Assembly: GCA_964017185.1 (NCBI GenBank)
Contig: OZ024869.1
Span: forward strand, 2,998,501 to 3,062,500
Length of the DNA stretch: 64,000 nt
Reading direction: 5' to 3'
DNA from: Rugalucina vietnamica
Lineage: Eukaryota > Mollusca > Bivalvia > Lucinida > Lucinidae
Made by a program: the position numbers and the translations under genes. Positions 1 through 64,000 of the stretch are shown here, in pieces. Under the pieces are notes generated by a model. The model was given only the letters and a program-made list of their open reading frames with translations. It was not told where the DNA came from and made no database searches. How positions within the stretch are numbered: position 1 is the stretch's first letter; every line of letters begins with the position of its first letter.

Positions 1-728
1 TTCACGTCATAACGTCTGTATAATGACGTCATTGTGCATTTTTAAAAATGGTGCACCCATGCAGGTTTTGAGAAAAGTACGCATCTTAAACAAAGTCGGT
101 TTATGCTATACCATTAGAGAGAATGTGAAGTAAGGAAAATGCAAATTATGTTCATATTGTGTATCTATTGGTCAAGTTATGCAACATTTTCGGTGAGGCG
201 TTTTTTTTTGACGTCAGTATAGTACAACATACATGTACATCGAGGCAACGAACTCTTCGTTTCAGAGTCATGGTTGACGATTCGATAATGCCTCACTGTA
301 CATTGTTGTCCATTCGATCTGGCCTCCAATCAGTGCACTCCCTTTTTTCAACGAGTCGTGTTATGTTGGACCAATCTACGCTATTTTGTTACATGTGAAG
401 CAGGGAGATTGTAACCGAATATGGTTTGGCAGTAGTTTGAAAAATTAAATGAAGTAAAAACAAACAGTTTTATTATCAACATGTTTAAGTAGTAAACCCG
501 ACAAAATAAACGCAATTATGAGATTTTTCCATTTAGTCTTCACTAATTGCCCAAATTCAACATGTTGAATTTTTCTTAGTTCTAATTAATCTTCATAAAA
601 TTCACATACAGAGTACTGGAATTTATTTTCTTTAAAAAGTTATAGAGGAAAGACATTAATGCAGCCGGTATTATAAATCATGCTTTGAATGTGATTATTC
701 AACGGTACCATCAATTCAAGTTTCGGGT

Positions 729-768
<40 letters not shown>

Positions 769-1035
769 CAATTTTAAGGCTGTACTAAACAAACTCTTGC
801 AGTCTTTCGAAGCTTGTGAAGTTAAACCAATGTAGTTTGTCTTTAAACACTCCAATCTGATCAGCCATGATCGTATTAGATCATTAAAATATGATTGAAT
901 GTTTCGCGTTATAAGATTTATCTCCGGTATGGAATTGTTAACTTTTGCTCCGGGTTTCCTTCTTTAATTGCACGCCGGTGGGTCGGGCGTCAGACTCTAT
1001 GATGGCCCCGACATAAAGCTATTCATTTTAGTTGG
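1..1035. other. AT-rich stretch without a recognisable gene
   Basis: I see no coding pattern, RNA gene or known repeat here. Open frames are short and lack protein-like composition. The only distinct feature is a poly(T) run at about 730-768, which could be the tail of a retroposed sequence on the minus strand, but no body can be recognised next to it. Confidence 0.5.
730..768. repeat. poly(T) tract
   Basis: An uninterrupted T run of about 39 bases. On the minus strand it reads as poly(A). No LINE or SINE body is recognisable beside it. Confidence 0.9.
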
Positions 1036-1039
1036 TTGG

Positions 1040-2150
1040 GGCCGGAGCTTCTTGTCTGTTGCTTGGCCCACCGGGGTCCAACTGGTGTTTTTTCTTTTGC
1101 TCCGGAGTTAGTAGGTTATTCGGCGCCCAGGGATCTCCATCGTCGGGCAGCTTACTCAGTCTGTGAGTCCTGGTTTTTGATTCATCAGGATGTTTATCAT
1201 GATTTATTTGTTTGTTCTTGATGATTCATTGACTAGTTAGAGATTCACCACGAGGACCGAATAACTATCTAAATGTTATGAACCACTGCAGAAGCTGAGG
1301 GTGAGGTTATGGCCATGTAAAACCGGTTTAAGCCCGCCAGTAACTTTGTGTTACTGATCGTTCCAAGTCGATACTTTTGTGGTGGTTCTTTTCGTTTTAT
1401 GTCTTGGTGTTTGAAAAAAATTTTTGTGCTGTTGGCGCCTTATGTATGTTTTCATATTTTTAGTTAAGTTAAGGTAACTGAGTGGCCACCTATTGGGAAA
1501 ATAGCTGCTCATTCGGCTTACGATATGTTTCATGGTATAAGTACCTGATTGTTGGTTTGGTTTTTTTCCCGCCTCGGTTTTTGGAGTGGGAATCTTTTTC
1601 TGATTGCGCCTTTTCCTGATCTTTGCCTACTTGTACCTTTTCAGTAAGTTATTCGGCACCCAGGGAGCTTCATCGTCGGGCAGCTTACTGAATCTGTTGA
1701 GTCCTCGTATTTGCTTCACCAGGGTGGTTATCATGATTTATTTGTTTGTCCTTGATGATTCATTGACTAGGAAGAGATTCACCACGAGGACCGAACGACT
1801 AACTTAATGTTGTGAACCACTGCAGAAGATCAGGGTGAGGTTAGGCGCCTGTAAAACCTGTTTAAGCCTCCCAGTCATTTTATATTACTAATCGTTCCAA
1901 GGCGATAGTTCTGTTGTGGTTCCATTTGTTTTGTGTTATGGAGTCGAATTTTGTACTGTTTGAGCTTAATGTATGTTTTCGTATTTTTATTTAAGTTCGG
2001 GTCACTGAGTGACCGTCTTTTGGGAAATAACTGCTCGCTTGGCTTTCGATATATTGTCTAAGTACCTAATTGTCGGTTTAGTTTTTCCCTCCTCGGTTTT
2101 TGGAGTAGGAGTTTCTTACTGATTGCGTTTATCCTACTTGTACCTTTTTT
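1040..2150 (+). repeat. Dispersed repeat, two tandem copies of about 0.5 kb
   Basis: The segments at about 1106-1640 and 1641-2140 are diverged direct copies. Both run through the landmarks TTATTCGGC, CATCGTCGGGCAGCTTACT, GATTCACCACGAGGACCGAA, ACTGATCGTTCCAAG, ACTGAGTG and CTACTTGTACCTTTT in the same order. A third partial copy lies at 10265-10486 and continues at about 11560-11640, and a short end piece is at 17243-17270. No coding capacity is visible. The family is not recognised; it could be an untranslated or terminal part of a larger element. Confidence 0.65.
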
Positions 2151-2414
2151 GAAAAGGGTGTCAAATGACATTCTTCGCCTTTAGAACCCTTCTTTGAACA
2201 ACATACACGTCAGATAAAAGCGGGAGAGAATATGTGTCTGAGTACCTTCAGGACTGGTGTACTAAAAACATTACATACACCTACAGCAATTATTGAAAGG
2301 AGAATGTAAAATGATAAAATTTTAATGCGACTTTAAACATTTGACCCCCACATGGTTTATAGCAGAGTTTTATAAGATATGCGATACATACGGGATCTTC
2401 GTACCTGAAAAATA
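2151..2414. other. Spacer without recognisable features
   Basis: I see nothing supportable between the dispersed repeat and the first palindromic MITE. Confidence 0.5.
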
Positions 2415-2631
2415 TGAGCCGCATAACGAGAAAATCGGAATTTTGCATATGCGAAATCAAAGGCGCAGATCAGCTGTGCAGTAACTGCACAACTCTCCAG
2501 CGCCTTTGTTTTCGCTACTCGGTAAGTACAATTCCTCTATTAATAGTAGCCAAAATTTCAAGCATCTAGCTTGCTTTTGTGTCGCTCCCGGTCGGAAAAC
2601 CCGAAAACCGGTTTTCTCACGTCGAGGCTCA
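2415..2631 (+). mobile_element. Palindromic GAGCCGC MITE, CCGG type, diverged copy
   Basis: Member of the family described in full at 42493-42728. It starts TGAGCCGC, and the 3' end reads CCGGTTTTCTCACG then GGCTCA. The central palindrome is present but diverged (AGCTGTGCAGTAACTGCACA in place of the GCTTCGCGG core). Confidence 0.85.
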
Positions 2632-5128
2632 TATGTCTTTCAAATTATATCATTACTTGTGATTTTTATGAAAAAAAAAATGATACACGATACCCTTTCG
2701 TTTCTTATTTTGTCGGGTACAATTACACGATTGCATTTACATTGTCTCAAAGACATGTTCTTTAGTGAAACATTGCATATCTTTCAAATTCTGGGGTAGA
2801 TCAGCTGGCTAACCTGTACTCCGATACACTTCGTGACCTCGCTCCTCTCCCGGTATGGAGAGGTCTAACGGAATACCGATGGAAATATTCCGTCTAAATC
2901 TGGGGTCGATACTTTGCTCTAGAAAAATTGCGATTGACCAGGTGGTGTTCAAATGTAAAAGTGGCATAAAATGTACAGTTTGAATTCTCTAAACAATGAT
3001 TAATGCTTGTGTTTGGACCCCTTTGAAAACCCATGTATATGTACAATATTGTATCTGCATTTTGTTCGAATCGGCATTCTACCCTCTGACACCTGTTTGA
3101 AAATCGATTGTATACAGCGAATAAACCCTATAAACCGTAAAACATTTTAAGCATAATTTTAATTACTCGGTCAAATTTGAGTTTCTAAAGACGAACAGCA
3201 TCGGCCTCAACTTCAAAAGCTTCTAAAATAATGCAAAGAATAAATTGGAAATTCAGCTTAACGGCCTAGGGTATTTAAGGCTTGATTTCGGCCTCATGCG
3301 TTGGTAAAAAAAAAAAAATGAATTTTGAAAATTTTGAGTAAAAAAATATTGCAAATGGCAGGTATATGTCCTTGCTTATAAATTCTGGCACAATTACCAC
3401 TTGCAAATTACACATGTTGGCATGGCAAAGCATAGAAATACCACTTTTTTTTGCAATTTTGGGTCTAATTTTCACAATTTTACACCATTTTCTACTACCG
3501 GCCCTCGCGACGAACAATTTCTTATTATGAAATTATTATGTATCATCCAGATATATTGTATGCAACGTATCATTTTGGTGGTCATGTGGGCCAGCACATA
3601 AAATTAAAAATTTGTTCAGAAATGGTCAAAAAGGCAAAAAAAAAGTGCAAAATGGGCTCTATCAATGGTTTTGTAGGATAAATGAAGTACTTGATCTGGT
3701 TTTAAAAAGATGGGACATATGGCTGTTTTAGGAATAGTTTTCTCACCTAAATTCCAAAATTCATTTTCAGCAAAATATGAGACAAAAAAAGGACATAAAC
3801 GCCCTAGGCCTTTCATACGCGTACATTTTTCGAATCTTATATTTATGGTACCTTTGAATGATCACGTCAAAACATGTTCGCTGGTTGAAAGATGACTTTA
3901 TGTTATAAATGTGTAAAGAACAGATATTTGAGTACTTCAAATATGAATTTTAGCAAGATAAGATGAGGTCTTAGATAAAAAAAAGTAAGAAAGCTGGTTG
4001 CGTCCCAGTCATACAGGGTGTATTGTTTTCTGCCTTTGTTAAGTCACGGCATGCATACACATGTACCGACCAGCCAATAAGTTTTAGTTTGGATATTGGA
4101 TTATCTACCACGTGTGTTCATGAACTGAAATGAAAAGATGATTCAATCCCAATATTGTCTTATTTTAGCCCTCAAACTTCTATGAACCGCCCCGTATAGC
4201 ATGTTACAAATAACATGATATAATTTTCTTGTTCCTTTATAATGATACTAAACCCATGCCCAAAAGAAATAAATAGTTTAAATTATCCGTCTTGAAATAC
4301 AGGTGGGGTAAAACCACTGGTATGTTTTCTTGAAATTGTGAACCTTGTATTGTGTCTTTCATGTGTTGTACATTTATAACTATTGGTCATATTTTCTTCA
4401 AATTTTAAGTGATAATTCTGTTATATTTTGAAAAGCAATCCGGTAGAAATGAACGTCACAAGTGCGCTACTGACTGTAAAATGAAGCGATAAAGATTACG
4501 TCATTGGAATATGTACCCCTGTAACTGTTCAATACCACTGTGTCATTATAAATGCTGGAATTATAATGATTTCACTTCAGAGCAGACTAAGATGATACAG
4601 TTAAATGATTAAATGCATTTAAAGTTTCGAAGTTTATGCCCAGATGTCATTTTTTCTTTGAATTTAAACTGCAGTTTTCAAAAATGCCAGGACAGACCAA
4701 TTTCAACATTTCGTTGTGCTATAAAACATTTAAATTGAGTTGAAGAAGTTTGAGTTTTGCAGGATATAATTACTCATATTCGAAGAATATATAGTACTTA
4801 TGACTTCTTCTTCGAAATCATTTTACTGTATATTTTGCATTGTTTTCTTTAAACCATGCCAATGTCAGGGAGTCTACGCTTTAAATGTGATTTATTACAT
4901 TTCATTCATGAAGAGCCACAAACAATTTTTTATCACAGGTAATAGCTAGAGAAATGGTTATTCAGATGTTGCTATTTTAAAATAGTTTGCAATGACAGAT
5001 GGAGTGAGACAGAACTTTTTGACCGATCCTCGTAGACGTGTTGTTAATGATTGTGGCAATGAATTAATATGGTCTACTGTCAGATGGTTCATACGAGTAC
5101 CCCAATCCAGCAAACTGTTAGATATAAA
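2632..5128. other. Gene-free AT-rich stretch
   Basis: No gene, RNA or classifiable repeat is visible. Homopolymer A runs occur near 3307 and 3786. Short open frames overlap on both strands without protein character. Confidence 0.5.
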
Positions 5129-5129
5129 A

Positions 5130-6234
5130 CAAGTAGCACAAGGGCAACAATCGCTCACTTGAGAGTCAAGAAGTACAGTAACTGGATGAAAGAAAAGCTG
5201 TTTTTCATCCTCCTTACAGCCTTTGAGAAGATTTTTAAATATGTTTTCATAAATTCACCCTTACGTTGCTATAGCAACCAAAATAATTATGCAATTATGA
5301 GAAAAATTGCCAAAATTGTGGAGGACTAGTCAACAAACATTTACGTAAAAATAAAACTCAAATATTTCAAGCGAAATGACAGAAATTGCAATTTTCCGCT
5401 TTTCGTCTTATAAGTCAATGGAAACTTTAAGTTGCCATAGCAACCAAAGTAGTGGGACAAGGACAATAAAAAACACAAACTTTGTAGAGGCTAATATCAT
5501 AAGCATGTATGCATGTATGCAAAGTTTCAGCTTCATCCGCCTTACAGCTTCTGAGAAGAAAATTTTTGAATATTTTTTCGAAAATTTACTTCATGTAAAA
5601 ACAAAAATTCAATATCCTCAATGAAACGGCAGAAATTGCAAATTTCCACTTTTTGCCTTATTAGTCAATGGAAACTTCAAGTTACCATAGCAACCAAAAT
5701 AGTTGGACAACGACAATAAAAAACACAAACTTTGTACAGGTTAATGTCATAAGCATGTATGCTAAATTTCAGCTTCATCCCCCATACGGCTTCTGAGAAG
5801 AAGATTTTTGAATATTTTTTTTTTCGAAAATTTACCGTTTATGTTGCTATAGCAACAAAACGAATAAAGTGTTTTGCTTTACAAAAGTTGCCTTAAGCGT
5901 GAAGGACTACTCAATAAACATTTATGTAAAAACAAAATTCAAATATCCCCAGCCTGACAACGGAACATGCCAATTTCCACTTTTTCTCCATACAAGTCAA
6001 TGGAAACTTCAAGTTGCCATAGCAACCAGAGTTCTTATCCGATCGAAATAAAAAACACAAATATTCGTTCCCCCCTCCTGTAGATGCTATATGTGAAATA
6101 TGAAAAGATTCGGCCTGGCAGCTTCAGAGGAGAAGTCGTTTGAAAATGTTGACGACGACGGACGACGCACGGACGCCGGCTCGACTACTATACTATAAGC
6201 TCACCTTGTGAGCCTTCGGCTCAGGTGAGCTAAC
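5130..6234 (-). mobile_element. HINE-like element, AGCTCACC family, variant 1b
   Basis: Read on the minus strand, it begins near 6232 with TTAGCTCACCTGAGCC, folds back at once (GGCTCACAAGGTGAGC), passes a CGTCCGTCGTCGTC tract near 6150-6180, then has about four copies of a roughly 230-bp unit. The unit holds TTGCTATAGCAACCAAA and CTTCATCCGCCTTACAGC. The inverted end motif CTCAAGTGAGCG is at about 5151-5165, and the element stops around CTACTTGTTTT. The plan matches the copies at 27122 and 48820, but the repeat unit is different. No coding capacity, so non-autonomous. Confidence 0.75.
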
Positions 6235-7734
6235 AAAGTACGTTATACTGGAACTTTCTAAGAGTCTACATTTGCACTGTGATCCAATTTGGGACACTAT
6301 TTTGTGTTTTTCTTGATAGTCACTGATTTGGATTCTATATAAGACAATTTGCTCAATATGCATGTCCACTCCATATGTCTTACAAATGTTTTACTGCTTT
6401 CAAAGGAGCTAACGATTAAATTTTATTACTTACTGTTCAAGGTACTTCGAATTTAGGATTTTATGTGAATATCAAGAGCTCAATAAGTATTTAATCAACG
6501 TAAGGAAAGATAACTTTCTGATAGAAATTAATCTTTCTAATCAATTTAAGGTCAGGTAAATGTCAAGTAAAAGAAAAAGATGTCGTGAAAGGTAATGTGT
6601 GCTTGCGACAGTGTATGTAGAGAGGTGCATAGAAAAAGAAATGTTGTTGCGCAAGTCATTAATTCTTCCACTTAAAACCCATAATTAAAAATAAAGACTT
6701 GAAACCATATAAGTGCAGTACTTTCCGTATGCAGGGAAATACGAAAGACGTAGTTAATACCGTCTCAAGGTTGAATTTCTTTTGTGGTTTTCTTGGCTGT
6801 GCAACAATGACTTTGTCATGCATTGTACGTGTGTTAACAAGTGTTTGGCAAATAGCTGTCTTGATATTAATAAAATAAATCATAAATAAACAAGATTTTG
6901 ACACAAAGAAGACTCCATAAAAAGGTTAAATCAGTGAATAGCAACATTAGTGTATATGAATGTGTTGTTGGTAGGCCCTTACAGCACGAATATTTAATTG
7001 TTTAAAACATTCATACAGTGAAACGATTTATCAACGTTCGAATCGCGTTCCAACCAAGCGTACATTGAAATTACCTTTTACAGGCATTAAATAATTATTG
7101 TAGCATAAGAGTACTTTAGGCTTAAAGTGCAACCAACACTCGTATCAATCTCAGCATGCTCACGCATGCTAGTCCTTAATTATAAAAAAGTAAGAACTTA
7201 TATGTGTGAAGATTATTTTATCAAAAGATGCATATGTGAAAAACAGCTTGAGTACCGCCCTGTCTGTCTGGTCTGTGTCTAGTCCCATTAAATGAGACTT
7301 CACAATTCAATAATTATTATCATTCACATTTTTATTTTACGTTTCCATTAGTCATTTTCTTTTTATATTTATGTTTATGTTATCTGGCTGAATTGTGACT
7401 CATACTGACAATATCCGATGAAGAAAAAATGAATGCGAACTCAAAAAATTGGAGTAGTCTGTGTCTACACGCTTTACGTCTTATACAGATAATGGTGACG
7501 ACTATAGGGTAGCGTGCGTTATCAAGTAACAAATGAATCTGTTTCTTGTTGTGGCAGGGAGCAAAAACGATATAAAATTGCAAGTATTGAGTATAGGTCT
7601 ATGAAATAAACGCGTTGAGCATTTAAACGGCCCTTGGGACAGCATTGGTATTGATCGGGACGGGCTGGTAATTTGATATCGGTGACAGTTGCCATCCAGT
7701 CTACAAGTCATTGGCACCATTATTAACCCATATA
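6235..7734. other. Gene-free stretch
   Basis: No supportable gene, RNA or classified repeat. AT-rich with scattered short frames only. Confidence 0.5.
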
Positions 7735-7970
7735 TGAGCCGCCTCATGGGAAAACCAACAATCTGCATAGGCGAAAACAAAGACGCAGATCAGCTTCGCG
7801 GTAACCGCGAAGCTGATCAGCGCCTTTGTTTTCGCTACTCGGACAGTACAATTCCTCTTCTACTTAAATCCGAAGTTTCAAGCTTCTAGCTCTTTTCTGT
7901 GCTTGTACAGGTCAATTTGTGTCGGACCTGTTCGGAAACCACATTGTTGGTTTTCCCACGAGGCGGCTCA
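7735..7970 (+). mobile_element. Palindromic GAGCCGC MITE, CCAACA type, complete
   Basis: A full 236-bp copy with a TA dinucleotide on each side (7733-7734 and 7971-7972), consistent with a 2-bp TA target duplication. The ends are TGAGCCGCCTCATGGGAAAA and its near-complement TTTTCCCACGAGGCGGCTCA. The central palindrome around GCTTCGCGGTAACCGCGAAG is intact. Confidence 0.9.
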
Positions 7971-7978
7971 TACGAACG

Positions 7979-8110
7979 GATTCAGCCACCGTTATCATTT
8001 GAGTGAGTCAAATTTAATTTTAAGGGCTTCGAGTGTGAGTTTAAAAGTTTATTCCATTTCTTGATAAAATCCCTCCAAGTAAACAGAATAGCCCCGGAAT
8101 TAACAGACAC
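7979..8110 (+). repeat. SINE body fragment
   Basis: This stretch is similar over about 115 bp to 60155-60265: TTATCATTTGAGTGAGTC, then GGGCTTC, then AAGTAAACAGAATAGCCCC. At 60 kb the same body follows a tRNA-like head, so this is a headless SINE copy. Confidence 0.6.
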
Positions 8111-8799
8111 GATATATAATGTCCTAATAACGACCTGAATACGTTTTTGTTAATTGTGATATATATTTCAAATGGCCTTTCAACTTGGCATTTGTCCTTA
8201 AATTCTAGCATTATTGAAATATTGAAATATCGATGATTCTGCTGGATAGGATGGTTTGCTTCATTAAATGTTTAGCCTACATCCATGGAACTTACTGGAA
8301 TATATGGAAAAGAAATGGGTCAGATAGCGGGATATTTGATTACAAACTATCATTTTTGGTATAAGCGTTACATAACACTGAAATGAAACTTTGCCAAAAT
8401 GAAAGCTAAGATATGTAAAAACTAAAAGTGAACATACCATGGCGTTTTTCATGTTGAAACTATCCATTTTAAGGTCGATATGTGTCCTACGATATACTAC
8501 AAAATCACTCCTTTGATATAATTTTGCCGTCTAGACCCAAGATAAAGTTACTGACTGCTTTTAAATCTACATTTTCTCATAATGAAATCTTTGTCAAACC
8601 GCAAAAATCGAAAGGCGGATATGCTTACGCCTTTTGCAGGTAACAAGTAAATAAAATACCAGTGTTAAATTATGCGCGCGTTGCGCAGTATCAAAATACA
8701 CAGTGACCTGCCTCCTGTCTATATTATGTTGTAGGGCGAACTAATGAATAATTACAATAATGACATTTGAGGTGAATAAAGGCTTGTCAAGACTGTTTG
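8111..8799. other. Gene-free stretch
   Basis: Nothing supportable seen. Confidence 0.5.
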
Positions 8800-8939
8800 T
8801 TTTAATGTTGTTGCTTAACGTCCTATTAAATGGCCATGGTCACGGCGGAACGGTCACATCCAACTTTGTGGGACTTAAAAAGAATCATACCACAAGTTGA
8901 CATATAACTCGCTGTACTCACACAATCACTCACTCACTC

Positions 8940-8993
<54 letters not shown>

Positions 8994-9115
8994 CCAACCA
9001 ACCACATTTTGAGTGTCATGACATCCTAATGTTGGGTAAAAGTCCCATAAAATGGAGGCAAAGTCCCGACATGACCATTGCTGTTGACTCGGACGTAAAG
9101 CATCAATTCAAACAA
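8800..9115. repeat. SINE-derived sequence around an AATC microsatellite
   Basis: The segment at about 8805-8895 contains GTTGTTGCTTAACGTCC, which on the opposite strand resembles the GACTGGGACGTTAAGCA 3' ends of bivalve SINEs. The segment at about 9003-9113 (TGTCATGACATCC ... GTTGACTCGGACGTAAAGCA) matches the SINE tail at 38095-38215. Between them lies an (AATC)n run at about 8939-8995. Confidence 0.5.
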
Positions 9116-9117
9116 AA

Positions 9118-9196
<79 letters not shown>

Positions 9197-9300
9197 GTTC
9201 GTTCGTTCGTTCGTTCGTTCGTTCGTTCGTTCGTTCGATCGATCGATCGATCGATCAATCCGAATGATCGTTCGATCGATCGATCCGAATGATCTTTCGA
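8939..9300. repeat. Compound tetranucleotide microsatellite
   Basis: In order: (AATC)n at about 8939-8995; (ATCT)n at about 9119-9196; (GTTC)n at 9197-9236; (GATC)n at about 9236-9256; then mixed GATC/GTTC units and CACTCACCCACC to about 9340. Open frames here simply read the repeats (NQSI, YLSI, RSFV periodicity) and are not genes. Confidence 0.95.
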
Positions 9301-9350
9301 TCAATCACTCACCCACCCACCTACTCACCCATTCACTCACAAAACGCAGA

Positions 9351-9998
9351 TCAGCTGTGCCATAAAATAATGAATGTGATAAAAGCGTACTGGTCGGCAA
9401 GAGCGTGATGTACATATGATACCAAGCTTGACTCTGTCCCACTTTGGTACGATACGCCAACAATGTGCCAAGTAAGTGGAAGTACCGTAGTTTGAACACC
9501 GTCGAAAGTAATGAACACGCTGCCTAGAGCGTAATGGGAGCACCAAGTGTGTAGAAGAAACGAGTTGGCATCGCTGACTAAAATACTTTCATCATGCAAA
9601 TACGGAGTCACCGTGTTTCCCTTGCAATGCTCGCGATGCGGCCACACACACTTCTGTGCTTTTGTGGCTATTTGGTACACTCTCATATACCCTCGTCCCA
9701 TGAGCTGCGATACGGCCAAAACGCAGTGAAAGCACAAACAGATCTCAGTTGAGCGTAGCAGAATCGTAGCTGTAAAGTGAGGATCGTTGATGATAGGAGC
9801 GTAGTGGTATCGTAATAACGCGTCAAGATATTTGCCCGGACGTTTCTTTCGGCGTTTTGGGTGCTCTCTTGATACTACATACGCCCTTGCCATGATCAAG
9901 GCGTTTCCACTGTGATCCGAGCATTCATGAATCACAAACAACGGAGTTAGCTTCTGCTGGCCTTTGCTTTTTTCCATGATATTGGTCTTTTGTACCAC
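9351..9998 (-). CDS. Unidentified 215-codon open frame
   Basis: An uninterrupted frame on the minus strand that I cannot assign to a family. It begins with a lysine-rich segment, has a basic stretch near residue 50 (HPKRRKKRPGKY) and several Cys/His residues near residues 90-130, but no clear domain motif. The DNA repeatedly uses TACCACTACGCTCC-like and ACGCTCT-like strings, which suggests a low-complexity repeat kept open by chance. It ends in a microsatellite border. No splice structure, promoter or homologous neighbour supports expression. It could be a fragment of an unknown mobile element or a chance frame. Confidence 0.2.
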   Translation of the reverse strand: MVQKTNIMEKSKGQQKLTPLFVIHECSDHSGNALIMARAYVVSREHPKRRKKRPGKYLDALLRYHYAPIINDPHFTATILLRSTEICLCFHCVLAVSQLMGRGYMRVYQIATKAQKCVWPHREHCKGNTVTPYLHDESILVSDANSFLLHTWCSHYALGSVFITFDGVQTTVLPLTWHIVGVSYQSGTESSLVSYVHHALADQYAFITFIILWHS

Positions 9999-10264
9999 TA
10001 CAGTTCGCTCTTGGAGACCGAGCTACGCTCGTCGATTTAAATCAAGCTCTTGTCAACGAGGTACTGCTTTCAGTTCGTACATATATATAACCGAAAAAAG
10101 CCACCAGTGACAACTCTGACTAATAAAGGGCCTGTCACACACTCAAGAGTTGAAGCCCCGACATGCTACGAGTTGGTACAGTTATAAGTCGCCGCTTGTC
10201 GCGCGAGTTGCCACGAGTTATGTTGAAAAAGTTAAGAATCGGTATGAACCTTGGGGCTGGGTGA
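9999..10264. other. Spacer with a GGGCCTGTCACAC motif
   Basis: No gene. The string GGGCCTGTCACACAC near 10130 looks like the terminus of a small DNA transposon, but I cannot find its inverted partner. Confidence 0.3.
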
Positions 10265-10486
10265 TCAAATATTTCACAAGGCTAGGCGCCTGTAAAATCG
10301 GTAAATCCCCCTCCATCCATTACTGATCGTTCCAAGGATATACTTCTGTTGTGGCTCTAATATACATGATTTTAGCTGTTTGCACCGTATGTACAATTTA
10401 TTTTTAAAAGTCCGGGTAACTGAGTGACCAACTCTTGGGAAATCCTGCTCACTCGGCTTCCGATATGTTATCTATGTGGGTTGTTT
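10265..10486 (+). repeat. Third copy of the 1.1-2.1 kb dispersed repeat, left part
   Basis: It shares with 1310-1560 and 1840-2100 the order GGCGCCTGTAAAA, TTACTGATCGTTCCAAG, ACTGAGTGACC, GCTTCCGATATGTTATCT. The repeat is cut by the HINE-like element at 10487-11532 and resumes at about 11560 (TTCTTTCTGACTGCGCC). Confidence 0.6.
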
Positions 10487-11532
10487 TATGCCCCCAACTT
10501 TTAGTATTTTTATGCCCCCAACTTCGAAGAAGTTGAGGGGGCATATTGGTTTGGGTCTGTCCGTCCGCGCCCGTGCGTGCGTCTGTGTGTCCAGTGCGAA
10601 AGTTACGCTTACACTCAGCCAAGAACCGTTAGAGCTAGGATCTTGAAACTTGGTATGTAGTTTGTATATGAAAATTAAGAGGACCTGTATTTTTTATTTC
10701 AGGAAAATTCTCTGTGAGATTTGTGTCCCTTTTCAATTCTTGATAAAGTGAACAGATAGCGGGTACCTTGTGTGCGCAACTCCTCCTACAGTTTAATACC
10801 GATTCGCTTGAAACTTTATAGATGTTGTGACCATGCTTTGAAGATATGCATATTGTTTGGATATAATCCTCAGCTTATTTTTATCACTTTTTTCGCAATT
10901 TGAACTTAGCCATTTTTCGGGCATTTTGACAATGAAAGTGAATGGACAGTGGGTACCTTGTGTGTGCAACTCCTCCTACAGTTTAATACCGGTTCTCTTG
11001 AAACTTTACAGATGTTGTAACCATGCTTTGAAGATATGCATATTGTTTGGATATAATCCTCAGATAAGTTTTTGTCACTTTTTTCGCAATTTGAACTTAG
11101 CCATTTTTCGGGAATTTTGACAATGAAAGTGCATGGTGGGTACCTTGTGTGCGCAACTCCTCCTACAGGTTAATACCGATTCTCTTGAAACTTTACATGC
11201 TTTGAAGATAATTATGCATATTATTTGGATATAATACTCGGATTATTTTTGTCATATTTTTTCACAATTTGAACTTAGTCATTTTTTCGGGCATTTTAGT
11301 GAATGGATAGAGCCTGAGGGTACCTTGTGTGCGCAACTCCTCCTACAGTTTAATACCGATACTTTACAGACATTGTGACCATGCTTTGAAGATATGGATA
11401 TCGTTGGGATATACTCCTCAGATTAATTTTGTCACTTTTTTGCAATTTGAACTTTTCAGTTTTCAGACATTGTCACACCTTGAAAGTGGCGTATCAGTTG
11501 GGGGCATAGTTTTTCATAAACACATTTTCTAG
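10487..11532 (+). mobile_element. HINE-like element, TATGCCCCCAAC family
   Basis: The 5' motif TATGCCCCCAACTT (10511) folds onto AAGTTGAGGGGGCATA. A GTCCGTCCGCGCCCGTGCGTG tract (about 10557-10580) is followed by about four diverged units of roughly 185 bp holding GGTACCTTGTGTGCGCAAC and TTGAAACTTTACAGATG. The inverted end motif AGTTGGGGGCATA is at about 11497-11509, and a CTAG lies at 11529-11532. The 5' motif also occurs once more at 10487, 24 bp upstream, so the start is doubled. It lies inside a copy of the dispersed repeat. Non-coding; a derivative of a Helitron/helentron is inferred from this plan. Confidence 0.75.
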
Positions 11533-12479
11533 TTTTCCCCAATCTCGTTTTTTTTTTTTTTTTTTTGTATCTGGAATTTCTTTCTGACTGCGCCATTTCC
11601 TTATCATTGCTTCTTTTAACTTCTCGATCTTAAACACGGAAGACAGGGCAGTATTCCAAAGCATTTCAGACTACCATTGTGAAACGTTTCAACATTCCCT
11701 GTTCCTGGTTCTTAAGTCGTACGAAGGCATCTAGGCGTTTTGTACGAAATGTAGGTGGGATCGCCGCTCAGTGGAATCTATCCTTTGTTCACGAGCTTCC
11801 CTGTACGTAGGTTGGCCATTGATTAAGTGGACACTGTGTAAAAAGAATTGGACACTGGAAAATCCTGTGTCATATTGAAAATGGACTTACCTCAAACAAA
11901 AATAGACTTCCTTGTATAGCTCTCTACTATCAAATGCAATGCAGTTCCGTCGTGTCCCGCACAAGATAGCAAGTGTACATATCTTTTATTTGCATAAGCT
12001 CTTCAAAATATCCGTTTGTGGGTGATTAAGCCGTATATGATTACAAATTATAATTCATTTGTGACATCGAGAAAATACCTCCCAATTTATCTTCTATATG
12101 TCTCAGGTATTCTAAATACACAGGTAGATAAAATCAAATACAGGGGAGTTCAATCTAGCTTTCTCTTTTTGACAGTCGTGAACGATTTACATTCGAGCAG
12201 TCCACGATCAACTTTAGACTCCATGGATATTGATGTCTAATTAGGATTTAGTTTGGGTTTCTATTTAGTTTCTGAGTTGTCACAATAAACAATGAAACTT
12301 TTGATAAATCAAGTTTTTCTCTATGAAAAAGATTGCGTGTCTTGCTCTATTTTGACCTGATTATTAACATGATCTTGTGAGAAGAGATGTGTTCTACACA
12401 GCGCCTGTAGCTACAAACGATCATTTAGATTTGACCGATAATCGTGATAACGCTATATTACTAATACATCTTCATAGTA
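11533..12479. other. Remnant of dispersed repeat, then gene-free sequence
   Basis: The first 100 bases carry a T run (11551-11566) and the right part of the interrupted dispersed repeat. From 11640 on I see no supportable feature. Confidence 0.45.
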
Positions 12480-12725
12480 TGATGTCGCATCGTGAGAAAA
12501 CCGGTTTTTTGCCAATGCGAAAACAAAGGCGCGGATCAGCTTCGCAGTAACTGCGAAGCTGATCAGCGCCTTTGTTTTCGCTACACGGATAGTACAATTT
12601 CTCTTCTTCTTATATCCGAAATTTCAAGCTTCTAGCCTGTTTCTCTGACTGTACGTACGTACATGTCGGTTTGTGTCAGACCCGGTCGGAAATCCCGAAG
12701 GCCCATTTTCTCGCGTCGCGGCTCA
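12480..12725 (+). mobile_element. Palindromic GAGCCGC MITE, CCGG type
   Basis: The 5' end is slightly diverged (GTCGCATCGTGAGAAAACCGG). The central palindrome GCTTCGCAGTAACTGCGAAGC is intact, with AAATTTCAAGCTTCTAG in the body and TCTCGCGTCGCGGCTCA at the 3' end. Confidence 0.88.
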
Positions 12726-13004
12726 AATATAGGTTCATCTACTTGACAATTTTGACCAGAGTACTTCATGAAAAAAAACTCGAATGAAGCTTACGACACG
12801 GTAGCTGGGCCGGTGGAACTGATCAGTTTGCGGATAAAGCATTTTCTTCTGAGTTTTAGAAATCTGTCCTTATCCCTTTACTTTGTATACTTGGCGATAA
12901 GTCATTATTACAAACAAATAAATCATATTTTTATACATTAAAAATACTCATGCCAAAGTAATAACGGGGTTGGATCTGGAGAGGAGGAGAATACACACAA
13001 TAAA

Positions 13005-13328
13005 CATAAATAGAAAGGTGACATGAATAGCCTAAGACAATCGGAGGCCTAAATAGGCAAATGAAATTTAATGCTGCCAAATGTCATTCAATGAGGGTGA
13101 CTCGGCACCTCCCTATCAATCAAATACACATTAACTACTCACTGCATCAACAAACATTGGAACAGGATGAGTCCGCCAAATACATTGGATTTACTATTAC
13201 TGACAACTTGGAATGGGGTCAACATGTTTCTGCAATTTCTTCTAAAGCAACTAAGACTTTTGGTTTTCTTTGGCGCAATTTGGCACTTGCACCTCGGCAT
13301 ACGAAGGAAGTTGCATACCAAACATTTC
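13005..13328 (+). pseudogene. LINE reverse transcriptase fragment, left part of a copy split by another LINE
   Basis: Reads MKFNAAKCHSMRVTRHLP and onward to RNLALAPRHTKEVAYQTF, the region just after the RT catalytic core of CR1/Jockey-group LINEs. It is clearly homologous to the minus-strand LINE at 13329-15440 (that copy reads MKFNVSKCHSMRVTRLHP) but lies on the opposite strand. The sequence picks up again at 15441 with LEDSAPIWHP, where the same protein would continue. The two pieces are therefore one older LINE interrupted by the minus-strand LINE. Confidence 0.8.
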
Positions 13329-13503
13329 TATCTATCTTCTGATACTGAGTCGATCAATTTCTGATCATCACCTCAGGTGTGGGGTGGGTGGCTAAATTTA
13401 GAATTTAGTCAAGGGAAAAGAAAACATTTGGGGTGGACCATTAAAACTATTTACAAGATATAGATGAGAGGCATACTAAAACGCATGCCTCTGGGCTAAT
13501 GAT

Positions 13504-15036
13504 TTAAATAGAAGCCTTAAATTCCTCAATGGTCTTAGATAGGACCACTGAAGAAGGGAGGCTATTCCAAACCGGAATAGTTCTGGGGAAAAAGGAATTT
13601 TTCAGGGCATCACTATAGGCAAATGGTCTTGTGTATTGTGATTCATGTGATGCCCGAGTATGCCTTAGATTGGGTGCCGGGGTCAGGTATTTGTCTTTAT
13701 CAAGAGACACTGTACCGGAGTGTATCTTGTAGAAGAAGGTTAAGGAGGACCGCTCTCTGCGAGAATCCAGGGATGGCCACTCAAGTTCGTCTAGCATTTC
13801 ACCGACGCTACTGGTGTTCCTCCATCGCCTGCAGGTCCACCGGGCAGCAGTCCTCTGCACCTTCTCCACCTTCTCAATCTTAGTTTCATGATAGGGATGC
13901 CAAATAGGAGCTGCATACTCAAGTTGAGGCCGAACCAATGTTTTGTATGCAACTTCCTTAGTATGCCTAGGTGCCAGTGCCAAATTGCGCCGAAGAAAAC
14001 CCAAAGTCTTAGTTGCCTTGCATGTAATTTCAGAAATGTGTTGACCCCAATCAAGATCATCTGTGATAGTTAAACCGAGGTATTTAGCGGACTGAACCTG
14101 TTCTAATGTTTGCTGATGCAGTGTGTAATTGAAATCTATATGCCTGCTTGGATGTAGCCGCGTCACCCTCATTGAATGACATTTGCTAACATTGAATTTC
14201 ATTTGCCAATCCATTTCCCATTTGGCCAAGCTATTCAGGTCATCTTGTAAAAAATGACAATCCAATGGTGACTTGACATTTCTGTATAAAACACAATCAT
14301 CAGCAAATAGCCGAACAGATGACCTGATGTTGTCAGGAAGATCATTAATGAAAATAAGAAATAGGACCGGTCCTAAGACCGATCCTTGTGGGACACCAGA
14401 AAGAACCGGGACTGGGTCTGAGGCACGGCCATCTAATACCACTTTTTGAGAGCGCTCAGAGAGCCACGAGTCGATCCACTTATGTGTAGATCCTCTAATC
14501 CCGTAGAAGTCAAGTTTGTATAATAACCTTTTATGTGGGACCTTGTCAAAGGCCTTAGCGAAATCCATGACAATCACATCCGTCTGCCTGTGGCCACGAC
14601 CCACTGCTCGGTCCAGATTACTAACCAAATCATGATAAAACTGAACTAGCTGGGTTTCGCAAGACCTTTGACTTCGGAACCCATGCTGACAGTCAGCAAG
14701 AATGTTTTCAAGAGCCAAGTGTTTGTTTATGTTGCTGACTATTATATGCTCTAGAGTTTTGCAACAGATACAAGTAAGCGACACCGGTCGATAATTAGCT
14801 GCATCGTATTTCTCACCTTTTTTAAATACCGGGGCTACATTTGCCTGTCGCCAATCGTCTGGTACAGCACCCTGAGCAAGCGACTCATTGAAGATATAGG
14901 TCAGTACAGGAGCAATTTCAGAACTACATTCCTTCAACACCCTAGAACTCAGGCCATCTGGCCCAGGCGCCTTATGTATATTCAAATTATTCAACAGTTT
15001 AATGACCCCTTTGGGGTCAACTGTAATTTCACCCAT
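13504..15036 (-). CDS. LINE reverse transcriptase, open 510-codon frame
   Basis: Non-LTR reverse transcriptase that copies element RNA at a nicked target. Visible landmarks in order: HKAPGPDGL near residue 22; NYRPVSLTCI near residue 82; the finger/palm stretch VIVMDFAKAFDKVPH with the first catalytic Asp; GVPQGSVLGP; and RLFADDCVLY with the catalytic FADD pair. A thumb and a C-terminal region ending WNSLPSSVV follow. The frame is open from the RT start to the natural stop, so this copy is fairly young. Upstream coding (14991-15422) is in another frame, with a single shift near 15120. CR1/Jockey placement is from motif pattern only. Confidence 0.88.
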   Translation of the reverse strand: MGEITVDPKGVIKLLNNLNIHKAPGPDGLSSRVLKECSSEIAPVLTYIFNESLAQGAVPDDWRQANVAPVFKKGEKYDAANYRPVSLTCICCKTLEHIIVSNINKHLALENILADCQHGFRSQRSCETQLVQFYHDLVSNLDRAVGRGHRQTDVIVMDFAKAFDKVPHKRLLYKLDFYGIRGSTHKWIDSWLSERSQKVVLDGRASDPVPVLSGVPQGSVLGPVLFLIFINDLPDNIRSSVRLFADDCVLYRNVKSPLDCHFLQDDLNSLAKWEMDWQMKFNVSKCHSMRVTRLHPSRHIDFNYTLHQQTLEQVQSAKYLGLTITDDLDWGQHISEITCKATKTLGFLRRNLALAPRHTKEVAYKTLVRPQLEYAAPIWHPYHETKIEKVEKVQRTAARWTCRRWRNTSSVGEMLDELEWPSLDSRRERSSLTFFYKIHSGTVSLDKDKYLTPAPNLRHTRASHESQYTRPFAYSDALKNSFFPRTIPVWNSLPSSVVLSKTIEEFKASI

Positions 15037-15114
15037 AGCGGCTTTGGAGGGGATTTCATCATCTGATTCGCGAGTGAAGGCTGACTGAAACTGCCTATAA
15101 CAAATATTAGCCTT

Positions 15115-15422
15115 ATCCCAGTATTGATCCCAGACGCGTCTTTCTTAAGGGACTTGACAAATGACCAAAACTTTTTTGCCTTTTCATTTTTTCGGGGACA
15201 ATCGGGATCAGGGTTATCATTTTCAAAGGAGAAGATATTGGTAATATGCTTCCAATATGCATCTCTAATGCTCTTTTGAACATGTGCTCTGAACCGTTTG
15301 TAATGGTTCTTAATGTCAGGGCTGCTTGACTTGCGAGCACGAAAGTAAAGTTTATCACGTTTCCTTATCAAGCGTTTGATCGAGCTATCGATCCATGGTA
15401 AGCTATATTTTGTCTTGGTCAT
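15115..15422 (-). pseudogene. LINE linker between endonuclease and RT, frameshifted
   Basis: Encodes LPWIDSSIKRLIRKRDKLYFRARK and then KAKKFWSFVKSLKKDASGI, a pattern typical of the linker between endonuclease and reverse transcriptase in this LINE group. It should run straight into the RT frame. One frameshift near 15120 separates them: after it the RT frame reads DKANICYRQFQSAFTRESDDE. Confidence 0.8.
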
Positions 15423-15440
15423 TTTTGATGGAATAAACCT

Positions 15441-15560
15441 TTCAATTGGTTCGCCCTCAGCTCGAGGATTCAGCTCCTATTTGGCATCCCTAAAATGAAA
15501 CTGAAACAAAAAAGTACAGGTGGGTCTGCAGGCGATGGCATAATACCAGTAGCGTCGATA
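15441..15560 (+). pseudogene. LINE fragment, right part of the split + strand copy
   Basis: TTGGTTCGCCCTCAGCTCGAG and the following bases read LEDSAPIWHP then a stop, then NETET. This matches LEYAAPIWHPYHETKIE of the intact copy and continues directly from 13328. Similarity fades beyond GGTCTGCAGGCGATGGC at about 15523-15539. Confidence 0.7.
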
Positions 15561-16326
15561 CCTCATATGGGTATAAGATGGGTATACAGCTAGCTTATGG
15601 GTTTTCCCAGAATAAGCCCATACAAAACCGATTTGTCAAACATGCATACATCCTGTGTATGTTGGACCTATCTGAGACCTTTCTATCTAATATGGGTGTC
15701 TGAGGTGGTTCGGTGTGATTTAGAAATGATACTTTGGGTGTTTATTAGGAGATTTGGGGTGTCCTAGATTGGTGTCTAGGTGAATTGGTGTCTCTAGATG
15801 GGGTGTTAGGAGATGTTTGTGTTAGGAGATGTTGTTTAACGTTGTTTGGGCTAGGTTTGGCTACATTTTATGAGGCTTGGGTGTTACATCGCTCTTAATT
15901 CTGATTTGAGATATAATAAATGTGGATGTTTGTTTATGCTTTTGAGGTGGTTTTGAAGTGTTTTGTGTGGCTTTGGATATTTTGGGAATGGTTTTGTGTG
16001 TTTCCACGGACCCCTGCATGGCACATACGGCTCAAAAAGGATAGTTTCGGTTTGTCAAATGTAAGAAGAATTTTCATTGGTTGAATGTTTGACGCACCGC
16101 CATTTTCAAGAAAATCGAAGAAAAAGAAAAAGAATTAACAAGCTTATATTTGCCTATACTGAAGGTCCTAATCCTAATAGAAATATTGATTGTTCCAAAT
16201 TGGTTCAACATGACATTTTCATAAGACAAATATCTTTTTGTGTAAAAGCAGAAAGTACTGTTTTTAGTTCGACATCATTGTCATTGGTTTTCGCGACAAT
16301 TTTTGGAACAAAAACAAAGTTGTAAT
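15561..16326. other. Strand-asymmetric G+T-rich stretch, then gene-free sequence
   Basis: From about 15660 to 16010 the + strand is rich in G and T and poor in C, with many GGTGT, TTGGGTG and TAGGAGATG strings. No gene or known repeat is recognisable. The remainder up to 16318 shows nothing supportable; GTTGTAAT at 16319-16326 is the target duplication of the element that follows. Confidence 0.45.
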
Positions 16327-17159
16327 CACTGGCCCCTGATCCGTTTGTTAGGGTCCAAGAATCTATAGATGGACATGGTATTTATCGGTCATTACGAAAA
16401 TATGTCACCCACCTGTGTTGTGTTCTGGAAATTATTTTGATTGAATACTTCGGGTGTCTCGAGTGTTTCCAACTATTTAGCAAATTACTATATCCCTTTC
16501 GGCGAGGGTTTCCATGAATAACTGCATTATTTACAACGCACAATTACAAATAGAAGTTAAAATCGTCACTAACACGTTCTGATGCGTTTTGTACCTCGCT
16601 TATTTTACCAAGAAGTTTTATTTACAAAATCGATACTTGACGATCGCCGTTATTAATTGCGAAAGTACAAATGCGTTTGAATGGCGTGTTTATTCATATG
16701 TGATAATTGTCAAGTTTAAGTGATTTCTATACACAGGTACAATGTTATTGTTTACATTATGTGACCTTGACCTCGATGACGTAGCGCGCGTTGCATTGTG
16801 GTTAACATTTTCACTTCCGGGTGGCAAAAAGACTTCCGGTTCAATGCCGTTTACATACATTACTGAGTTAGAATTAAAGTGAAACGTGTGGTCCATCCCA
16901 ATCAGGGAACGACGATGACAACAAAATCACATTTTTTTTTTTGGCATTTGTATTCATTGAGTTGCTTGCTCTTTTAAAACTCACAATTTCATTTCTCACA
17001 CCTTTTTGGGCATCTAAAGTATCCTAAATGATGTTGGATCCACGCGAACAAAAACACGTATTACATATAGCTTTAATCAGGGACAGTAGATTTTATTATA
17101 GATCACTGCTTTAATTAACAATTTGCGCCAACCATGCGGCCACGTTTCTGCAATCAGAG

Positions 17160-17199
17160 CTGAGATAAAGATTCATCTTTATATGAATCTTTATCTCAG
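17160..17199. repeat. Perfect 17-bp hairpin
   Basis: CTGAGATAAAGATTCAT at 17160-17176 is followed by a 6-base spacer and its exact complement at 17183-17199. It lies in the unique interior of the foldback element. Confidence 0.9.
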
Positions 17200-17925
17200 A
17201 TCAGACTAAATAATCATTCATAATGGAAAAAATAGGTATCCCCTGATCTTTGCCTACTTGTACCTTGTAAAAAAAAAACAATTAAATAAATAAAAAGTTT
17301 TTGTTCCTTTTTCCAACCTTATTTGTACCCAACTAGAAATAAAAGTGCATTTAGCGCTTTTTATGAATGAAAGTGTCTCCTTTTTTTACATTTTTAAGAA
17401 CATCAACTCTTGATCACATTATGTTTGAATAATCCCATTGAAATATTACTTGGTCCAGTTTAAATAAAAACTATTCAAAGGCTAATGCACACGAATATTA
17501 ATAATAATAATCAATTTGAAACAAACGTGGTTTCGGCCACTGAAGCCAGTTTTATAACACATCTCCAATTACGATGCCCATAATCGATCATAATCATGGT
17601 AATCGGCCCGGTAATCGGCTTCTTTAATTATTATTTATGACACCCTCTTCAAAGAAACGACACATTCTTGGGGTACAATATGAATGAAAGGGATTAATGA
17701 AGCCCCCCCGGGGCAGCCGGCTTGTGTGTTCAGTCAGTCGAAATGTCATTACAGGTGTTGATATCAAATGGATTAGCAAAAGATAATTCCAGGGTCGTAA
17801 AAAAAAAGATACACTTAATATAAAGTAATTTTAATTTGTGAATAAATTAATTTCATGGACTGAAAATTTTGTTAGTGGTTTTATTATTTCACCGCATGCA
17901 AACCAAATTGAAATTGCATGCTAGA

Positions 17926-18023
17926 GAGAGAGAGTGAGAGAGAGAGAGAGAGTGCACCCATCTGACGGCTTAAGATAGTCCCGTTTTTTTTTTTTTTTTT
18001 TTTTGTTTTTGTTTTTTTTTTTT
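17926..18023. repeat. (GA)n microsatellite and T-rich tract
   Basis: A GA/AG run at about 17926-17952 is followed at about 17984-18023 by two long T runs. Confidence 0.9.
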
Positions 18024-18241
18024 GGCGGAACTTGGACTTGATTCAAACGTGGAAATTATTTAACGTTGATATCTGATTTCTACCGGGTAAATATTTCATC
18101 TATATTGACTGAGATGCAAACCTTTTAAATTCATATTTTTAATTCAACGCTAAATACTTATAATACTAAATAACAAACAAGTATCAATTAATGAACAAAC
18201 ATATCTGGAAATTAGTTTGTTATGAATAAGTAATATTTTGA

Positions 18242-19082
18242 CAGTGCTCCAGATAATTTTTTTCTCAATCAGTACGGTACTGGTCAAAATTTAAGCCAAT
18301 CAGTATCCAGATTTCGGCTTCAGTACCTGTTCTATTTGCCCACGAAAAGACTGTTTTAAGTCCAACCCTGTGAAAAATTTGGGCATAGGTTCCCCTGTAT
18401 TTTGCATTTTATTCTTCACCCTCTCCTTAATAACCCAGGCCTATTGAAAGATATGGGCAAGACAGAAGTAAAAGGGAAGGTGGGGGAGTACATTGGCTCA
18501 TAAAGACTTGCAAGTCTTGACTAAGTGTCAGCGTCCAATGCACAACCTTTCCCCTTATTGACCTTAGATAGATATGAAAATGCTACATACTCTGGTTTCA
18601 AAGCGATGTATCAGCTTAAATACATGGTGGAATTTTGTGAATTTGGCGTGTCACCAGTACAATCACGATTTAAAACCCCTAGATTTTCACCGTTTTCCAT
18701 CGTTGTTTACTTGCATTTAACTCCGGAAACAAATGTTCTACTTTCGTTTTCTTTGTAGTAAAATATGCCAACTACCGATGTAAGCGCGAATTTGATTGGT
18801 TGAAATTTAAACAAAGCCAGAAATTCGTATTTTGTGGACCAATCGTATGTGACGACTTTTCGTGGCACTCGAGAAGCGTTGTAAATAATGGCATGCGGAG
18901 AAATCTGCCTCAAATTAGCGGCACTCGAGGGATAATGAGTTAAGGTTACGGTCAATAAGCGTAACCCAACCGTATCGGTCATTTCGTTCCCGTTTTTGGT
19001 ACTGACAAAATTTCAATTTCTACCGTATCTGCGAAAATTAAGTCCGTAAATTACGGCTGTACGGACGCTATCTGGAGCACTG
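18242..19082. mobile_element. Non-autonomous DNA transposon, 841 bp, 14-bp terminal repeats
   Basis: CAGTGCTCCAGATA at 18242-18255 is matched by its exact complement at 19069-19082. TTTTGA flanks it directly on both sides (18236-18241 and 19083-19088), a 6-bp target duplication. The interior has no coding capacity; it includes CAGTACGGTACTGGTC near the left end and GTCCGTAAATTACGG near the right. The superfamily is not clear: the CAGTG start resembles hAT ends, but the duplication is 6 bp, not 8. Confidence 0.85.
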
Positions 19083-19756
19083 TTTTGACATTATTTTACA
19101 CTTTTATACATCAAAACATTACAATTCATTACACATTCATTGACCCGATGTTGCTTTTTTTGCCACCCGGAAGTGAAAAGAGGTCACGTGAAGGTCACAT
19201 GACTTACCTTGATTTTATAGACCACGTGGTTTGTGACATAGTGTTTGTACCTGTGTATATGTCGTCATTGCTCGCAAAACGTGAATGACGCCCAATATGT
19301 TCATAAGATAAGCACTAAAAGTAGTTAGAATAAGACAAACATGTGCAATTTCTCACTAGGGGATTATCTATAGACCGTAACGAGGTGACAAAAGTGGTTG
19401 TATGCTATTTATGACAGGTATTACGTGCGCAAAGTTGCTCAACGTTTTCGTTGGTGATTATTGAAGTCAACACCTCTCTCTTCTATTATTCAATCCTTTT
19501 GGTCAGACAACTTATTTGTACTTTCGCAATTGATCACGGCGATCGTCAAGTATCATTTTTGTAAATAAAACTTGTCTGGGTAAAATAAGCGAGGTACAAA
19601 ACGCATCAGAACGTGTTAGTGACGATTTTAACTTCTGTTTGTAATTGTGCGTTGTAAATAATGCAGTTATTCATGGAAACCCTCGCCGAAAGGGTTATAG
19701 GTAGTTGCTAAATAGTTGGAAACACTCGAGACACCCGAAGTATTCAATCAGAATAA

Positions 19757-20974
19757 AAAAAAATCAATGTTCTTGCGGCAAATGATCAATGAAGAATACA
19801 GTACCTTAGTTAGGCTGCGTATTTGCGTAATTACCCAATTAAAATATGAAAAAACGCAATTAATAACCATCTGGTAGCGTAAGAAAACGCAAAAGAAATC
19901 GCCGATACGCAATACCGGAAAAATCAATTGCGTACCGGTTTTTATCGGTGTGCGCCGCACAACGGCTTACGCCGTCTACATTAAACAAAAATGTCATTGG
20001 ACATGCGCAAATCGATCGATTGGAAGCCATTTCTTTTCTGTTTTTTCGTTGGTTGACTGCGATTTTAGTTAATTCTCTCAACCAATCAATGTTTCCCTTT
20101 TATTTTATGCTATGCAAAAGCGAAAGTAGAAGAAAATAAGGAAAGTACACCTCGAACATCATTTTTACCAAATTGTTTTCCATTTTACCCAATTGATTGA
20201 AAATAGAGTGCGTAACAGAATTGAACTTACCCAATCAAAATTCCAGATACACAAGATTTTATGACTGTTTAAGACTTAATTGTTTTATTGTAGCTGACCG
20301 ATCAACCGTAACATGTTTAGACAAAGACACGTGTTTTGAACGTGACCGTCACATTGATCAGACGCCGGAGGCGTGAAACTTTATAGCGTGTCTAATTTGC
20401 ATTTGGACAACACCGTTAATTTGAGTAATCCTTATCTTGATTGGAGATGATTGATTCTTGGAGCTAATAAACAACAAAGCCAAGGTAAAGATGGGAATTT
20501 TGGGACGTCTCACGGCGAAAAAAATCTTGCGTCCCGGGAATCATCTCTTGGCAGAATTATGCGTCCGAGCACGAGTTTTCTCGTCCCAGGACGCCTAATC
20601 TGGCGTCCTCGAGATCTCTGTTTTTTTTTTTTTTTAATTTAGAAGAATTATATTGATCTCTCTATATACTGCCACACACCAGCGATACACCTAACATACA
20701 GTTGCCAATAAAAAGGCAATAATCAAAAACTAGAGTGTGTTCCGGTAATTACCGGTGTTTCGGGTGTGTTTTGGTAATTCTACGGACCGAAAAATTGAAC
20801 AAACCGGAAGTTTATATTTCTTGCCGCTGTAGATTGAAACATGGCGAAATGGATAATTTTTTTTCAACATCTTTTATATTGTTGCGAGACACTGGATTTT
20901 CTTCATTTTGCTGTTGATATAGAGAAGAATGTTTGGTGTAACTGACGGCTAAGTGGCAACTTCAGGCGCAGCCT
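19757..20974. mobile_element. 1.2-kb insert in the right arm of the foldback element
   Basis: Aligning the two arms shows the right arm interrupted between CCGAAGTATTCAATCAGAAT and AATTTCCAGAACACAAC, sequences that adjoin in the left arm at about 16430-16445. The inserted stretch starts with an A run and contains a segment of repeated GCGTCC/ACGCC strings at about 20500-20610. No frame or terminal repeat is recognised. Confidence 0.6.
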
Positions 20975-21098
20975 CTTAGTAATAATTTCCAGAACACAAC
21001 ACAGGTGGGTGACATATTTTCGTAATGACCCATAAATACCATGTCCATCTATAGATTCTTGGACCCTAACAAACGGATCAGGGGCCAGTGGTTGTAAT

Positions 21099-21287
21099 CA
21101 GCATTAGACTAAAACATAAGAGCTGTCTTAACGCCAATACGTTCCTTGTCGTTACTCGTTAGACAGCCCATACAGCCCAAGCGCAAGAGTTTCCCTAATC
21201 ATGACCATTTCCCAGCTGAAATTATGAATATCACTTTCAGCAGGTTTAGTTGAAACGTTGAAATGAGTATATAAGTATTTGGATAGA
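21099..21287. other. Short spacer between two transposons
   Basis: No feature seen. Confidence 0.4.
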
Positions 21288-21441
21288 TTCCAGTTTAGCG
21301 GTCCCCGGAAATATTCCTATGCGCATGTGCGGTGTTGCTACGCGCACCTGTAAACATTCGCAACAAAAATGGCCGCCATTACGTTTCCATCCAATTTCTT
21401 TCAAGGCTACCGCGCGTCATATTTCAGAGCGACATGCTGTT

Positions 21442-21858
21442 TCAAATCCAAACAAACAGCATTTCAACAGGGTTGTGGGGGCGAGGAAGATTTGCAAACA
21501 TGAGAAATAGGGAAAAATGAAGACTTACCTTTAAATAAAAGAGATTAACCTTTAACTTGCTGTCGGCGCTATCGTGCGCCTGTGAGAAAGTATCCTTGTG
21601 CCACTGAAGGTGCAATCGTTCGCCCAATCGGACTTCAATTTTTTTTCCTCCATTTTTTGCACACGTTACCTTTGTAAACAATGAGAGTGCTTTCTTTCGT
21701 GGACGCGCTAGCCTATACTTCAAGATAGCGTGTGCAGAAAACTGAATCAGGAAATTGTCAGCAATGAGGTTGTTTGTTGGCATTTTAAGCCTAGAAAACG
21801 CATTTGAACCGGGATTTTGGTAAGAAATCACAATTACAGACTTGTTGAATGCTAACAT
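21442..21858 (-). CDS. Unidentified open frame downstream of the Merlin transposase
   Basis: A 138-codon frame inside the Merlin element, same strand as the transposase. It reads KYRLARPRKKALSLFTKVTC then GERLHLQWHKDTF. I do not recognise it. A second gene of the transposon, a captured host exon, or chance are all possible. The last 35 codons look non-protein-like. Confidence 0.2.
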   Translation of the reverse strand: MLAFNKSVIVISYQNPGSNAFSRLKMPTNNLIADNFLIQFSAHAILKYRLARPRKKALSLFTKVTCAKNGGKKIEVRLGERLHLQWHKDTFSQAHDSADSKLKVNLFYLKVSLHFSLFLMFANLPRPHNPVEMLFVWI

Positions 21859-22094
21859 GGCAGCTCATTGATGGATTTAATGATGTTTAGACACAAAACG
21901 TAGCGATATACAGACTTGTATCGATCTCCCAAAGCAAGTATTAGCTTTTGGGAAAATGCAGTATAGTGTTTTTTGAAGCCTGAAAAGTGGTGAAAAAGCG
22001 ATTTTTTTTGCAAAAAAAACCTCAGTGGCACACGATATTGGAAAAAAATAAATCTCAGCATGATAAAGGTTAAAAAGACTTACCTTTACCATGT

Positions 22095-23057
22095 TTACAT
22101 CTGGAAGTCATCGGCGCTCGAAGTTGATGTGTTTATTTGAAGGCTAGAAAGTGGGATTCTTTGTTTTTTGGGTGGTGCTACTTCAGTCTTTTTCTCTTCT
22201 TTTCTTTTTCTGTATGTCTCTATTTCTTCCTGAGTTGGTTCAAACTTTGGGTTATACACTTGCTTAATTAATTGGAGGAATTCTAGGAATGGGTCTTCTC
22301 TGTCAATTAGAAATTGTTTTCTGACGCAGTACTGAGCAAAATAGGTATCATACAGGTCCTTTGTAGTTCCGTTTTTTGGCAGTGATTTCTTCAAAGCCCT
22401 CCAGGTACTTTCAATCGTATTTGTGTGGGTGCCTGTCTCAGGGTCGATGAAATTGACTGAGTGGTTGACAGTGAGGTGTGAAAAGCCTTCACTGTTAAGG
22501 GAGCTGTATGCTTTCCAACAGTCTGAATAAATTGTGGTACCAGGCAAGATGTTTTCCTTAATGATGGACACTAGGGCATTGGCTGTTCTGTCAGCTACAC
22601 ACTTGAAAAAACACTTTTTGGTCTCTCTTTCGATTCCCCCAAAAACCCAAACACTGTCCACTCTTCTCCCTCTGTGAAACTTCCTTTTTCCAAATTTAGA
22701 CTCATCAATCTCAACAACTTTCTCTGGAACCCCAATCCGTTCACTGAATCTTTCTAGAATAGAGATGCACACTTCTCTTGAAAAATTATACCAGTCCACA
22801 ATTGTTGTGTGGGAAATTCCTAACTCGTGCTTGACAAACTCCTGTTCCGCCCTGTAAACCTAGAAGTAAGTTAGAAGAACTATAGTCTCGAGGGACAGAT
22901 TACTATTTGAGAACCATCAGCCTTGCCTTATTGATACCTTCTTGCCGCATGCTTTGTTTGAACACCACCAGCTACACTGGTCTGTACTGAACGATGCGTC
23001 CTTTCTCAGACCAAAACGACCCTTTTCACAAAATTTACACAAAGCACCACCTAACTG
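22095..23057 (-). CDS. Merlin (IS1595/ISXO2-like) transposase, two visible exons, N-terminus missing
   Basis: Cut-and-paste DDE transposase. Visible exon A is 22938-23057 on the minus strand; a 78-base GT-AG intron (22860-22937) joins it in phase 0 to exon B, 22859-22095. Exon A carries the zinc-ribbon-like pattern CKFC ... CSWWCSNKAC found upstream of the catalytic domain in this family. Exon B reads VYRAEQEFVKHELGISHTTI, then the catalytic core: VVEIDESKF (first Asp), TIYSDCWKAY (second Asp) and NTIESTWRALKK (Glu). The C-terminal tail is Lys-rich. All three acidic residues are present. The start is lost where a LINE tail abuts codon 1 of exon A at 23058. The intron argues for a eukaryotic Merlin rather than bacterial contamination. 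Confidence 0.82.
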
Positions 23058-23995
23058 AAGAAGTAAGTAAGTAAGTAAGTAAATCTTTTATTACAGTGAC
23101 ATATGCATACGTAAATGGTACATGTAATTATAATACAACATTTGCACCCAGCCCAATGGGCCCAAATGTCACTTTATCAACATACTGTACAAAATTAAAT
23201 ACGAAGTGTTATCAGAAGCCTTTCAAACCAATATATAGTCATGATATGATGTTATATGTTATAAAGTGTTCTTGGTCTTTTTAAGAACGCATTAACCAGA
23301 TATTTTGCTGTTTGACGTGGATACGAACAAACTAGGAGTTTCATTTTCTCATGATTGTCCATTTGTGACCAAGTATTCTCAGGAAAGCGTTGCCTATGTC
23401 TCTAAACCATTGCTCACGTAGGGTAGTATATCATCCTCTGCATTTCATCCTCTGGTGAATTATCATTGCATAAACGACACAGCCTTTCTTCTGGTTTTTC
23501 CCCTACAAATCTGCCTGTCTCAATACGAAGTGGTAACACACCACATCGGAATTGAGCAAGTACTGACCGCTCGTTACGTAGTAGGTTAAGTTTTACATAA
23601 GTTTCAGTTTCATATGAAGTCTTAAATTGTCTATAGGTTCTCAGTTTCAGGGTGTTACGAACTTTGTCGGGCCATGATTCAGCATAGTATGAAAACAATT
23701 TTTGCTTGACTAGACACATATCAACTGTTTCCTTCGTTTTGTAACTATATGTCATGTCTATTTTGTCGAAAATAGACTTCACTTCGAAGTTCCAAGAGTT
23801 ATTTTGGCATTGCACATAGTCATAATTAAACATACGCTTTGTTATGCGATAATCTTCCATTAATACCAGTTTATTCCACATCCGGATCATATGAAACCAA
23901 TGAAGAACCAAACCTAACTGGAACAACCAATTTATGAGACTTTCAATATTTTCTGCGATCTTAAACAGATTTCTCAGCCTGAGAGGCATTTAGAC
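23058..23995 (-). mobile_element. LINE 3' fragment with (TTAC)n tail
   Basis: On the minus strand it ends in repeated CTTA units (GTAA on the + strand, 23058-23078) after TGTAATAAAAGA, the usual microsatellite-like tail of CR1/RTE-type LINEs. The frame at 23414-23989 reads a LINE C-terminus: KLRTYRQFKTSYETETYVKL, then LLRNERSVLAQFRCGVLPL, RIETGRF and ERLCRLCNDN. Strongly 5'-truncated: no RT core is present. Confidence 0.78.
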
Positions 23996-24158
23996 AGCTT
24001 TTTTTTTTTACTTTTTTTCGCAATGAAACGCTTTTGACAGCTTTGTTTACATTGGAAACTGTGCGCGTGCTTCCGGTTTATCACATGACTCTTGTTGATG
24101 ATTAACCTCCCGAAACTGGACACCACTGAACGGATTATTTTGATATTTAAAAACGAAT

Positions 24159-24194
24159 TAATACCTTCCGGTATTTCATACCGAAGGTATTAAC
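24159..24194. repeat. Short imperfect hairpin
   Basis: TTAATACCTTCCGGTAT is followed closely by ATACCGAAGGTATTAA. The stem has one bulge. It lies in the left-over Merlin sequence between the LINE and the MITE. Confidence 0.75.
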
Positions 24195-24287
24195 ATAAAA
24201 TCGCACGGCGAATTCATTTTTGTGCTTATTTTTGCGTTTTGTTGCCTTTTTTAAGGAGATCAACACGCTGTCGCGTGTCTCTTTATA

Positions 24288-25300
24288 CACTGAAAAAAAG
24301 TTATAAGAGGCCACTTTTCAAACTCATTTTTTGTAACTAAGCCATGTTCAAAATTGCACGATTTTTAGTCTAAAGACGTGTCTTTCAAGTAAGTAAAGTT
24401 CCAAAGTGTTCAGAAATAATTTTCTTTCACTAAACGCGATTTTGGAGTTAAAATGCAAAAATCAATGTTTTTGAATAAAAAATCTGATAGAGCACAACAT
24501 TAATTGAAATTATGAGCGGGTGTCATCAAAGTGGAAAAACATCCAACAATCGAATTTTCTCTACTGGTAGACTTTCTGCGCATTTTTAAAAATCGCTAAT
24601 TTTGAGATTTTTTTAAAAATTCATCAATGTGCCTCTTAAACATGTTAATCGCTATTAAATGCACTTGATGAAGCCTGGAAATGAGAGATATAACCCGAGT
24701 GAGCTATTTTAGACTATTTTCGAGGACAAACAGGTCAAGGCTGACGCACACTTCCGTTTTCAATGCCAATTTTTAACGAACAAAATAACGAAATTTATGG
24801 ACGATTTTTTAAATTTTCAAAATTTATCAGAGTCTTGTATTATATCTTAATACTCGCTGAAAATTTCAATTCCATACTGCTGATAATAATGCAAAGTTTG
24901 TATGCAAATTGCATACAAAAAGCTGAATTCATGTTATTCATGTTACTGTCTTCTTGCGTGTACTAAACAGAAACGAAGATTCTTATTGCAGCAACACATC
25001 TAACTTAATTTTATCTTGCATCATGGTAGTCAGTAGCACTTTCAAATAAATTAAAATGTAAAACACAACGTCATAATATGACATTTAATTTGATGATAAT
25101 AAAGTGTGATTTTCGAAAAGAGGGTACCTTTACTCATGCTTCGACTGCGTGAGACATATTATGCATTTTGGAATGCAGACACTCTCAGAGCCACTGTTAG
25201 ACATTGGTTTATTAATTTGATTATGAATTTTAATTGATCATAATTTACTTTCTGAACTAGAAGAAAAATATGAGGTGGCCTCTTATAACTTTTTTTCAGT
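24288..25300. mobile_element. Tc1/mariner-type MITE, 1013 bp, 27-bp perfect terminal repeats
   Basis: CACTGAAAAAAAGTTATAAG and seven further bases at 24288-24314 are matched exactly in complement at 25274-25300. TA flanks both sides (24286-24287 and 25301-25302; TATA when extended). The interior has no coding capacity. It sits inside the Merlin element. Confidence 0.85.
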
Positions 25301-25692
25301 GTATAGTATCGCACGCGACGACCTTCGGTTGTCCATGGTGCGCTTTGCGCACTCAAATGCGCGCGGCGCACCTTTTTTTAGTCAATTACTGGGGACCGCT
25401 AAACTGGAAGTCTTCCAACTATTTTTGAGTATCTATCTTTGTATACTGCCTACACTCTCTCAAGCATTTTTGGCAGGCACTGCACGTCAGGGTCATGAAA
25501 AGAAAAAAGCTAAAAGTATGATAGTGAGTCTATTTCAAGATGATAGGTTAAAACTAGAACGATGATGAAGGAGAGATAAAAACAACTGTCTAGGATTGAT
25601 CGGCAAATCACATTTTAGACAGTACATAAAACTGATGAGAATTAATGGGTCTAAAAGTTTAAAAACAGGATAAAACATGCAGTGCACTGTCT

Positions 25693-27121
25693 CTAGGGCT
25701 TGGGGTGCTGCAGCTCTCCAACTGCTGCCTTGAATACCTCAAGACTTGGAGAAACTGCAACACTAGCTGGGAGGGCATTCCACTGGACAACTGCCAGTGG
25801 AAAAAAGGAGTATTTGTAGTAATCTTTGCCAGTGTGGATTTGACAAAATGTCATGGAGTGGCAAAATCTGGAAATCCGGTGTGTGGGCTGAATGTAGTCG
25901 GGGAGTGGCACAGCCACAAGGCCATTGACAATTTTATAGAAGAGACAAGCCGGGCTACAGACCGTCTCTGCTCAAGGGTCTGCCAGCCCAACTGAGCCAT
26001 CAAAGATGTGACACTAGTTGTACTGGCATAGTCATTTAGGGTCCACCGGGCTGCCCGTCTTTGGACCATTTCCAGCTTGCCTTTGTTTTCTTTGGTATTA
26101 GGGTCCCATGCTGATGAAGCATATTCCAGCTGGGGTCGGACCAAGGACTGGTATGCTGCTTCTCGGATTTGAGGGGACTTTGTTTTGATGTTGCATTTTA
26201 TAAATCCGAGAGACCTATTAGCATTTGATGTGATCCTGTTCACATGAGTGTTCCAGCTTAGGTTACTGTAGATGTCAACCCCCAAGTACCTGGCGCTGCT
26301 GACAGCCTCTAGTACCTGTCCGTGCAGTATGTACTGTGTCTGAAGGGGTGTCCTAGAAGCTGTCACCCTTATCACTTGGCACTTGGAAAGGTTGAACTCC
26401 ATATCCCATCTTGCCTCCCATGTCTGGAGTCTGTCAAGGTCCTTCTGTAGAGTGTCACTGTCACTTTTACTGTCTAAGATCAGGTAGATGGCAGTGTCAT
26501 CAGCAAAGAGACGCACCTGTGAGACAATGTCTTGGGGAAGGTCATTGATGTAGGCCAGGAAAAGGATAGGTCCCAGCACTGAGCCCTGGGGGACTCCCGA
26601 TGTGACTGGGACCGAGTCAGACTCCTTGCCCTCAACAACAACCTTCTGCAGACGATTACTTAGGAAGGCTCTGATCCAGCGCAGAGTGGCATTTCTTATT
26701 CCATATGAGTGCAGCTTCAAGAGTAACTTTGGGTGGTTGACCTTGTCAAAAGCCTTAGAAAAGTCAAGCAGGATAAGATCTGTTTGCTTTCTTTGGCTTG
26801 TCTTGCGAGCAAGGTCCTCATAGAGTGAAACTAACTGGGTCTCACAGGAACATCTCTCCCTGAAACTGTGTTGTAGGTCGTACATCAGTCCGTTGGTGTC
26901 TAGGTGTTTAACTACATTTGATGCAATAATGTGTTCCATTACCTTACACAAGATACATGTAACTTGTAAGGGAGATGGGCCGAGACATTGGCTGAGTTCC
27001 ATATAGGTGGCATAGCACCGGATTCAAGAGAGCGTTCAAAAAGAACTTTAAGAATAGGGGCAAGTTCTACTCTTAGTTCTTGGAGAACAACAGGTTTGAT
27101 TCTGTCGGGCCCTGCTGCCTT
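25693..27121 (-). pseudogene. LINE reverse transcriptase and C-terminal tail
   Basis: KAAGPDRIKPVVLQELRVEL at the upstream end, then LTCILCKVMEHIIASN-like sequence, DLILLDFSKAFDKVNH (first catalytic Asp), GVPQGSVLGPILF and RLFADDTAIY (catalytic FADD), followed by QLEYASSAWDP and the tail VQWNALPASVAVSPSLEVFK. The frame is open from about 27002 to 25851, then shifts into 25917-25693. Around 26980 the stretch expected to read as FKKG...NYRPVSLT is missing, so about 18 codons seem to be deleted. Catalytic residues are kept. Confidence 0.85.
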
Positions 27122-28626
27122 TTTAGCTCACCTGAGCCGTTAGGCTCACAAGGTGAGCTTATAGGATGGCCATGATCCGGCGTCCGTCGTCGTCGTCCAC
27201 CATTTTCAAAGATCTTCTTCTCTGAAACCACTTGGCCAATTAAAGCCAAATTTTATATGAAGCATCTATGGGAAGGGGGAACCAATGTGTTTATAAATAA
27301 TCCAGGTCACATGACCAAGATGGCTGCCATGCCCATAAATGGTAAAAACCCTTCAAAATTCTTCTTCTCTGGAACCACTGGACCGATTTCAACGAAACTT
27401 GGCATGAAGCATTTGGGACTAGAGTACTACAATGTGTTTATAAATTATGACCTTTGGATGACCTTGACCTATTTTACGGCAAGGTCAACATAGGTAGGCA
27501 ATGCATTTGAATGGGGAAAATTGTTAGAATGTCATTTGAAAGGTAAAACTTGCAGGAAATGGGCAAATGGACTGAAGGTAGGTAATTCTGAAAAAAATTG
27601 GACCCAGGGGTTGGTCTGCCCCCACCCCGGGGCAGTATACTTGTATATTACAATAATATTCAAAGATCTTCTTCTCTGAAACCACTTGGCCAATCAAAGC
27701 CAAATTTTATAGCAAGCATCTATGGGAATGGGGAGTCAATGTGTTTATAATTAATCCAGGTCACATGATCAAGATGGCTGCCATGCCCATATATGGTAAA
27801 AACCCTTCAAAAATCTTCTCCTGAACCAATGGACCGATTTCAATGAAACTTGGCATGAAGCATCAGGGACTGAAGTACTACAATATGTTTATAAATTATG
27901 ACATTTGGATGACCTTGACATATATTACGGCGAGGTCAGCATAGGTCGCCAATGCATTTGAATGGGGGAAAACCTTTAAAATGTCTTTTAAAATGAAAGT
28001 CTTGCAGGAAATGGGCAGTATGGCTGAATATTAATGATTCTGAAAAAAATTGGACCCCAGGGGCATATTTGCCCCCACTGTAGGGCATTATACATGTATA
28101 TTACCATACTATTCAAACATCTTCTTCTGTGAGACCGCTTGGCCAATCAAAGCCAAATTTTATGTGAAGCATTTATATAATGGGGGAATCAATGTGTATA
28201 TAAATAATCAAGGTCACATGACCAAGATGGCCACCATGCCCATATATGGTAAAAACCCTTCAAAATCTTCTCTGGAACCGGTGGACGGATTTCGAAGAAA
28301 CTTGATGTGAAGCATCTATGGCTTAAGTACTACAATGTATATATAAATCATGACCCTGTGATGATCTTGACCCAGTTTATGGCAAGGTCAACATTGGTTG
28401 ACCATGTATTTAAATGGGGAAAACTGTTAAAATGTCATTTGAAGGGATTAGCCAGCAGGAAATTGGCAAATGGACAGAATATTGATTATTCTGAAAATAA
28501 AGAAGAAAATGGCCCAAGGGCTTCATCTGCCCCTACACTGGGGTTAAATACCATAATATTCAAACATGTTTATTGGTATATGCAGCAGATCTCAGGTGAG
28601 CATTTACAGGACCATTGGTCCTCTTG
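27122..28626 (+). mobile_element. HINE-like element, AGCTCACC family 1a, inserted in a LINE
   Basis: The 5' hairpin AGCTCACCTGAGCC / GGCTCACAAGGTGAGCT (27125-27159) is followed by GGCGTCCGTCGTCGTCGTCC and three units of about 450 bp. Each unit is itself two related halves, one reading CTTGGCCAATCAAAGCCAAA and the other GGACCGATTTCAACGAAAC, both followed by TGAAGCAT. The inverted end motif CTCAGGTGAGC is at 28591-28601, and the 3' hairpin AGGACC-ATT-GGTCCT at 28608-28622 is followed by CTTG. Removing it restores the LINE reading LLKNLKPNKAAGPDRI, consistent with insertion at a TT dinucleotide without target duplication. Confidence 0.85.
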
Positions 28627-30113
28627 TTTGGTTTCAGGTTCTTAAGGAGGTTTTATACCTGCTTCAGAGATAGAGATCTCAGGCATAACCGGTGTTGAAT
28701 TTCTCAACTCTTCCGGCAAAGCATCTGGGGGGATGACCTTGTCATCTACAAGGTCTTGCACTTTCATGAGAGAAAGCTCTCATAGTGAAAGTGGGGCTAG
28801 TGGTGTAAACACAGACTGGAATTGCTGGTTTAAGATGTTGGCCTTATCTTTGGTTTCTGTATGCAGATTTCCATTCTGCTTCAGGGGGTGGTATTCCATG
28901 TTGGTCGGTCCGGGAATTTTTCAGATACCGGAAGAGTTTTTTACTGTCCGCTTGACCGACTGTTTGATTAGTTTGTCCGTCCATCCCTAATAGGCCTTCA
29001 AGGTATGCCTCATGGCTATCCTTGATTTTTCTCTTGATTGAGTGTCTAAGAGAAACATATTTTTCTCTTAGTTGGGAGTTGCCTGATTTCTTATATGCCT
29101 TATAGTACCTATCTCTTTTGTGGATTAGTTGTTTGATCTCTCTGGAGATCCAGTGGAGAGAGGGTTTACCCTTTATTACCTTAGTGGGGATACACTGATC
29201 AGTTACTTGACCAATTTTATTTGTGAGGTCAGTCCAAAGTTCATCGACAGGTCTCCCATGATGCTCTGCCAGAAACTTGGCTTGATAATCTTTGATTTTG
29301 GACCGAAAAGTGGTCCAGTCAGCTTTGTTGAAGACGTGGATTGTCCTGTGCTTTTGCTTGGGCTGGGTTGGTTTCATAGCAACCTCAGCCAAAACAATAT
29401 CATGGTCACTAAGACCAGGCAGGCATTCCACCTTGGTCACTAAAGTAGGGTTTGAGGTCAGGATAAGATCCAGTATGTTGTCAAGTCTAGTAGGTTCAGT
29501 CACAATCTGTGTAAGGTTAAAGTCATCCAATAACTCAACAAAATTGTCATATATTGCTAGGAGAACAGTCCGGTCTAATAGATGGCTCACAGTCAACCCA
29601 TGTGAATTTGGGTAGGTTAAAGTCACCGACAACCATGATATTACCCTTCTTACCAGTCAACTTATCAAGGAAGTCTCTTAGCTTATCCAGGCTATCTTGG
29701 TCATCCTCATGTGGTTTATTATTATAAAAGGCGGCGAGATACAATGGCTAGGCTCCAACAATCTCTAGTTAGACCCATGTTATCTCACACTCGGACCTGA
29801 GCTGAGGCTGCTCAGAACAGATCAGAGTGTCACTCACTAGCACAAAAACACCCCCGCTGCGGGTAGTTTTTGAGACCCTGTCAGTCCTATAAGGAGTATA
29901 ACCGGGTGGAAATATCTCACAGTCTTTTATATCCGGGGATATCCAAGATTCTGTACCAATGATAATATCAGGGCGTTCAGTGTCGATCAGGCAGTGCAGG
30001 TCTGGAACTTTATTGACGACTGATTGGAAGTTGACATCTAATATTTTCAGCTTTTGTGGAACGTGGTTTGGTCTACTTGGTGGGTCATTTGATTTGTTTG
30101 GAGTAGAGGTCAT
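28627..30113 (-). pseudogene. LINE endonuclease and linker
   Basis: From upstream: LKILDVNFQSVVNKVPDL (start of the nuclease fold, first Asn region), IIGTESWI (catalytic Glu), SGGVFVLVS, then in a new frame NIMVVGDFNLPKFTW (catalytic Asp-x-Asn), then LLDDFNLTQIVTEPTRL and GLSDHDIVLAEV (catalytic SDH). The linker follows with WISREIKQLIHKRDRYYKAYKK. The endonuclease nicks target DNA to prime reverse transcription. Frames change at about 29740-29770 and 29560-29630, and the last part before the HINE is decayed. All recognisable catalytic residues of the nuclease are visible. Confidence 0.85.
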
Positions 30114-30445
30114 AGGACAGTCAGTTGGGTCCAGTGACTCAAAGCTATTTGAAGTATATGTAGGGTTGAAAGTGATTCATCAAACAGTGCAGAGCTAAAA
30201 TTTGGCAGTCCACAGTTGAGGCATACCCATGAATAGCTTTCATGTTCACACAAAACTTTGTGAACCTCTACACCTAAACCTTCGCACTCTATGTGGAACC
30301 AGAGATCACAACTTTCACATTGGATGCCATTTTGACCATTCTTCACTGCTTTGCCGCAGCTGCCACAGGGGAATTTTGGCGGTTGGGGCCCAGGGTTGAC
30401 TTCAATGTCATGTGAGAGGGCCAACAGTAACCAAGTATATACTTA
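30110..30445 (-). pseudogene. LINE N-terminal region: 2A-like motif and PHD-type zinc finger
   Basis: Reads YTWLLLALSHDIEVNPGP, then a PHD-like C4HC3 pattern: CGSCGKAVKNGQNGIQCESC, WFHIECEGL, WVCLNCGLPNFS. Such fingers occur before the endonuclease in several invertebrate CR1-type LINEs. The frame runs up to a stop just upstream of the hydrophobic lead; no ATG lies in between, so the true start is lost or the frame continued from an upstream ORF. The link to the endonuclease frame is frameshifted near 30110. Confidence 0.8.
30386..30409 (-). other. 2A-like ribosome-skipping motif DIEVNPGP
   Basis: The codons read DIEVNPGP, matching the 2A consensus D-[V/I]-E-x-N-P-G-P, and follow a leucine-rich lead (WLLLALSH), as in known 2A peptides. 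2A sequences are known from APE-type non-LTR retrotransposons of marine invertebrates, including molluscs. Here it would have released the upstream peptide from the finger-endonuclease-RT polyprotein. Confidence 0.75.
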
Positions 30446-30535
30446 GTTTTAAGGATAGCAGCTCATAGTAAGAGATAGGAAAATCAATGCAGAAAACTAA
30501 ATTATGACTTTACACAATAAAGAGAAAGAGTTGGC
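30436..30535 (-). repeat. LINE 5' region, one half of an inverted pair
   Basis: Sequence just upstream of the 2A motif on the minus strand. A diverged copy lies inverted at 32118-32232 (shared landmarks on the + strand here: ATACTTAGTTTTAAGGATA, CAGCTCATAGTAA, TTTACACAATAAAGAG). The pair flanks the HINE-like element at 30900. Confidence 0.7.
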
Positions 30536-30540
30536 CATTC

Positions 30541-30899
30541 CGGGAAGCCGAGATGTGACCTGGCTTTCCTCCACCTTAGGCAGCCCTGCGCATAATACTC
30601 AGTAATGAGGGTGTCGCAGTATCAATAGATAGATAGACTTAAAGATTTTTAAATAATTTTCAACTTCTACCAATGCATTTTCTGCATTTTGAAGGAAACA
30701 TGCATTTAGGATATGTATGAGACAACCCCTTGAATTTCACACAAATACACACCCTTCTCTCACTTAGTATAGATACCTCCCACTGGGATATTCTCAAAGT
30801 AAACAATGATTAGTAATAATCAATAAATCTTCAAATGGGAAAATACATACAAAACAAAAAGTGTGCTAACACAACAATACATCGGTAGATGTTAAAGAT
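30541..30899. other. Gene-free spacer
   Basis: Possibly further LINE 5' sequence. No frame or motif is recognised. Confidence 0.4.
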
Positions 30900-31701
30900 T
30901 ATTATACCCCCGGCATTTATGCCGACGGGTATATAGTTTTCGCTTTTCCGTTCGTCCGTTCGTATGTTCGTTCGTTCGTTCGTTCGTTAGTTCGTTTCTT
31001 CGTTCGTAATTCCGGAACGTTCGTAGAATTTATGTCAAAGTTTTGGTTAAAGTTTCTCTAGAGGTGTATATCTCATGAACCAATGGTCAGAAACAATTCA
31101 TATTTGGACCATAGGTACCCTATAGGGTTTGCTTTGTTTCCATGAGTTCGGACCCCAGGGTCCATGCCCGGGGGTGGGGCTGGAGGTCAAAATCTAGGTC
31201 ACCTTTAAAATGTGCTGTTTACAATGTTAATGTTTCTTCTCTTAAGTTCATATCTTAACAAACAATCATAGGAATGTATTCTTATATAGTTCATAGATAC
31301 CCTTTAGGGTTTGCTTTCATATTCAATGTCACCAAATCCTGGTTACCGTCCCCAGGGGTGGGGCTAGAGGTCAAAATCTAGGACACATTTTTATATGATA
31401 TATACCATGATAAACTTTCTGTAAGTCTGTTTTCTTGACATCCACTAAGTCTTGCCAGAACGCATTCAGACTTAGACCATAGGTACCATGTAAGATTCAA
31501 GGGGGGGGGGGGGGGGGCTAGAGGTCAAAATCTAGAACTTCTTTAATAATTGTATTTTCTGTACTTTTTTTTACTATCATGTTAAGAAATCATTCATACT
31601 TGCCCCATAGGTACTCTATAAGGTTTGCCTTGTTTCTAATGACATTAGACACTAGGGTACATGCTGGGGGTGGGGCTAGAGGTCAAAATCTAGGACATCT
31701 T

Positions 31702-31743
<42 letters not shown>

Positions 31744-32071
31744 ATGACATTCTAATTTCATTTCAATCTAGGACTGAGGACCTGACCCCAAATGTCCGCG
31801 CTTATGTCCTAGATTGGGTATACACGTCAGCTCTGTATACCGCTCTAAAATAGATATGTCATTCTAAAACTACACTTTCCCATGTTTGTATGTAAAGTAC
31901 TTTACACTGCTTATTTCTAAAAGTACTTGATGAGGGTACTGTCTTGCGTTGGTGATGTGAGGTTCAATGTCAGGGGTGAGCATGTGCCGGATTGCTTAGG
32001 TAGGGGGTAGGGAAGGGGGCTTGGTGGCTATCAGCCGGGGGTATACGTGCCTCTCAAGGCACTTTTTCTAG
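30900..32071 (+). mobile_element. HINE-like element, TATACCCCCGGC family
   Basis: The 5' motif TATACCCCCGGCATTTATGCC folds onto GACGGGTATA. Next comes a CGTCCGTTCG(TTCG)n tract (30950-30995), then about four diverged units with GGGTGGGGCTAGAGGTCAAA, AATCTAGG and CATAGGTACC landmarks. G(16) and T(38) runs occur inside. The inverted end motif GCCGGGGGTATA (about 32034-32045) is followed by the hairpin GTGCCT-CTCA-AGGCAC (32047-32062), five T and CTAG (32068-32071), then TTTT: a good match to a Helitron/helentron 3' terminus. No coding. Confidence 0.8.
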
Positions 32072-32117
32072 TTTTAAAATCTGAAAGTGTATACATATGA
32101 ATCTTTAACAACTGGCC

Positions 32118-32232
32118 GAGTATGGTTTTGCAACTCTTTATTGTGTAAAATCATTAGTTAGTTTTTTGCATTGAATTCCCTATCTGTTACTATGAGCTGT
32201 TATCCTTAAAACTAAGTATATACCCAGAAATA
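32118..32232 (+). repeat. LINE 5' region, other half of the inverted pair
   Basis: Inverted, diverged counterpart of 30436-30535. It diverges after AACTAAGTATATACCC, where the minus-strand copy goes on into the 2A motif. Confidence 0.7.
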
Positions 32233-32387
32233 GGTAAATACTCATTTTCACGTTTCAACTCTACCTGTTCTGTGCTTCACCCTTCAAAATTATTTGGCCG
32301 TTACATTAAAAACATACAATGCCACATACTGACAAATGTACCTTGAAAAGAATCCTTAAACTCCTTTGGATTGAGAATTACAAATGC

Positions 32388-33597
32388 TTACAAATCCTCT
32401 TCTGACAGAAGGTCGGGTTCGACCTGTTGGGTCAGCTCTAAATCTATCTTCTTGAGGTTTTTTGAGTCGTGACCGGTGGGTTTTATTGCCTCTCTGTAAC
32501 TGCAGTATATCGGTTGGTTCTTCCAGTGTTGATCTAGTTTCCTTTCGAATGCTTGAACTGTGTCTGCTTCCACAACACTTGACGGTAGCTGTTTCCAGGT
32601 TTCCTCAACTCTCACACAAAAAGAATATTTCCTGATATCCAACCGTGGTCTACTTTTGAATATTTTATATTTATGCCCTCTTGTAATTGAATCCTCTCGC
32701 AGTTTTATAAAATTACTAACTTCTGGGTCATATTTTTGTGTAAGGATTTTATACGTTTCTATCATATGACCCCATATCCTTCTGTATGCGAGGGTTGGAA
32801 TACCAATTTTTCTCAATCTTTCCTCGTATGTTAAATCTGACAATCCTGGCACTGACTTGGTAGCTGTACATTGTACGTTTTCCAATAAATCTATATGTTT
32901 CTTGAGGTGTGGACTCCATACTTGATTAGCGTATTCAACATGGGGGCGGGCCAGACTGGTATATAAAATTTTGAAGGTCTTTATGTCTAAGTATTCAAAA
33001 GTTTGACGAATTACTCCCATGATTGAATTAGCTTTATTGACTTTTTTATTTATATGATTTTCAAATGATAATTTGCTGTCTATAACCACACCAATGTCTT
33101 TTTCTGCCAGTGTATGTTCCATTCCTTTACCACTATCCTTCAGTTTATATGTAAACAAGTCAACGTCAGTATTGTCAATTCTCATACACTTGCATTTTTG
33201 GGGATGGAAGCAGAGTAACCATTTTTCCGACCAAGCTTGCATGACTTTAATATCCTCTTGAAGATCTTTACACTCCTGGTTGCATCTTATACTATGATAT
33301 ATCTTTGTGTTGTCTGCGAACAGATATGGAATACTCCCGTGTTTGATGACGTCGGGGAGATCATTAATATACAGGACGAATAGAATTGGGCCTAAAACAG
33401 ATCCTTGGGGTATGCCGGATGTTACATCTTTTGGGTCTGAAGCAACTCTGTTAACAATTACTTTCTGTTGTCTACTGTCTAGAAACGATTCTATCCACCT
33501 TGAATATAATTTACCAATGTTATATAGCTTAAGTTTATGTACCAGTCGCTTATGACAGACCTTATCAAAGGCCTTCATAAAGTCACAATATGCTACG
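32388..33597 (-). pseudogene. LINE reverse transcriptase, catalytic FADD changed to FADN
   Basis: Reads VAYCDFMKAFDKVCHKRLVH (first catalytic Asp), GIPQGSVLGPILFVLYIND, then PYLFADNTKIY where this family has LFADDTKIY: the second Asp of the catalytic pair is Asn, so the copy is predicted inactive. It continues ARPHVEYANQVWSPHLKKHI, with the tail WKQLPSSVVEADTVQAFERK. The frame is open up to the MITE. Confidence 0.85.
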
Positions 33598-34102
33598 TAG
33601 GGCTGAGTATCGTCCACTAAAACCGCATCGCGATATATCGCGGTACGGGAAATGCATATCGCAATGCGTATTGAATATATCGTACAAACAGGAAAGTCAA
33701 TTTTCAATTTCTTATCGAAGCCAAAATTTGTTGCACTAGAATGGGAATCTGTAGTACATCTATGACTGATATTATTGTAAACAACATGCAAAATTTTTAT
33801 GCGACGTCAGGTTGTTTTAAAGTGCCGAAATAGATGTATGTTCCAAAAATAACCACATGATTGACAGCTCAACAGGGGAGGCAAATACGCACATGTATTG
33901 GACTGGTTTCACGCTAATTACCTGTAAAAATTCGATAGCAGGACCGATTGTAAATACACAGTCTGTGGTTGTACTCGTTTGGATTATTTTGGGTGTTAGT
34001 ATAAAACCCGGACTGTGTTACGATATACCGGAATCCTTGTATACCGTACCGCGAGCACCGTACCGCAGTATACCGATATATCGGTATATCGTTACACCCC
34101 TA
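33598..34102. mobile_element. hAT-type MITE, 505 bp, in the LINE
   Basis: ATGCTACG stands directly at both sides (33590-33597 and 34103-34110), an 8-bp target duplication. The ends begin TAGGGCTG at the left and finish CACCCCTA at the right, and near both ends are GATATATCG and CGGTATACC strings that can pair. Removing the element and one duplication restores the LINE codons for EGGCVDVAYCDF. No coding capacity. Confidence 0.9.
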
Positions 34103-34110
34103 ATGCTACG

Positions 34111-34455
34111 TCTACACATCCACCTTCGTCGAATATTTCAGTCCAATTGTCTATAACACAAATTAATTGTAGTACTATTGATCTTCCTGATATAGGGCCA
34201 AATTGTTTATCATTGAATAGTCTATTTGATTGTGAGGCTCACAGGGCGATAGTTACCAGCATATTTCTTATCTCCTTTCATATAGAGGGCTGATATATTT
34301 GCATACTTCCAATCACATGGTAATTTTCCAGTGTCAACAGACAAATTAAATATCAATGATAGTGGATATGATAGTACTTCACTAAGTTCCTTTAGTAATC
34401 TAGGATGTAGTGCATCTGGGCCTGGGGATTTATTTACAAACAGTGTTTGTAAAAA
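34111..34455 (-). pseudogene. LINE reverse transcriptase, N-terminal part
   Basis: Reads FVNKSPGPDALHPRLLKEL, then ALYMKGDKKYAGNYRPVSLT and, after a stop, remnants leading to IDNWTEIFDEGG, which continue across the MITE into VAYCDF. The usual ALYKKGDK is ALYMKGDK here. Confidence 0.8.
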
Positions 34456-34534
34456 AAAAAATTAACAACATTCATTCTAATTAGCACACAGTGCACTTTT
34501 AAATTTTTTCAACGTATCTTAAAATATCTTTTTT

Positions 34535-34745
34535 TTTTTTTATTCAGTTTAACGTCCCCTTTCAAGATTATTTCAGCTTTTATGAGACGGGCCAATCAGT
34601 AGGTGGGGCAAAAACGGGAGAACCCCGAGAAAAACAACCTGGCACACCTGCAAGCAGAACTTGGCTTGTCTCACATGTGGCCAGAGCAGGGCTCGAACCC
34701 ACACCAGACACAGCGCAGGGCTTTTTCTCTATACAAAACTGGGTC
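34535..34745 (-). repeat. SINE-like repeat
   Basis: CAGTTTAACGTCCCCTTTC at the left and GGGCTCGAACCCACACCAG near 34690 recall a tRNA-derived SINE (B-box-like GGTTCGA on the minus strand is GGGTTCGAGCC). The limits are uncertain. Confidence 0.45.
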
Positions 34746-35831
34746 CGGTTTCTGGTACCAATTTTTTCCCCAATTGGCTGAAAAAATTTCCAGTTGACCA
34801 GGAACATTCCCAATCAGCAGAAAAATCCCAATTTAAAAGGTAAACTTTACCAATTTCGCTAAAATTTGCACATTCCCAAAACCGTCATATTTTTTCCCAA
34901 AATCACACAATTTTTTCCCCAATTTCATCGGAACCAAAAATTTCCCCAAAAGGCCAGAAAAAGCCCTGCAGCGGTGAGATGATTGAGTGATAAAATATTG
35001 TTCTAATTTGCCCACACTTTCAATGAAAACAAATTGTAGACTGCTGAAATAATCATGCCAAAAATATCAATGGTGATGTCATATAAGTGTTAAAATTGTC
35101 GCAAAATATTGTTGATCATTTGAGGATAAGTTTTAGTGTGGCATAAGCTAGTAATATTTCATAATTCGCATAAAATACCAATATGCTAATCCAGCAGTGT
35201 GCGCTTATTAGAGCATGTATGCTAATTAGAACAAATATGGTAATATCAAATTAAATGAATATGTTAAAACCTGTGTCATAAACCCAGGACTGCCAAGTTT
35301 TAAACTATTTATATGAGATTGCGAAGAGTTGCCCTCTAATGAAAATCGGCATGAAATAGACAGTTAATCAATTGTAGAAAGAGTGACTGTTGGCATACGG
35401 AGAATATTTGAATTTAGTACAGAATATTAGGAACATGGCCCAAGGATTTATGTAGCCTGTCGAGAACATATGACATGACACTAGGGTAGTTGCAAAACCT
35501 CACTCCACCATGTTCCATTGCTGACCTTATGTGTTCGACTTGATGAAAACAATTTCTGATTGAAAAAAAAGGAAAGAATACACATGATTGGCACAAAATG
35601 AGTGCCTCTAAACTTGACATTTACGCCACAGCGCGCGCTTCCTAGTGACATGTTGGAGATGTCACTAGAGCTACTTTGGGATTGGTTGGAGCTCAGCACC
35701 TCAGGAATGACTGCTGATGTGTAAACTGAATGAGTTAATCCAATAGAAAGTATGGATTTAAAGCAGGAAATCAGATTTTTTTTTTAAGTATCGTACTCCC
35801 ATTCTTCGCGAAAACTGCCGATCTGGTGTCA
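34746..35831. other. Upstream region of the kinesin gene
   Basis: No coding exon is visible. A 5' untranslated exon and promoter of the kinesin should lie in or beyond this stretch, because the first coding exon starts at a splice acceptor, but I cannot identify them. Short strings rich in CCCAA occur at about 34760-34960. Confidence 0.4.
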
Positions 35832-36064
35832 AAACCTCATCATGAGAAAATCGGATTATCACCTATGTGAAAACAAAGGTGAAGATCAGCTGTGCAGTAA
35901 CTGCACAGCTGATCAGCACCTTTGTTTGTCGCACAGATAGTAAATTCCTCTTCTTCTTAAATCTGAAATTTCAAAATTTTAGCCATCTTCTGTGACTGCT
36001 AAGGCTGGTTTGTGTCGGACCTGGTCGGAAACCCTGAAGGCCGGTTTTCTGGCGCCGCAGCTCA
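35832..36064 (+). mobile_element. Palindromic GAGCCGC MITE, CCGG type, ends 29 bp before the first coding exon
   Basis: The central palindrome reads AGCTGTGCAGTAACTGCACAGCT, a variant core also seen at 2415. The 3' end is CCGGTTTTCTGGCGCCGCAG. The next 29 bases supply the splice acceptor CTCTTTTTATAACAG of the first coding exon. Confidence 0.88.
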
Positions 36065-36105
36065 AATAACCTTGTGATCTCTTTTTATAACAGACAGAAA
36101 GAACA

Positions 36106-39100
36106 ATGCCTTCATCAGTTATTCCCCTGAAGGTGGCAGTGAGAGCCAGGCCTCTGATACCGAAGGAGCTGGACGAAGGATGCCAGTCCTGTCTGACATT
36201 CGCCCCGGGGGAGCCACAGATTATTCTTGGGAAGAACCGAGCATTCACTTATGACTATGTCTTTAAGCCAACTGACCAACAGATTCCTGTATACGAGGAT
36301 GCCGTTAAACCTTTGTTGGTCCATATTTTCAAAGGTATATATTTGAGTTACCGCTTAATGTATCATACAGTTAAGCTTCTCAGATCAGCAAGACATCTGC
36401 CAAGTCTGATAGAAGTTTTTGCTACAAATAGTGGTAGAATGTTAGGCTCCGAATGGAGAGGCATCAGGAAAACTTGTACGTGAATTAAATGCCCCCCATT
36501 AAACCCCATTTTTATATAAAAGAACTGGGGTTTGCAGGGGTATACCTAATTTTCTTATTTTTGATCCAAAACATATATTGCGGGTACTCGTTAGAACCGC
36601 CTCGCGCCGAGGCGGTTCTAATGTGTACCCGCAATGTATGTTTGAGCCAAAACATTCAAAAAATCAAAACTTTTCCAATGAAATTTTCGATATACATGTA
36701 TTCTTCTGAAAAAAATCTCTATATTGCATGGGCAAGTTTTAGTAATGTCAAGGAATCAAGTGTTGCTGTGTTCTGAGACACATTAACTCCCCTCAGTACT
36801 GGTTAACACAGGCTCCATTTAGACATAGACATGGCTAAAAGTTGTTGACTGGTCTGACATTAAATTCAGTACATACATAAGTTGCATTTTGACAGCAGCA
36901 TACTGATACACATAGTTGTTAAACTCCAAGGAAGGATTATATTTTACAATTATCAAAAGTTTCTAAAGGACTTTTAAGTGCCTTCTCCATTTTAACAGGT
37001 TACAATGCAACTGTGTTGGCTTACGGACAGACTGGGTCGGGCAAAACTTTCACAATGGGCGGCGGCTACGAGGCCTCACTGAAGATGGACCCCGAGGGTA
37101 TGGGGGTGATACCCAGGATTGTCCAGGAGATCTTCCTCAACATGGATCAGAATGAAGAATATGAATACGCGATCAAAGTATCATACCTAGAGGTACATGA
37201 TATTAATAATCTTGAGACGCATAGTAAACATTCAGAAGGTGATCAGTTTGAATATCGGCATGTAGCATCTAGTACTAGAGTACTTGAATGTTTACATAGA
37301 GTACATTCTTATTCACATAGTCAGTTCTCAAAGTTCTTAACTAGATCTTTATTCATTCATGAATACTCGACGATGCTGCCAAATCAAATAAGATTCATTT
37401 ATGATGCCAATGAACTCACTACGAATTTACCATGAATTTTTTAATCGTGTAATTCTTAGATATCTCCCACAGATTATAAATGAAGACCTCCAAGACCTGC
37501 TAGTAAGCAGCAAAAAAGACTCCCTCAACATTAGAGAAGATAACGGAGAGATAAAGGTAGTTAAGCTGTTGAAGACCTTTTTAAAAATGAGCTGCAATAG
37601 GTTTGACACAAACCAACCTGTACAACCAAGAAGATTGCCAGAAGCTTGAAATTTTGGATTTAAGAACAGGGATTTTCTGTGTAGCGAAAACAAGAGCTGA
37701 TCTGCTTATGTCGCTAGGAAAAGCTCTATAGTCCTGACTGACCATCTGATTACTGGTTAACCTCTTGAAAATTGAGCCGCGACGCGAGAAAACCGGTCTT
37801 CGGGGTTTCCGACCAGGTCCGACACAAACAGGCCTGTACAAGCTCAGAAAAGAGCTAGAAGCTTGAAATTTCGGATTTAAGAAGAAGAGAAATTGTACTA
37901 TCCGTGTAGCGAAAACAAAGGCGCTGATCAGCTTCACGGTTACCGCGAAGCTGATCTGCGCCTTTGTTTTCGCCTAGACAAAAATCCGGTTTTCTCACGA
38001 TGCGGCTCAATTCTGAGCCTGACTAGGATTGATTAAGGCAAACCAACTGTACATATAAGCCTTAGTTATTTAAGCAGGTATGTAATTTGTAGCACATTTT
38101 GGATGTCATGACACCCATATGTTTGTGGCAACTATGAATTGGAGGCAACATCCCGGTATGACCATATCTTTTGACTGGGACTGTAAGCAGGAAATCAAAC
38201 AAAACTTTTATGGCATATACTATGTTACTACAGATTCCTGGCCTGAAGGAGATATCAGTGACCTCAGCAGAGGCTGTGATGAGATGTCTCGAGCAGGGCT
38301 CAGTCAACAGAACAATATAATGTACTATGATATTACAGATCCCCGGCCTGAAGGAGATATCAGTAATCTCAGCAGAGGCTGTGATGAGATGTCTGGAGCA
38401 GGGCTCAGTCAACAGAACAATATAATGTACTATGATATTACAGATCCCCGGCTTGAAGGAGATATCAGTGACCTCAGCAGAGGCTGTGATGAGATGTCTG
38501 GAGCAGGGCTCAGTCAACAGAACAATATAATGTACTATGATATTACAGATCCCAGGCTTGAAGGAGATATCAGTGACCTCAGCAGAGGCTGTGATGAGAT
38601 GTCTGGAGCAGGGCTCAGTCAACAGAACAGTCGGATCAACAGCTATGAACAACACCAGTAGTAGATCACATGCTATATTCATCATCAATATTGAACAGAA
38701 ACACAAAGAAGACATGTAAGTCTAACCTAGACTCTTAAGTAAATGTAGTTATTTATTTGTGATTAAGATTTAATACATTAAACAGGTTTGGAATAAAATT
38801 GATTTTAGGGGAGCAAGTTAGCACAGTAGTTAATAGGCCATACTCCAGATTAAGATATTGGGATTTCAAATGCCTCTGGTGCCGGGTTGTGACTTTGAGC
38901 AAGACACCCCATAGTACTGGTTAATATCCAGGAAGCTGTGGTTCCACATTCCAATACATGTATTACTAGTAATTGTTGACTGGGGACATTAAACCATGAA
39001 ACGAGGAAACAAACAAAAATCAACTTTTGGTTTTAGATAGAATTTTCTGACTGATTTTAAAGTTTCTATGCTTTGAAACAATGTCAGTTTTCTTATATTT

Positions 39101-42100
39101 TCCTTTCCATTGAAAGAGAAGAGAGTACAATGTCATCTGTCGAAAATCTTCTCAAATTTCCTTGGATGTTTTCAGCAATGATTTTTGGAGGTCTAAGCTA
39201 CAGCTAGTAGATCTTGCGGGCTCTGAACGTGTAAAGAAAACACATGCAGAAGGAGAAAGGTTTAAAGAAGGTACATCATCATGTAATAGGGGCCTAAACA
39301 TAACAGCTAAGCCTTAACTCAGACGATTGATTGACTTTTGTGATTAAACTCCCATCAGTTCTGGCTGGTTTAGTGTGAGCCACCTCGTTGGAAAACCAAC
39401 AATGTGGTTTCCGAACAGGTCCGACACAAATCAGGCTGTACAATAACAGAAGCAGGCTAGAAGCTTGAAATTTCAGATTTAAGAAGAAGAGGAAGTGTAC
39501 TATCCGTGTGGCGAAAACAAAGGTGCATAGCGGTTACTGCGAAGCTGATCTGCGTCTTTGTTTTCGCATATGTAGATTGTTGGTTTTCCCATGAGGTTGC
39601 TGGTATATTAGCTGTAATACTTATACGTTAAAAACAAACACCTCACTGTCTTGGTCAGCTAAAGAATAACTAGATTTTATTATACTATTAAAGTATCAGA
39701 CAGCAAACTGCAGCAGTCATACTGCATGATTGTTCAGATTAATCTGTGTACTGTTTGCATTTACAAAAAGAAAAATAATCTTAGAAATGTACTATGCAGC
39801 AGTTGCTGACTGCATGGTAGCAAAGATGGTAAGTGTCTAGATACTGGTATTTATGATATAGTAAATGATTCTGTATTTCAGGTATCAACATCAACAAAGG
39901 GTTACTTGCCCTTGGTAATGTGATCAGTGCTCTAGGGGAGGACAGCCAGAAGACTGGAAATACCACCAAACACATTCCATACAGAGATAGTAAACTCACC
40001 AGAATTCTACAGGGTAAGTTCATTTGTATAGTTTTAGATTTCAGAAAATGAGCTGCGTCATGAGAAAACCAACAATCTGCATATACGAAACCAAAGGCGC
40101 AGATCAGCTTTCGCTACACGGATAGTACAATTCTTCTACCTTCTAAATCCAAAATTTCCAGTCTCTAGTCATTTTCTGTGCTTGTACAGCTCAGTTTGTG
40201 TTGGACCTAGTCGGAAACTTCATTGCTGGTTTTCTCATGACGCAGTTCAAGTGTTGTGTCCACTACCTATCACACCTCATTTGACTATCTGCCTTTGCCT
40301 GCAAGCAGAGTGGTTAGAGCGTAAACTGGATTTTTGTCCAGGGGTTCTAGGGTTTGAATACCACCAGGGATGCTGGTTTTTGGTCCAGTTTTGTTCCAAT
40401 TTTATTGTGGCAATTTCTGTTATAGGAATGCAACTGAAAATTCCTTCCATTATCTGTCCTTTGATGAGTGATGCATTAATCAAACTTAATCTTAAATATC
40501 TGCCTGAAGCACTGAAACCCAATAATCGACTCTCTCACTGACAAAAGATTTAGTCTTTGTGCCCAAGGAAGACTTAGAGTAGCCAGGATATCCACAGATT
40601 AAGCTGTGTATTTGCTATATCTTGAAATCTGTAAAGTTCAACTCCAGTCATATTTGAGCCGCATTGTGAGAAAACAGGATTATTGCCTATGCGAAAACAA
40701 AAGCGCCGATCAGCTTCGCAGTAGCTGCGAAGCTGATCAGCGCCTTTGTTTTCCCCACTCGGATAGTACAATTCCTCCTCTACCTATTTGCAAAATTTCA
40801 AGCTTCTGGCCTGCTTTTGTGACTGTACAGGTCGGTCTGTGTAGGACTTGGTCGGAAACCTTGAAGACCGGTTTTCTCGCGTCACGGCTCATTTTATTCA
40901 GATTCCCTTGGCGGTAACAGCCACACCCTGATGATAGCCTGTATCAGTCCTGCCGACTCTAACATGGAGGAGACCATCAACACACTGCGGTATGCCGACA
41001 GAGCTCGGAAGATCAAGAACAAACCTGTAGTAAACTGGGACCCCCAGACTGCAGAAATCATGAGACTCAAGGATCAGGTGTCACAGCTCACTATGAAACT
41101 GCTCAATCATGGTCTACTAGATGTTTCTGAAAGGTATGGTCTATAACCAATTAGGTGTTTGAATGAAATGGCAAGACAATAGAGGCTTAGAATTTTAGAT
41201 TTTTTAACCAAAGAAATAAAGGAGCTGATCAGCCTGTGTAGTACTGTAGCAGCTAAGCCGCAGATGCCTGCTTTACACTTTTTTCTCTTTTTTTTTTTTT
41301 TGCAAGTGCAAGTTGGAGGCTGGTTTTTGCACATACAAAATCCAATACATGTACATCTGTTTTTAAAACTGATTTTATATGCTCTTCTTTGTTTCAGTAC
41401 CATGTCAACAGACAGCCTGCCAGTTCACACAAAAACAGAGATTGTCAAAAAATGTGAGAAGTGTCCATTGTTGGAGGTAGGACATTCTTTCTGCAGGGTA
41501 GAGTTATTATACAGAAAACCTGAATTCAGGGTTTCTGTCTAGGTCTGACCTAAGCAGAACTAGAACCACTGTAGATGGACAGAATCTTGAAGCTTTGGAT
41601 TTACAATTGAGTGTGATAGTACTGTGCCCATTATGGCAAAGAAATTGGGCATCATTTGCATGTTTATCTTCATTTGCATGTTTATCTGCATATGCAATAA
41701 CATGTTTTCTCATGATACCACTTCTTCAACATGCTTATCAGCCTTTGAACTGTATATGGGTTCTCTGGCTAATTTGATTTGTTGACACATACATGTACAG
41801 TCCAACCTGTCTTATTATATATATAAAGCAAGCCCTGTATTAAGCAAGCACCTGTCTTAAGCAAGCACTTTGATTTCCCCCCCCAATTGATCTTACATGT
41901 AAATGAACCTCTATTAAGCAAGCACCTGTCTTATTTGGCCAGAGGCCACTAGTTTCTGTCCCAATTTTGGCTTTAAGCAGCCACTCATTTCATCAATTAC
42001 ATAAAAAAGAAATATTTTGACATGGATATTTAAACACTGTCAGGTGTCAAAATTGTCTTCACACCTTCCAGAATCCATAATTCATTGTCTATTGTCTCAA

Positions 42101-45100
42101 AAGATAATCCTAGACAACTTGTCTGGGAATTTTGGAGAATTTAGTAACAATTACTAGTACCACTGACAGTGCAGTGCTATTATTTATTTCTATAGCTTAC
42201 ATGGTTTGGTTAGGACGCACAGCTTAGTGTTTGAACATAACCTCTATTAAGCAAGCACCTGTCTTAAGCAAGCGATTTTAGTTTTTCCCTTGGCCGCTTG
42301 CTTAAGACAGGTTGGACTGTATCTTATTAGATGCTTGCTGCCTAGACACTCTGGTCAGTGCCGGAAGTGGTATTTGTTTCTTGTAATAAATACTGAGGTT
42401 TTAGTTCAGAAAAATATTTTAGAATGGCAGATAGTCTCTGCTCAAACTGCTTCTTTGCCTTAAGTTTGTCAGGAAACTTGATACTACGTATATGAGCCGC
42501 CTCGTGGGAAAACCAACAGTCTGCATATGCGAAAACAAAGACGCAGATCAGCTTCGCGGTAACCGCGAAGCTGATCAGCGCCTTTGTATTCGCTTCTCGG
42601 ATAGTACACTTCCTCTACTTTTAAAATCCGAAATTTCAAGCTTCTAGCTCTTTTCTGTGCTTATACAGGCCAGTTTGTGTCGGACCTGTTCAGAAACCAC
42701 ATTGTTGGTTTTCCCACGAGGTGGCTCATATTATGTTCTATTACAGGATGAGAATGGTAAGTTATCCCAGCAGTTACAGATGACACTAGACCAGGTGTAC
42801 GCCTCCACAGAGAAGGTTGTCAAAATGGAGACCAAGAATGAGAGGCTCGTCAGTCGGCTACACGACCTGGAGGAGGGAGTAGGGTAGGTGACGTCAGTTT
42901 AGTTTATAGAAATATGGTAACGGAAAATGCATCTTTACATGTTGTGGAGCAGGATGACTGGGTGGTAGGGCATGGAATGTCAATTTGAGAGGTCCTGTAT
43001 GAACCCGACTGGTGCGTTGTGTCCTTGAGTTACACACATAAACTCCTAGGAAACATGGCTGTATCCTGACATGACTGAAAAATCATTGACGAGATGCGAA
43101 ACCACAATACAAACAAAGGCATCTTTATATAGTCTTGAGCAATTCTGGCATATGCGAAATAACAAACAAGAATTTTGCATTGTTCCCATCTCAATATAGT
43201 ATTATGATTTTAAAAATGTTTTCAAAGTAGCAGAGCTACGTCATAATACTTGGAGCAATGTTAAACAGCAAGGCAAATGACTTACAATGTTACGAGATGC
43301 GAAACTTTTTTTTTGTTTGATAAGGCAACAGCTCAATTATGTTGTTCTTATCTGTTAATTTGTAGACTGGACTTTGACCTGCTGAGCTCCACTATAACAG
43401 CTGATAATCACCCAGAACTGATTCAACAACTAGAGAAACTCAAGTCCATAGCTGACAAACTTCACGACAATAAGGTCAGTTGCTTTGTTTTTAGAAAAAT
43501 ACTGCAAAAGTGCTTCCAGGACGCTTTCATATGGCCTTACCTGTTGAGGGTGTGTCATCAACATGACCACCACAACCTCCAATATTGAAGGACGTGAAAA
43601 ACTACATCTATAAAATGCAATCAAAGTTCGGAGCTCTTAAATTTATATTAATGCATATGTAGATTTTTTTGTCTTTTGTAAAACTGATATAGTGTATATA
43701 GTGTTGTGTGCTGTGTAATATTTATATGTTACATCTGATCAGCTTTTGTTGTCAGCTCATTCTAGTTATGCTATGTATCATAACTTAAGGATATATTTTC
43801 AGAGCTCAGAGGAGATGACAGAAGAAGACAACTCTATAGAGGAGGAAGAGGTATGATTGGTTATGTCACTTGCTATGTGGGAAAATAATAGACAAAACAG
43901 TACAGTGTAAAAAAAAAATTGAAAAATTATGTGCCCTTTAAATTAAAAATAGGTTTTTGTAATTGACTTTTACTCTTGGCTTGTTACCTGGTTTGAAAGC
44001 AGTTAATTCAAAGCAGTGACATGTGATTCTTCTGTAGAAGATATATAAAAGTAGTATTGAACCAAGGAGAATGGTGCTGTGATACATAAGCATCTTTCTC
44101 CATTGAACTTAGTCACATACCTTAGTCTTGTTTAGTACACAAGAAATGAGCCACATCATGACAAAACCAACATCTTGCATATGCGAAAACAACAGCGCAG
44201 ATCAGCTTCACAGTAACCGTGAAGCTGACAGCACCTTCGTTTTCACTACACGGATAGTATAATTCCTATACTATCTTGGTCTAAACTTTCCAGCCCATAG
44301 CCATCCTCTGTGTATTAAGTAAGTGCTTGTACAGCTCGATTTGTGTCAGACCTGGTCGGAAACCACATTGTTGGTTTTCTCATGATGTGGCTCAAATGTT
44401 GGTTCCATCTTAGTCCCAACAAGTCTAAAAAATTGAGTTTGTTGGCCAGGGTGTTACAAATCGTATCAAATAAAAAATTGTGGTTAGTGGATTGCAAGCG
44501 CCTGAAACCTTCCAAAATCTTCCTGATAACGAAGGATTCAATAGGGTCATCAATGTTACGCAACTTGTGCACGAAACTAATGGCAGACATGTACGTTGTG
44601 ACAGATGCAGGAGAATAACCCTTCTGGTAACAAAAGGACACAAAAAATGCTAAATCAGAAACTGGCACTGGCCATATTTCGACTAAAGAATATTGGGATC
44701 GAAATGCAGAAAAACACTTCAGTGCATTGTTGTAGACTGCTTTAGTATTCTCCGATAGACTAGCACCATGTAATAATTCACACCCTAATCGAAGACTTTC
44801 CAGAGATGGTCCGGCACTGCTGCTGGCTGCGGCTCTGCCTCTGGTGCTAGCTGGCGAAATCTCTGTAAACAAGATCGAGAGAGACAGTCACTTAACACGT
44901 TAAGAGTCCCTAAAATATATTCCCCTTAATCACCATGTTGTGTCTTAAACACTCCATTGTTATCATTCTAACCAAGATCATAAACATTGTCAGACCTAGA
45001 GGTCATTGAGTTCAAAATATAAACCACACTCTGATTGTCAGAATGGAAGAGCAACTTCTTGTTCTTTAACATGCGACCCCATACAACTAAACAAACCAAA

Positions 45101-48100
45101 ATCGGAAACAGTTCGAGAACCGTAATGTCCTTCGTAATCTCTTTATCATGCCAGGATTGTGGCCAGATCCCATGAGTCCACTTGTGTCCAAAACTGCACC
45201 AAAACCCAAACCTATTCCAGCTGCACTATCTGTAAACAGTTCTACATCCTGGTTAGTAACCCAAAATCTGTCATGAAAAACTGAAATACCATTATAATTC
45301 TGGAAAAAAGTGAGCCACATCTCCAGGTCCTGTCGCATGGAAGAAGTGACAGTAAGGTGGTGGTGTGGCTTAGTAACACCCTTAGTTGAGTTAATTAGTC
45401 GCCGAAGAAATGGGCGCCCTGGAACAATCACCCTTGTAGCAAAGTTCAGACTTCCAATGAGCTGCTGCATGTGTCGTAATTTAACAGATTTTTTATCTTT
45501 GACAAGGCAGATTTTAGAGATCAACTCATCTATCTTTTGCTTGGGCATGCACACTACCATGTCATCAGAATCAATCTCCAAACCAAGATAGATAATCCGA
45601 GTTGTAGGCCAAACAGTCTTCTCTGAAGCAATAGGAAAACCCATTTGATCACAACAAAAAATGAAATTCTTCATTATAGTCAAGCAATTGTTAGTCCCAG
45701 CCTCACCAGCAAATAGGAAATCATCAACATAGTGTTTAAGATCTCCGAACTGCGATTGTTGCTTTGCTACAGACTCCAAAAAGGTTGAGACCTTTTCCCA
45801 TGAAGCACAAGATATGCTGCACCCAAATGGCATGACCTTGTCAAAGTAAAAAGAGCCATCAAACATAAAACCTAGCTGATCAAATTCAGCGGGTGACACA
45901 GGAAGTAATCTATAGGCCATTTTGATATCAAGTTTCCCAAGTAAACATGCATGACCCATATCTTGAACCATATGAATAGCCTCATCAAAATGTGTGTATT
46001 TGACAGAACATAATTCAGGATCAATGAAGTCATTCAGCGAGTCCCCATCAGGAAAAGAAAGATGGTGTATAAGGCGAAATTCGCCAGGCGTCTTTTTTGC
46101 AACTAAACCAATAGGTGAAACCCTTAAAGTAGAAATAGGTCGCTGTTCAAAGGGCCCAGCAACTCTACCGCTGTCAACTTCAGATTTAATTTTCTGCCGC
46201 ACTATCTCCGGGTGAACATCAACAGACTTCAGATTGTTTGCATCGCGAGGTAATCGCGAGCCAGTGTAGTGCAATGGAAATCCAAACTGAAAACCATGAG
46301 CAATTTTATCAGCTGATTTAGTGTCGGAATAAAAACTTAGATAATGTTTCAGTTTTTCTAACTTCACAGGGGTCTTAGCCAAAGTAAAACGGTTATCTTC
46401 ATCGCCATCGCTGGTATCCGCGACCACGAGAGCGGAAGCCCCTAATGGAGGCCCGGTAAGGGCCTCCGTATCCGTATCGAAAGCCGCGAAAGCCACGCGC
46501 TGCTGCTGGAACATTTTTACCAGCTTGACACCTTATCATGCCATGGAATGAGCTGCCACACAAATCGCAAGAATGTTGATAGCGACAGCGGTAAAAATTG
46601 CAGAACCCTTGATTATTAAAATCTCTGCAAGAACCAAATTGAGATACATCGGATGTTGATGTAGTGGAAGAAACTGACATGGTCCTGAGCCATAGATCAG
46701 AATGAATTTGGCCCCAATTTGCAACCCTCTTCTCTTGTCGCGCCCGAAACTGTTCATCATAATGACGCCAGGAATAATTTGGAAATTTAGCTGCAGCATC
46801 ACGGATAACCGAAATGTATTTCAGCAGCTCCTGGGTTTTATCAGGGTAGCGAGAAAGATAGATGCTCATAAAAATCAAAAACGCCTTAGTCCACTGTTCA
46901 ATGGAATTGACCTTCTCCTTTGTTTGTTTAGGCCGTGCCTCAACTTTTCCATCAGAAACATGCAAAACACCCCCAGAACAAATTTCAGCTAATTCAGCAT
47001 TTCCCTTCAAAAGGAGCACAATGTTGATGTACTTGTTATCCCAAATTTTTTGTTTCAACTGCTGAGGCACATGAACAGATAAATTATCATCTGCACATTT
47101 GACCAAATCGACAGGTTCCTCCACAACATCAAAAGAAAATGAAGGCAGAGTATTGGCGCGAGGTTGTGGTAAGGAAGGAAGTGCACCGGAGGGAGATTGT
47201 TGGGTGTTAGCGGGGATTGGATCATTCAAAATCGCATTAATATTGAACATCTCTTCCACTAAGGGTAGCCGTGGAGTGGTACCTTGGCCTCGTGGAGGCC
47301 CATCGTCAAACAATGTGACTCGCTCATCTGAAGCCCTGGTGCGTTTGGGAGCACGATCCGGTGCCACGGCACGTCGCTTGCGACCCCTGCCCGACATTGC
47401 ACAAATCTATATGGAGTAGCAGATGTAATTCGGCGGATGGAAAACGATAGAAATATTGTTGATTTCAAATTGCCGCTGACAATATCCGCAAGACCGGAAC
47501 AACAACGGACTTGCGCAAGCGCACTGATTAAAAGGCTGCACTTGTTTGGTAGTATATATGGCTGTCCGATCTAAATTCTGAAAAACAAACAGAATGACTA
47601 AAAACCGGAATCACATTAAATACCAACCCAACCTCCACACTTCATTCGTTCAAAATTAAAGTCAAGCATATTGTACAACAATAGCTTTTATTATTTCAGA
47701 TAGTTAATGGTGAAGATGAGGGGATCCCTGACACCCCAGAGTCTCGAGAGTTGGTACGACAGTTTACCCAGAAGAGAGCTGAGCGGACCAAGGAACTGGA
47801 ACAGATCAATAAGATGATAGAGAACAACCAGAGGCTGAGAGACCAGATGAGCCAGAATGATCAGAAAATGCAAGAACAAGTAGCTGTATGTACCTTAGAA
47901 TAACAAATGTTTAAGGTGCCTAGAAAAAGTGGGGGATGCCTCCTAGAAATGCAGGAAGACTGGCGAGAAAGTAAACTTTATATATTATGTATAATTAAAA
48001 TAGATTCAATGAAATTAGTTTTTGAAAATAAATTTGCAGAGATTGGTTGACAACTGAATCTGGACCTGTGTGGTAAGGATAAATGACTACCTACATACAG

Positions 48101-51100
48101 TGAATGTCATTTTGATCAAGTATGAACTAGAACAAACAAATAGTTTGCTTGGACTCACATTAACATTTTAGTGAATGATCCATTGAAATGGCACTGAATG
48201 AAAGAAATTGATTTGTAATTAACACATGTCAGTAACACTACATTCTAAAATCTACCATTACAGAGACAATATGAGGAGAAGATAGCATCACTACAGACAG
48301 AGAGAGATGAACTACATACCAAACTAGAAGAGGCACAAACCAATACTGCTGCTATGAAGTAAGTGGATTTAGGATATTGTACCTAAAATCCAAAATTTGA
48401 GTCTCTAGCCTGCTGTAGCCTGATGATTACATTTGAGCCGCGACGCGAGAAAACCGGTCTTCGGGGTTTCCGACCAGGTTCGACACAAACCGACCTGTAC
48501 CAGCTCAGAAAAGAACTAGAAGCTTGAAATTTCGGATTTAAGTAGAAGAGGAATTGTACTATCCGAGTAGCGAAAACAAAGGCGCTGATCAGCTTCGCGG
48601 TTACCGCGAAGCTGATCTGCGCCTTTGTTTTCGCATAGGCAATAATCCCGTTTTCTCACGATGCGGCTCATTTGTGTCTGTGTCAGAAACTATGAAGATA
48701 GTACAAAGTGGCTATGATAGGCAAAAAGCATTTGAACTGTATATTGAAAAACAATAAGTTTGGCATGTGCACAAGTTAATGTCCTAGAACAATCTTCACT
48801 TGAAGACAAGACCAAATTTATTAGCTCACCTGAGCCGTTAGGCTCACAAGGTGAGCTTATAGGATGGCCATGATCCGGCGTCCGTCTGTCGGCCGTCGTC
48901 CTTCAGTCCGTCCGTCCACAATTTCAAAGATCTTCTCCTCTGAATCCGCTTGGCCAATCAAAGCCAAATTTTATATGAAGCATCTATAGGAAGGGGGAAC
49001 CAATGTGTATATAAGAAATCCAGGTCACATGACCAAGATGGCCGCCATGACCATATATGGTAAAAACCCTTCAAAAATCTTCTCCTCCAGAACCAGTGGA
49101 CCGATTTCAATGAAACTTGGCATGAAGCATCAATGGCTCAAGCACTACAATGTATATATAAATCATGACCCTGTGATGACCTTGACCTATTTTATGGCAA
49201 GGTCAACATAGGTCACCCATGCATTTGAATGGGGAAAACTTTTAAAATGTCATTTAAAGTGAAAGTTTTGCAGGAAATGGGCAATAGGACTGAATATTAA
49301 TGATTCTGAAAAAAAAATTGGACCCCAGGGACTCATGTGCCCCCACCCTGGGGCAATATACATGTATATCTCCAAAATATTCAAATGTCTTCTTCTCTGA
49401 AACCGCTAGGCCAATCAAAGCCAAGTTTTATGTGAAGCATCAATAGGAAGGGGTAACCAATGTGTATATAAATAATCCAGGTCACATGACCAAGATGCCT
49501 ATATATGGTAAAAACCCTTCAAAAATTTTCTTCTCCAGAACCGGTGGATAGATTTCAACGAAACTTGGCATGAAGCATCGATGGCTCAAGCACTCCAATG
49601 CATATATAAATCATGACCCTGTGATGACCTTGACATATTTTATGGCAAGGTCAACATAGGTTGCCAATGCATTTGAATGGGGAAAACTTTTTAAAAGTCA
49701 TTTGAGGTGAAAATCTTGCAGGAAATGGGCAGTAGGACTGAATATTAATGATTCTGTAAAAAATTGGACCCCAGGGGCTCATGTGCCCCCACCCCGGGGC
49801 AATATACATGTATATCTCCATAATATTCAAACGTCTTCTCCTCTGAAACCGCTTGGTAAATCAAAGCCAAATTTTATGTTAAGCATCTATAAAATGGGGG
49901 AATCAATGTGTATATAAATAATCTAGGTCACGTGACCAAGATGGCCGCCATGCCCATATACGGTAAAAACCCTTCAAAAATCTTCTTCTCCAGAACAGGT
50001 GGATCGATTTCAACGAAACTTGGATTGAAGCATCGATGGCTAAAGCACTCCAATGTGTATATAAATCATGACCCTGTGATGACCTTGACCTATTTTACAG
50101 CAAGGTCAACATATGTCGCCAATGCATTTGAATGGGGAAAACTTTTAAAAAGTCATTTGAGGTGAGAATCTTACAGGAAATGGGCAGTAGGACTGAAAAT
50201 TAATGATTCTGAAAAAAGTTGGACCCCAGGGGCTCATGTGCCCCCACCCCGGGGCAATATACATGTATATCTCCATAATATTCAAACGTCTTCTTTTCTG
50301 AAATTGCTAGGTACATCAAAGCCAATTTTATGTGAAGCATCTATAAAATGGGGGAATCAATGTGTTTATAATTAATCTAGGTCACATGACCAAGATGGCC
50401 GCCATGTCCATATACGGTTAAAACCCTTCAAAAATCTTCTACTCTGGAACTGGTGGACCGATTTCAAAGAAATTTCGCATGAAGCATCGATGGCTAAAGT
50501 ACTACAATACAATGTGTATATAAATCATTACCCTGTGGTGACCTTGACCTATTTTATGACAAGGTCAACATAGGTCACCTATGCATTTGAATTGGGAAAA
50601 AATTTAAAAAGTCATTTGAGGTTAAAATCTTGCAGGAAATGGGTAGTAGGACTGAATATTAATGATTCTCAAAAAGTTGGACCCAAGGGCTTATATGGCC
50701 GCACCCCGGGCAATATACATGTATATTACTAAAATATTCAAACATCTTCTTCTCTGAAACCGCTTGGCCAATTAAAGCCAAATTTTATGTGAAGCATCCA
50801 TAGGATGGGGGAACCAATGTGTATATTAATAATTTAGGTCACATGACCAAGATGGCCGCCATGTCCATATATGGTAAAAACCCATCAAAAATCTTCTTCT
50901 CTGATAGATTGATTTCAAGGAAACTTGGTATGAAGCATCGATGGCTAAAGTACTCCAATGTATATATAAATCATGACCCTGTGATGACCTGGACCAAGTT
51001 TATATAATATGGCAAGGTCAACATGGGTTGCCTGTGCATTGGAATTGGGAAAACTGTTAAAATGTCATTTGAAGGGAAAAGCCAGCAGGAAAATGGATGG

Positions 51101-54100
51101 AATATTGAAGATTCTGAAAAAAAGAAAATGGCCCCAGGGCTTTATCTGCCCCTGCACTGGAGTTAAATACCATAATATTCAAACATGTTTATTGGTATAT
51201 GCAGCAGATCTCAGGTGAGCGTTTACAGGACCATTGGTCCTCTGGTTTTGAGTCACAAGGTAGATAGCAATAAAATTAAGCTGTATGAAGCTTTTGAATA
51301 CTGCACATACTAATAGCTATTGACCGCAGACACTGATCTGATCATTTCCAGATTCCATGGTCAATGTTAAGACTAAGTCTTGTCAGTTAGTGATGAAAAT
51401 CTGTGCACTAAACATTGACAATCTTGACATGAAATTAATCTTGGACATATAAGAAAGCTGTCGATAGACAACAACAAATCAGAGTCTGCTGGTAGCTGTA
51501 TGCGAGTACAAAGTAGATTCAACCATTTGAAAGTCTTATAAAAATAAAAATATAAGTGGATGATATTGTATTTTCCAATAGTTTGAATCAGACACGTTTG
51601 TCAACTTTATATAATTGGGAGTATTGCCGCAGGTTGAGTGAGACTCGACGTAAGCGACTAGTGGAGTTAGAGCAACAGATATCAGAGTTCAAGAAGAAAT
51701 TGAATGAACAGAAGAACATTGTCAAGCTGAAAGAACAGTCAGAGAAGAAAGTCTCGGCCATGAATACAGAGATACAGGTTAGATACATGGCAGTGCAATC
51801 AATACAGCTCAATTTTTCAAAGCAACCTTGATAAGCATGTGTTATGTGTGCTTCATAAAATTTGTAGTAATGAAAATATAATTTTGAATTACATATCCAT
51901 GTAGTATTGAACATGTTAGTGTGTAATCGAACATATTCATGTGCTATTGAATGTTACATTTCTGCTTGGTAATGAGCATATTGGTTTAGCCCGGAACATG
52001 TTTGTATGGCTTTGAACATGTTTGTGTGCTACTGAACATGTTTGTATAGCATTTGACATGTTCCCCTTCTATTGCACATGTTTGTGGGCTTTTGAACCTG
52101 TTTGTATGGTACATGTATTGAACATGTTTGTCTCTTATTTTCCATGTTTGTGTGTTGTGGAACATGTTTTTCTAGTATTGAACATGTTTGTGTGGTATTT
52201 CTCAGGCCCTGAAACAACAGAGAGTCAAGTTAATGAAGCAGATGAAGGAAGATAACTTGACATACAAGAAATGGAAACAACAGAAAGATAAGGAAGTTTT
52301 ACAGCTTCAGCAAAAGGTAAGAAATGAGAATGTGTGTGGGAAAACCAACAATCTGGGTTTCTGACCAGGTCCAACACAAACCAGCCTATGCAGTCATAGA
52401 AGCAGGCTAGAAGCTTCAAATTTTGGATTTAAGAAGAAGAGGGACTGTACTATCTGTGTGCAGTTAAAGGTTATCATGAGGCCGGGTCTGCGCCTTTGTT
52501 TTTGCATAGTGTTGGTTTTCTCATGTGGCGGCTCAAATAGGATCTATGCCGAGTGGTTTTTTTTTTGTGTTCACTATTTACAGACAAGATGAATCTGAAC
52601 TTGTAAACGTGTATTCCTCCTGTTAAATGATCAGGTTGAATGTATGCATGGAAAACTGAAAACGGGGAGCCAGTGTTAGATTGACAGCAGCTTCAAACTT
52701 GGAAAGACAAACCAGTCCGCTTAGTTATTTATGCTATCTGGAGCATTTAAGATTTGAGAAAGACAAAAAACTATACATTGTTGTGCATAAACAGACATTA
52801 TCTACACCCAATCTTAGTCTTATATGAGCCGCGACGCGAGAAAACCGGTCTTCTGGGTTTCCGAACAGGTCTGACATAAATCGGCCTGTACAGTTACAGA
52901 CAAGGGCTAGAAGCTTGAAATTTCGGATTTAAGAAGAAGAGAAATTGTACTATCCGTGTAGCGAAAACAAAGGCACTGATCAGCTTCGCGGTTACCGCGA
53001 AGCTGATCTGCGCCTTTGTTTTCGCCTAGGCAAAAATCCGGTTTTTCTCACGATGCGGCTCATATGTGTCTTGTGTGACTATGTGTTTTTGCACGTAAGC
53101 AGCATTGTCAAATGAGGATACATAAGCCACTTATTTCCTGTAATTGTTTGCATGTTTGTCCAATAATAGCAGCATATAGATATTTCCTGCAGTTCAAGAT
53201 GCTCAAGACAGGTTTTAGGAGTAAACAAACTCTTGCAGGGGGTAAATGGATACACTGATGAGGGCAGGCCTTTCTGTAAGCAGAAAAGCGTTGGTTGATT
53301 TTAGTTGAAGTCAAATACAAAGTTAGGGCAATAAAATCCATTTTTGTTTCAGGATCGTAAGCGCCAGTTTGAGATCCAGAAATTACAAAGAGAGAACCAG
53401 AAACAGCATGCTGTCCTACAGAGGAAGTCGGAAGAGGTAGTTAGTTGCAACATTCTTGAATATTTGCTTGCACAGTGCTTCTGTTATATGAGCTGTGACG
53501 TGAGAAAACAGGTCTTCGGGGTTTCCGACCAGGTCTGACACAAACCGGTCTGTGTAGCTTTAGGAGATGAATAGATGCCTGAAATTTCGGATTTAAGAAG
53601 AAAAGGAATTGTGCTATCGGTGTAGCGAAAGCAAAGGCGCTGATCAGCTGTGCAGTTATTGCGAAGCTGATCTGCGCCTTTGTTTTCGCATAGGCGAAAA
53701 TCTGGTTTTCTCTTGACTCGGCTCATATCAAGAACTCCAAAAGTGTTGATGGGAGTCTTCTAAGTTTTACAATGTGGCAGTGCCCTTTGGAAAGGCATAT
53801 GGAATAGGTAGCAGTGTCTATAAGATTTTTGAAGCTTTATAAGCAAGTTTGAACATGATAGCAAGTTTAAATGTGCGAGAAGCCACAATTCCCAGCAAGT
53901 TATTACTTATACATCTCAGTAAGACTGGTAATATTAAAAACCTCAAAGTCCTAATTATCCGGTACATTATTGTGTATTATTGCTTAAATACCCGTGTCAC
54001 ACGATATTAAAAGCCATATATTAATGAAAGGAAAGCCATGTATTAATAAAGCGATTCTCATGCGCGCATGCTGTTGATGCATGGCTTTTATTTATGTTCA

Positions 54101-57100
54101 TAACCGGGCGCCACACAAAACACGTGCTAATAATGAGTAACTGGAAACTTTCACGCGTATGAAAAAGTGATGAGGCTGTAAAATATAGTGCGCCATTATT
54201 TCTTTCGTTTTTGCAGCATTTATGCAATATTAGATGCTTTTGATGATTTTGTCATTCATTAACATTCCCTAGGTCTCTAGGGGAATGTTGAAAACCTTGG
54301 GCTACGCCCTCGTTTCTCAACACCCCCCTCGGGACCTAGCTAATGTTAATGAATGGAAAATCATATTTGATCCCTATATTCTAGGCAGCAGCAGCCAATA
54401 GAAGGTTGAAGGAGGCTCTTGCTAAACAGAAGAAAGTCTTGGAGGAGAAAAATCAGAAGTTTGAGAAATATGATAACACCAGTATTGGAAATAGGATCAA
54501 GGTTAGTACTGGAACATAACTCAAACATTCAGAGATTGAATGGTTTCCACAAATGAGCAGTGTCACATGAAAACCGGTCTCCGGGGTTTCTGACCAAGTC
54601 TGACACAAACAAGCCTGCATAGTCACAGAAAAACGCTGGAAGCTTGAAGATGTACTACCTATGTGGTGAAAACAAAGGTACTGAACAGCTGTGCAGTATC
54701 TGCTTGATTTCAAATCCCGCCAGGGATGCAGGCTTTTGCTAAGAACTTCTATTCGTAAGAGTTTTTGTCACATTTATGGTCTATGTTATCACAAAGTGAC
54801 ACTGTCCTTTCCAGAAACTATTAAGTTATGAGCTAGATGTACAAGTAGGAATCTATGAGGCAAAATATCACCGTGATGAGTTGATGACAGATAGGAAAAC
54901 TCTCTCAGAAGAACTTAAAAACCTGAAAGAATCTCTGGATGATAACGGCCCTCCGTCAAAGGTGAGAGCTGCAGGATTTATAATGAGCCTGTGTGTGAGA
55001 AAACCAACAATTTGGGTTTCTGACCAGGTCCAACACAAACTGGGCCGCACAGTCACAGAAGATGGTTATGAATGAGATGGCTTGAAATTTTGGATTTAGA
55101 AAGTAGAGGAATTGTTTTCACCTATGCAGATTGTTGGTTTTCCCATGCGGCATCTCATATTAATGAAAATTCATAAAAGTTTTTGAGAGAAGTTGCAGGG
55201 CACCCCTGGTGAAGTATTGACAATTTGGCATGTCACTTGTAAACCATTCAGATTCAGGCAAAGATTGCCGACATTACATATCCCAGGCATCTATCCACAT
55301 ATTTTGTAAATTGACTCTATGAAAGATACACTTTGACTGCTATGTTCATCAGCTAATTTTAGAAAAAAGCAAGTTCGTGTCTCCATCTCTGACCATAGCT
55401 GTTGAGTGGAACACATAACAACAGCACCACCATCAATAACAAATCAGTTACTGGTAAGAGAATGTTCACCCAATAAACTACTTGTGTGATTCCTGTAGAA
55501 ATCTGACATTCATAAATATAGAAGAAAAAAACACAAACTTTATTGTTACAGAAAATGGCATGGATGGATGACTCCGGTACGAAGTGTCAGACGAGTTTCC
55601 AAGAAGAGGAGAAGAGAAAAAAGATAGAAGAGCTTCAACATCAGATAGAATATAGGTAGAAACTGCATATGCGAAAACAAAAACGCAGATCAGATTCTAA
55701 ATGTCATACAGAAAGTGTTTTTCTATAATTCCGGTTTTAATTATGTCCCCCCAACCGAAGGTGGGGGACATATTGTTTTTGGTGCGGTTCCCGTCGGCGT
55801 CGGCGTCGGCGTCCGCATCGGCGTCCGCGTCCGCGTAGCTTCTTTCTTACGCGATATCTTTTGAACCAGTGGATGGATTTTGACCAAACTTGCATAGATA
55901 CATGGTTGGGAGGGGGGAAAGAGTTGATTAGATTTTGGTGACCTTGACCTCATTTTCAAGGTCACCAGCCCATGAAAACTGATCAAATTAGGTTTTCCGA
56001 CGCGATATCTTCTGAACAAATGAATGGATTTTGAGCAAACTTGCACAAGAGCATTGTTGGGAGGAGGCTCAGAGTTGATTAGATTTTGGTGACCTTGACC
56101 TAATTTTCAAGGTCACGAGTCCATAAAAACTGTTGAAATTAGTCTTCTAACTCAATATCTTGAAAACCAATTGATGGATTTTGACCAAACTTGCACAGAA
56201 GCATTGTTGGGAGGAGGCTCAGAGTTGATAAGATTTTGGTGACCTTGACCTAATTTTCAAGGTCACAAGTCCATAAAGAATGTTGAAATTAGTCTTTCCA
56301 ACGCAATATCTTGTAAACCGATTGATGGATTTTGACTAAAGTTGCACAGAAGCATTGTTGCGAGAAGGCTCAGAGTTGATTAGATTTTGGTGACCTTGAC
56401 CTAATTTTCAAGGTCACGAGTCCATAAAAAATGTTGAAATTAGTCTTTCCAACGCAATATCTTATAAACCAATTGATGGATTTTGACCAAACTTGCACAG
56501 AAGCATTGTTGGGAGAAGGCTCAGAGTTGGTTAGATTTTGATGACCTTGACCTAATTCTGAAGGTCATGAGTCCATAAAACTGTTGAAATTAGTTTTTCC
56601 GATATGATATCTTGTAAACTAATTGATGGACTTTGACCAAACTTGCACAAAAGCATTGTTGGGAGGAGGCTCAGAGTTGATTAGATTTTGGTGACCTTGA
56701 CCTAATTTTCAAGGTCACAAGTCCATAAAAACTGTTGAAATTAGTATTTCCAACGCAATATCTTGTAAACCAATTGATGGTTTTTGACCAAACTTGCACA
56801 GAAGCATTGTTGGGAGGAGGTTCAGAGTTGATTAGATTTTGATGACCTTGACCTAATTCTGAAGGTCACGAGTCCATAAAACTGTTGAAATTAGTTTTTC
56901 CGATACGATATCTTGCAAACTAGTTGATGGATTTTGACCAAACTTGCACAGAAGCATTGTTGGGAGGAGGCTCAGAGTTGATAAGATTTTGGTGATCATG
57001 ACCTAATTTTCAAGGTCACTAGTCAAAAACTGTTGAAATTAGTCTTTCTGACGGGATATCTTGTAAACTAATCGATGGACTTTGACCAAACTTACACAGA

Positions 57101-58266
57101 AGCATTGTTGGGAGGAGGCTCAGAGTTGATAAGATTATGGTGACCTTGACATAGTTTCCAAGGTGACAATTCCATAAAAACTGTTGAAATTAGTATTTCA
57201 GACGCAATATCTTGTAAACCAATTGATGGACTTTGACCAAACTTGCGCAGAAGCATTGTTGTGAGGAGGTTCAGAGTTGTTTAGATTTTGGTGACCTTGA
57301 CCTAATTTTCAAGGTCACGAGTCCATAAAAAAATGTTGAAATTAGTCTTTCCAACGCAATATCTTGTAAACCAATTAATGGATTTTGACCAAACTTGCAC
57401 AGAAGCATTGTTGCAAGAAGGCTCAGAGTTGATTAGATTTTGGTGACCTTGACCTAATTTTCAAGGTTGTGAGTCTGTAAAAACTGTTGAAATTAGTATT
57501 TCCAACGCAATATCTTGTAAAGCAATTTGAAATTAGTCTTTCCAACGCAATATCTTGTAAACCAATTAATGGATTTTGACCAAACTTGCACAGAAGCATT
57601 GTTGCAAGAAGGCTCAGAGTTGATTAGATTTTGGTGACCTTGACCTAATTTTCAAGGTTGTGAGTCTGTAAAAACTGTTGAAATTAGTATTTCCAACGCA
57701 ATATCTTGTAAAGCAATTGATGGATTTTGACCAAACTTGCACAGAAGCATTGTTGGGGACTGGGATAACCTCCCTGAATCATTGTTTTCCTATGCTGAAA
57801 TGTCAGATAAGCACCCCTGCCCCCTGTGAGGTATTGTCATTTTGGCATTTCACCAGTAAACTATTCTGATTCTGAAAAAAGGATGAAAAACATAAATTTC
57901 AGTATTTTTTCAGTGCCTTCAAGTCTGTAAGCACCCAATTTATTGTCTGATCATCACTGAATAACCTCCATTTTTAAGCGCAGGGATGCACATACATACC
58001 AGTTTGATATATATGAGTATCCCCCAGGGAGGGTACTCTTGACATTTTGCTAATACATAGGCTAAGCCCCAGCATCTACTCTGTACCCCCCCCCCAAAAA
58101 AAAAATAACAGTGGATTCTAAAATGACAGTATGACAGTGGATTCTAAAATACCAGGAAAATAAATATTTGTGGGACCCCCAAAAATTACCTACAAAAAAC
58201 TCCATACCCCATCCCCCCCCCCCAAAAAAAAATACTGACTCCCCCCCCCCCCACAAACATAAATTA

Positions 58267-58363
<97 letters not shown>

Positions 58364-61300
58364 TTAAAGGTCAACCTCATTATAACGCTATCTTTGGGGT
58401 CCATGGAAACAGACCGTGTTATAAGTGAACCGCGTTATAATGAGGTTATTCACAAAAGATATATAACAAAATAATTAATTTGGGAGCCATGACATGGCCA
58501 TGTTATATTGAAAACCGCACTATAGTGAGGTGCGTTATAATGAGGTTGAACTGTATATAAAATTAGAGCACTCCATACAGAACAAGATGGTCATGCTGGC
58601 TTGCATAGTTAAACTTCATATCACAAGGTAACTAAACTTCAATTACTAAACGGTTGGGGGGACATAGTTTTCCTCAGAAAACACTGTTTTAATTACTCTT
58701 TTATCATATGACGCCGCTGTTTTCCTGTGAATAACGTCATGTAATAAAAAGTGTTATGACCACATGTGTATTAACACTTTTGCGGGAATATGTAATGTCA
58801 TTGACGACGTCCATTGCAACAATGTAAATTTTCATTGTAAGTATGACCACTTTGAAGGCGATATAATCTATTTTTAAAATCATATGATAAAACAAATCTT
58901 ACACGTGTCTAACGAGCCTTCGGTGAGTTTAATAAGTTTCATATGATATGACCACTCCTATAAGATCCTCTGTTTCTCTGATGATGACATATCATGGCAA
59001 ACACATTTATGCTGATAAACGTATGTGTAATGTTCTTCAAAAACTAAATGAGTAGCAGTGTTAGATTTCTGTTGAAATTTATTCTATAATGAAAAAATGC
59101 TAACTTAACAGCTGACATTTGTTTGTTTACAGAAATATCCAGATCAGTGACCTCCAACAGAAGATATTTGATGCTGATCAAGGTTGGTTATCTTTTCTTT
59201 TCTCTGTAAACTATTTTTGCAAAGTAATATTAATAGTAAAAAATAAGAAAATCCATTCAGACTAATTATGATAACTTGATCTTTACAAAGCCCTGGTCAA
59301 TGGGTCTATCTGTGTGGACGATTTTTGAAGAGAAATATTTTAAAGGGGTCTTGGTCTACCACAGCTAGACAAGGATAAAGTGAAAATCTTTTTCTCCCAA
59401 AAAAGTAAAGGATAAGAAATGTAATGCGAAACTCTTCAAATTCTTCAATATAGTGTATATAATGATCTGTGATGCGAGAAAACTGGTTTTCGGGGTTTCT
59501 GACCAGGTCCTACAGAAACTGGCCTGTACAGTCACAGAAAAAGGCCAGAAGCTTAAGGAAGAAGAGGAATTATACTGTCCAAGTAGCAAAAACAAAGTCG
59601 CTTATCAGCTGTGCAGTAATTGTGTCTTTTTTTCGCATGGGCAAAAGTATGATTTTCTTATGACATGGCTCTAATCATATTTCAGAGGTAAAGGGCAAGT
59701 CTATCAAAGATACCGTGCACACAATGATGGAGGCTAAAATAGGGCTCAAGTGGCTCCTACAACAGGTAGGTAGTCTTGTAAATGAGCCATCCCGTGGGAA
59801 AACCAACAATGTGGTTTCCGAACAGGTCTGACACAAATCAGGCTGTACAGTCACAGAAGCAGGCTAGAAGCTTCAAATTTCAGATTTAAGAAGAAGAGGA
59901 ATTGTACTGTGTAGCGAAAACAAAGGCGCTGATCAGCTTCGCGGTTACCGCGAAGCTGATCTGCGTCTTTGTTTTCGCATATGCAGATTGTTGGTTTTCT
60001 CACGAGGCGGTTCAAATTATGAAGTAAGGTACACCATGGCCTAGAGGTTGAGCATCAAACTCCGAATCAAAAAATCCTGGGTTCAAACTATAATGGGGTA
60101 GGGTGTTGTTTCCTTGAGCAAGACACACTTACTCAACCCATATTTGATGAATGGATTTTCCCATCATTATCATTTGGGTGAGTCCATTTCATTTTTAGGG
60201 GCTTCAGATGTGATTTTTAAATTTCATTCAATCTTTCGATGAAAATTCTTTAAGCAAACAGAATAGCCCCAGATGTGACGCCGCGTTCTGCGGCGTCACA
60301 TCTGGGGCTATTCTGTTTGCCTATGTCCCATAAAAGGGACGCCAGGCTTAAATGAGTTAAGTTCTTGTCAATACTAAGGAAGGCATGGCTTTGTCCCGGT
60401 ATGACTGAAAAACTGTTTCCTAGGACATTAAAGAAAATAATGAAGCGTACGGAAGGAATTGCATTTATGGATGTATGTAAGAGATTTAACTCCAATAATG
60501 ACAGTTTTCAGATAAAAAAGAGTTGTGGTGTGTTTGATAGCAAATCAGAAATTAGCCACTGTCAACTTCATAGCGATGCACCTGTAGAATAAATTAATTT
60601 GAGCCACGACGTGAGAAAAACTGTCTTCGGGGGTTCCGACTAGGTCCGACACAAACCGGCCTGTCCAGCTACAGAAGATAGCTAGAAGCTTGAAATTTTG
60701 GATTTAGGAAGAAGAGGAGTTGTACTATCCGAGTAGGGAAAACAAAGGCGCTGATCAGCTTCTCAGTTACTTCGAAGCTGATCTGTGCCTTTGTTTTCGG
60801 ATAGGCAAAAATCCAGTTTTCTCGTGACGCGGCTCATTTTATGATGATTGGCCTTTCCAATCACGCATTTGTGGTACCATTTGCGTGTTGCCTTACATAA
60901 ATGAGGATTTTGATAGCACTGTCATAGGGTTCCCTGTGTTTCAGGCTGTGTCATTCAAAGCTAATAACAGCCAGCTACGGGTCCAACTCAAGGATATGAA
61001 AGATGATAAAGATGAGTCGGGCCATGAGAATGAGAACTACATAGAGACACTGGAGAAAGATATCGCCGAACTGAAGGAAACACATCAGGCCACTATAGTG
61101 AAACTCCGACAGGAGCATCAGCGTGAGGTACATCAATCTGTTAATTATAAAGTAGATCAGGGTATTATCGGACAAAATTTGGTTTTCTTGGAATTCTGAC
61201 ATTGTTTTCAATACAAAAATCTTAAAAATAATTGTTACCAAAAGTATTAAGAAAGCCGTGTCTTGCAGTCTTTACATCAGTTACCACCTCCTAGCACTCA

Positions 61301-62756
61301 AAAGACGACACTGGTTTGTTTAAGGGGACCCAAAAGGGGTATTTATCGGACAGGTTCTGCAATTATAGGATAAATTTAAGGTTTTTAGATATAACAAATT
61401 ATCTTTCTTGCAAATGCAAAATCCCTATTCAGCATTCATTTTTGCCATTAAAACTTTATCTGCTGACCAATTTTCAAAATTTTTGCAGGTCCTATTAGGA
61501 CAAACTAAGTTCAAGATTTTGACATGTAAATAACTTTCCAATAATCCTCCACACAAAAGTTTTCTGCAAAAGCTCTTTATTAGAGGCAAGTTTTTAAAAT
61601 ATAGCGTGAGCCGCATCATAAGAATACCGGTTTTTGCCTGTGCGAAAACAAAGACGCAGATCAGCTTCGCAGTAACTGCAAATCTGATCAGCACCTTTGT
61701 TTACGCTGCAGGGATAGGACAATGCCTCCTCTACTTATACCCAAAACTTGAAGATTCTAGCTTCTGTGGCTGTATAGGCAGATTTGTGTCGGACCTGGTC
61801 GGAAACCCTGAAGACCGGTTTCCTTGCGTCGCGGCTCAATTAGTACTGTATTGATTTTGTTTTCCACAGCTTGAAATTCTCTTGAAGTCACAGGAGGGGC
61901 CTGCTGGAGCAGCAAACTCTGACAAATATGTAAGTAAATTATGGGGCCTTAAGAGGCCATCTAACAATGTATGAGCAGATACACTGATTTATTCAAATAG
62001 ATATGAAAAGATTCTATGTTCATCAAGTTCGTTTGATTTATTTTTAAAACCAGCTTTGTTTTGTGTATTAGCATATGTTATGAGGAAACATGATTTAGTA
62101 AGCAAATAGGTGTATGTTTGGCATGTTTGGTAAATGAGATATAGCCTAAAAAAGGCTATGGGTATCTTACCAGGTTCACGCCTCTTGTCAACTTCTGTGA
62201 TGCATGGCCCAGTATGTGTCCGACCATTTAGAAACCCCAGTCTATAATTATGAGCCGCCTCATGGGAAAACCAACAATCTGCAGAGGCGAAAACAAAGGC
62301 GCAGATCAGCTTCGCAGTAACTGCGAAGCTGATCAGCGCCTTTGTTTTCGCTACTCGGACAGTACAATTCCTCTTCTACTTAAATCCAAAATTTGAAGCA
62401 TCTAGCTCTTTTCTGTGCTTGAACAGGTTGGTTTGTGTCAGACCTGTTCGGAAACCGCAACGTTGGTTTTCCTACGAGGTGGATGTTATGAAGTTCCAAT
62501 GTTTCTGTTGTAGAAGGTGATATATGAGTGGGAAATAATTGACTGTCCTATAATGAAGTTCCAATGTTTGTATTGTAGAAGATGATATATGAGTGGGAAA
62601 TAATTGACTGTCCTATAATGAAGTTCCAATGTTTGTATTGTAGAAGATGATATATGAGTGGGAAATAATTGACTGTCCTATAATGAAGTTCCAATGTTTG
62701 TATTGTAGAAGATGATGTATGAGGACCTGAAGAAGAAATATGAGAAGATGGAAAAG
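36106..62756 (+). CDS. KIF4: Chromokinesin of the KIF4 family (kinesin-4), partial at 3' end
   Basis: Plus-end-directed microtubule motor of the kinesin-4 family. KIF4 proteins bind chromatin and work with PRC1 at the central spindle and in chromosome condensation. Here 24 coding exons join in phase, all with GT-AG borders, into 972 codons. The motor domain spans residues 1 to about 330, followed by a neck ([14 protein letters not shown]) and a long coiled coil. Vertebrate KIF4A has about 1230 residues, so roughly the last quarter, including the cysteine-rich domain, lies beyond the window. The start ATG at 36106 gives [20 protein letters not shown], matching the family N-terminus; its exon opens at a splice acceptor (36094), so at least one untranslated exon lies upstream. 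The gene is host DNA with introns loaded by MITEs, SINEs, HINE arrays and a DIRS-type fossil. KIF21 and KIF7/27 fit less well: GEPQII, RKIKNKP and the stalk motif CEAKYH-like EAKYHRDEL are KIF4-like. Confidence 0.95.
36563..36648. repeat. Near-perfect palindrome in KIF4 intron 1
   Basis: Arms of about 40 bases meet at GAACCGCCTCG-CGC-CGAGGCGGTTC (36594-36618). Further out, TTGCGGGTAC pairs with GTACCCGCAA and AAACAT with ATGTTT, with a few mismatches. It resembles a small foldback element. Confidence 0.85.
37596..37710 (-). mobile_element. Diverged partial copy of the palindromic MITE
   Basis: ACACAAACCAACCTGTACAA, AGAAGCTTGAAATTTTGGAT and GTAGCGAAAACAAGAGCTGA recall the family body in minus orientation, without intact ends. 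Confidence 0.6.
37773..38009 (-). mobile_element. Palindromic GAGCCGC MITE, CCGG type, complete
   Basis: Starts TGAGCCGCGACGCGAGAAAA and ends TTTTCTCACGATGCGGCTCA. The core is GCTTCACGGTTACCGCGAAGC. It lies in KIF4 intron 3. Confidence 0.9.
38095..38215 (+). repeat. SINE tail
   Basis: TGTCATGACACCCATATG ... TTTTGACTGGGACTGTAAGC matches 9003-9113. It lies immediately before the amplified splice-site block of exon 4. Confidence 0.55.
38234..38548 (+). repeat. Tandem array of exon-4 starts, three extra 105-bp units
   Basis: Exon 4 of KIF4 begins at 38549. Three further copies of its first 78 or so bases, each with its own acceptor (TACAG before 38234, 38339 and 38444), lie upstream at an exact 105-bp period. 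Each unit also carries TACTATG or a similar branch-point-like string. Units 2-4 differ by very few bases. None of the upstream copies is followed by a donor at the exon-internal break; reading through in the kinesin frame meets TAA soon after VNRT. Confidence 0.92.
38820..39020 (+). repeat. tRNA-related SINE
   Basis: GGGGAGCAAGTTAGCACAGTAG at the head, then GGTGCCGGGTTGTGACTTTG, GAGCAAGACACCCC and the tail GTTGACTGGGGACATTAAAC. This is the layout of bivalve tRNA-derived SINEs, diverged. Confidence 0.6.
39376..39604 (-). mobile_element. Palindromic GAGCCGC MITE, CCAACA type
   Basis: Starts TGAGCCACCTCGTTGGAAAA, with CCAACAATGTGGTTTCC following. The palindrome is shortened (GCATAGCGGTTACTGCGAAGC). 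KIF4 intron 5. Confidence 0.85.
40049..40249 (+). mobile_element. Palindromic GAGCCGC MITE with the palindrome deleted
   Basis: Ends TGAGCTGCGTCATGAGAAAA and CATGACGCAGTTCA, CCAACA type. The second half of the central palindrome is missing (GCAGATCAGCTTTCGCTACACG). It starts 35 bp after exon 6. Confidence 0.82.
40290..40550 (+). repeat. tRNA-derived SINE
   Basis: A-box-like GAGTGGTTAGAGCGTAAACT, B-box-like GGGTTTGAATACCACC about 40 bases on, then CAGGGATGCTGG and a unique body to about 40550. KIF4 intron 6. Confidence 0.6.
40655..40891 (+). mobile_element. Palindromic GAGCCGC MITE, CCGG type, ends 10 bp before exon 7
   Basis: Complete copy with core GCTTCGCAGTAGCTGCGAAGC. Only ATTTTATTCAG minus its first base separates its 3' end from exon 7 at 40902, so the branch point and most of the pyrimidine tract of this splice site must lie in the MITE. 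Confidence 0.9.
41508..41725 (-). mobile_element. Strongly diverged copy of the palindromic MITE
   Basis: CAGAAAACCTGAATTCAGGG then TTTCTGTCTAGGTCTGACC and GAAGCTTTGGATTTAC follow the order of the minus-oriented family. The central palindrome is gone. Confidence 0.5.
41798..42319. mobile_element. Tc1/mariner-type MITE, 522 bp
   Basis: CAGTCCAACCTGTCTTA at 41798-41814 has its exact complement at 42303-42319. TA flanks both ends (41796-41797 and 42320-42321). Inside, CTATTAAGCAAGCACCTGTC repeats several times. KIF4 intron 8. Confidence 0.88.
42493..42728 (+). mobile_element. Palindromic GAGCCGC MITE, CCAACA type (reference copy)
   Basis: Reference for a family present about 21 times in the window. 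Layout of this 236-bp copy: terminal TGAGCCGCCTCGTGGGAAAA; CCAACA box; GCATATGCG; a central palindrome of about 64 bases whose arms run from GCGAAAACAAAG to the centre CGCGGTAACCGCG; then TCGGATAGTACA, AAATCCGAAATTTCAAGC, TTTGTGTCGGACCTG; and the inverted end GTTGGTTTTCCCACGAGG then TGGCTCA. TA stands at both flanks. No coding capacity. A TA duplication suggests mobilisation by a Tc1/mariner-type transposase, which is inference. It ends 18 bp before exon 9. Confidence 0.92.
42950..43115 (+). repeat. Diverged SINE
   Basis: GGATGACTGGGTGGTAGGGC, GAACCCGACTGGTGCGTTG, CCTTGAGTTACACAC and a tail near CTGACATGACTGAAAAATCA follow the SINE layout with loss of a clear B box. Confidence 0.45.
43851..44146. 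other. Intron 11 sequence without recognised repeat
   Basis: No feature seen between exon 11 and the MITE. Confidence 0.5.
44147..44394 (+). mobile_element. Palindromic GAGCCGC MITE, CCAACA type, next to the DIRS-type fossil
   Basis: Starts TGAGCCACATCATGACAAAA; core CTTCACAGTAACCGTGAAGC, slightly diverged; ends CATGATGTGGCTCA. It directly adjoins the recombinase end of the fossil at 44395. Confidence 0.85.
44395..47600 (-). mobile_element. DIRS-type tyrosine-recombinase retroelement (fossil)
   Basis: An old retroelement copy in KIF4 intron 11, antisense to the kinesin. From its 5' side on the minus strand: a gag-like part (about 46399-47397) with a Cys/His cluster, a reverse transcriptase/RNase H part (about 45087-46514) with a YVDD active-site box, and a tyrosine-recombinase part (about 44400-44872). 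The order gag, RT/RH, recombinase and the lack of a visible methylase fit the Ngaro- or PAT-like groups within DIRS. It is broken, with a few breaks. Still-long open stretches suggest moderate rather than great age. Terminal repeats are not recognised, so the outer limits are approximate. Confidence 0.8.
47601..47699. other. End of KIF4 intron 11
   Basis: Ordinary intron sequence leading to the acceptor TTTATTATTTCAG of exon 12. Confidence 0.6.
48434..48670 (-). mobile_element. Palindromic GAGCCGC MITE, CCGG type, complete
   Basis: Starts TGAGCCGCGACGCGAGAAAA; core GCTTCGCGGTTACCGCGAAGC; ends TTTTCTCACGATGCGGCTCA. KIF4 intron 13. Confidence 0.92.
48820..51245 (+). mobile_element. HINE-like element, AGCTCACC family 1a, five units
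   Basis: Same plan as 27122-28626. The 5' hairpin is followed by CGTCCGTCTGTCGGCCGTCGTC and five units of about 450 bp starting near 48922, 49378, 49828, 50278 and 50734, each beginning TTCAAA(G/C/T)(A/G)TCTTCT. The end motif CTCAGGTGAGC is at about 51209-51219, then the hairpin AGGACC-ATT-GGTCCT and CTGG. It fills most of KIF4 intron 13. The extra units relative to the 27-kb copy show array length variation. Confidence 0.87.
51246..51632. other. KIF4 intron 13, 3' part
   Basis: No recognised repeat. It ends at the acceptor TTGCCGCAG of exon 14. Confidence 0.5.
51900..52205 (+). repeat. Degenerate minisatellite ending at the exon 15 acceptor
   Basis: About a dozen diverged units of roughly 22 bases, consensus near TGAACATGTTTGTGTGGTAT. 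The last unit flows into TTTCTCAG and exon 15, so the whole 3' end of intron 14 is repeat. Open frames here only read the repeat. Confidence 0.88.
52325..52535 (-). mobile_element. Palindromic GAGCCGC MITE, CCAACA type, 8 bp after exon 15
   Basis: Starts TGAGAATGTGTGTGGGAAAA directly behind the donor GTAAGAAA. The palindrome is degraded. Confidence 0.8.
52825..53062 (-). mobile_element. Palindromic GAGCCGC MITE, CCGG type, complete
   Basis: TA stands at both flanks. Core GCTTCGCGGTTACCGCGAAGC is intact. Confidence 0.92.
53489..53725 (-). mobile_element. Palindromic GAGCCGC MITE, CCGG type, 52 bp after exon 16
   Basis: TA at both flanks; starts TGAGCTGTGACGTGAGAAAA. The core is partly changed (AGCTGTGCAGTTATTGCGAAGC). 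Confidence 0.87.
54253..54355. repeat. Foldback element upstream of exon 17
   Basis: CATTCATTAACATT at 54253-54266 is matched in complement at 54342-54355. Inner strings CCTAGGTC and GACCTAGC also pair. The inner part reads GTTGAAAACCTTGGGCTACG. It ends 29 bases before exon 17. Confidence 0.8.
54554..54702 (-). mobile_element. Truncated palindromic MITE, CCGG type
   Basis: Starts TGAGCAGTGTCACATGAAAA then CCGGTCTCCGGGG, and breaks off in the palindrome region at AGCTGTGCAGTATCTGC. Followed by SINE-like AATCCCGCCAGGGATGC. Confidence 0.75.
54984..55157 (-). mobile_element. Internally deleted palindromic MITE, CCAACA type, 22 bp after exon 18
   Basis: Both ends are present (TGAGCCTGTGTGTGAGAAAA and GGTTTTCCCATGCGGCATCTCA). 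The palindrome is lost between TAGAGGAATTG and TTTTCACC. Confidence 0.78.
55158..55551. other. KIF4 intron 18, 3' part
   Basis: Contains a stretch at about 55200-55270 (CACCCCTGGTGAAGTATTG) that is similar to 57797-57880, an unnamed dispersed repeat. Nothing else seen. Confidence 0.4.
58284..58365. repeat. (TA)n microsatellite
   Basis: An alternating TA run of about 70 bases preceded by an A run. Confidence 0.95.
58371..58549. mobile_element. Short MITE with 18-bp terminal repeats
   Basis: TCAACCTCATTATAACGC at 58371-58388 has its exact complement at 58532-58549. The right flank ACTGTATA suggests a full end of TACAGTTCAACC type. Similar in style to the MITE at 41798. Confidence 0.8.
58686..59132. 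other. KIF4 intron 19, 3' part
   Basis: No recognised feature. It ends at the acceptor TTTGTTTACAG of exon 19's successor, exon 20. Confidence 0.5.
59463..59673 (-). mobile_element. Palindromic GAGCCGC MITE, diverged, 12 bp before exon 21
   Basis: GATGCGAGAAAACTGGTTTTC at the left and TTTTCTTATGACATGGCTC at the right; the core is degraded. Only TAATCATATTTCAG separates it from exon 21. Confidence 0.8.
59783..60014 (-). mobile_element. Palindromic GAGCCGC MITE, CCAACA type, 17 bp after exon 21
   Basis: Starts TGAGCCATCCCGTGGGAAAA; core GCTTCGCGGTTACCGCGAAGC; ends GTTTTCTCACGAGGCGGTTCA. Confidence 0.9.
60022..60253 (+). repeat. tRNA-derived SINE
   Basis: The A box TGGCCTAGAGG fits the pol III consensus exactly, and the B-box-like GGGTTCAAACT lies about 40 bases on. 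The body includes CCTTGAGCAAGACACAC and TTATCATTTGGGTGAGTCC, shared with 7979-8110. It runs into the perfect hairpin. Confidence 0.7.
60254..60320. repeat. Perfect 31-bp inverted repeat
   Basis: Arms 60254-60284 and 60290-60320 are exact complements around the loop GTTCT. The left arm starts GCAAACAGAATAGCCCC, continuing the SINE body. Confidence 0.95.
60600..60836 (-). mobile_element. Palindromic GAGCCGC MITE, CCGG type
   Basis: Starts TGAGCCACGACGTGAGAAAA and ends TTTTCTCGTGACGCGGCTCA. Core slightly changed (GCTTCTCAGTTACTTCGAAGC). KIF4 intron 21. Confidence 0.9.
61128..61606. other. KIF4 intron 22, 5' part
   Basis: No recognised repeat or gene. Confidence 0.5.
61607..61838 (+). mobile_element. 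Palindromic GAGCCGC MITE, CCGG type, 31 bp before exon 23
   Basis: Starts TGAGCCGCATCATAAGAATA; core GCTTCGCAGTAACTGCAAATC; ends GCGTCGCGGCTCA. Confidence 0.88.
61930..62250. other. KIF4 intron 23, 5' part
   Basis: Nothing recognised. Confidence 0.5.
62251..62484 (+). mobile_element. Palindromic GAGCCGC MITE, CCAACA type
   Basis: Starts TGAGCCGCCTCATGGGAAAA; core GCTTCGCAGTAACTGCGAAGC; the last few terminal bases are altered (ACGAGGTGGAT). It abuts the 65-bp tandem block. Confidence 0.88.
62491..62708 (+). repeat. Tandem array of exon-24 starts, three extra 65-bp units
   Basis: Exon 24 begins at 62709 with AAGATGATGTATGAG behind TTGTATTGTAG. The same acceptor and start (AAGATGATATATGAG or AAGGTGATATATGAG) occur at 62514, 62579 and 62644, at an exact 65-bp period that also includes AAGTTCCAATGTTTGTATTG and GGGAAATAATTGACTG. 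Using an upstream acceptor without further splicing shifts the frame and meets a stop. Confidence 0.92.
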
Positions 62757-62875
62757 GTAAGACAGTTTTGTAAGTTTTCTTGGATGTTTATCCCATTATG
62801 AAAACTTGCCTATGAAATATATAGAGATTTTTCAGAAGCAAAAATTGAAAAATGCATTGGAAAAAATGCTGTTGT

Positions 62876-64000
62876 TTTTAGCTCACCTGAGCCGAAGGCT
62901 CAAAAGGTGAGCTTATAGGATGGCCATGCTCCATTGTCATTGTCGTCGTTCACACTTTTCAAAGATCTTCTCCTCTGAAACCCCTGGTCCAATCAATGCC
63001 AAACTTCATGTGGAGCATCCTTAGGAAGGGGGGAACTAAAGTTTGTATAAATGGTCCAGGGCACATGTCCAAGATGGCTGCCATGCCCATATATGGTAAA
63101 AACCTTAAAAAATCTTCTCTGAAATCGGTGGACCGATTTCAACGGAACTTGGTACGTAGCATCTGGGACTCTGGCCCATCATAGTTTGTATAAATCATGA
63201 CCTTGGGTTGACCTTGAACTATTTTACGCCAAGGTCAACTTGAGTCACATAGGCTTTTCAATGGGAAAAAGTGAAAACATTGGATTTTTCAGAAGTTTTG
63301 TGGCCTGTGACCTGAAAGTTGGTAGATAAATATAACTTATTGATTTAATGAAGTTATAGAAGTATTCAAGGTCAAGGTCATCTCTTGACCTTGGCCAAAG
63401 GTCATTTACATATTAAATCTAAAACTTGATTTTCTGAGGAACCACTTCACGAATCAAAGCCAAATTTTATATGTGGTATCCTTAGGAAGGGGGAATCAAA
63501 GTTTGTATAAAAGGTCTAGGTCACATGACCAAGATGGCTGCCATGCTCATATATGGTAAAAACCTTAAAAAATCTTCTTCTCTGGAACTGCTGGACCGAT
63601 TTTGATAAAACTTGGTATGTAGCATCGGGGACTCTGGCCCATCATAGTTCGTATAAATCATGACCTTGGGGTGACCTTCACCTATTTTATGGCAAGGTCA
63701 ACATTGTTCTCATAGGCTTCTCAATGAAAAAAAAGGAAAACATTGGATTGTTCAGGAAGTTTTGTGGCCTGTGACCTCAAAGTTGGTACATACATACAAC
63801 TTATTGATTTAATGAAGTTCTATGAGTATTCAAGGTCAATGTCATATCTTGACATTGGCCAAAGGTCATTTACATATTAAATTTAAAACTTAATTTTCTT
63901 AGAAACCACTTCACCAATCAAAGCCAAATTTTATATGTGGCACTTTAGGAAGGGGGAACCAAATTTGTATAAATGGTCCAGGTCACATGACCAAGATGGC
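62876..64000 (+). mobile_element. HINE-like element, AGCTCACC family 1, running off the window
   Basis: Starts TTTAGCTCACCTGAGCC and folds onto GGCTCAAAAGGTGAGC, followed by CATTGTCGTCGTTC and units beginning near 62958, 63420 and 63895. The units are related to those at 27 and 48 kb but differ by an added AAGGTCAAGGTCATCTCTTGA segment. The 3' end is not in the window. It lies in KIF4 intron 24. Confidence 0.82.

Follow-up and report, generated by a model that had tools for sequence, protein, structure and literature searches.

The tandem-repeat elements in the window (the whole 64-kb stretch of DNA that was analysed) are well supported as non-autonomous HINEs, relatives of the Helentron/Helitron2 rolling-circle transposons, and genome counts newly revealed, in the three families that could be counted, that their 5′ hairpin is interrupted whereas the complementarity between the 5′ arm and the 3′ motif is not. 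We place at roughly 0.9 the probability that these are HINE-type elements of the Helentron/Helitron2 branch, with Rep/helicase elements of their own genome mobilising them in trans. Because the architecture is already known, the result mainly adds new members, in very large number, to an established kind; two points, the asymmetry of interruption and a candidate autonomous partner, go beyond what has been described.

HINE-type elements in the window

The HINE layout was seen in five complete plus-strand copies. A start motif that at once folds back, as an earlier note on this DNA had described, was found at six plus-strand positions (27125, 48823, 62880, 10511, 30903 and 55742) and at one minus-strand position, 6231. 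In the window copies and in the genome matches, the 5′ ATIR takes part, wholly or partly, in the 5′ hairpin. The same note had placed an inverted start motif near the 3′ end; it lies 20, 24, 25, 25 and 26 nt before the end in the five complete plus-strand copies, a spacing to be set beside the ∼20-30 bp reported for the inverted 3′ subTIR of Helitron2 and the 38-60 bp of mite HINE. A microsatellite and central tandem repeats, which are common but not obligatory in HINEs, were also present.

Family A has two complete plus-strand copies in the window. In the element at 27125..28626 (+), a hairpin with a CAA bulge (27125-27159) is followed by an array (27205-28497), the 3′ motif (28591-28601), a 3′ hairpin (28608-28622) and the end CTCTTG before T. 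The element at 48823..51245 (+) likewise consists of a hairpin (48823-48857), an array (48915-51092), the 3′ motif (51210-51220), a 3′ hairpin (51227-51241) and the end CTCTGG before T. The element at 62880..64000 (+), with an AAA bulge in its hairpin (62880-62913) and an array from ∼62989, is cut by the window end, so that its 3′ end is unseen. The minus-strand copy at 5130..6231 combines a family A start (hairpin 6198-6231) with other internal repeats; its 3′ motif CTCAAGTGAGC at 5153-5163 has one mismatch to its own 5′ arm. Position 5130, which had been listed as the start of an element, is the 3′ terminus of this copy, with the end CTTG before T.

Each of the other three families has one complete copy. 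The F1 element, starting with TATGCCCCCAAC, occupies 10511..11532 (+), with a 2-nt bulge in its hairpin (10511-10545), an array at 10761-11454 and the 3′ motif at 11496-11508. Its motif is doubled: the copy at 10487, where the element had been said to begin, lacks a hairpin, and only the second copy, at 10511, has one. The F3 element, starting with TATACCCCCGGC, lies at 30903..32071 (+), with an interrupted hairpin (30903-30933), a CGTT microsatellite (30949-31007), degenerate repeats, the 3′ motif (32034-32045) and a 3′ hairpin (32047-32062). Both the F1 and the F3 element end in TTTCTAG before T. The F4 element, starting with TATGTCCCCCCAACC, spans 55742..58686 (+) and contains a hairpin with a 2-nt bulge in its 5′ arm (55742-55772), a CGTCGG microsatellite (55792-55836), an array of 151-bp units from 55841, the 3′ motif (58652-58666), a 3′ hairpin (58667-58682) and the end CACTG before T.

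Some generalisations drawn earlier from these copies had to be narrowed. A tandem array is generally present, but in the F3 element TRF gave no array apart from the CGTT microsatellite, the repeats there being recurring phrases recognised by eye alone. A short palindrome follows the 3′ subTIR in the A, F3 and F4 copies of the window and in three F1 copies of the C5 stretch, but in the F1 copy at 10511 it is degenerate. To call the ends four unrelated kinds was an overstatement, since three of the motifs (TATGCCCCCAAC, TATACCCCCGGC and TATGTCCCCCCAACC) resemble each other. Canonical Helitron1, with a 5′-TC start, insertion between A and T and no 5′ hairpin, was considered and rejected; the starts here are AGCTC or TAT, the target is T-rich and a 5′ hairpin is present.

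Genome abundance and insertion sites

Patterns were counted in the 1.09-Gb host genome together with reversed-pattern controls. The 14-mer AGCTCACCTGAGCC occurred 33,377 times (1 for the reversed control) and TATGTCCCCCCAACC 1,393 times (control, 0). Hairpin matches numbered 24,514 for family A, 2,810 for F1 and 644 for F4, and family A 3′ ends numbered 19,324, with 0 for the reversed control in every case. When 99 family A hairpins were followed, a same-strand 3′ end lay within 6 kb downstream in 45, compared with 3 on the wrong strand; by the 3′-end pattern used, the remaining 54 had none within that distance, and 14 of the 99 also had a 3′ end within 6 kb upstream, reflecting clustering.

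Genomic copies proved to have fixed ends, the lack of which the earlier note had named as grounds for abandoning its view. Among 16 delimited elements, empty sites were recovered for nine, all of families A and F1, in T-rich DNA; these sites show an extra T and no target duplication, and they confirm the element start for both families. The recovered sites include none of an F3 or F4 element and none of a copy in the window. The base triplet 5′ of the start at 30 loci was TTT in 17, ATT in seven, GTT in three and another in three, and the start motif directly follows a T in the window copies and at 28 of the 30 loci (29 if TTA is taken as T-rich). A 7-bp repeat flanks the F4 copy of the window, a feature that the other copies lack. 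Layout, ends and T-rich targets together bear out the HINE/Helentron-type identity that had been proposed for these elements.

These same features bear on whether the elements might instead move by cut and paste, as MITE-type elements bounded by terminal inverted repeats do, for which the motif inverted at both ends and the lack of evident coding capacity in the window copies, on a less than detailed look, could be cited; given a 3′ motif 20-26 nt inside the end, hairpins at both ends and nine empty sites with an extra T and without target duplication, this is very improbable.

Interruption of the 5′ hairpin

In family A, a perfect stem was found at just 3 places in the genome, compared with 24,514 hairpin matches, and in F1 and F4 at 0 places, compared with 2,810 and 644 matches, respectively; a bulge was present in only 9 of the 19,324 family A 3′ ends. 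Among the matches listed for family A, all 100 of 100 hairpins carried the bulge, while its letters, its length (2 or 3) and the loop varied. The hairpin defects differ from family to family, the recurrent ones lie 7-10 pairs from the stem base, and in no case does the 5′ complement arm reproduce the 3′ motif exactly. Other repeats in the same sequence do form perfect stems of this length (16 rows, some of which are one repeat read on both strands).

In exact-word scans for the motif, the hairpin and a third copy, most of the signal came from a fold-back repeat of another kind and from inverted AGGTCA pairs within arrays; a stricter detector took their place. After rows with the fold-back words had been dropped by script and other non-element rows discarded by eye, 15 elements were left, and all 15 were marked as interrupted. 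This 15/15 is biased, since the detector needs 11 exact 5′-3′ pairing letters but only 7 of the hairpin, and the genome pattern counts are the fair measure. The chance level of the detector, from 8 runs on one strand of 264 kb of order-4 Markov sequence, was 0-5 hits. A local pattern search returned 63 matches, with the gap in the complement arm in 37 and in the 5′ arm in 26; because the letters in their gaps are reverse-complemented, the 26 are taken, as a set rather than one by one, for these hairpins viewed on the opposite strand. In a local scan of 3′ motifs, 12 of 12 were gapless by the strict pattern and 11 of 12 by the looser one.

Covariation between the 5′ arm and the 3′ motif, which had been put forward as a check, holds between families in the few that were compared and fails in one family A subfamily, where the 3′ change CTTCAGGTGAGC (CTTCAGG) is unmatched in the 5′ arm. 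No family A start with the partner CCTGAA was present in the sequence examined; the corresponding starts still read CCTGAG, which is evidence against strict covariation. A pairing switch between the 5′ hairpin and the 3′ motif fits the data but is unproven.

Shared repeat module and candidate Rep/helicase partner

A repeat module of ∼110 nt is common to two families with different ends. Pairwise alignment of the repeat units was weak, so that a profile was needed, and with it the common repeat phrase claimed for all arrays found statistical support in just one pairing, that of family A with the TATGTCCCCC family; even when iterated, the profile failed to extend to the F1 or F3 arrays.

A search of the same genome for an autonomous partner, as had been suggested, gave 150 scored Rep domains (PF14214) among 409 candidates. 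In one group of abundant, intact and nearly identical Rep/helicase elements, the first repeat of family A, or one like it, lies upstream of the frame; the protein reading covered the PF14214 Rep domain and the first 1136 aa of one frame. All 40 of 40 scored hits cross the junction at which the 5′ end of family A meets the upstream region of Rep/helicase, and none enters the hairpin. The Rep/helicase comparison list comprised 30 rows chosen by eye among the 150, and the value of 29/40 is therefore a lower bound. Judged by the upstream repeat, this group is a likely partner of family A, and we regard it as a candidate. When F4 motif places were compared by eye with Rep/helicase places in C1, no element emerged.

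Interpretation of the asymmetry

Starting from the observed anatomy, fixed ends, T-rich targets without duplication, family sizes and complementarity beside interruption, we propose that the displaced strand would present its 5′ hairpin to Rep/helicase for recognition and that the enzyme would start at the junction of T and element. Replication would then pass through the microsatellite and the array. At the other end of the element the 3′ motif, which complements the 5′ arm perfectly, would displace the weaker interrupted hairpin; this strand exchange would bring the two termini together alongside the 3′ hairpin, and termination would occur at the cut that precedes T. The interruption may serve to avoid a fully palindromic hairpin, which would read alike on both strands, and to ease its opening. 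A more tentative reading, to which we give somewhat less than even odds, is that the interruption has been selected and is general in this transposon branch. By making the 5′ complement arm differ from the 3′ motif, it would leave the hairpin strand-polar and metastable, and an uninterrupted duplex with the 5′ arm could then form only with the arriving 3′ motif. If so, the loss of an imperfect hairpin to a perfect partner would be the signal that marks the end of the element in rolling-circle transposition.

Alternatively, there may be no switch: a single Rep-binding motif would stand inverted at both ends, the 5′ complement arm would do no more than provide a hairpin for single-strand recognition and the interruption would belong to the protein footprint, leaving the HINE identity unchanged. 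This account, which comes close to an even chance, explains the equal motif at both ends and the retention of the hairpin; in its favour, too, recurrent defects lie 7-10 pairs from the base, and the subfamily with 3′ CTTCAGG and an unchanged 5′ arm tolerates a change within the pairing region. Alone, however, it leaves unexplained why 5′-3′ pairing is intact exactly across the interrupted stretch in all four families with different defects.

A founder effect, in which thousands of copies inherited the imperfect hairpin of each master copy and the interruption was never selected, appears rather unlikely. The copies are indeed non-independent, with only ∼5 independent defects (A, F1, the C5 relatives of F1, F3 and F4). 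Against it, all 100 family A hairpins among the matches listed retain a bulge although bulge letters, bulge length and loop vary, and perfect stems, which other repeats do have, were found at only 3, 0 and 0 places in three families.

Comparison with known systems

The earlier note regarded a 5′ end carrying both the motif and its complement, in competition with the 3′ motif, as new; it was published in 2013 for Helitron2. In the portions of that work compared here (Bao & Jurka 2013, PMC3627910), Helitron2 has a 5′ hairpin containing the 5′ ATIR and an inverted 3′ ATIR, two related elements show compensatory mutations, and 5′-3′ pairing was suggested to destroy the hairpin and set the replication endpoint. 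As in the present elements, the 5′ ATIR lies 0-2 bp from the end inside the hairpin, the 3′ ATIR lies 20-30 bp before the end and upstream of a 3′ hairpin, the target is T and competing pairing is suggested. The difference is a systematic hairpin interruption set against an intact 3′ motif, which is absent from that text, the comparison covering text rather than figure sequences; nor was it found elsewhere in the published text covered. The asymmetry in three countable families makes the 2013 suggestion a testable design rule.

According to the parts consulted, oyster Cg_HINE (Vojvoda Zeljko 2020, PMC7492417) shares with the present elements a subTIR, a complementary IR, a GTCY-like microsatellite, tandem repeats, a 3′ subTIR, a palindrome and T-rich targets without target duplication. 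There, each repeat cluster had one flank pair, whereas here a module is common to two different-ended families; no autonomous partner could be related to the HINEs, whereas a candidate for tandem-repeat HINEs is offered here, a point the oyster study had left open. Bivalve pearl elements, likened by their description in the same source, have a HINE-like layout and ∼160-bp central repeats. Drosophila DINE-1, in the sections drawn upon, shares the GTCY microsatellite, central repeats, 3′ stem-loop and TT target, has known autonomous Helentron partners and differs in its sequences (Yang & Barbash 2008, PMC2374699; Thomas 2014, PMC4067079); its subTIRs include TATACCC... and its second 5′ inverted repeat is partially complementary (PMC2374699). 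Its largest tabulated copy number is 5,424, compared with 24,514 family A hairpin matches obtained by a different counting method (PMC2374699; PMC4067079).

Elements in the window have a HINE/Helitron2 layout

Seven element starts were examined in the window, belonging to four families of HINE-type elements (non-autonomous Helentron/Helitron2 relatives), designated family A, F1, F3, and F4 by their start motifs. Five elements were complete on the plus strand: two of family A (27125-28626 and 48823-51245, both starting with AGCTCACCTGAG), one of F1 (10511-11532), one of F3 (30903-32071), and one of F4 (55742-58686). The sixth, with a family A start, lies on the minus strand (5130-6231); its 3′ motif (the inverted start motif near the 3′ end) carries one mismatch, and its internal repeats differ. 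The seventh runs from 62880 past the window end. Seven starts had been listed in an earlier note, and hairpin starts were indeed present at seven elements, except that position 5130 belongs to the minus-strand copy. In each complete element, a fold-back start motif leads into a microsatellite of GTC/CGT type and then the repeats; the inverted motif follows, lying 20-26 nt short of the 3′ end, whose last base is G with T outside. This layout is that of HINE/Helitron2. The shared layout claimed earlier held in all complete copies, with two reservations: arrays were called by TRF in families A, F1, and F4, the internal repeats of the F3 window copy being degenerate; and the 3′ hairpin was clear in A, F3, and F4, but degenerate in the window F1 copy. 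Three F1-type copies with a clear 3′ hairpin were found in a stretch of contig C5. The F1 start motif at 10487-10534 is doubled, 24 bp apart, with a hairpin only at the second copy. Because the F3 element is enclosed by inverted-repeat arms (30435-30524 and 32134-32223; 90 nt, 91% complementary), it may be nested within another element. A very abundant fold-back repeat, AAACAAAGGCGCTGATCAGCTTCGCGG with its complement, often perfect-stemmed, was also seen at 37913, 48574, 52965, 59931, 60740, and 62321 and at many places in the C5 stretch (L031-L050).

The 5′ hairpin is interrupted, whereas 5′-3′ pairing is unbroken

In all four families, pairing between the 5′ arm (the start motif) and the 3′ motif was unbroken across 11-16 nt, whereas the stem formed by the 5′ arm and its complement arm was broken after 7-10 pairs. 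The defect in family A was a complement-arm bulge of 2-3 nt; F1 and its C5 relatives had a 2-nt bulge of differing letters and position, F3 a bulge plus a mismatch, and F4 a 5′-arm bulge of 2 nt. Predicted DNA energies were -9.8 to -14.0 kcal/mol for the 5′ hairpins and -15.1 to -22.8 kcal/mol, loop cost excluded, for the 5′-3′ duplexes.

The 1.09-Gb assembly (47 contigs, window included) was then searched; match counts are lower bounds where a family is large, and place-by-place tests used the first 100 matches listed per pattern. The 14-mer AGCTCACCTGAGCC matched 16,708 and 16,669 times on the two strands (reversed control, 0 and 1), the family A hairpin pattern 12,306 and 12,208 times (control, 0), and the family A 3′-end pattern 9,609 and 9,715 times (control, 0). 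The F1 hairpin matched 1,413 and 1,397 times, the F4 motif 690 and 703 times, and the F4 hairpin 307 and 337 times. Family A had perfect stems at three places, each tallied once per strand, versus 24,514 hairpin matches; F1 had 0 versus 2,810 and F4 had 0 versus 644. Copies are not independent of one another, and across the four families there are about five independent hairpin defects. All 100 family A hairpins listed carried the 2-3 nt bulge, the letters of bulge and loop differing between copies; of the 100 F4 hairpins listed, 99 matched the interrupted form in length. By comparison, a 2-3 nt bulge at the equivalent position occurred in 9 among 19,324 family A 3′ motifs, and all 30 family A 3′ ends with letters printed were gapless. 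Perfect stems are not generally lacking, because other repeats of the same sequence possess them at comparable size.

Among 99 listed family A hairpins, all below 5.27 Mb on contig C1, 45 were followed within 6 kb by a 3′ end on their own strand, compared with 3 for a wrong-strand and 14 for an upstream 3′ end. Lengths of the paired elements clustered at ∼1500, ∼1955, and ∼2410, i.e., one repeat unit apart. As for the F4 motif, 76 of 100 listed places formed 38 inward pairs (one only 48 bp across), and 24 were unpaired.

Covariation of the hairpin arm and 3′ motif

Contrary to the claim that the four families have no common terminal sequence, the start motifs of F1, F3, and F4 appear related. 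F1 and F3 differ at position 4 (G/A) and positions 10-11 (AA/GG), and these differences, like the extra T of F4, were matched in both the hairpin arm and the 3′ motif. The proposed covariation was thus borne out for these changes, but not for a family A subfamily in which two elements have 3′ ends CTTCAGGTGAGC and starts unchanged at CCTGAG; a third 3′ end (L010), which diverges still more, also counts against it. Similar compensatory changes are described in two related elements (Bao & Jurka, PMC3627910).

Element ends and target sites

At the first 30 C1 matches of the 14-mer, each a family A locus, the triplet preceding the start was TTT (17), ATT (7), GTT (3), TTA (1), TAG (1), or TAT (1). 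Sixteen elements were delimited at both ends by known end motifs (5 in the window, 11 in the 200-kb C5 stretch), and a paralogous empty site was found within the sequence analysed for nine: three of F1 and six of family A, of which two represent a single duplicated site. Filled sites had 1-2 additional bases, mostly T, in eight of the nine cases; the ninth has a poly-T flank and a larger gap. No target duplication was seen in these nine A and F1 comparisons. The five window copies yielded no empty sites within that sequence, hence none for F3 or F4. The F4 window copy carries TTTTAAT at both flanks (55735-55741 and 58687-58693), or nine letters when the element's initial TA is included. It is possible that this repeat is a target duplication, unlike the other elements; such duplications are reported for some algal Helitron2 elements (Bao & Jurka, PMC3627910). 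Two family A copies in the C5 stretch (68650-70637 and 85952-87946) share their flanks in opposite orientation and are an inverted segmental duplication.

Rep/helicase elements as candidate partners of family A

For the Rep domain PF14214, 150 of 409 genome candidates were scored, and every listed row was above the cut-off; 0 of 14 control genomes had a match. Many matches sit in open frames of >2,500 aa, and three (C12:18221356, C13:7062354, and C7:53338796) in frames of ∼3,540 aa, longer than those of the main group; several Rep/helicase families seem to be active now or to have been so recently. Two copies had 99.7% identity across 4,370 bp. One 1,136-aa frame, still open at the end of its stretch, encodes DUF6570 and Herpes_teg_N domains, the latter of a deubiquitinase type already known from Helentrons (PMC9741609).

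The region upstream of these near-identical Rep/helicase copies matched family A repeats at 66-75% identity over 130-310 bp. With a query that fused a family A 5′ end to this region, the alignment crossed the join in all 40 hits scored among 3,942 candidates, beginning at query base 106 or 124, immediately past the microsatellite, and reached the hairpin in none of the 40. At least 29 of the 40 were followed, 4.1-4.4 kb downstream, by a Rep match in the same orientation. The search for an autonomous element suggested in the earlier note did recover PF14214 elements with a family A-like upstream repeat, although with alignments that stop short of the hairpin, and this group is a likely partner of family A.

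Families A and F4 have a homologous repeat module

Searching with a profile built from the 151-bp F4 unit gave matches to a ∼105-nt part of family A units (best E 2.1e-7), with nine window matches at E < 0.01 and none in the reversed control up to E 1. Because of this profile match, families A and F4, whose ends are unlike, are considered to have a homologous repeat module. The arrays of F1 and F3 were not reached by the search; of the repeat phrase once attributed to all four families, the A and F4 part is retained. The module terminates in an inverted TGACCTTGACCT...AAGGTCA pair. Its inverted AGGTCA half-sites, observed at 55841-57718 and in family A arrays, presumably resemble nuclear-receptor sites. 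A separate tandem repeat at 38218-38629 (105-bp unit, 3.9 copies, 96% alike) is possibly coding, because its unit length is divisible by three.

Comparison with known elements

Competitive pairing at the 5′ terminus, previously regarded as the new point, was already published for Helitron2 elements (Bao & Jurka, PMC3627910). DINE-1 is described with a partially complementary 5′ repeat, a GTCY microsatellite, and a 3′ stem-loop (PMC2374699); palindromic subTIRs or IR (PMC4067079), a bivalve layout of this kind (PMC7492417, PMC7992393), and fungal Helitrons with hairpins at both ends (PMC5148889) are likewise on record. No statement of a genome-wide interrupted 5′ hairpin beside an uninterrupted 3′ motif was found in the literature searched, and this contrast, to which a founder caveat applies, is the most interesting remaining point. 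Finally, each repeat cluster in oyster HINEs is tied to one flank pair (PMC7492417), whereas here the ends of A and F4 differ and the module is common to both.
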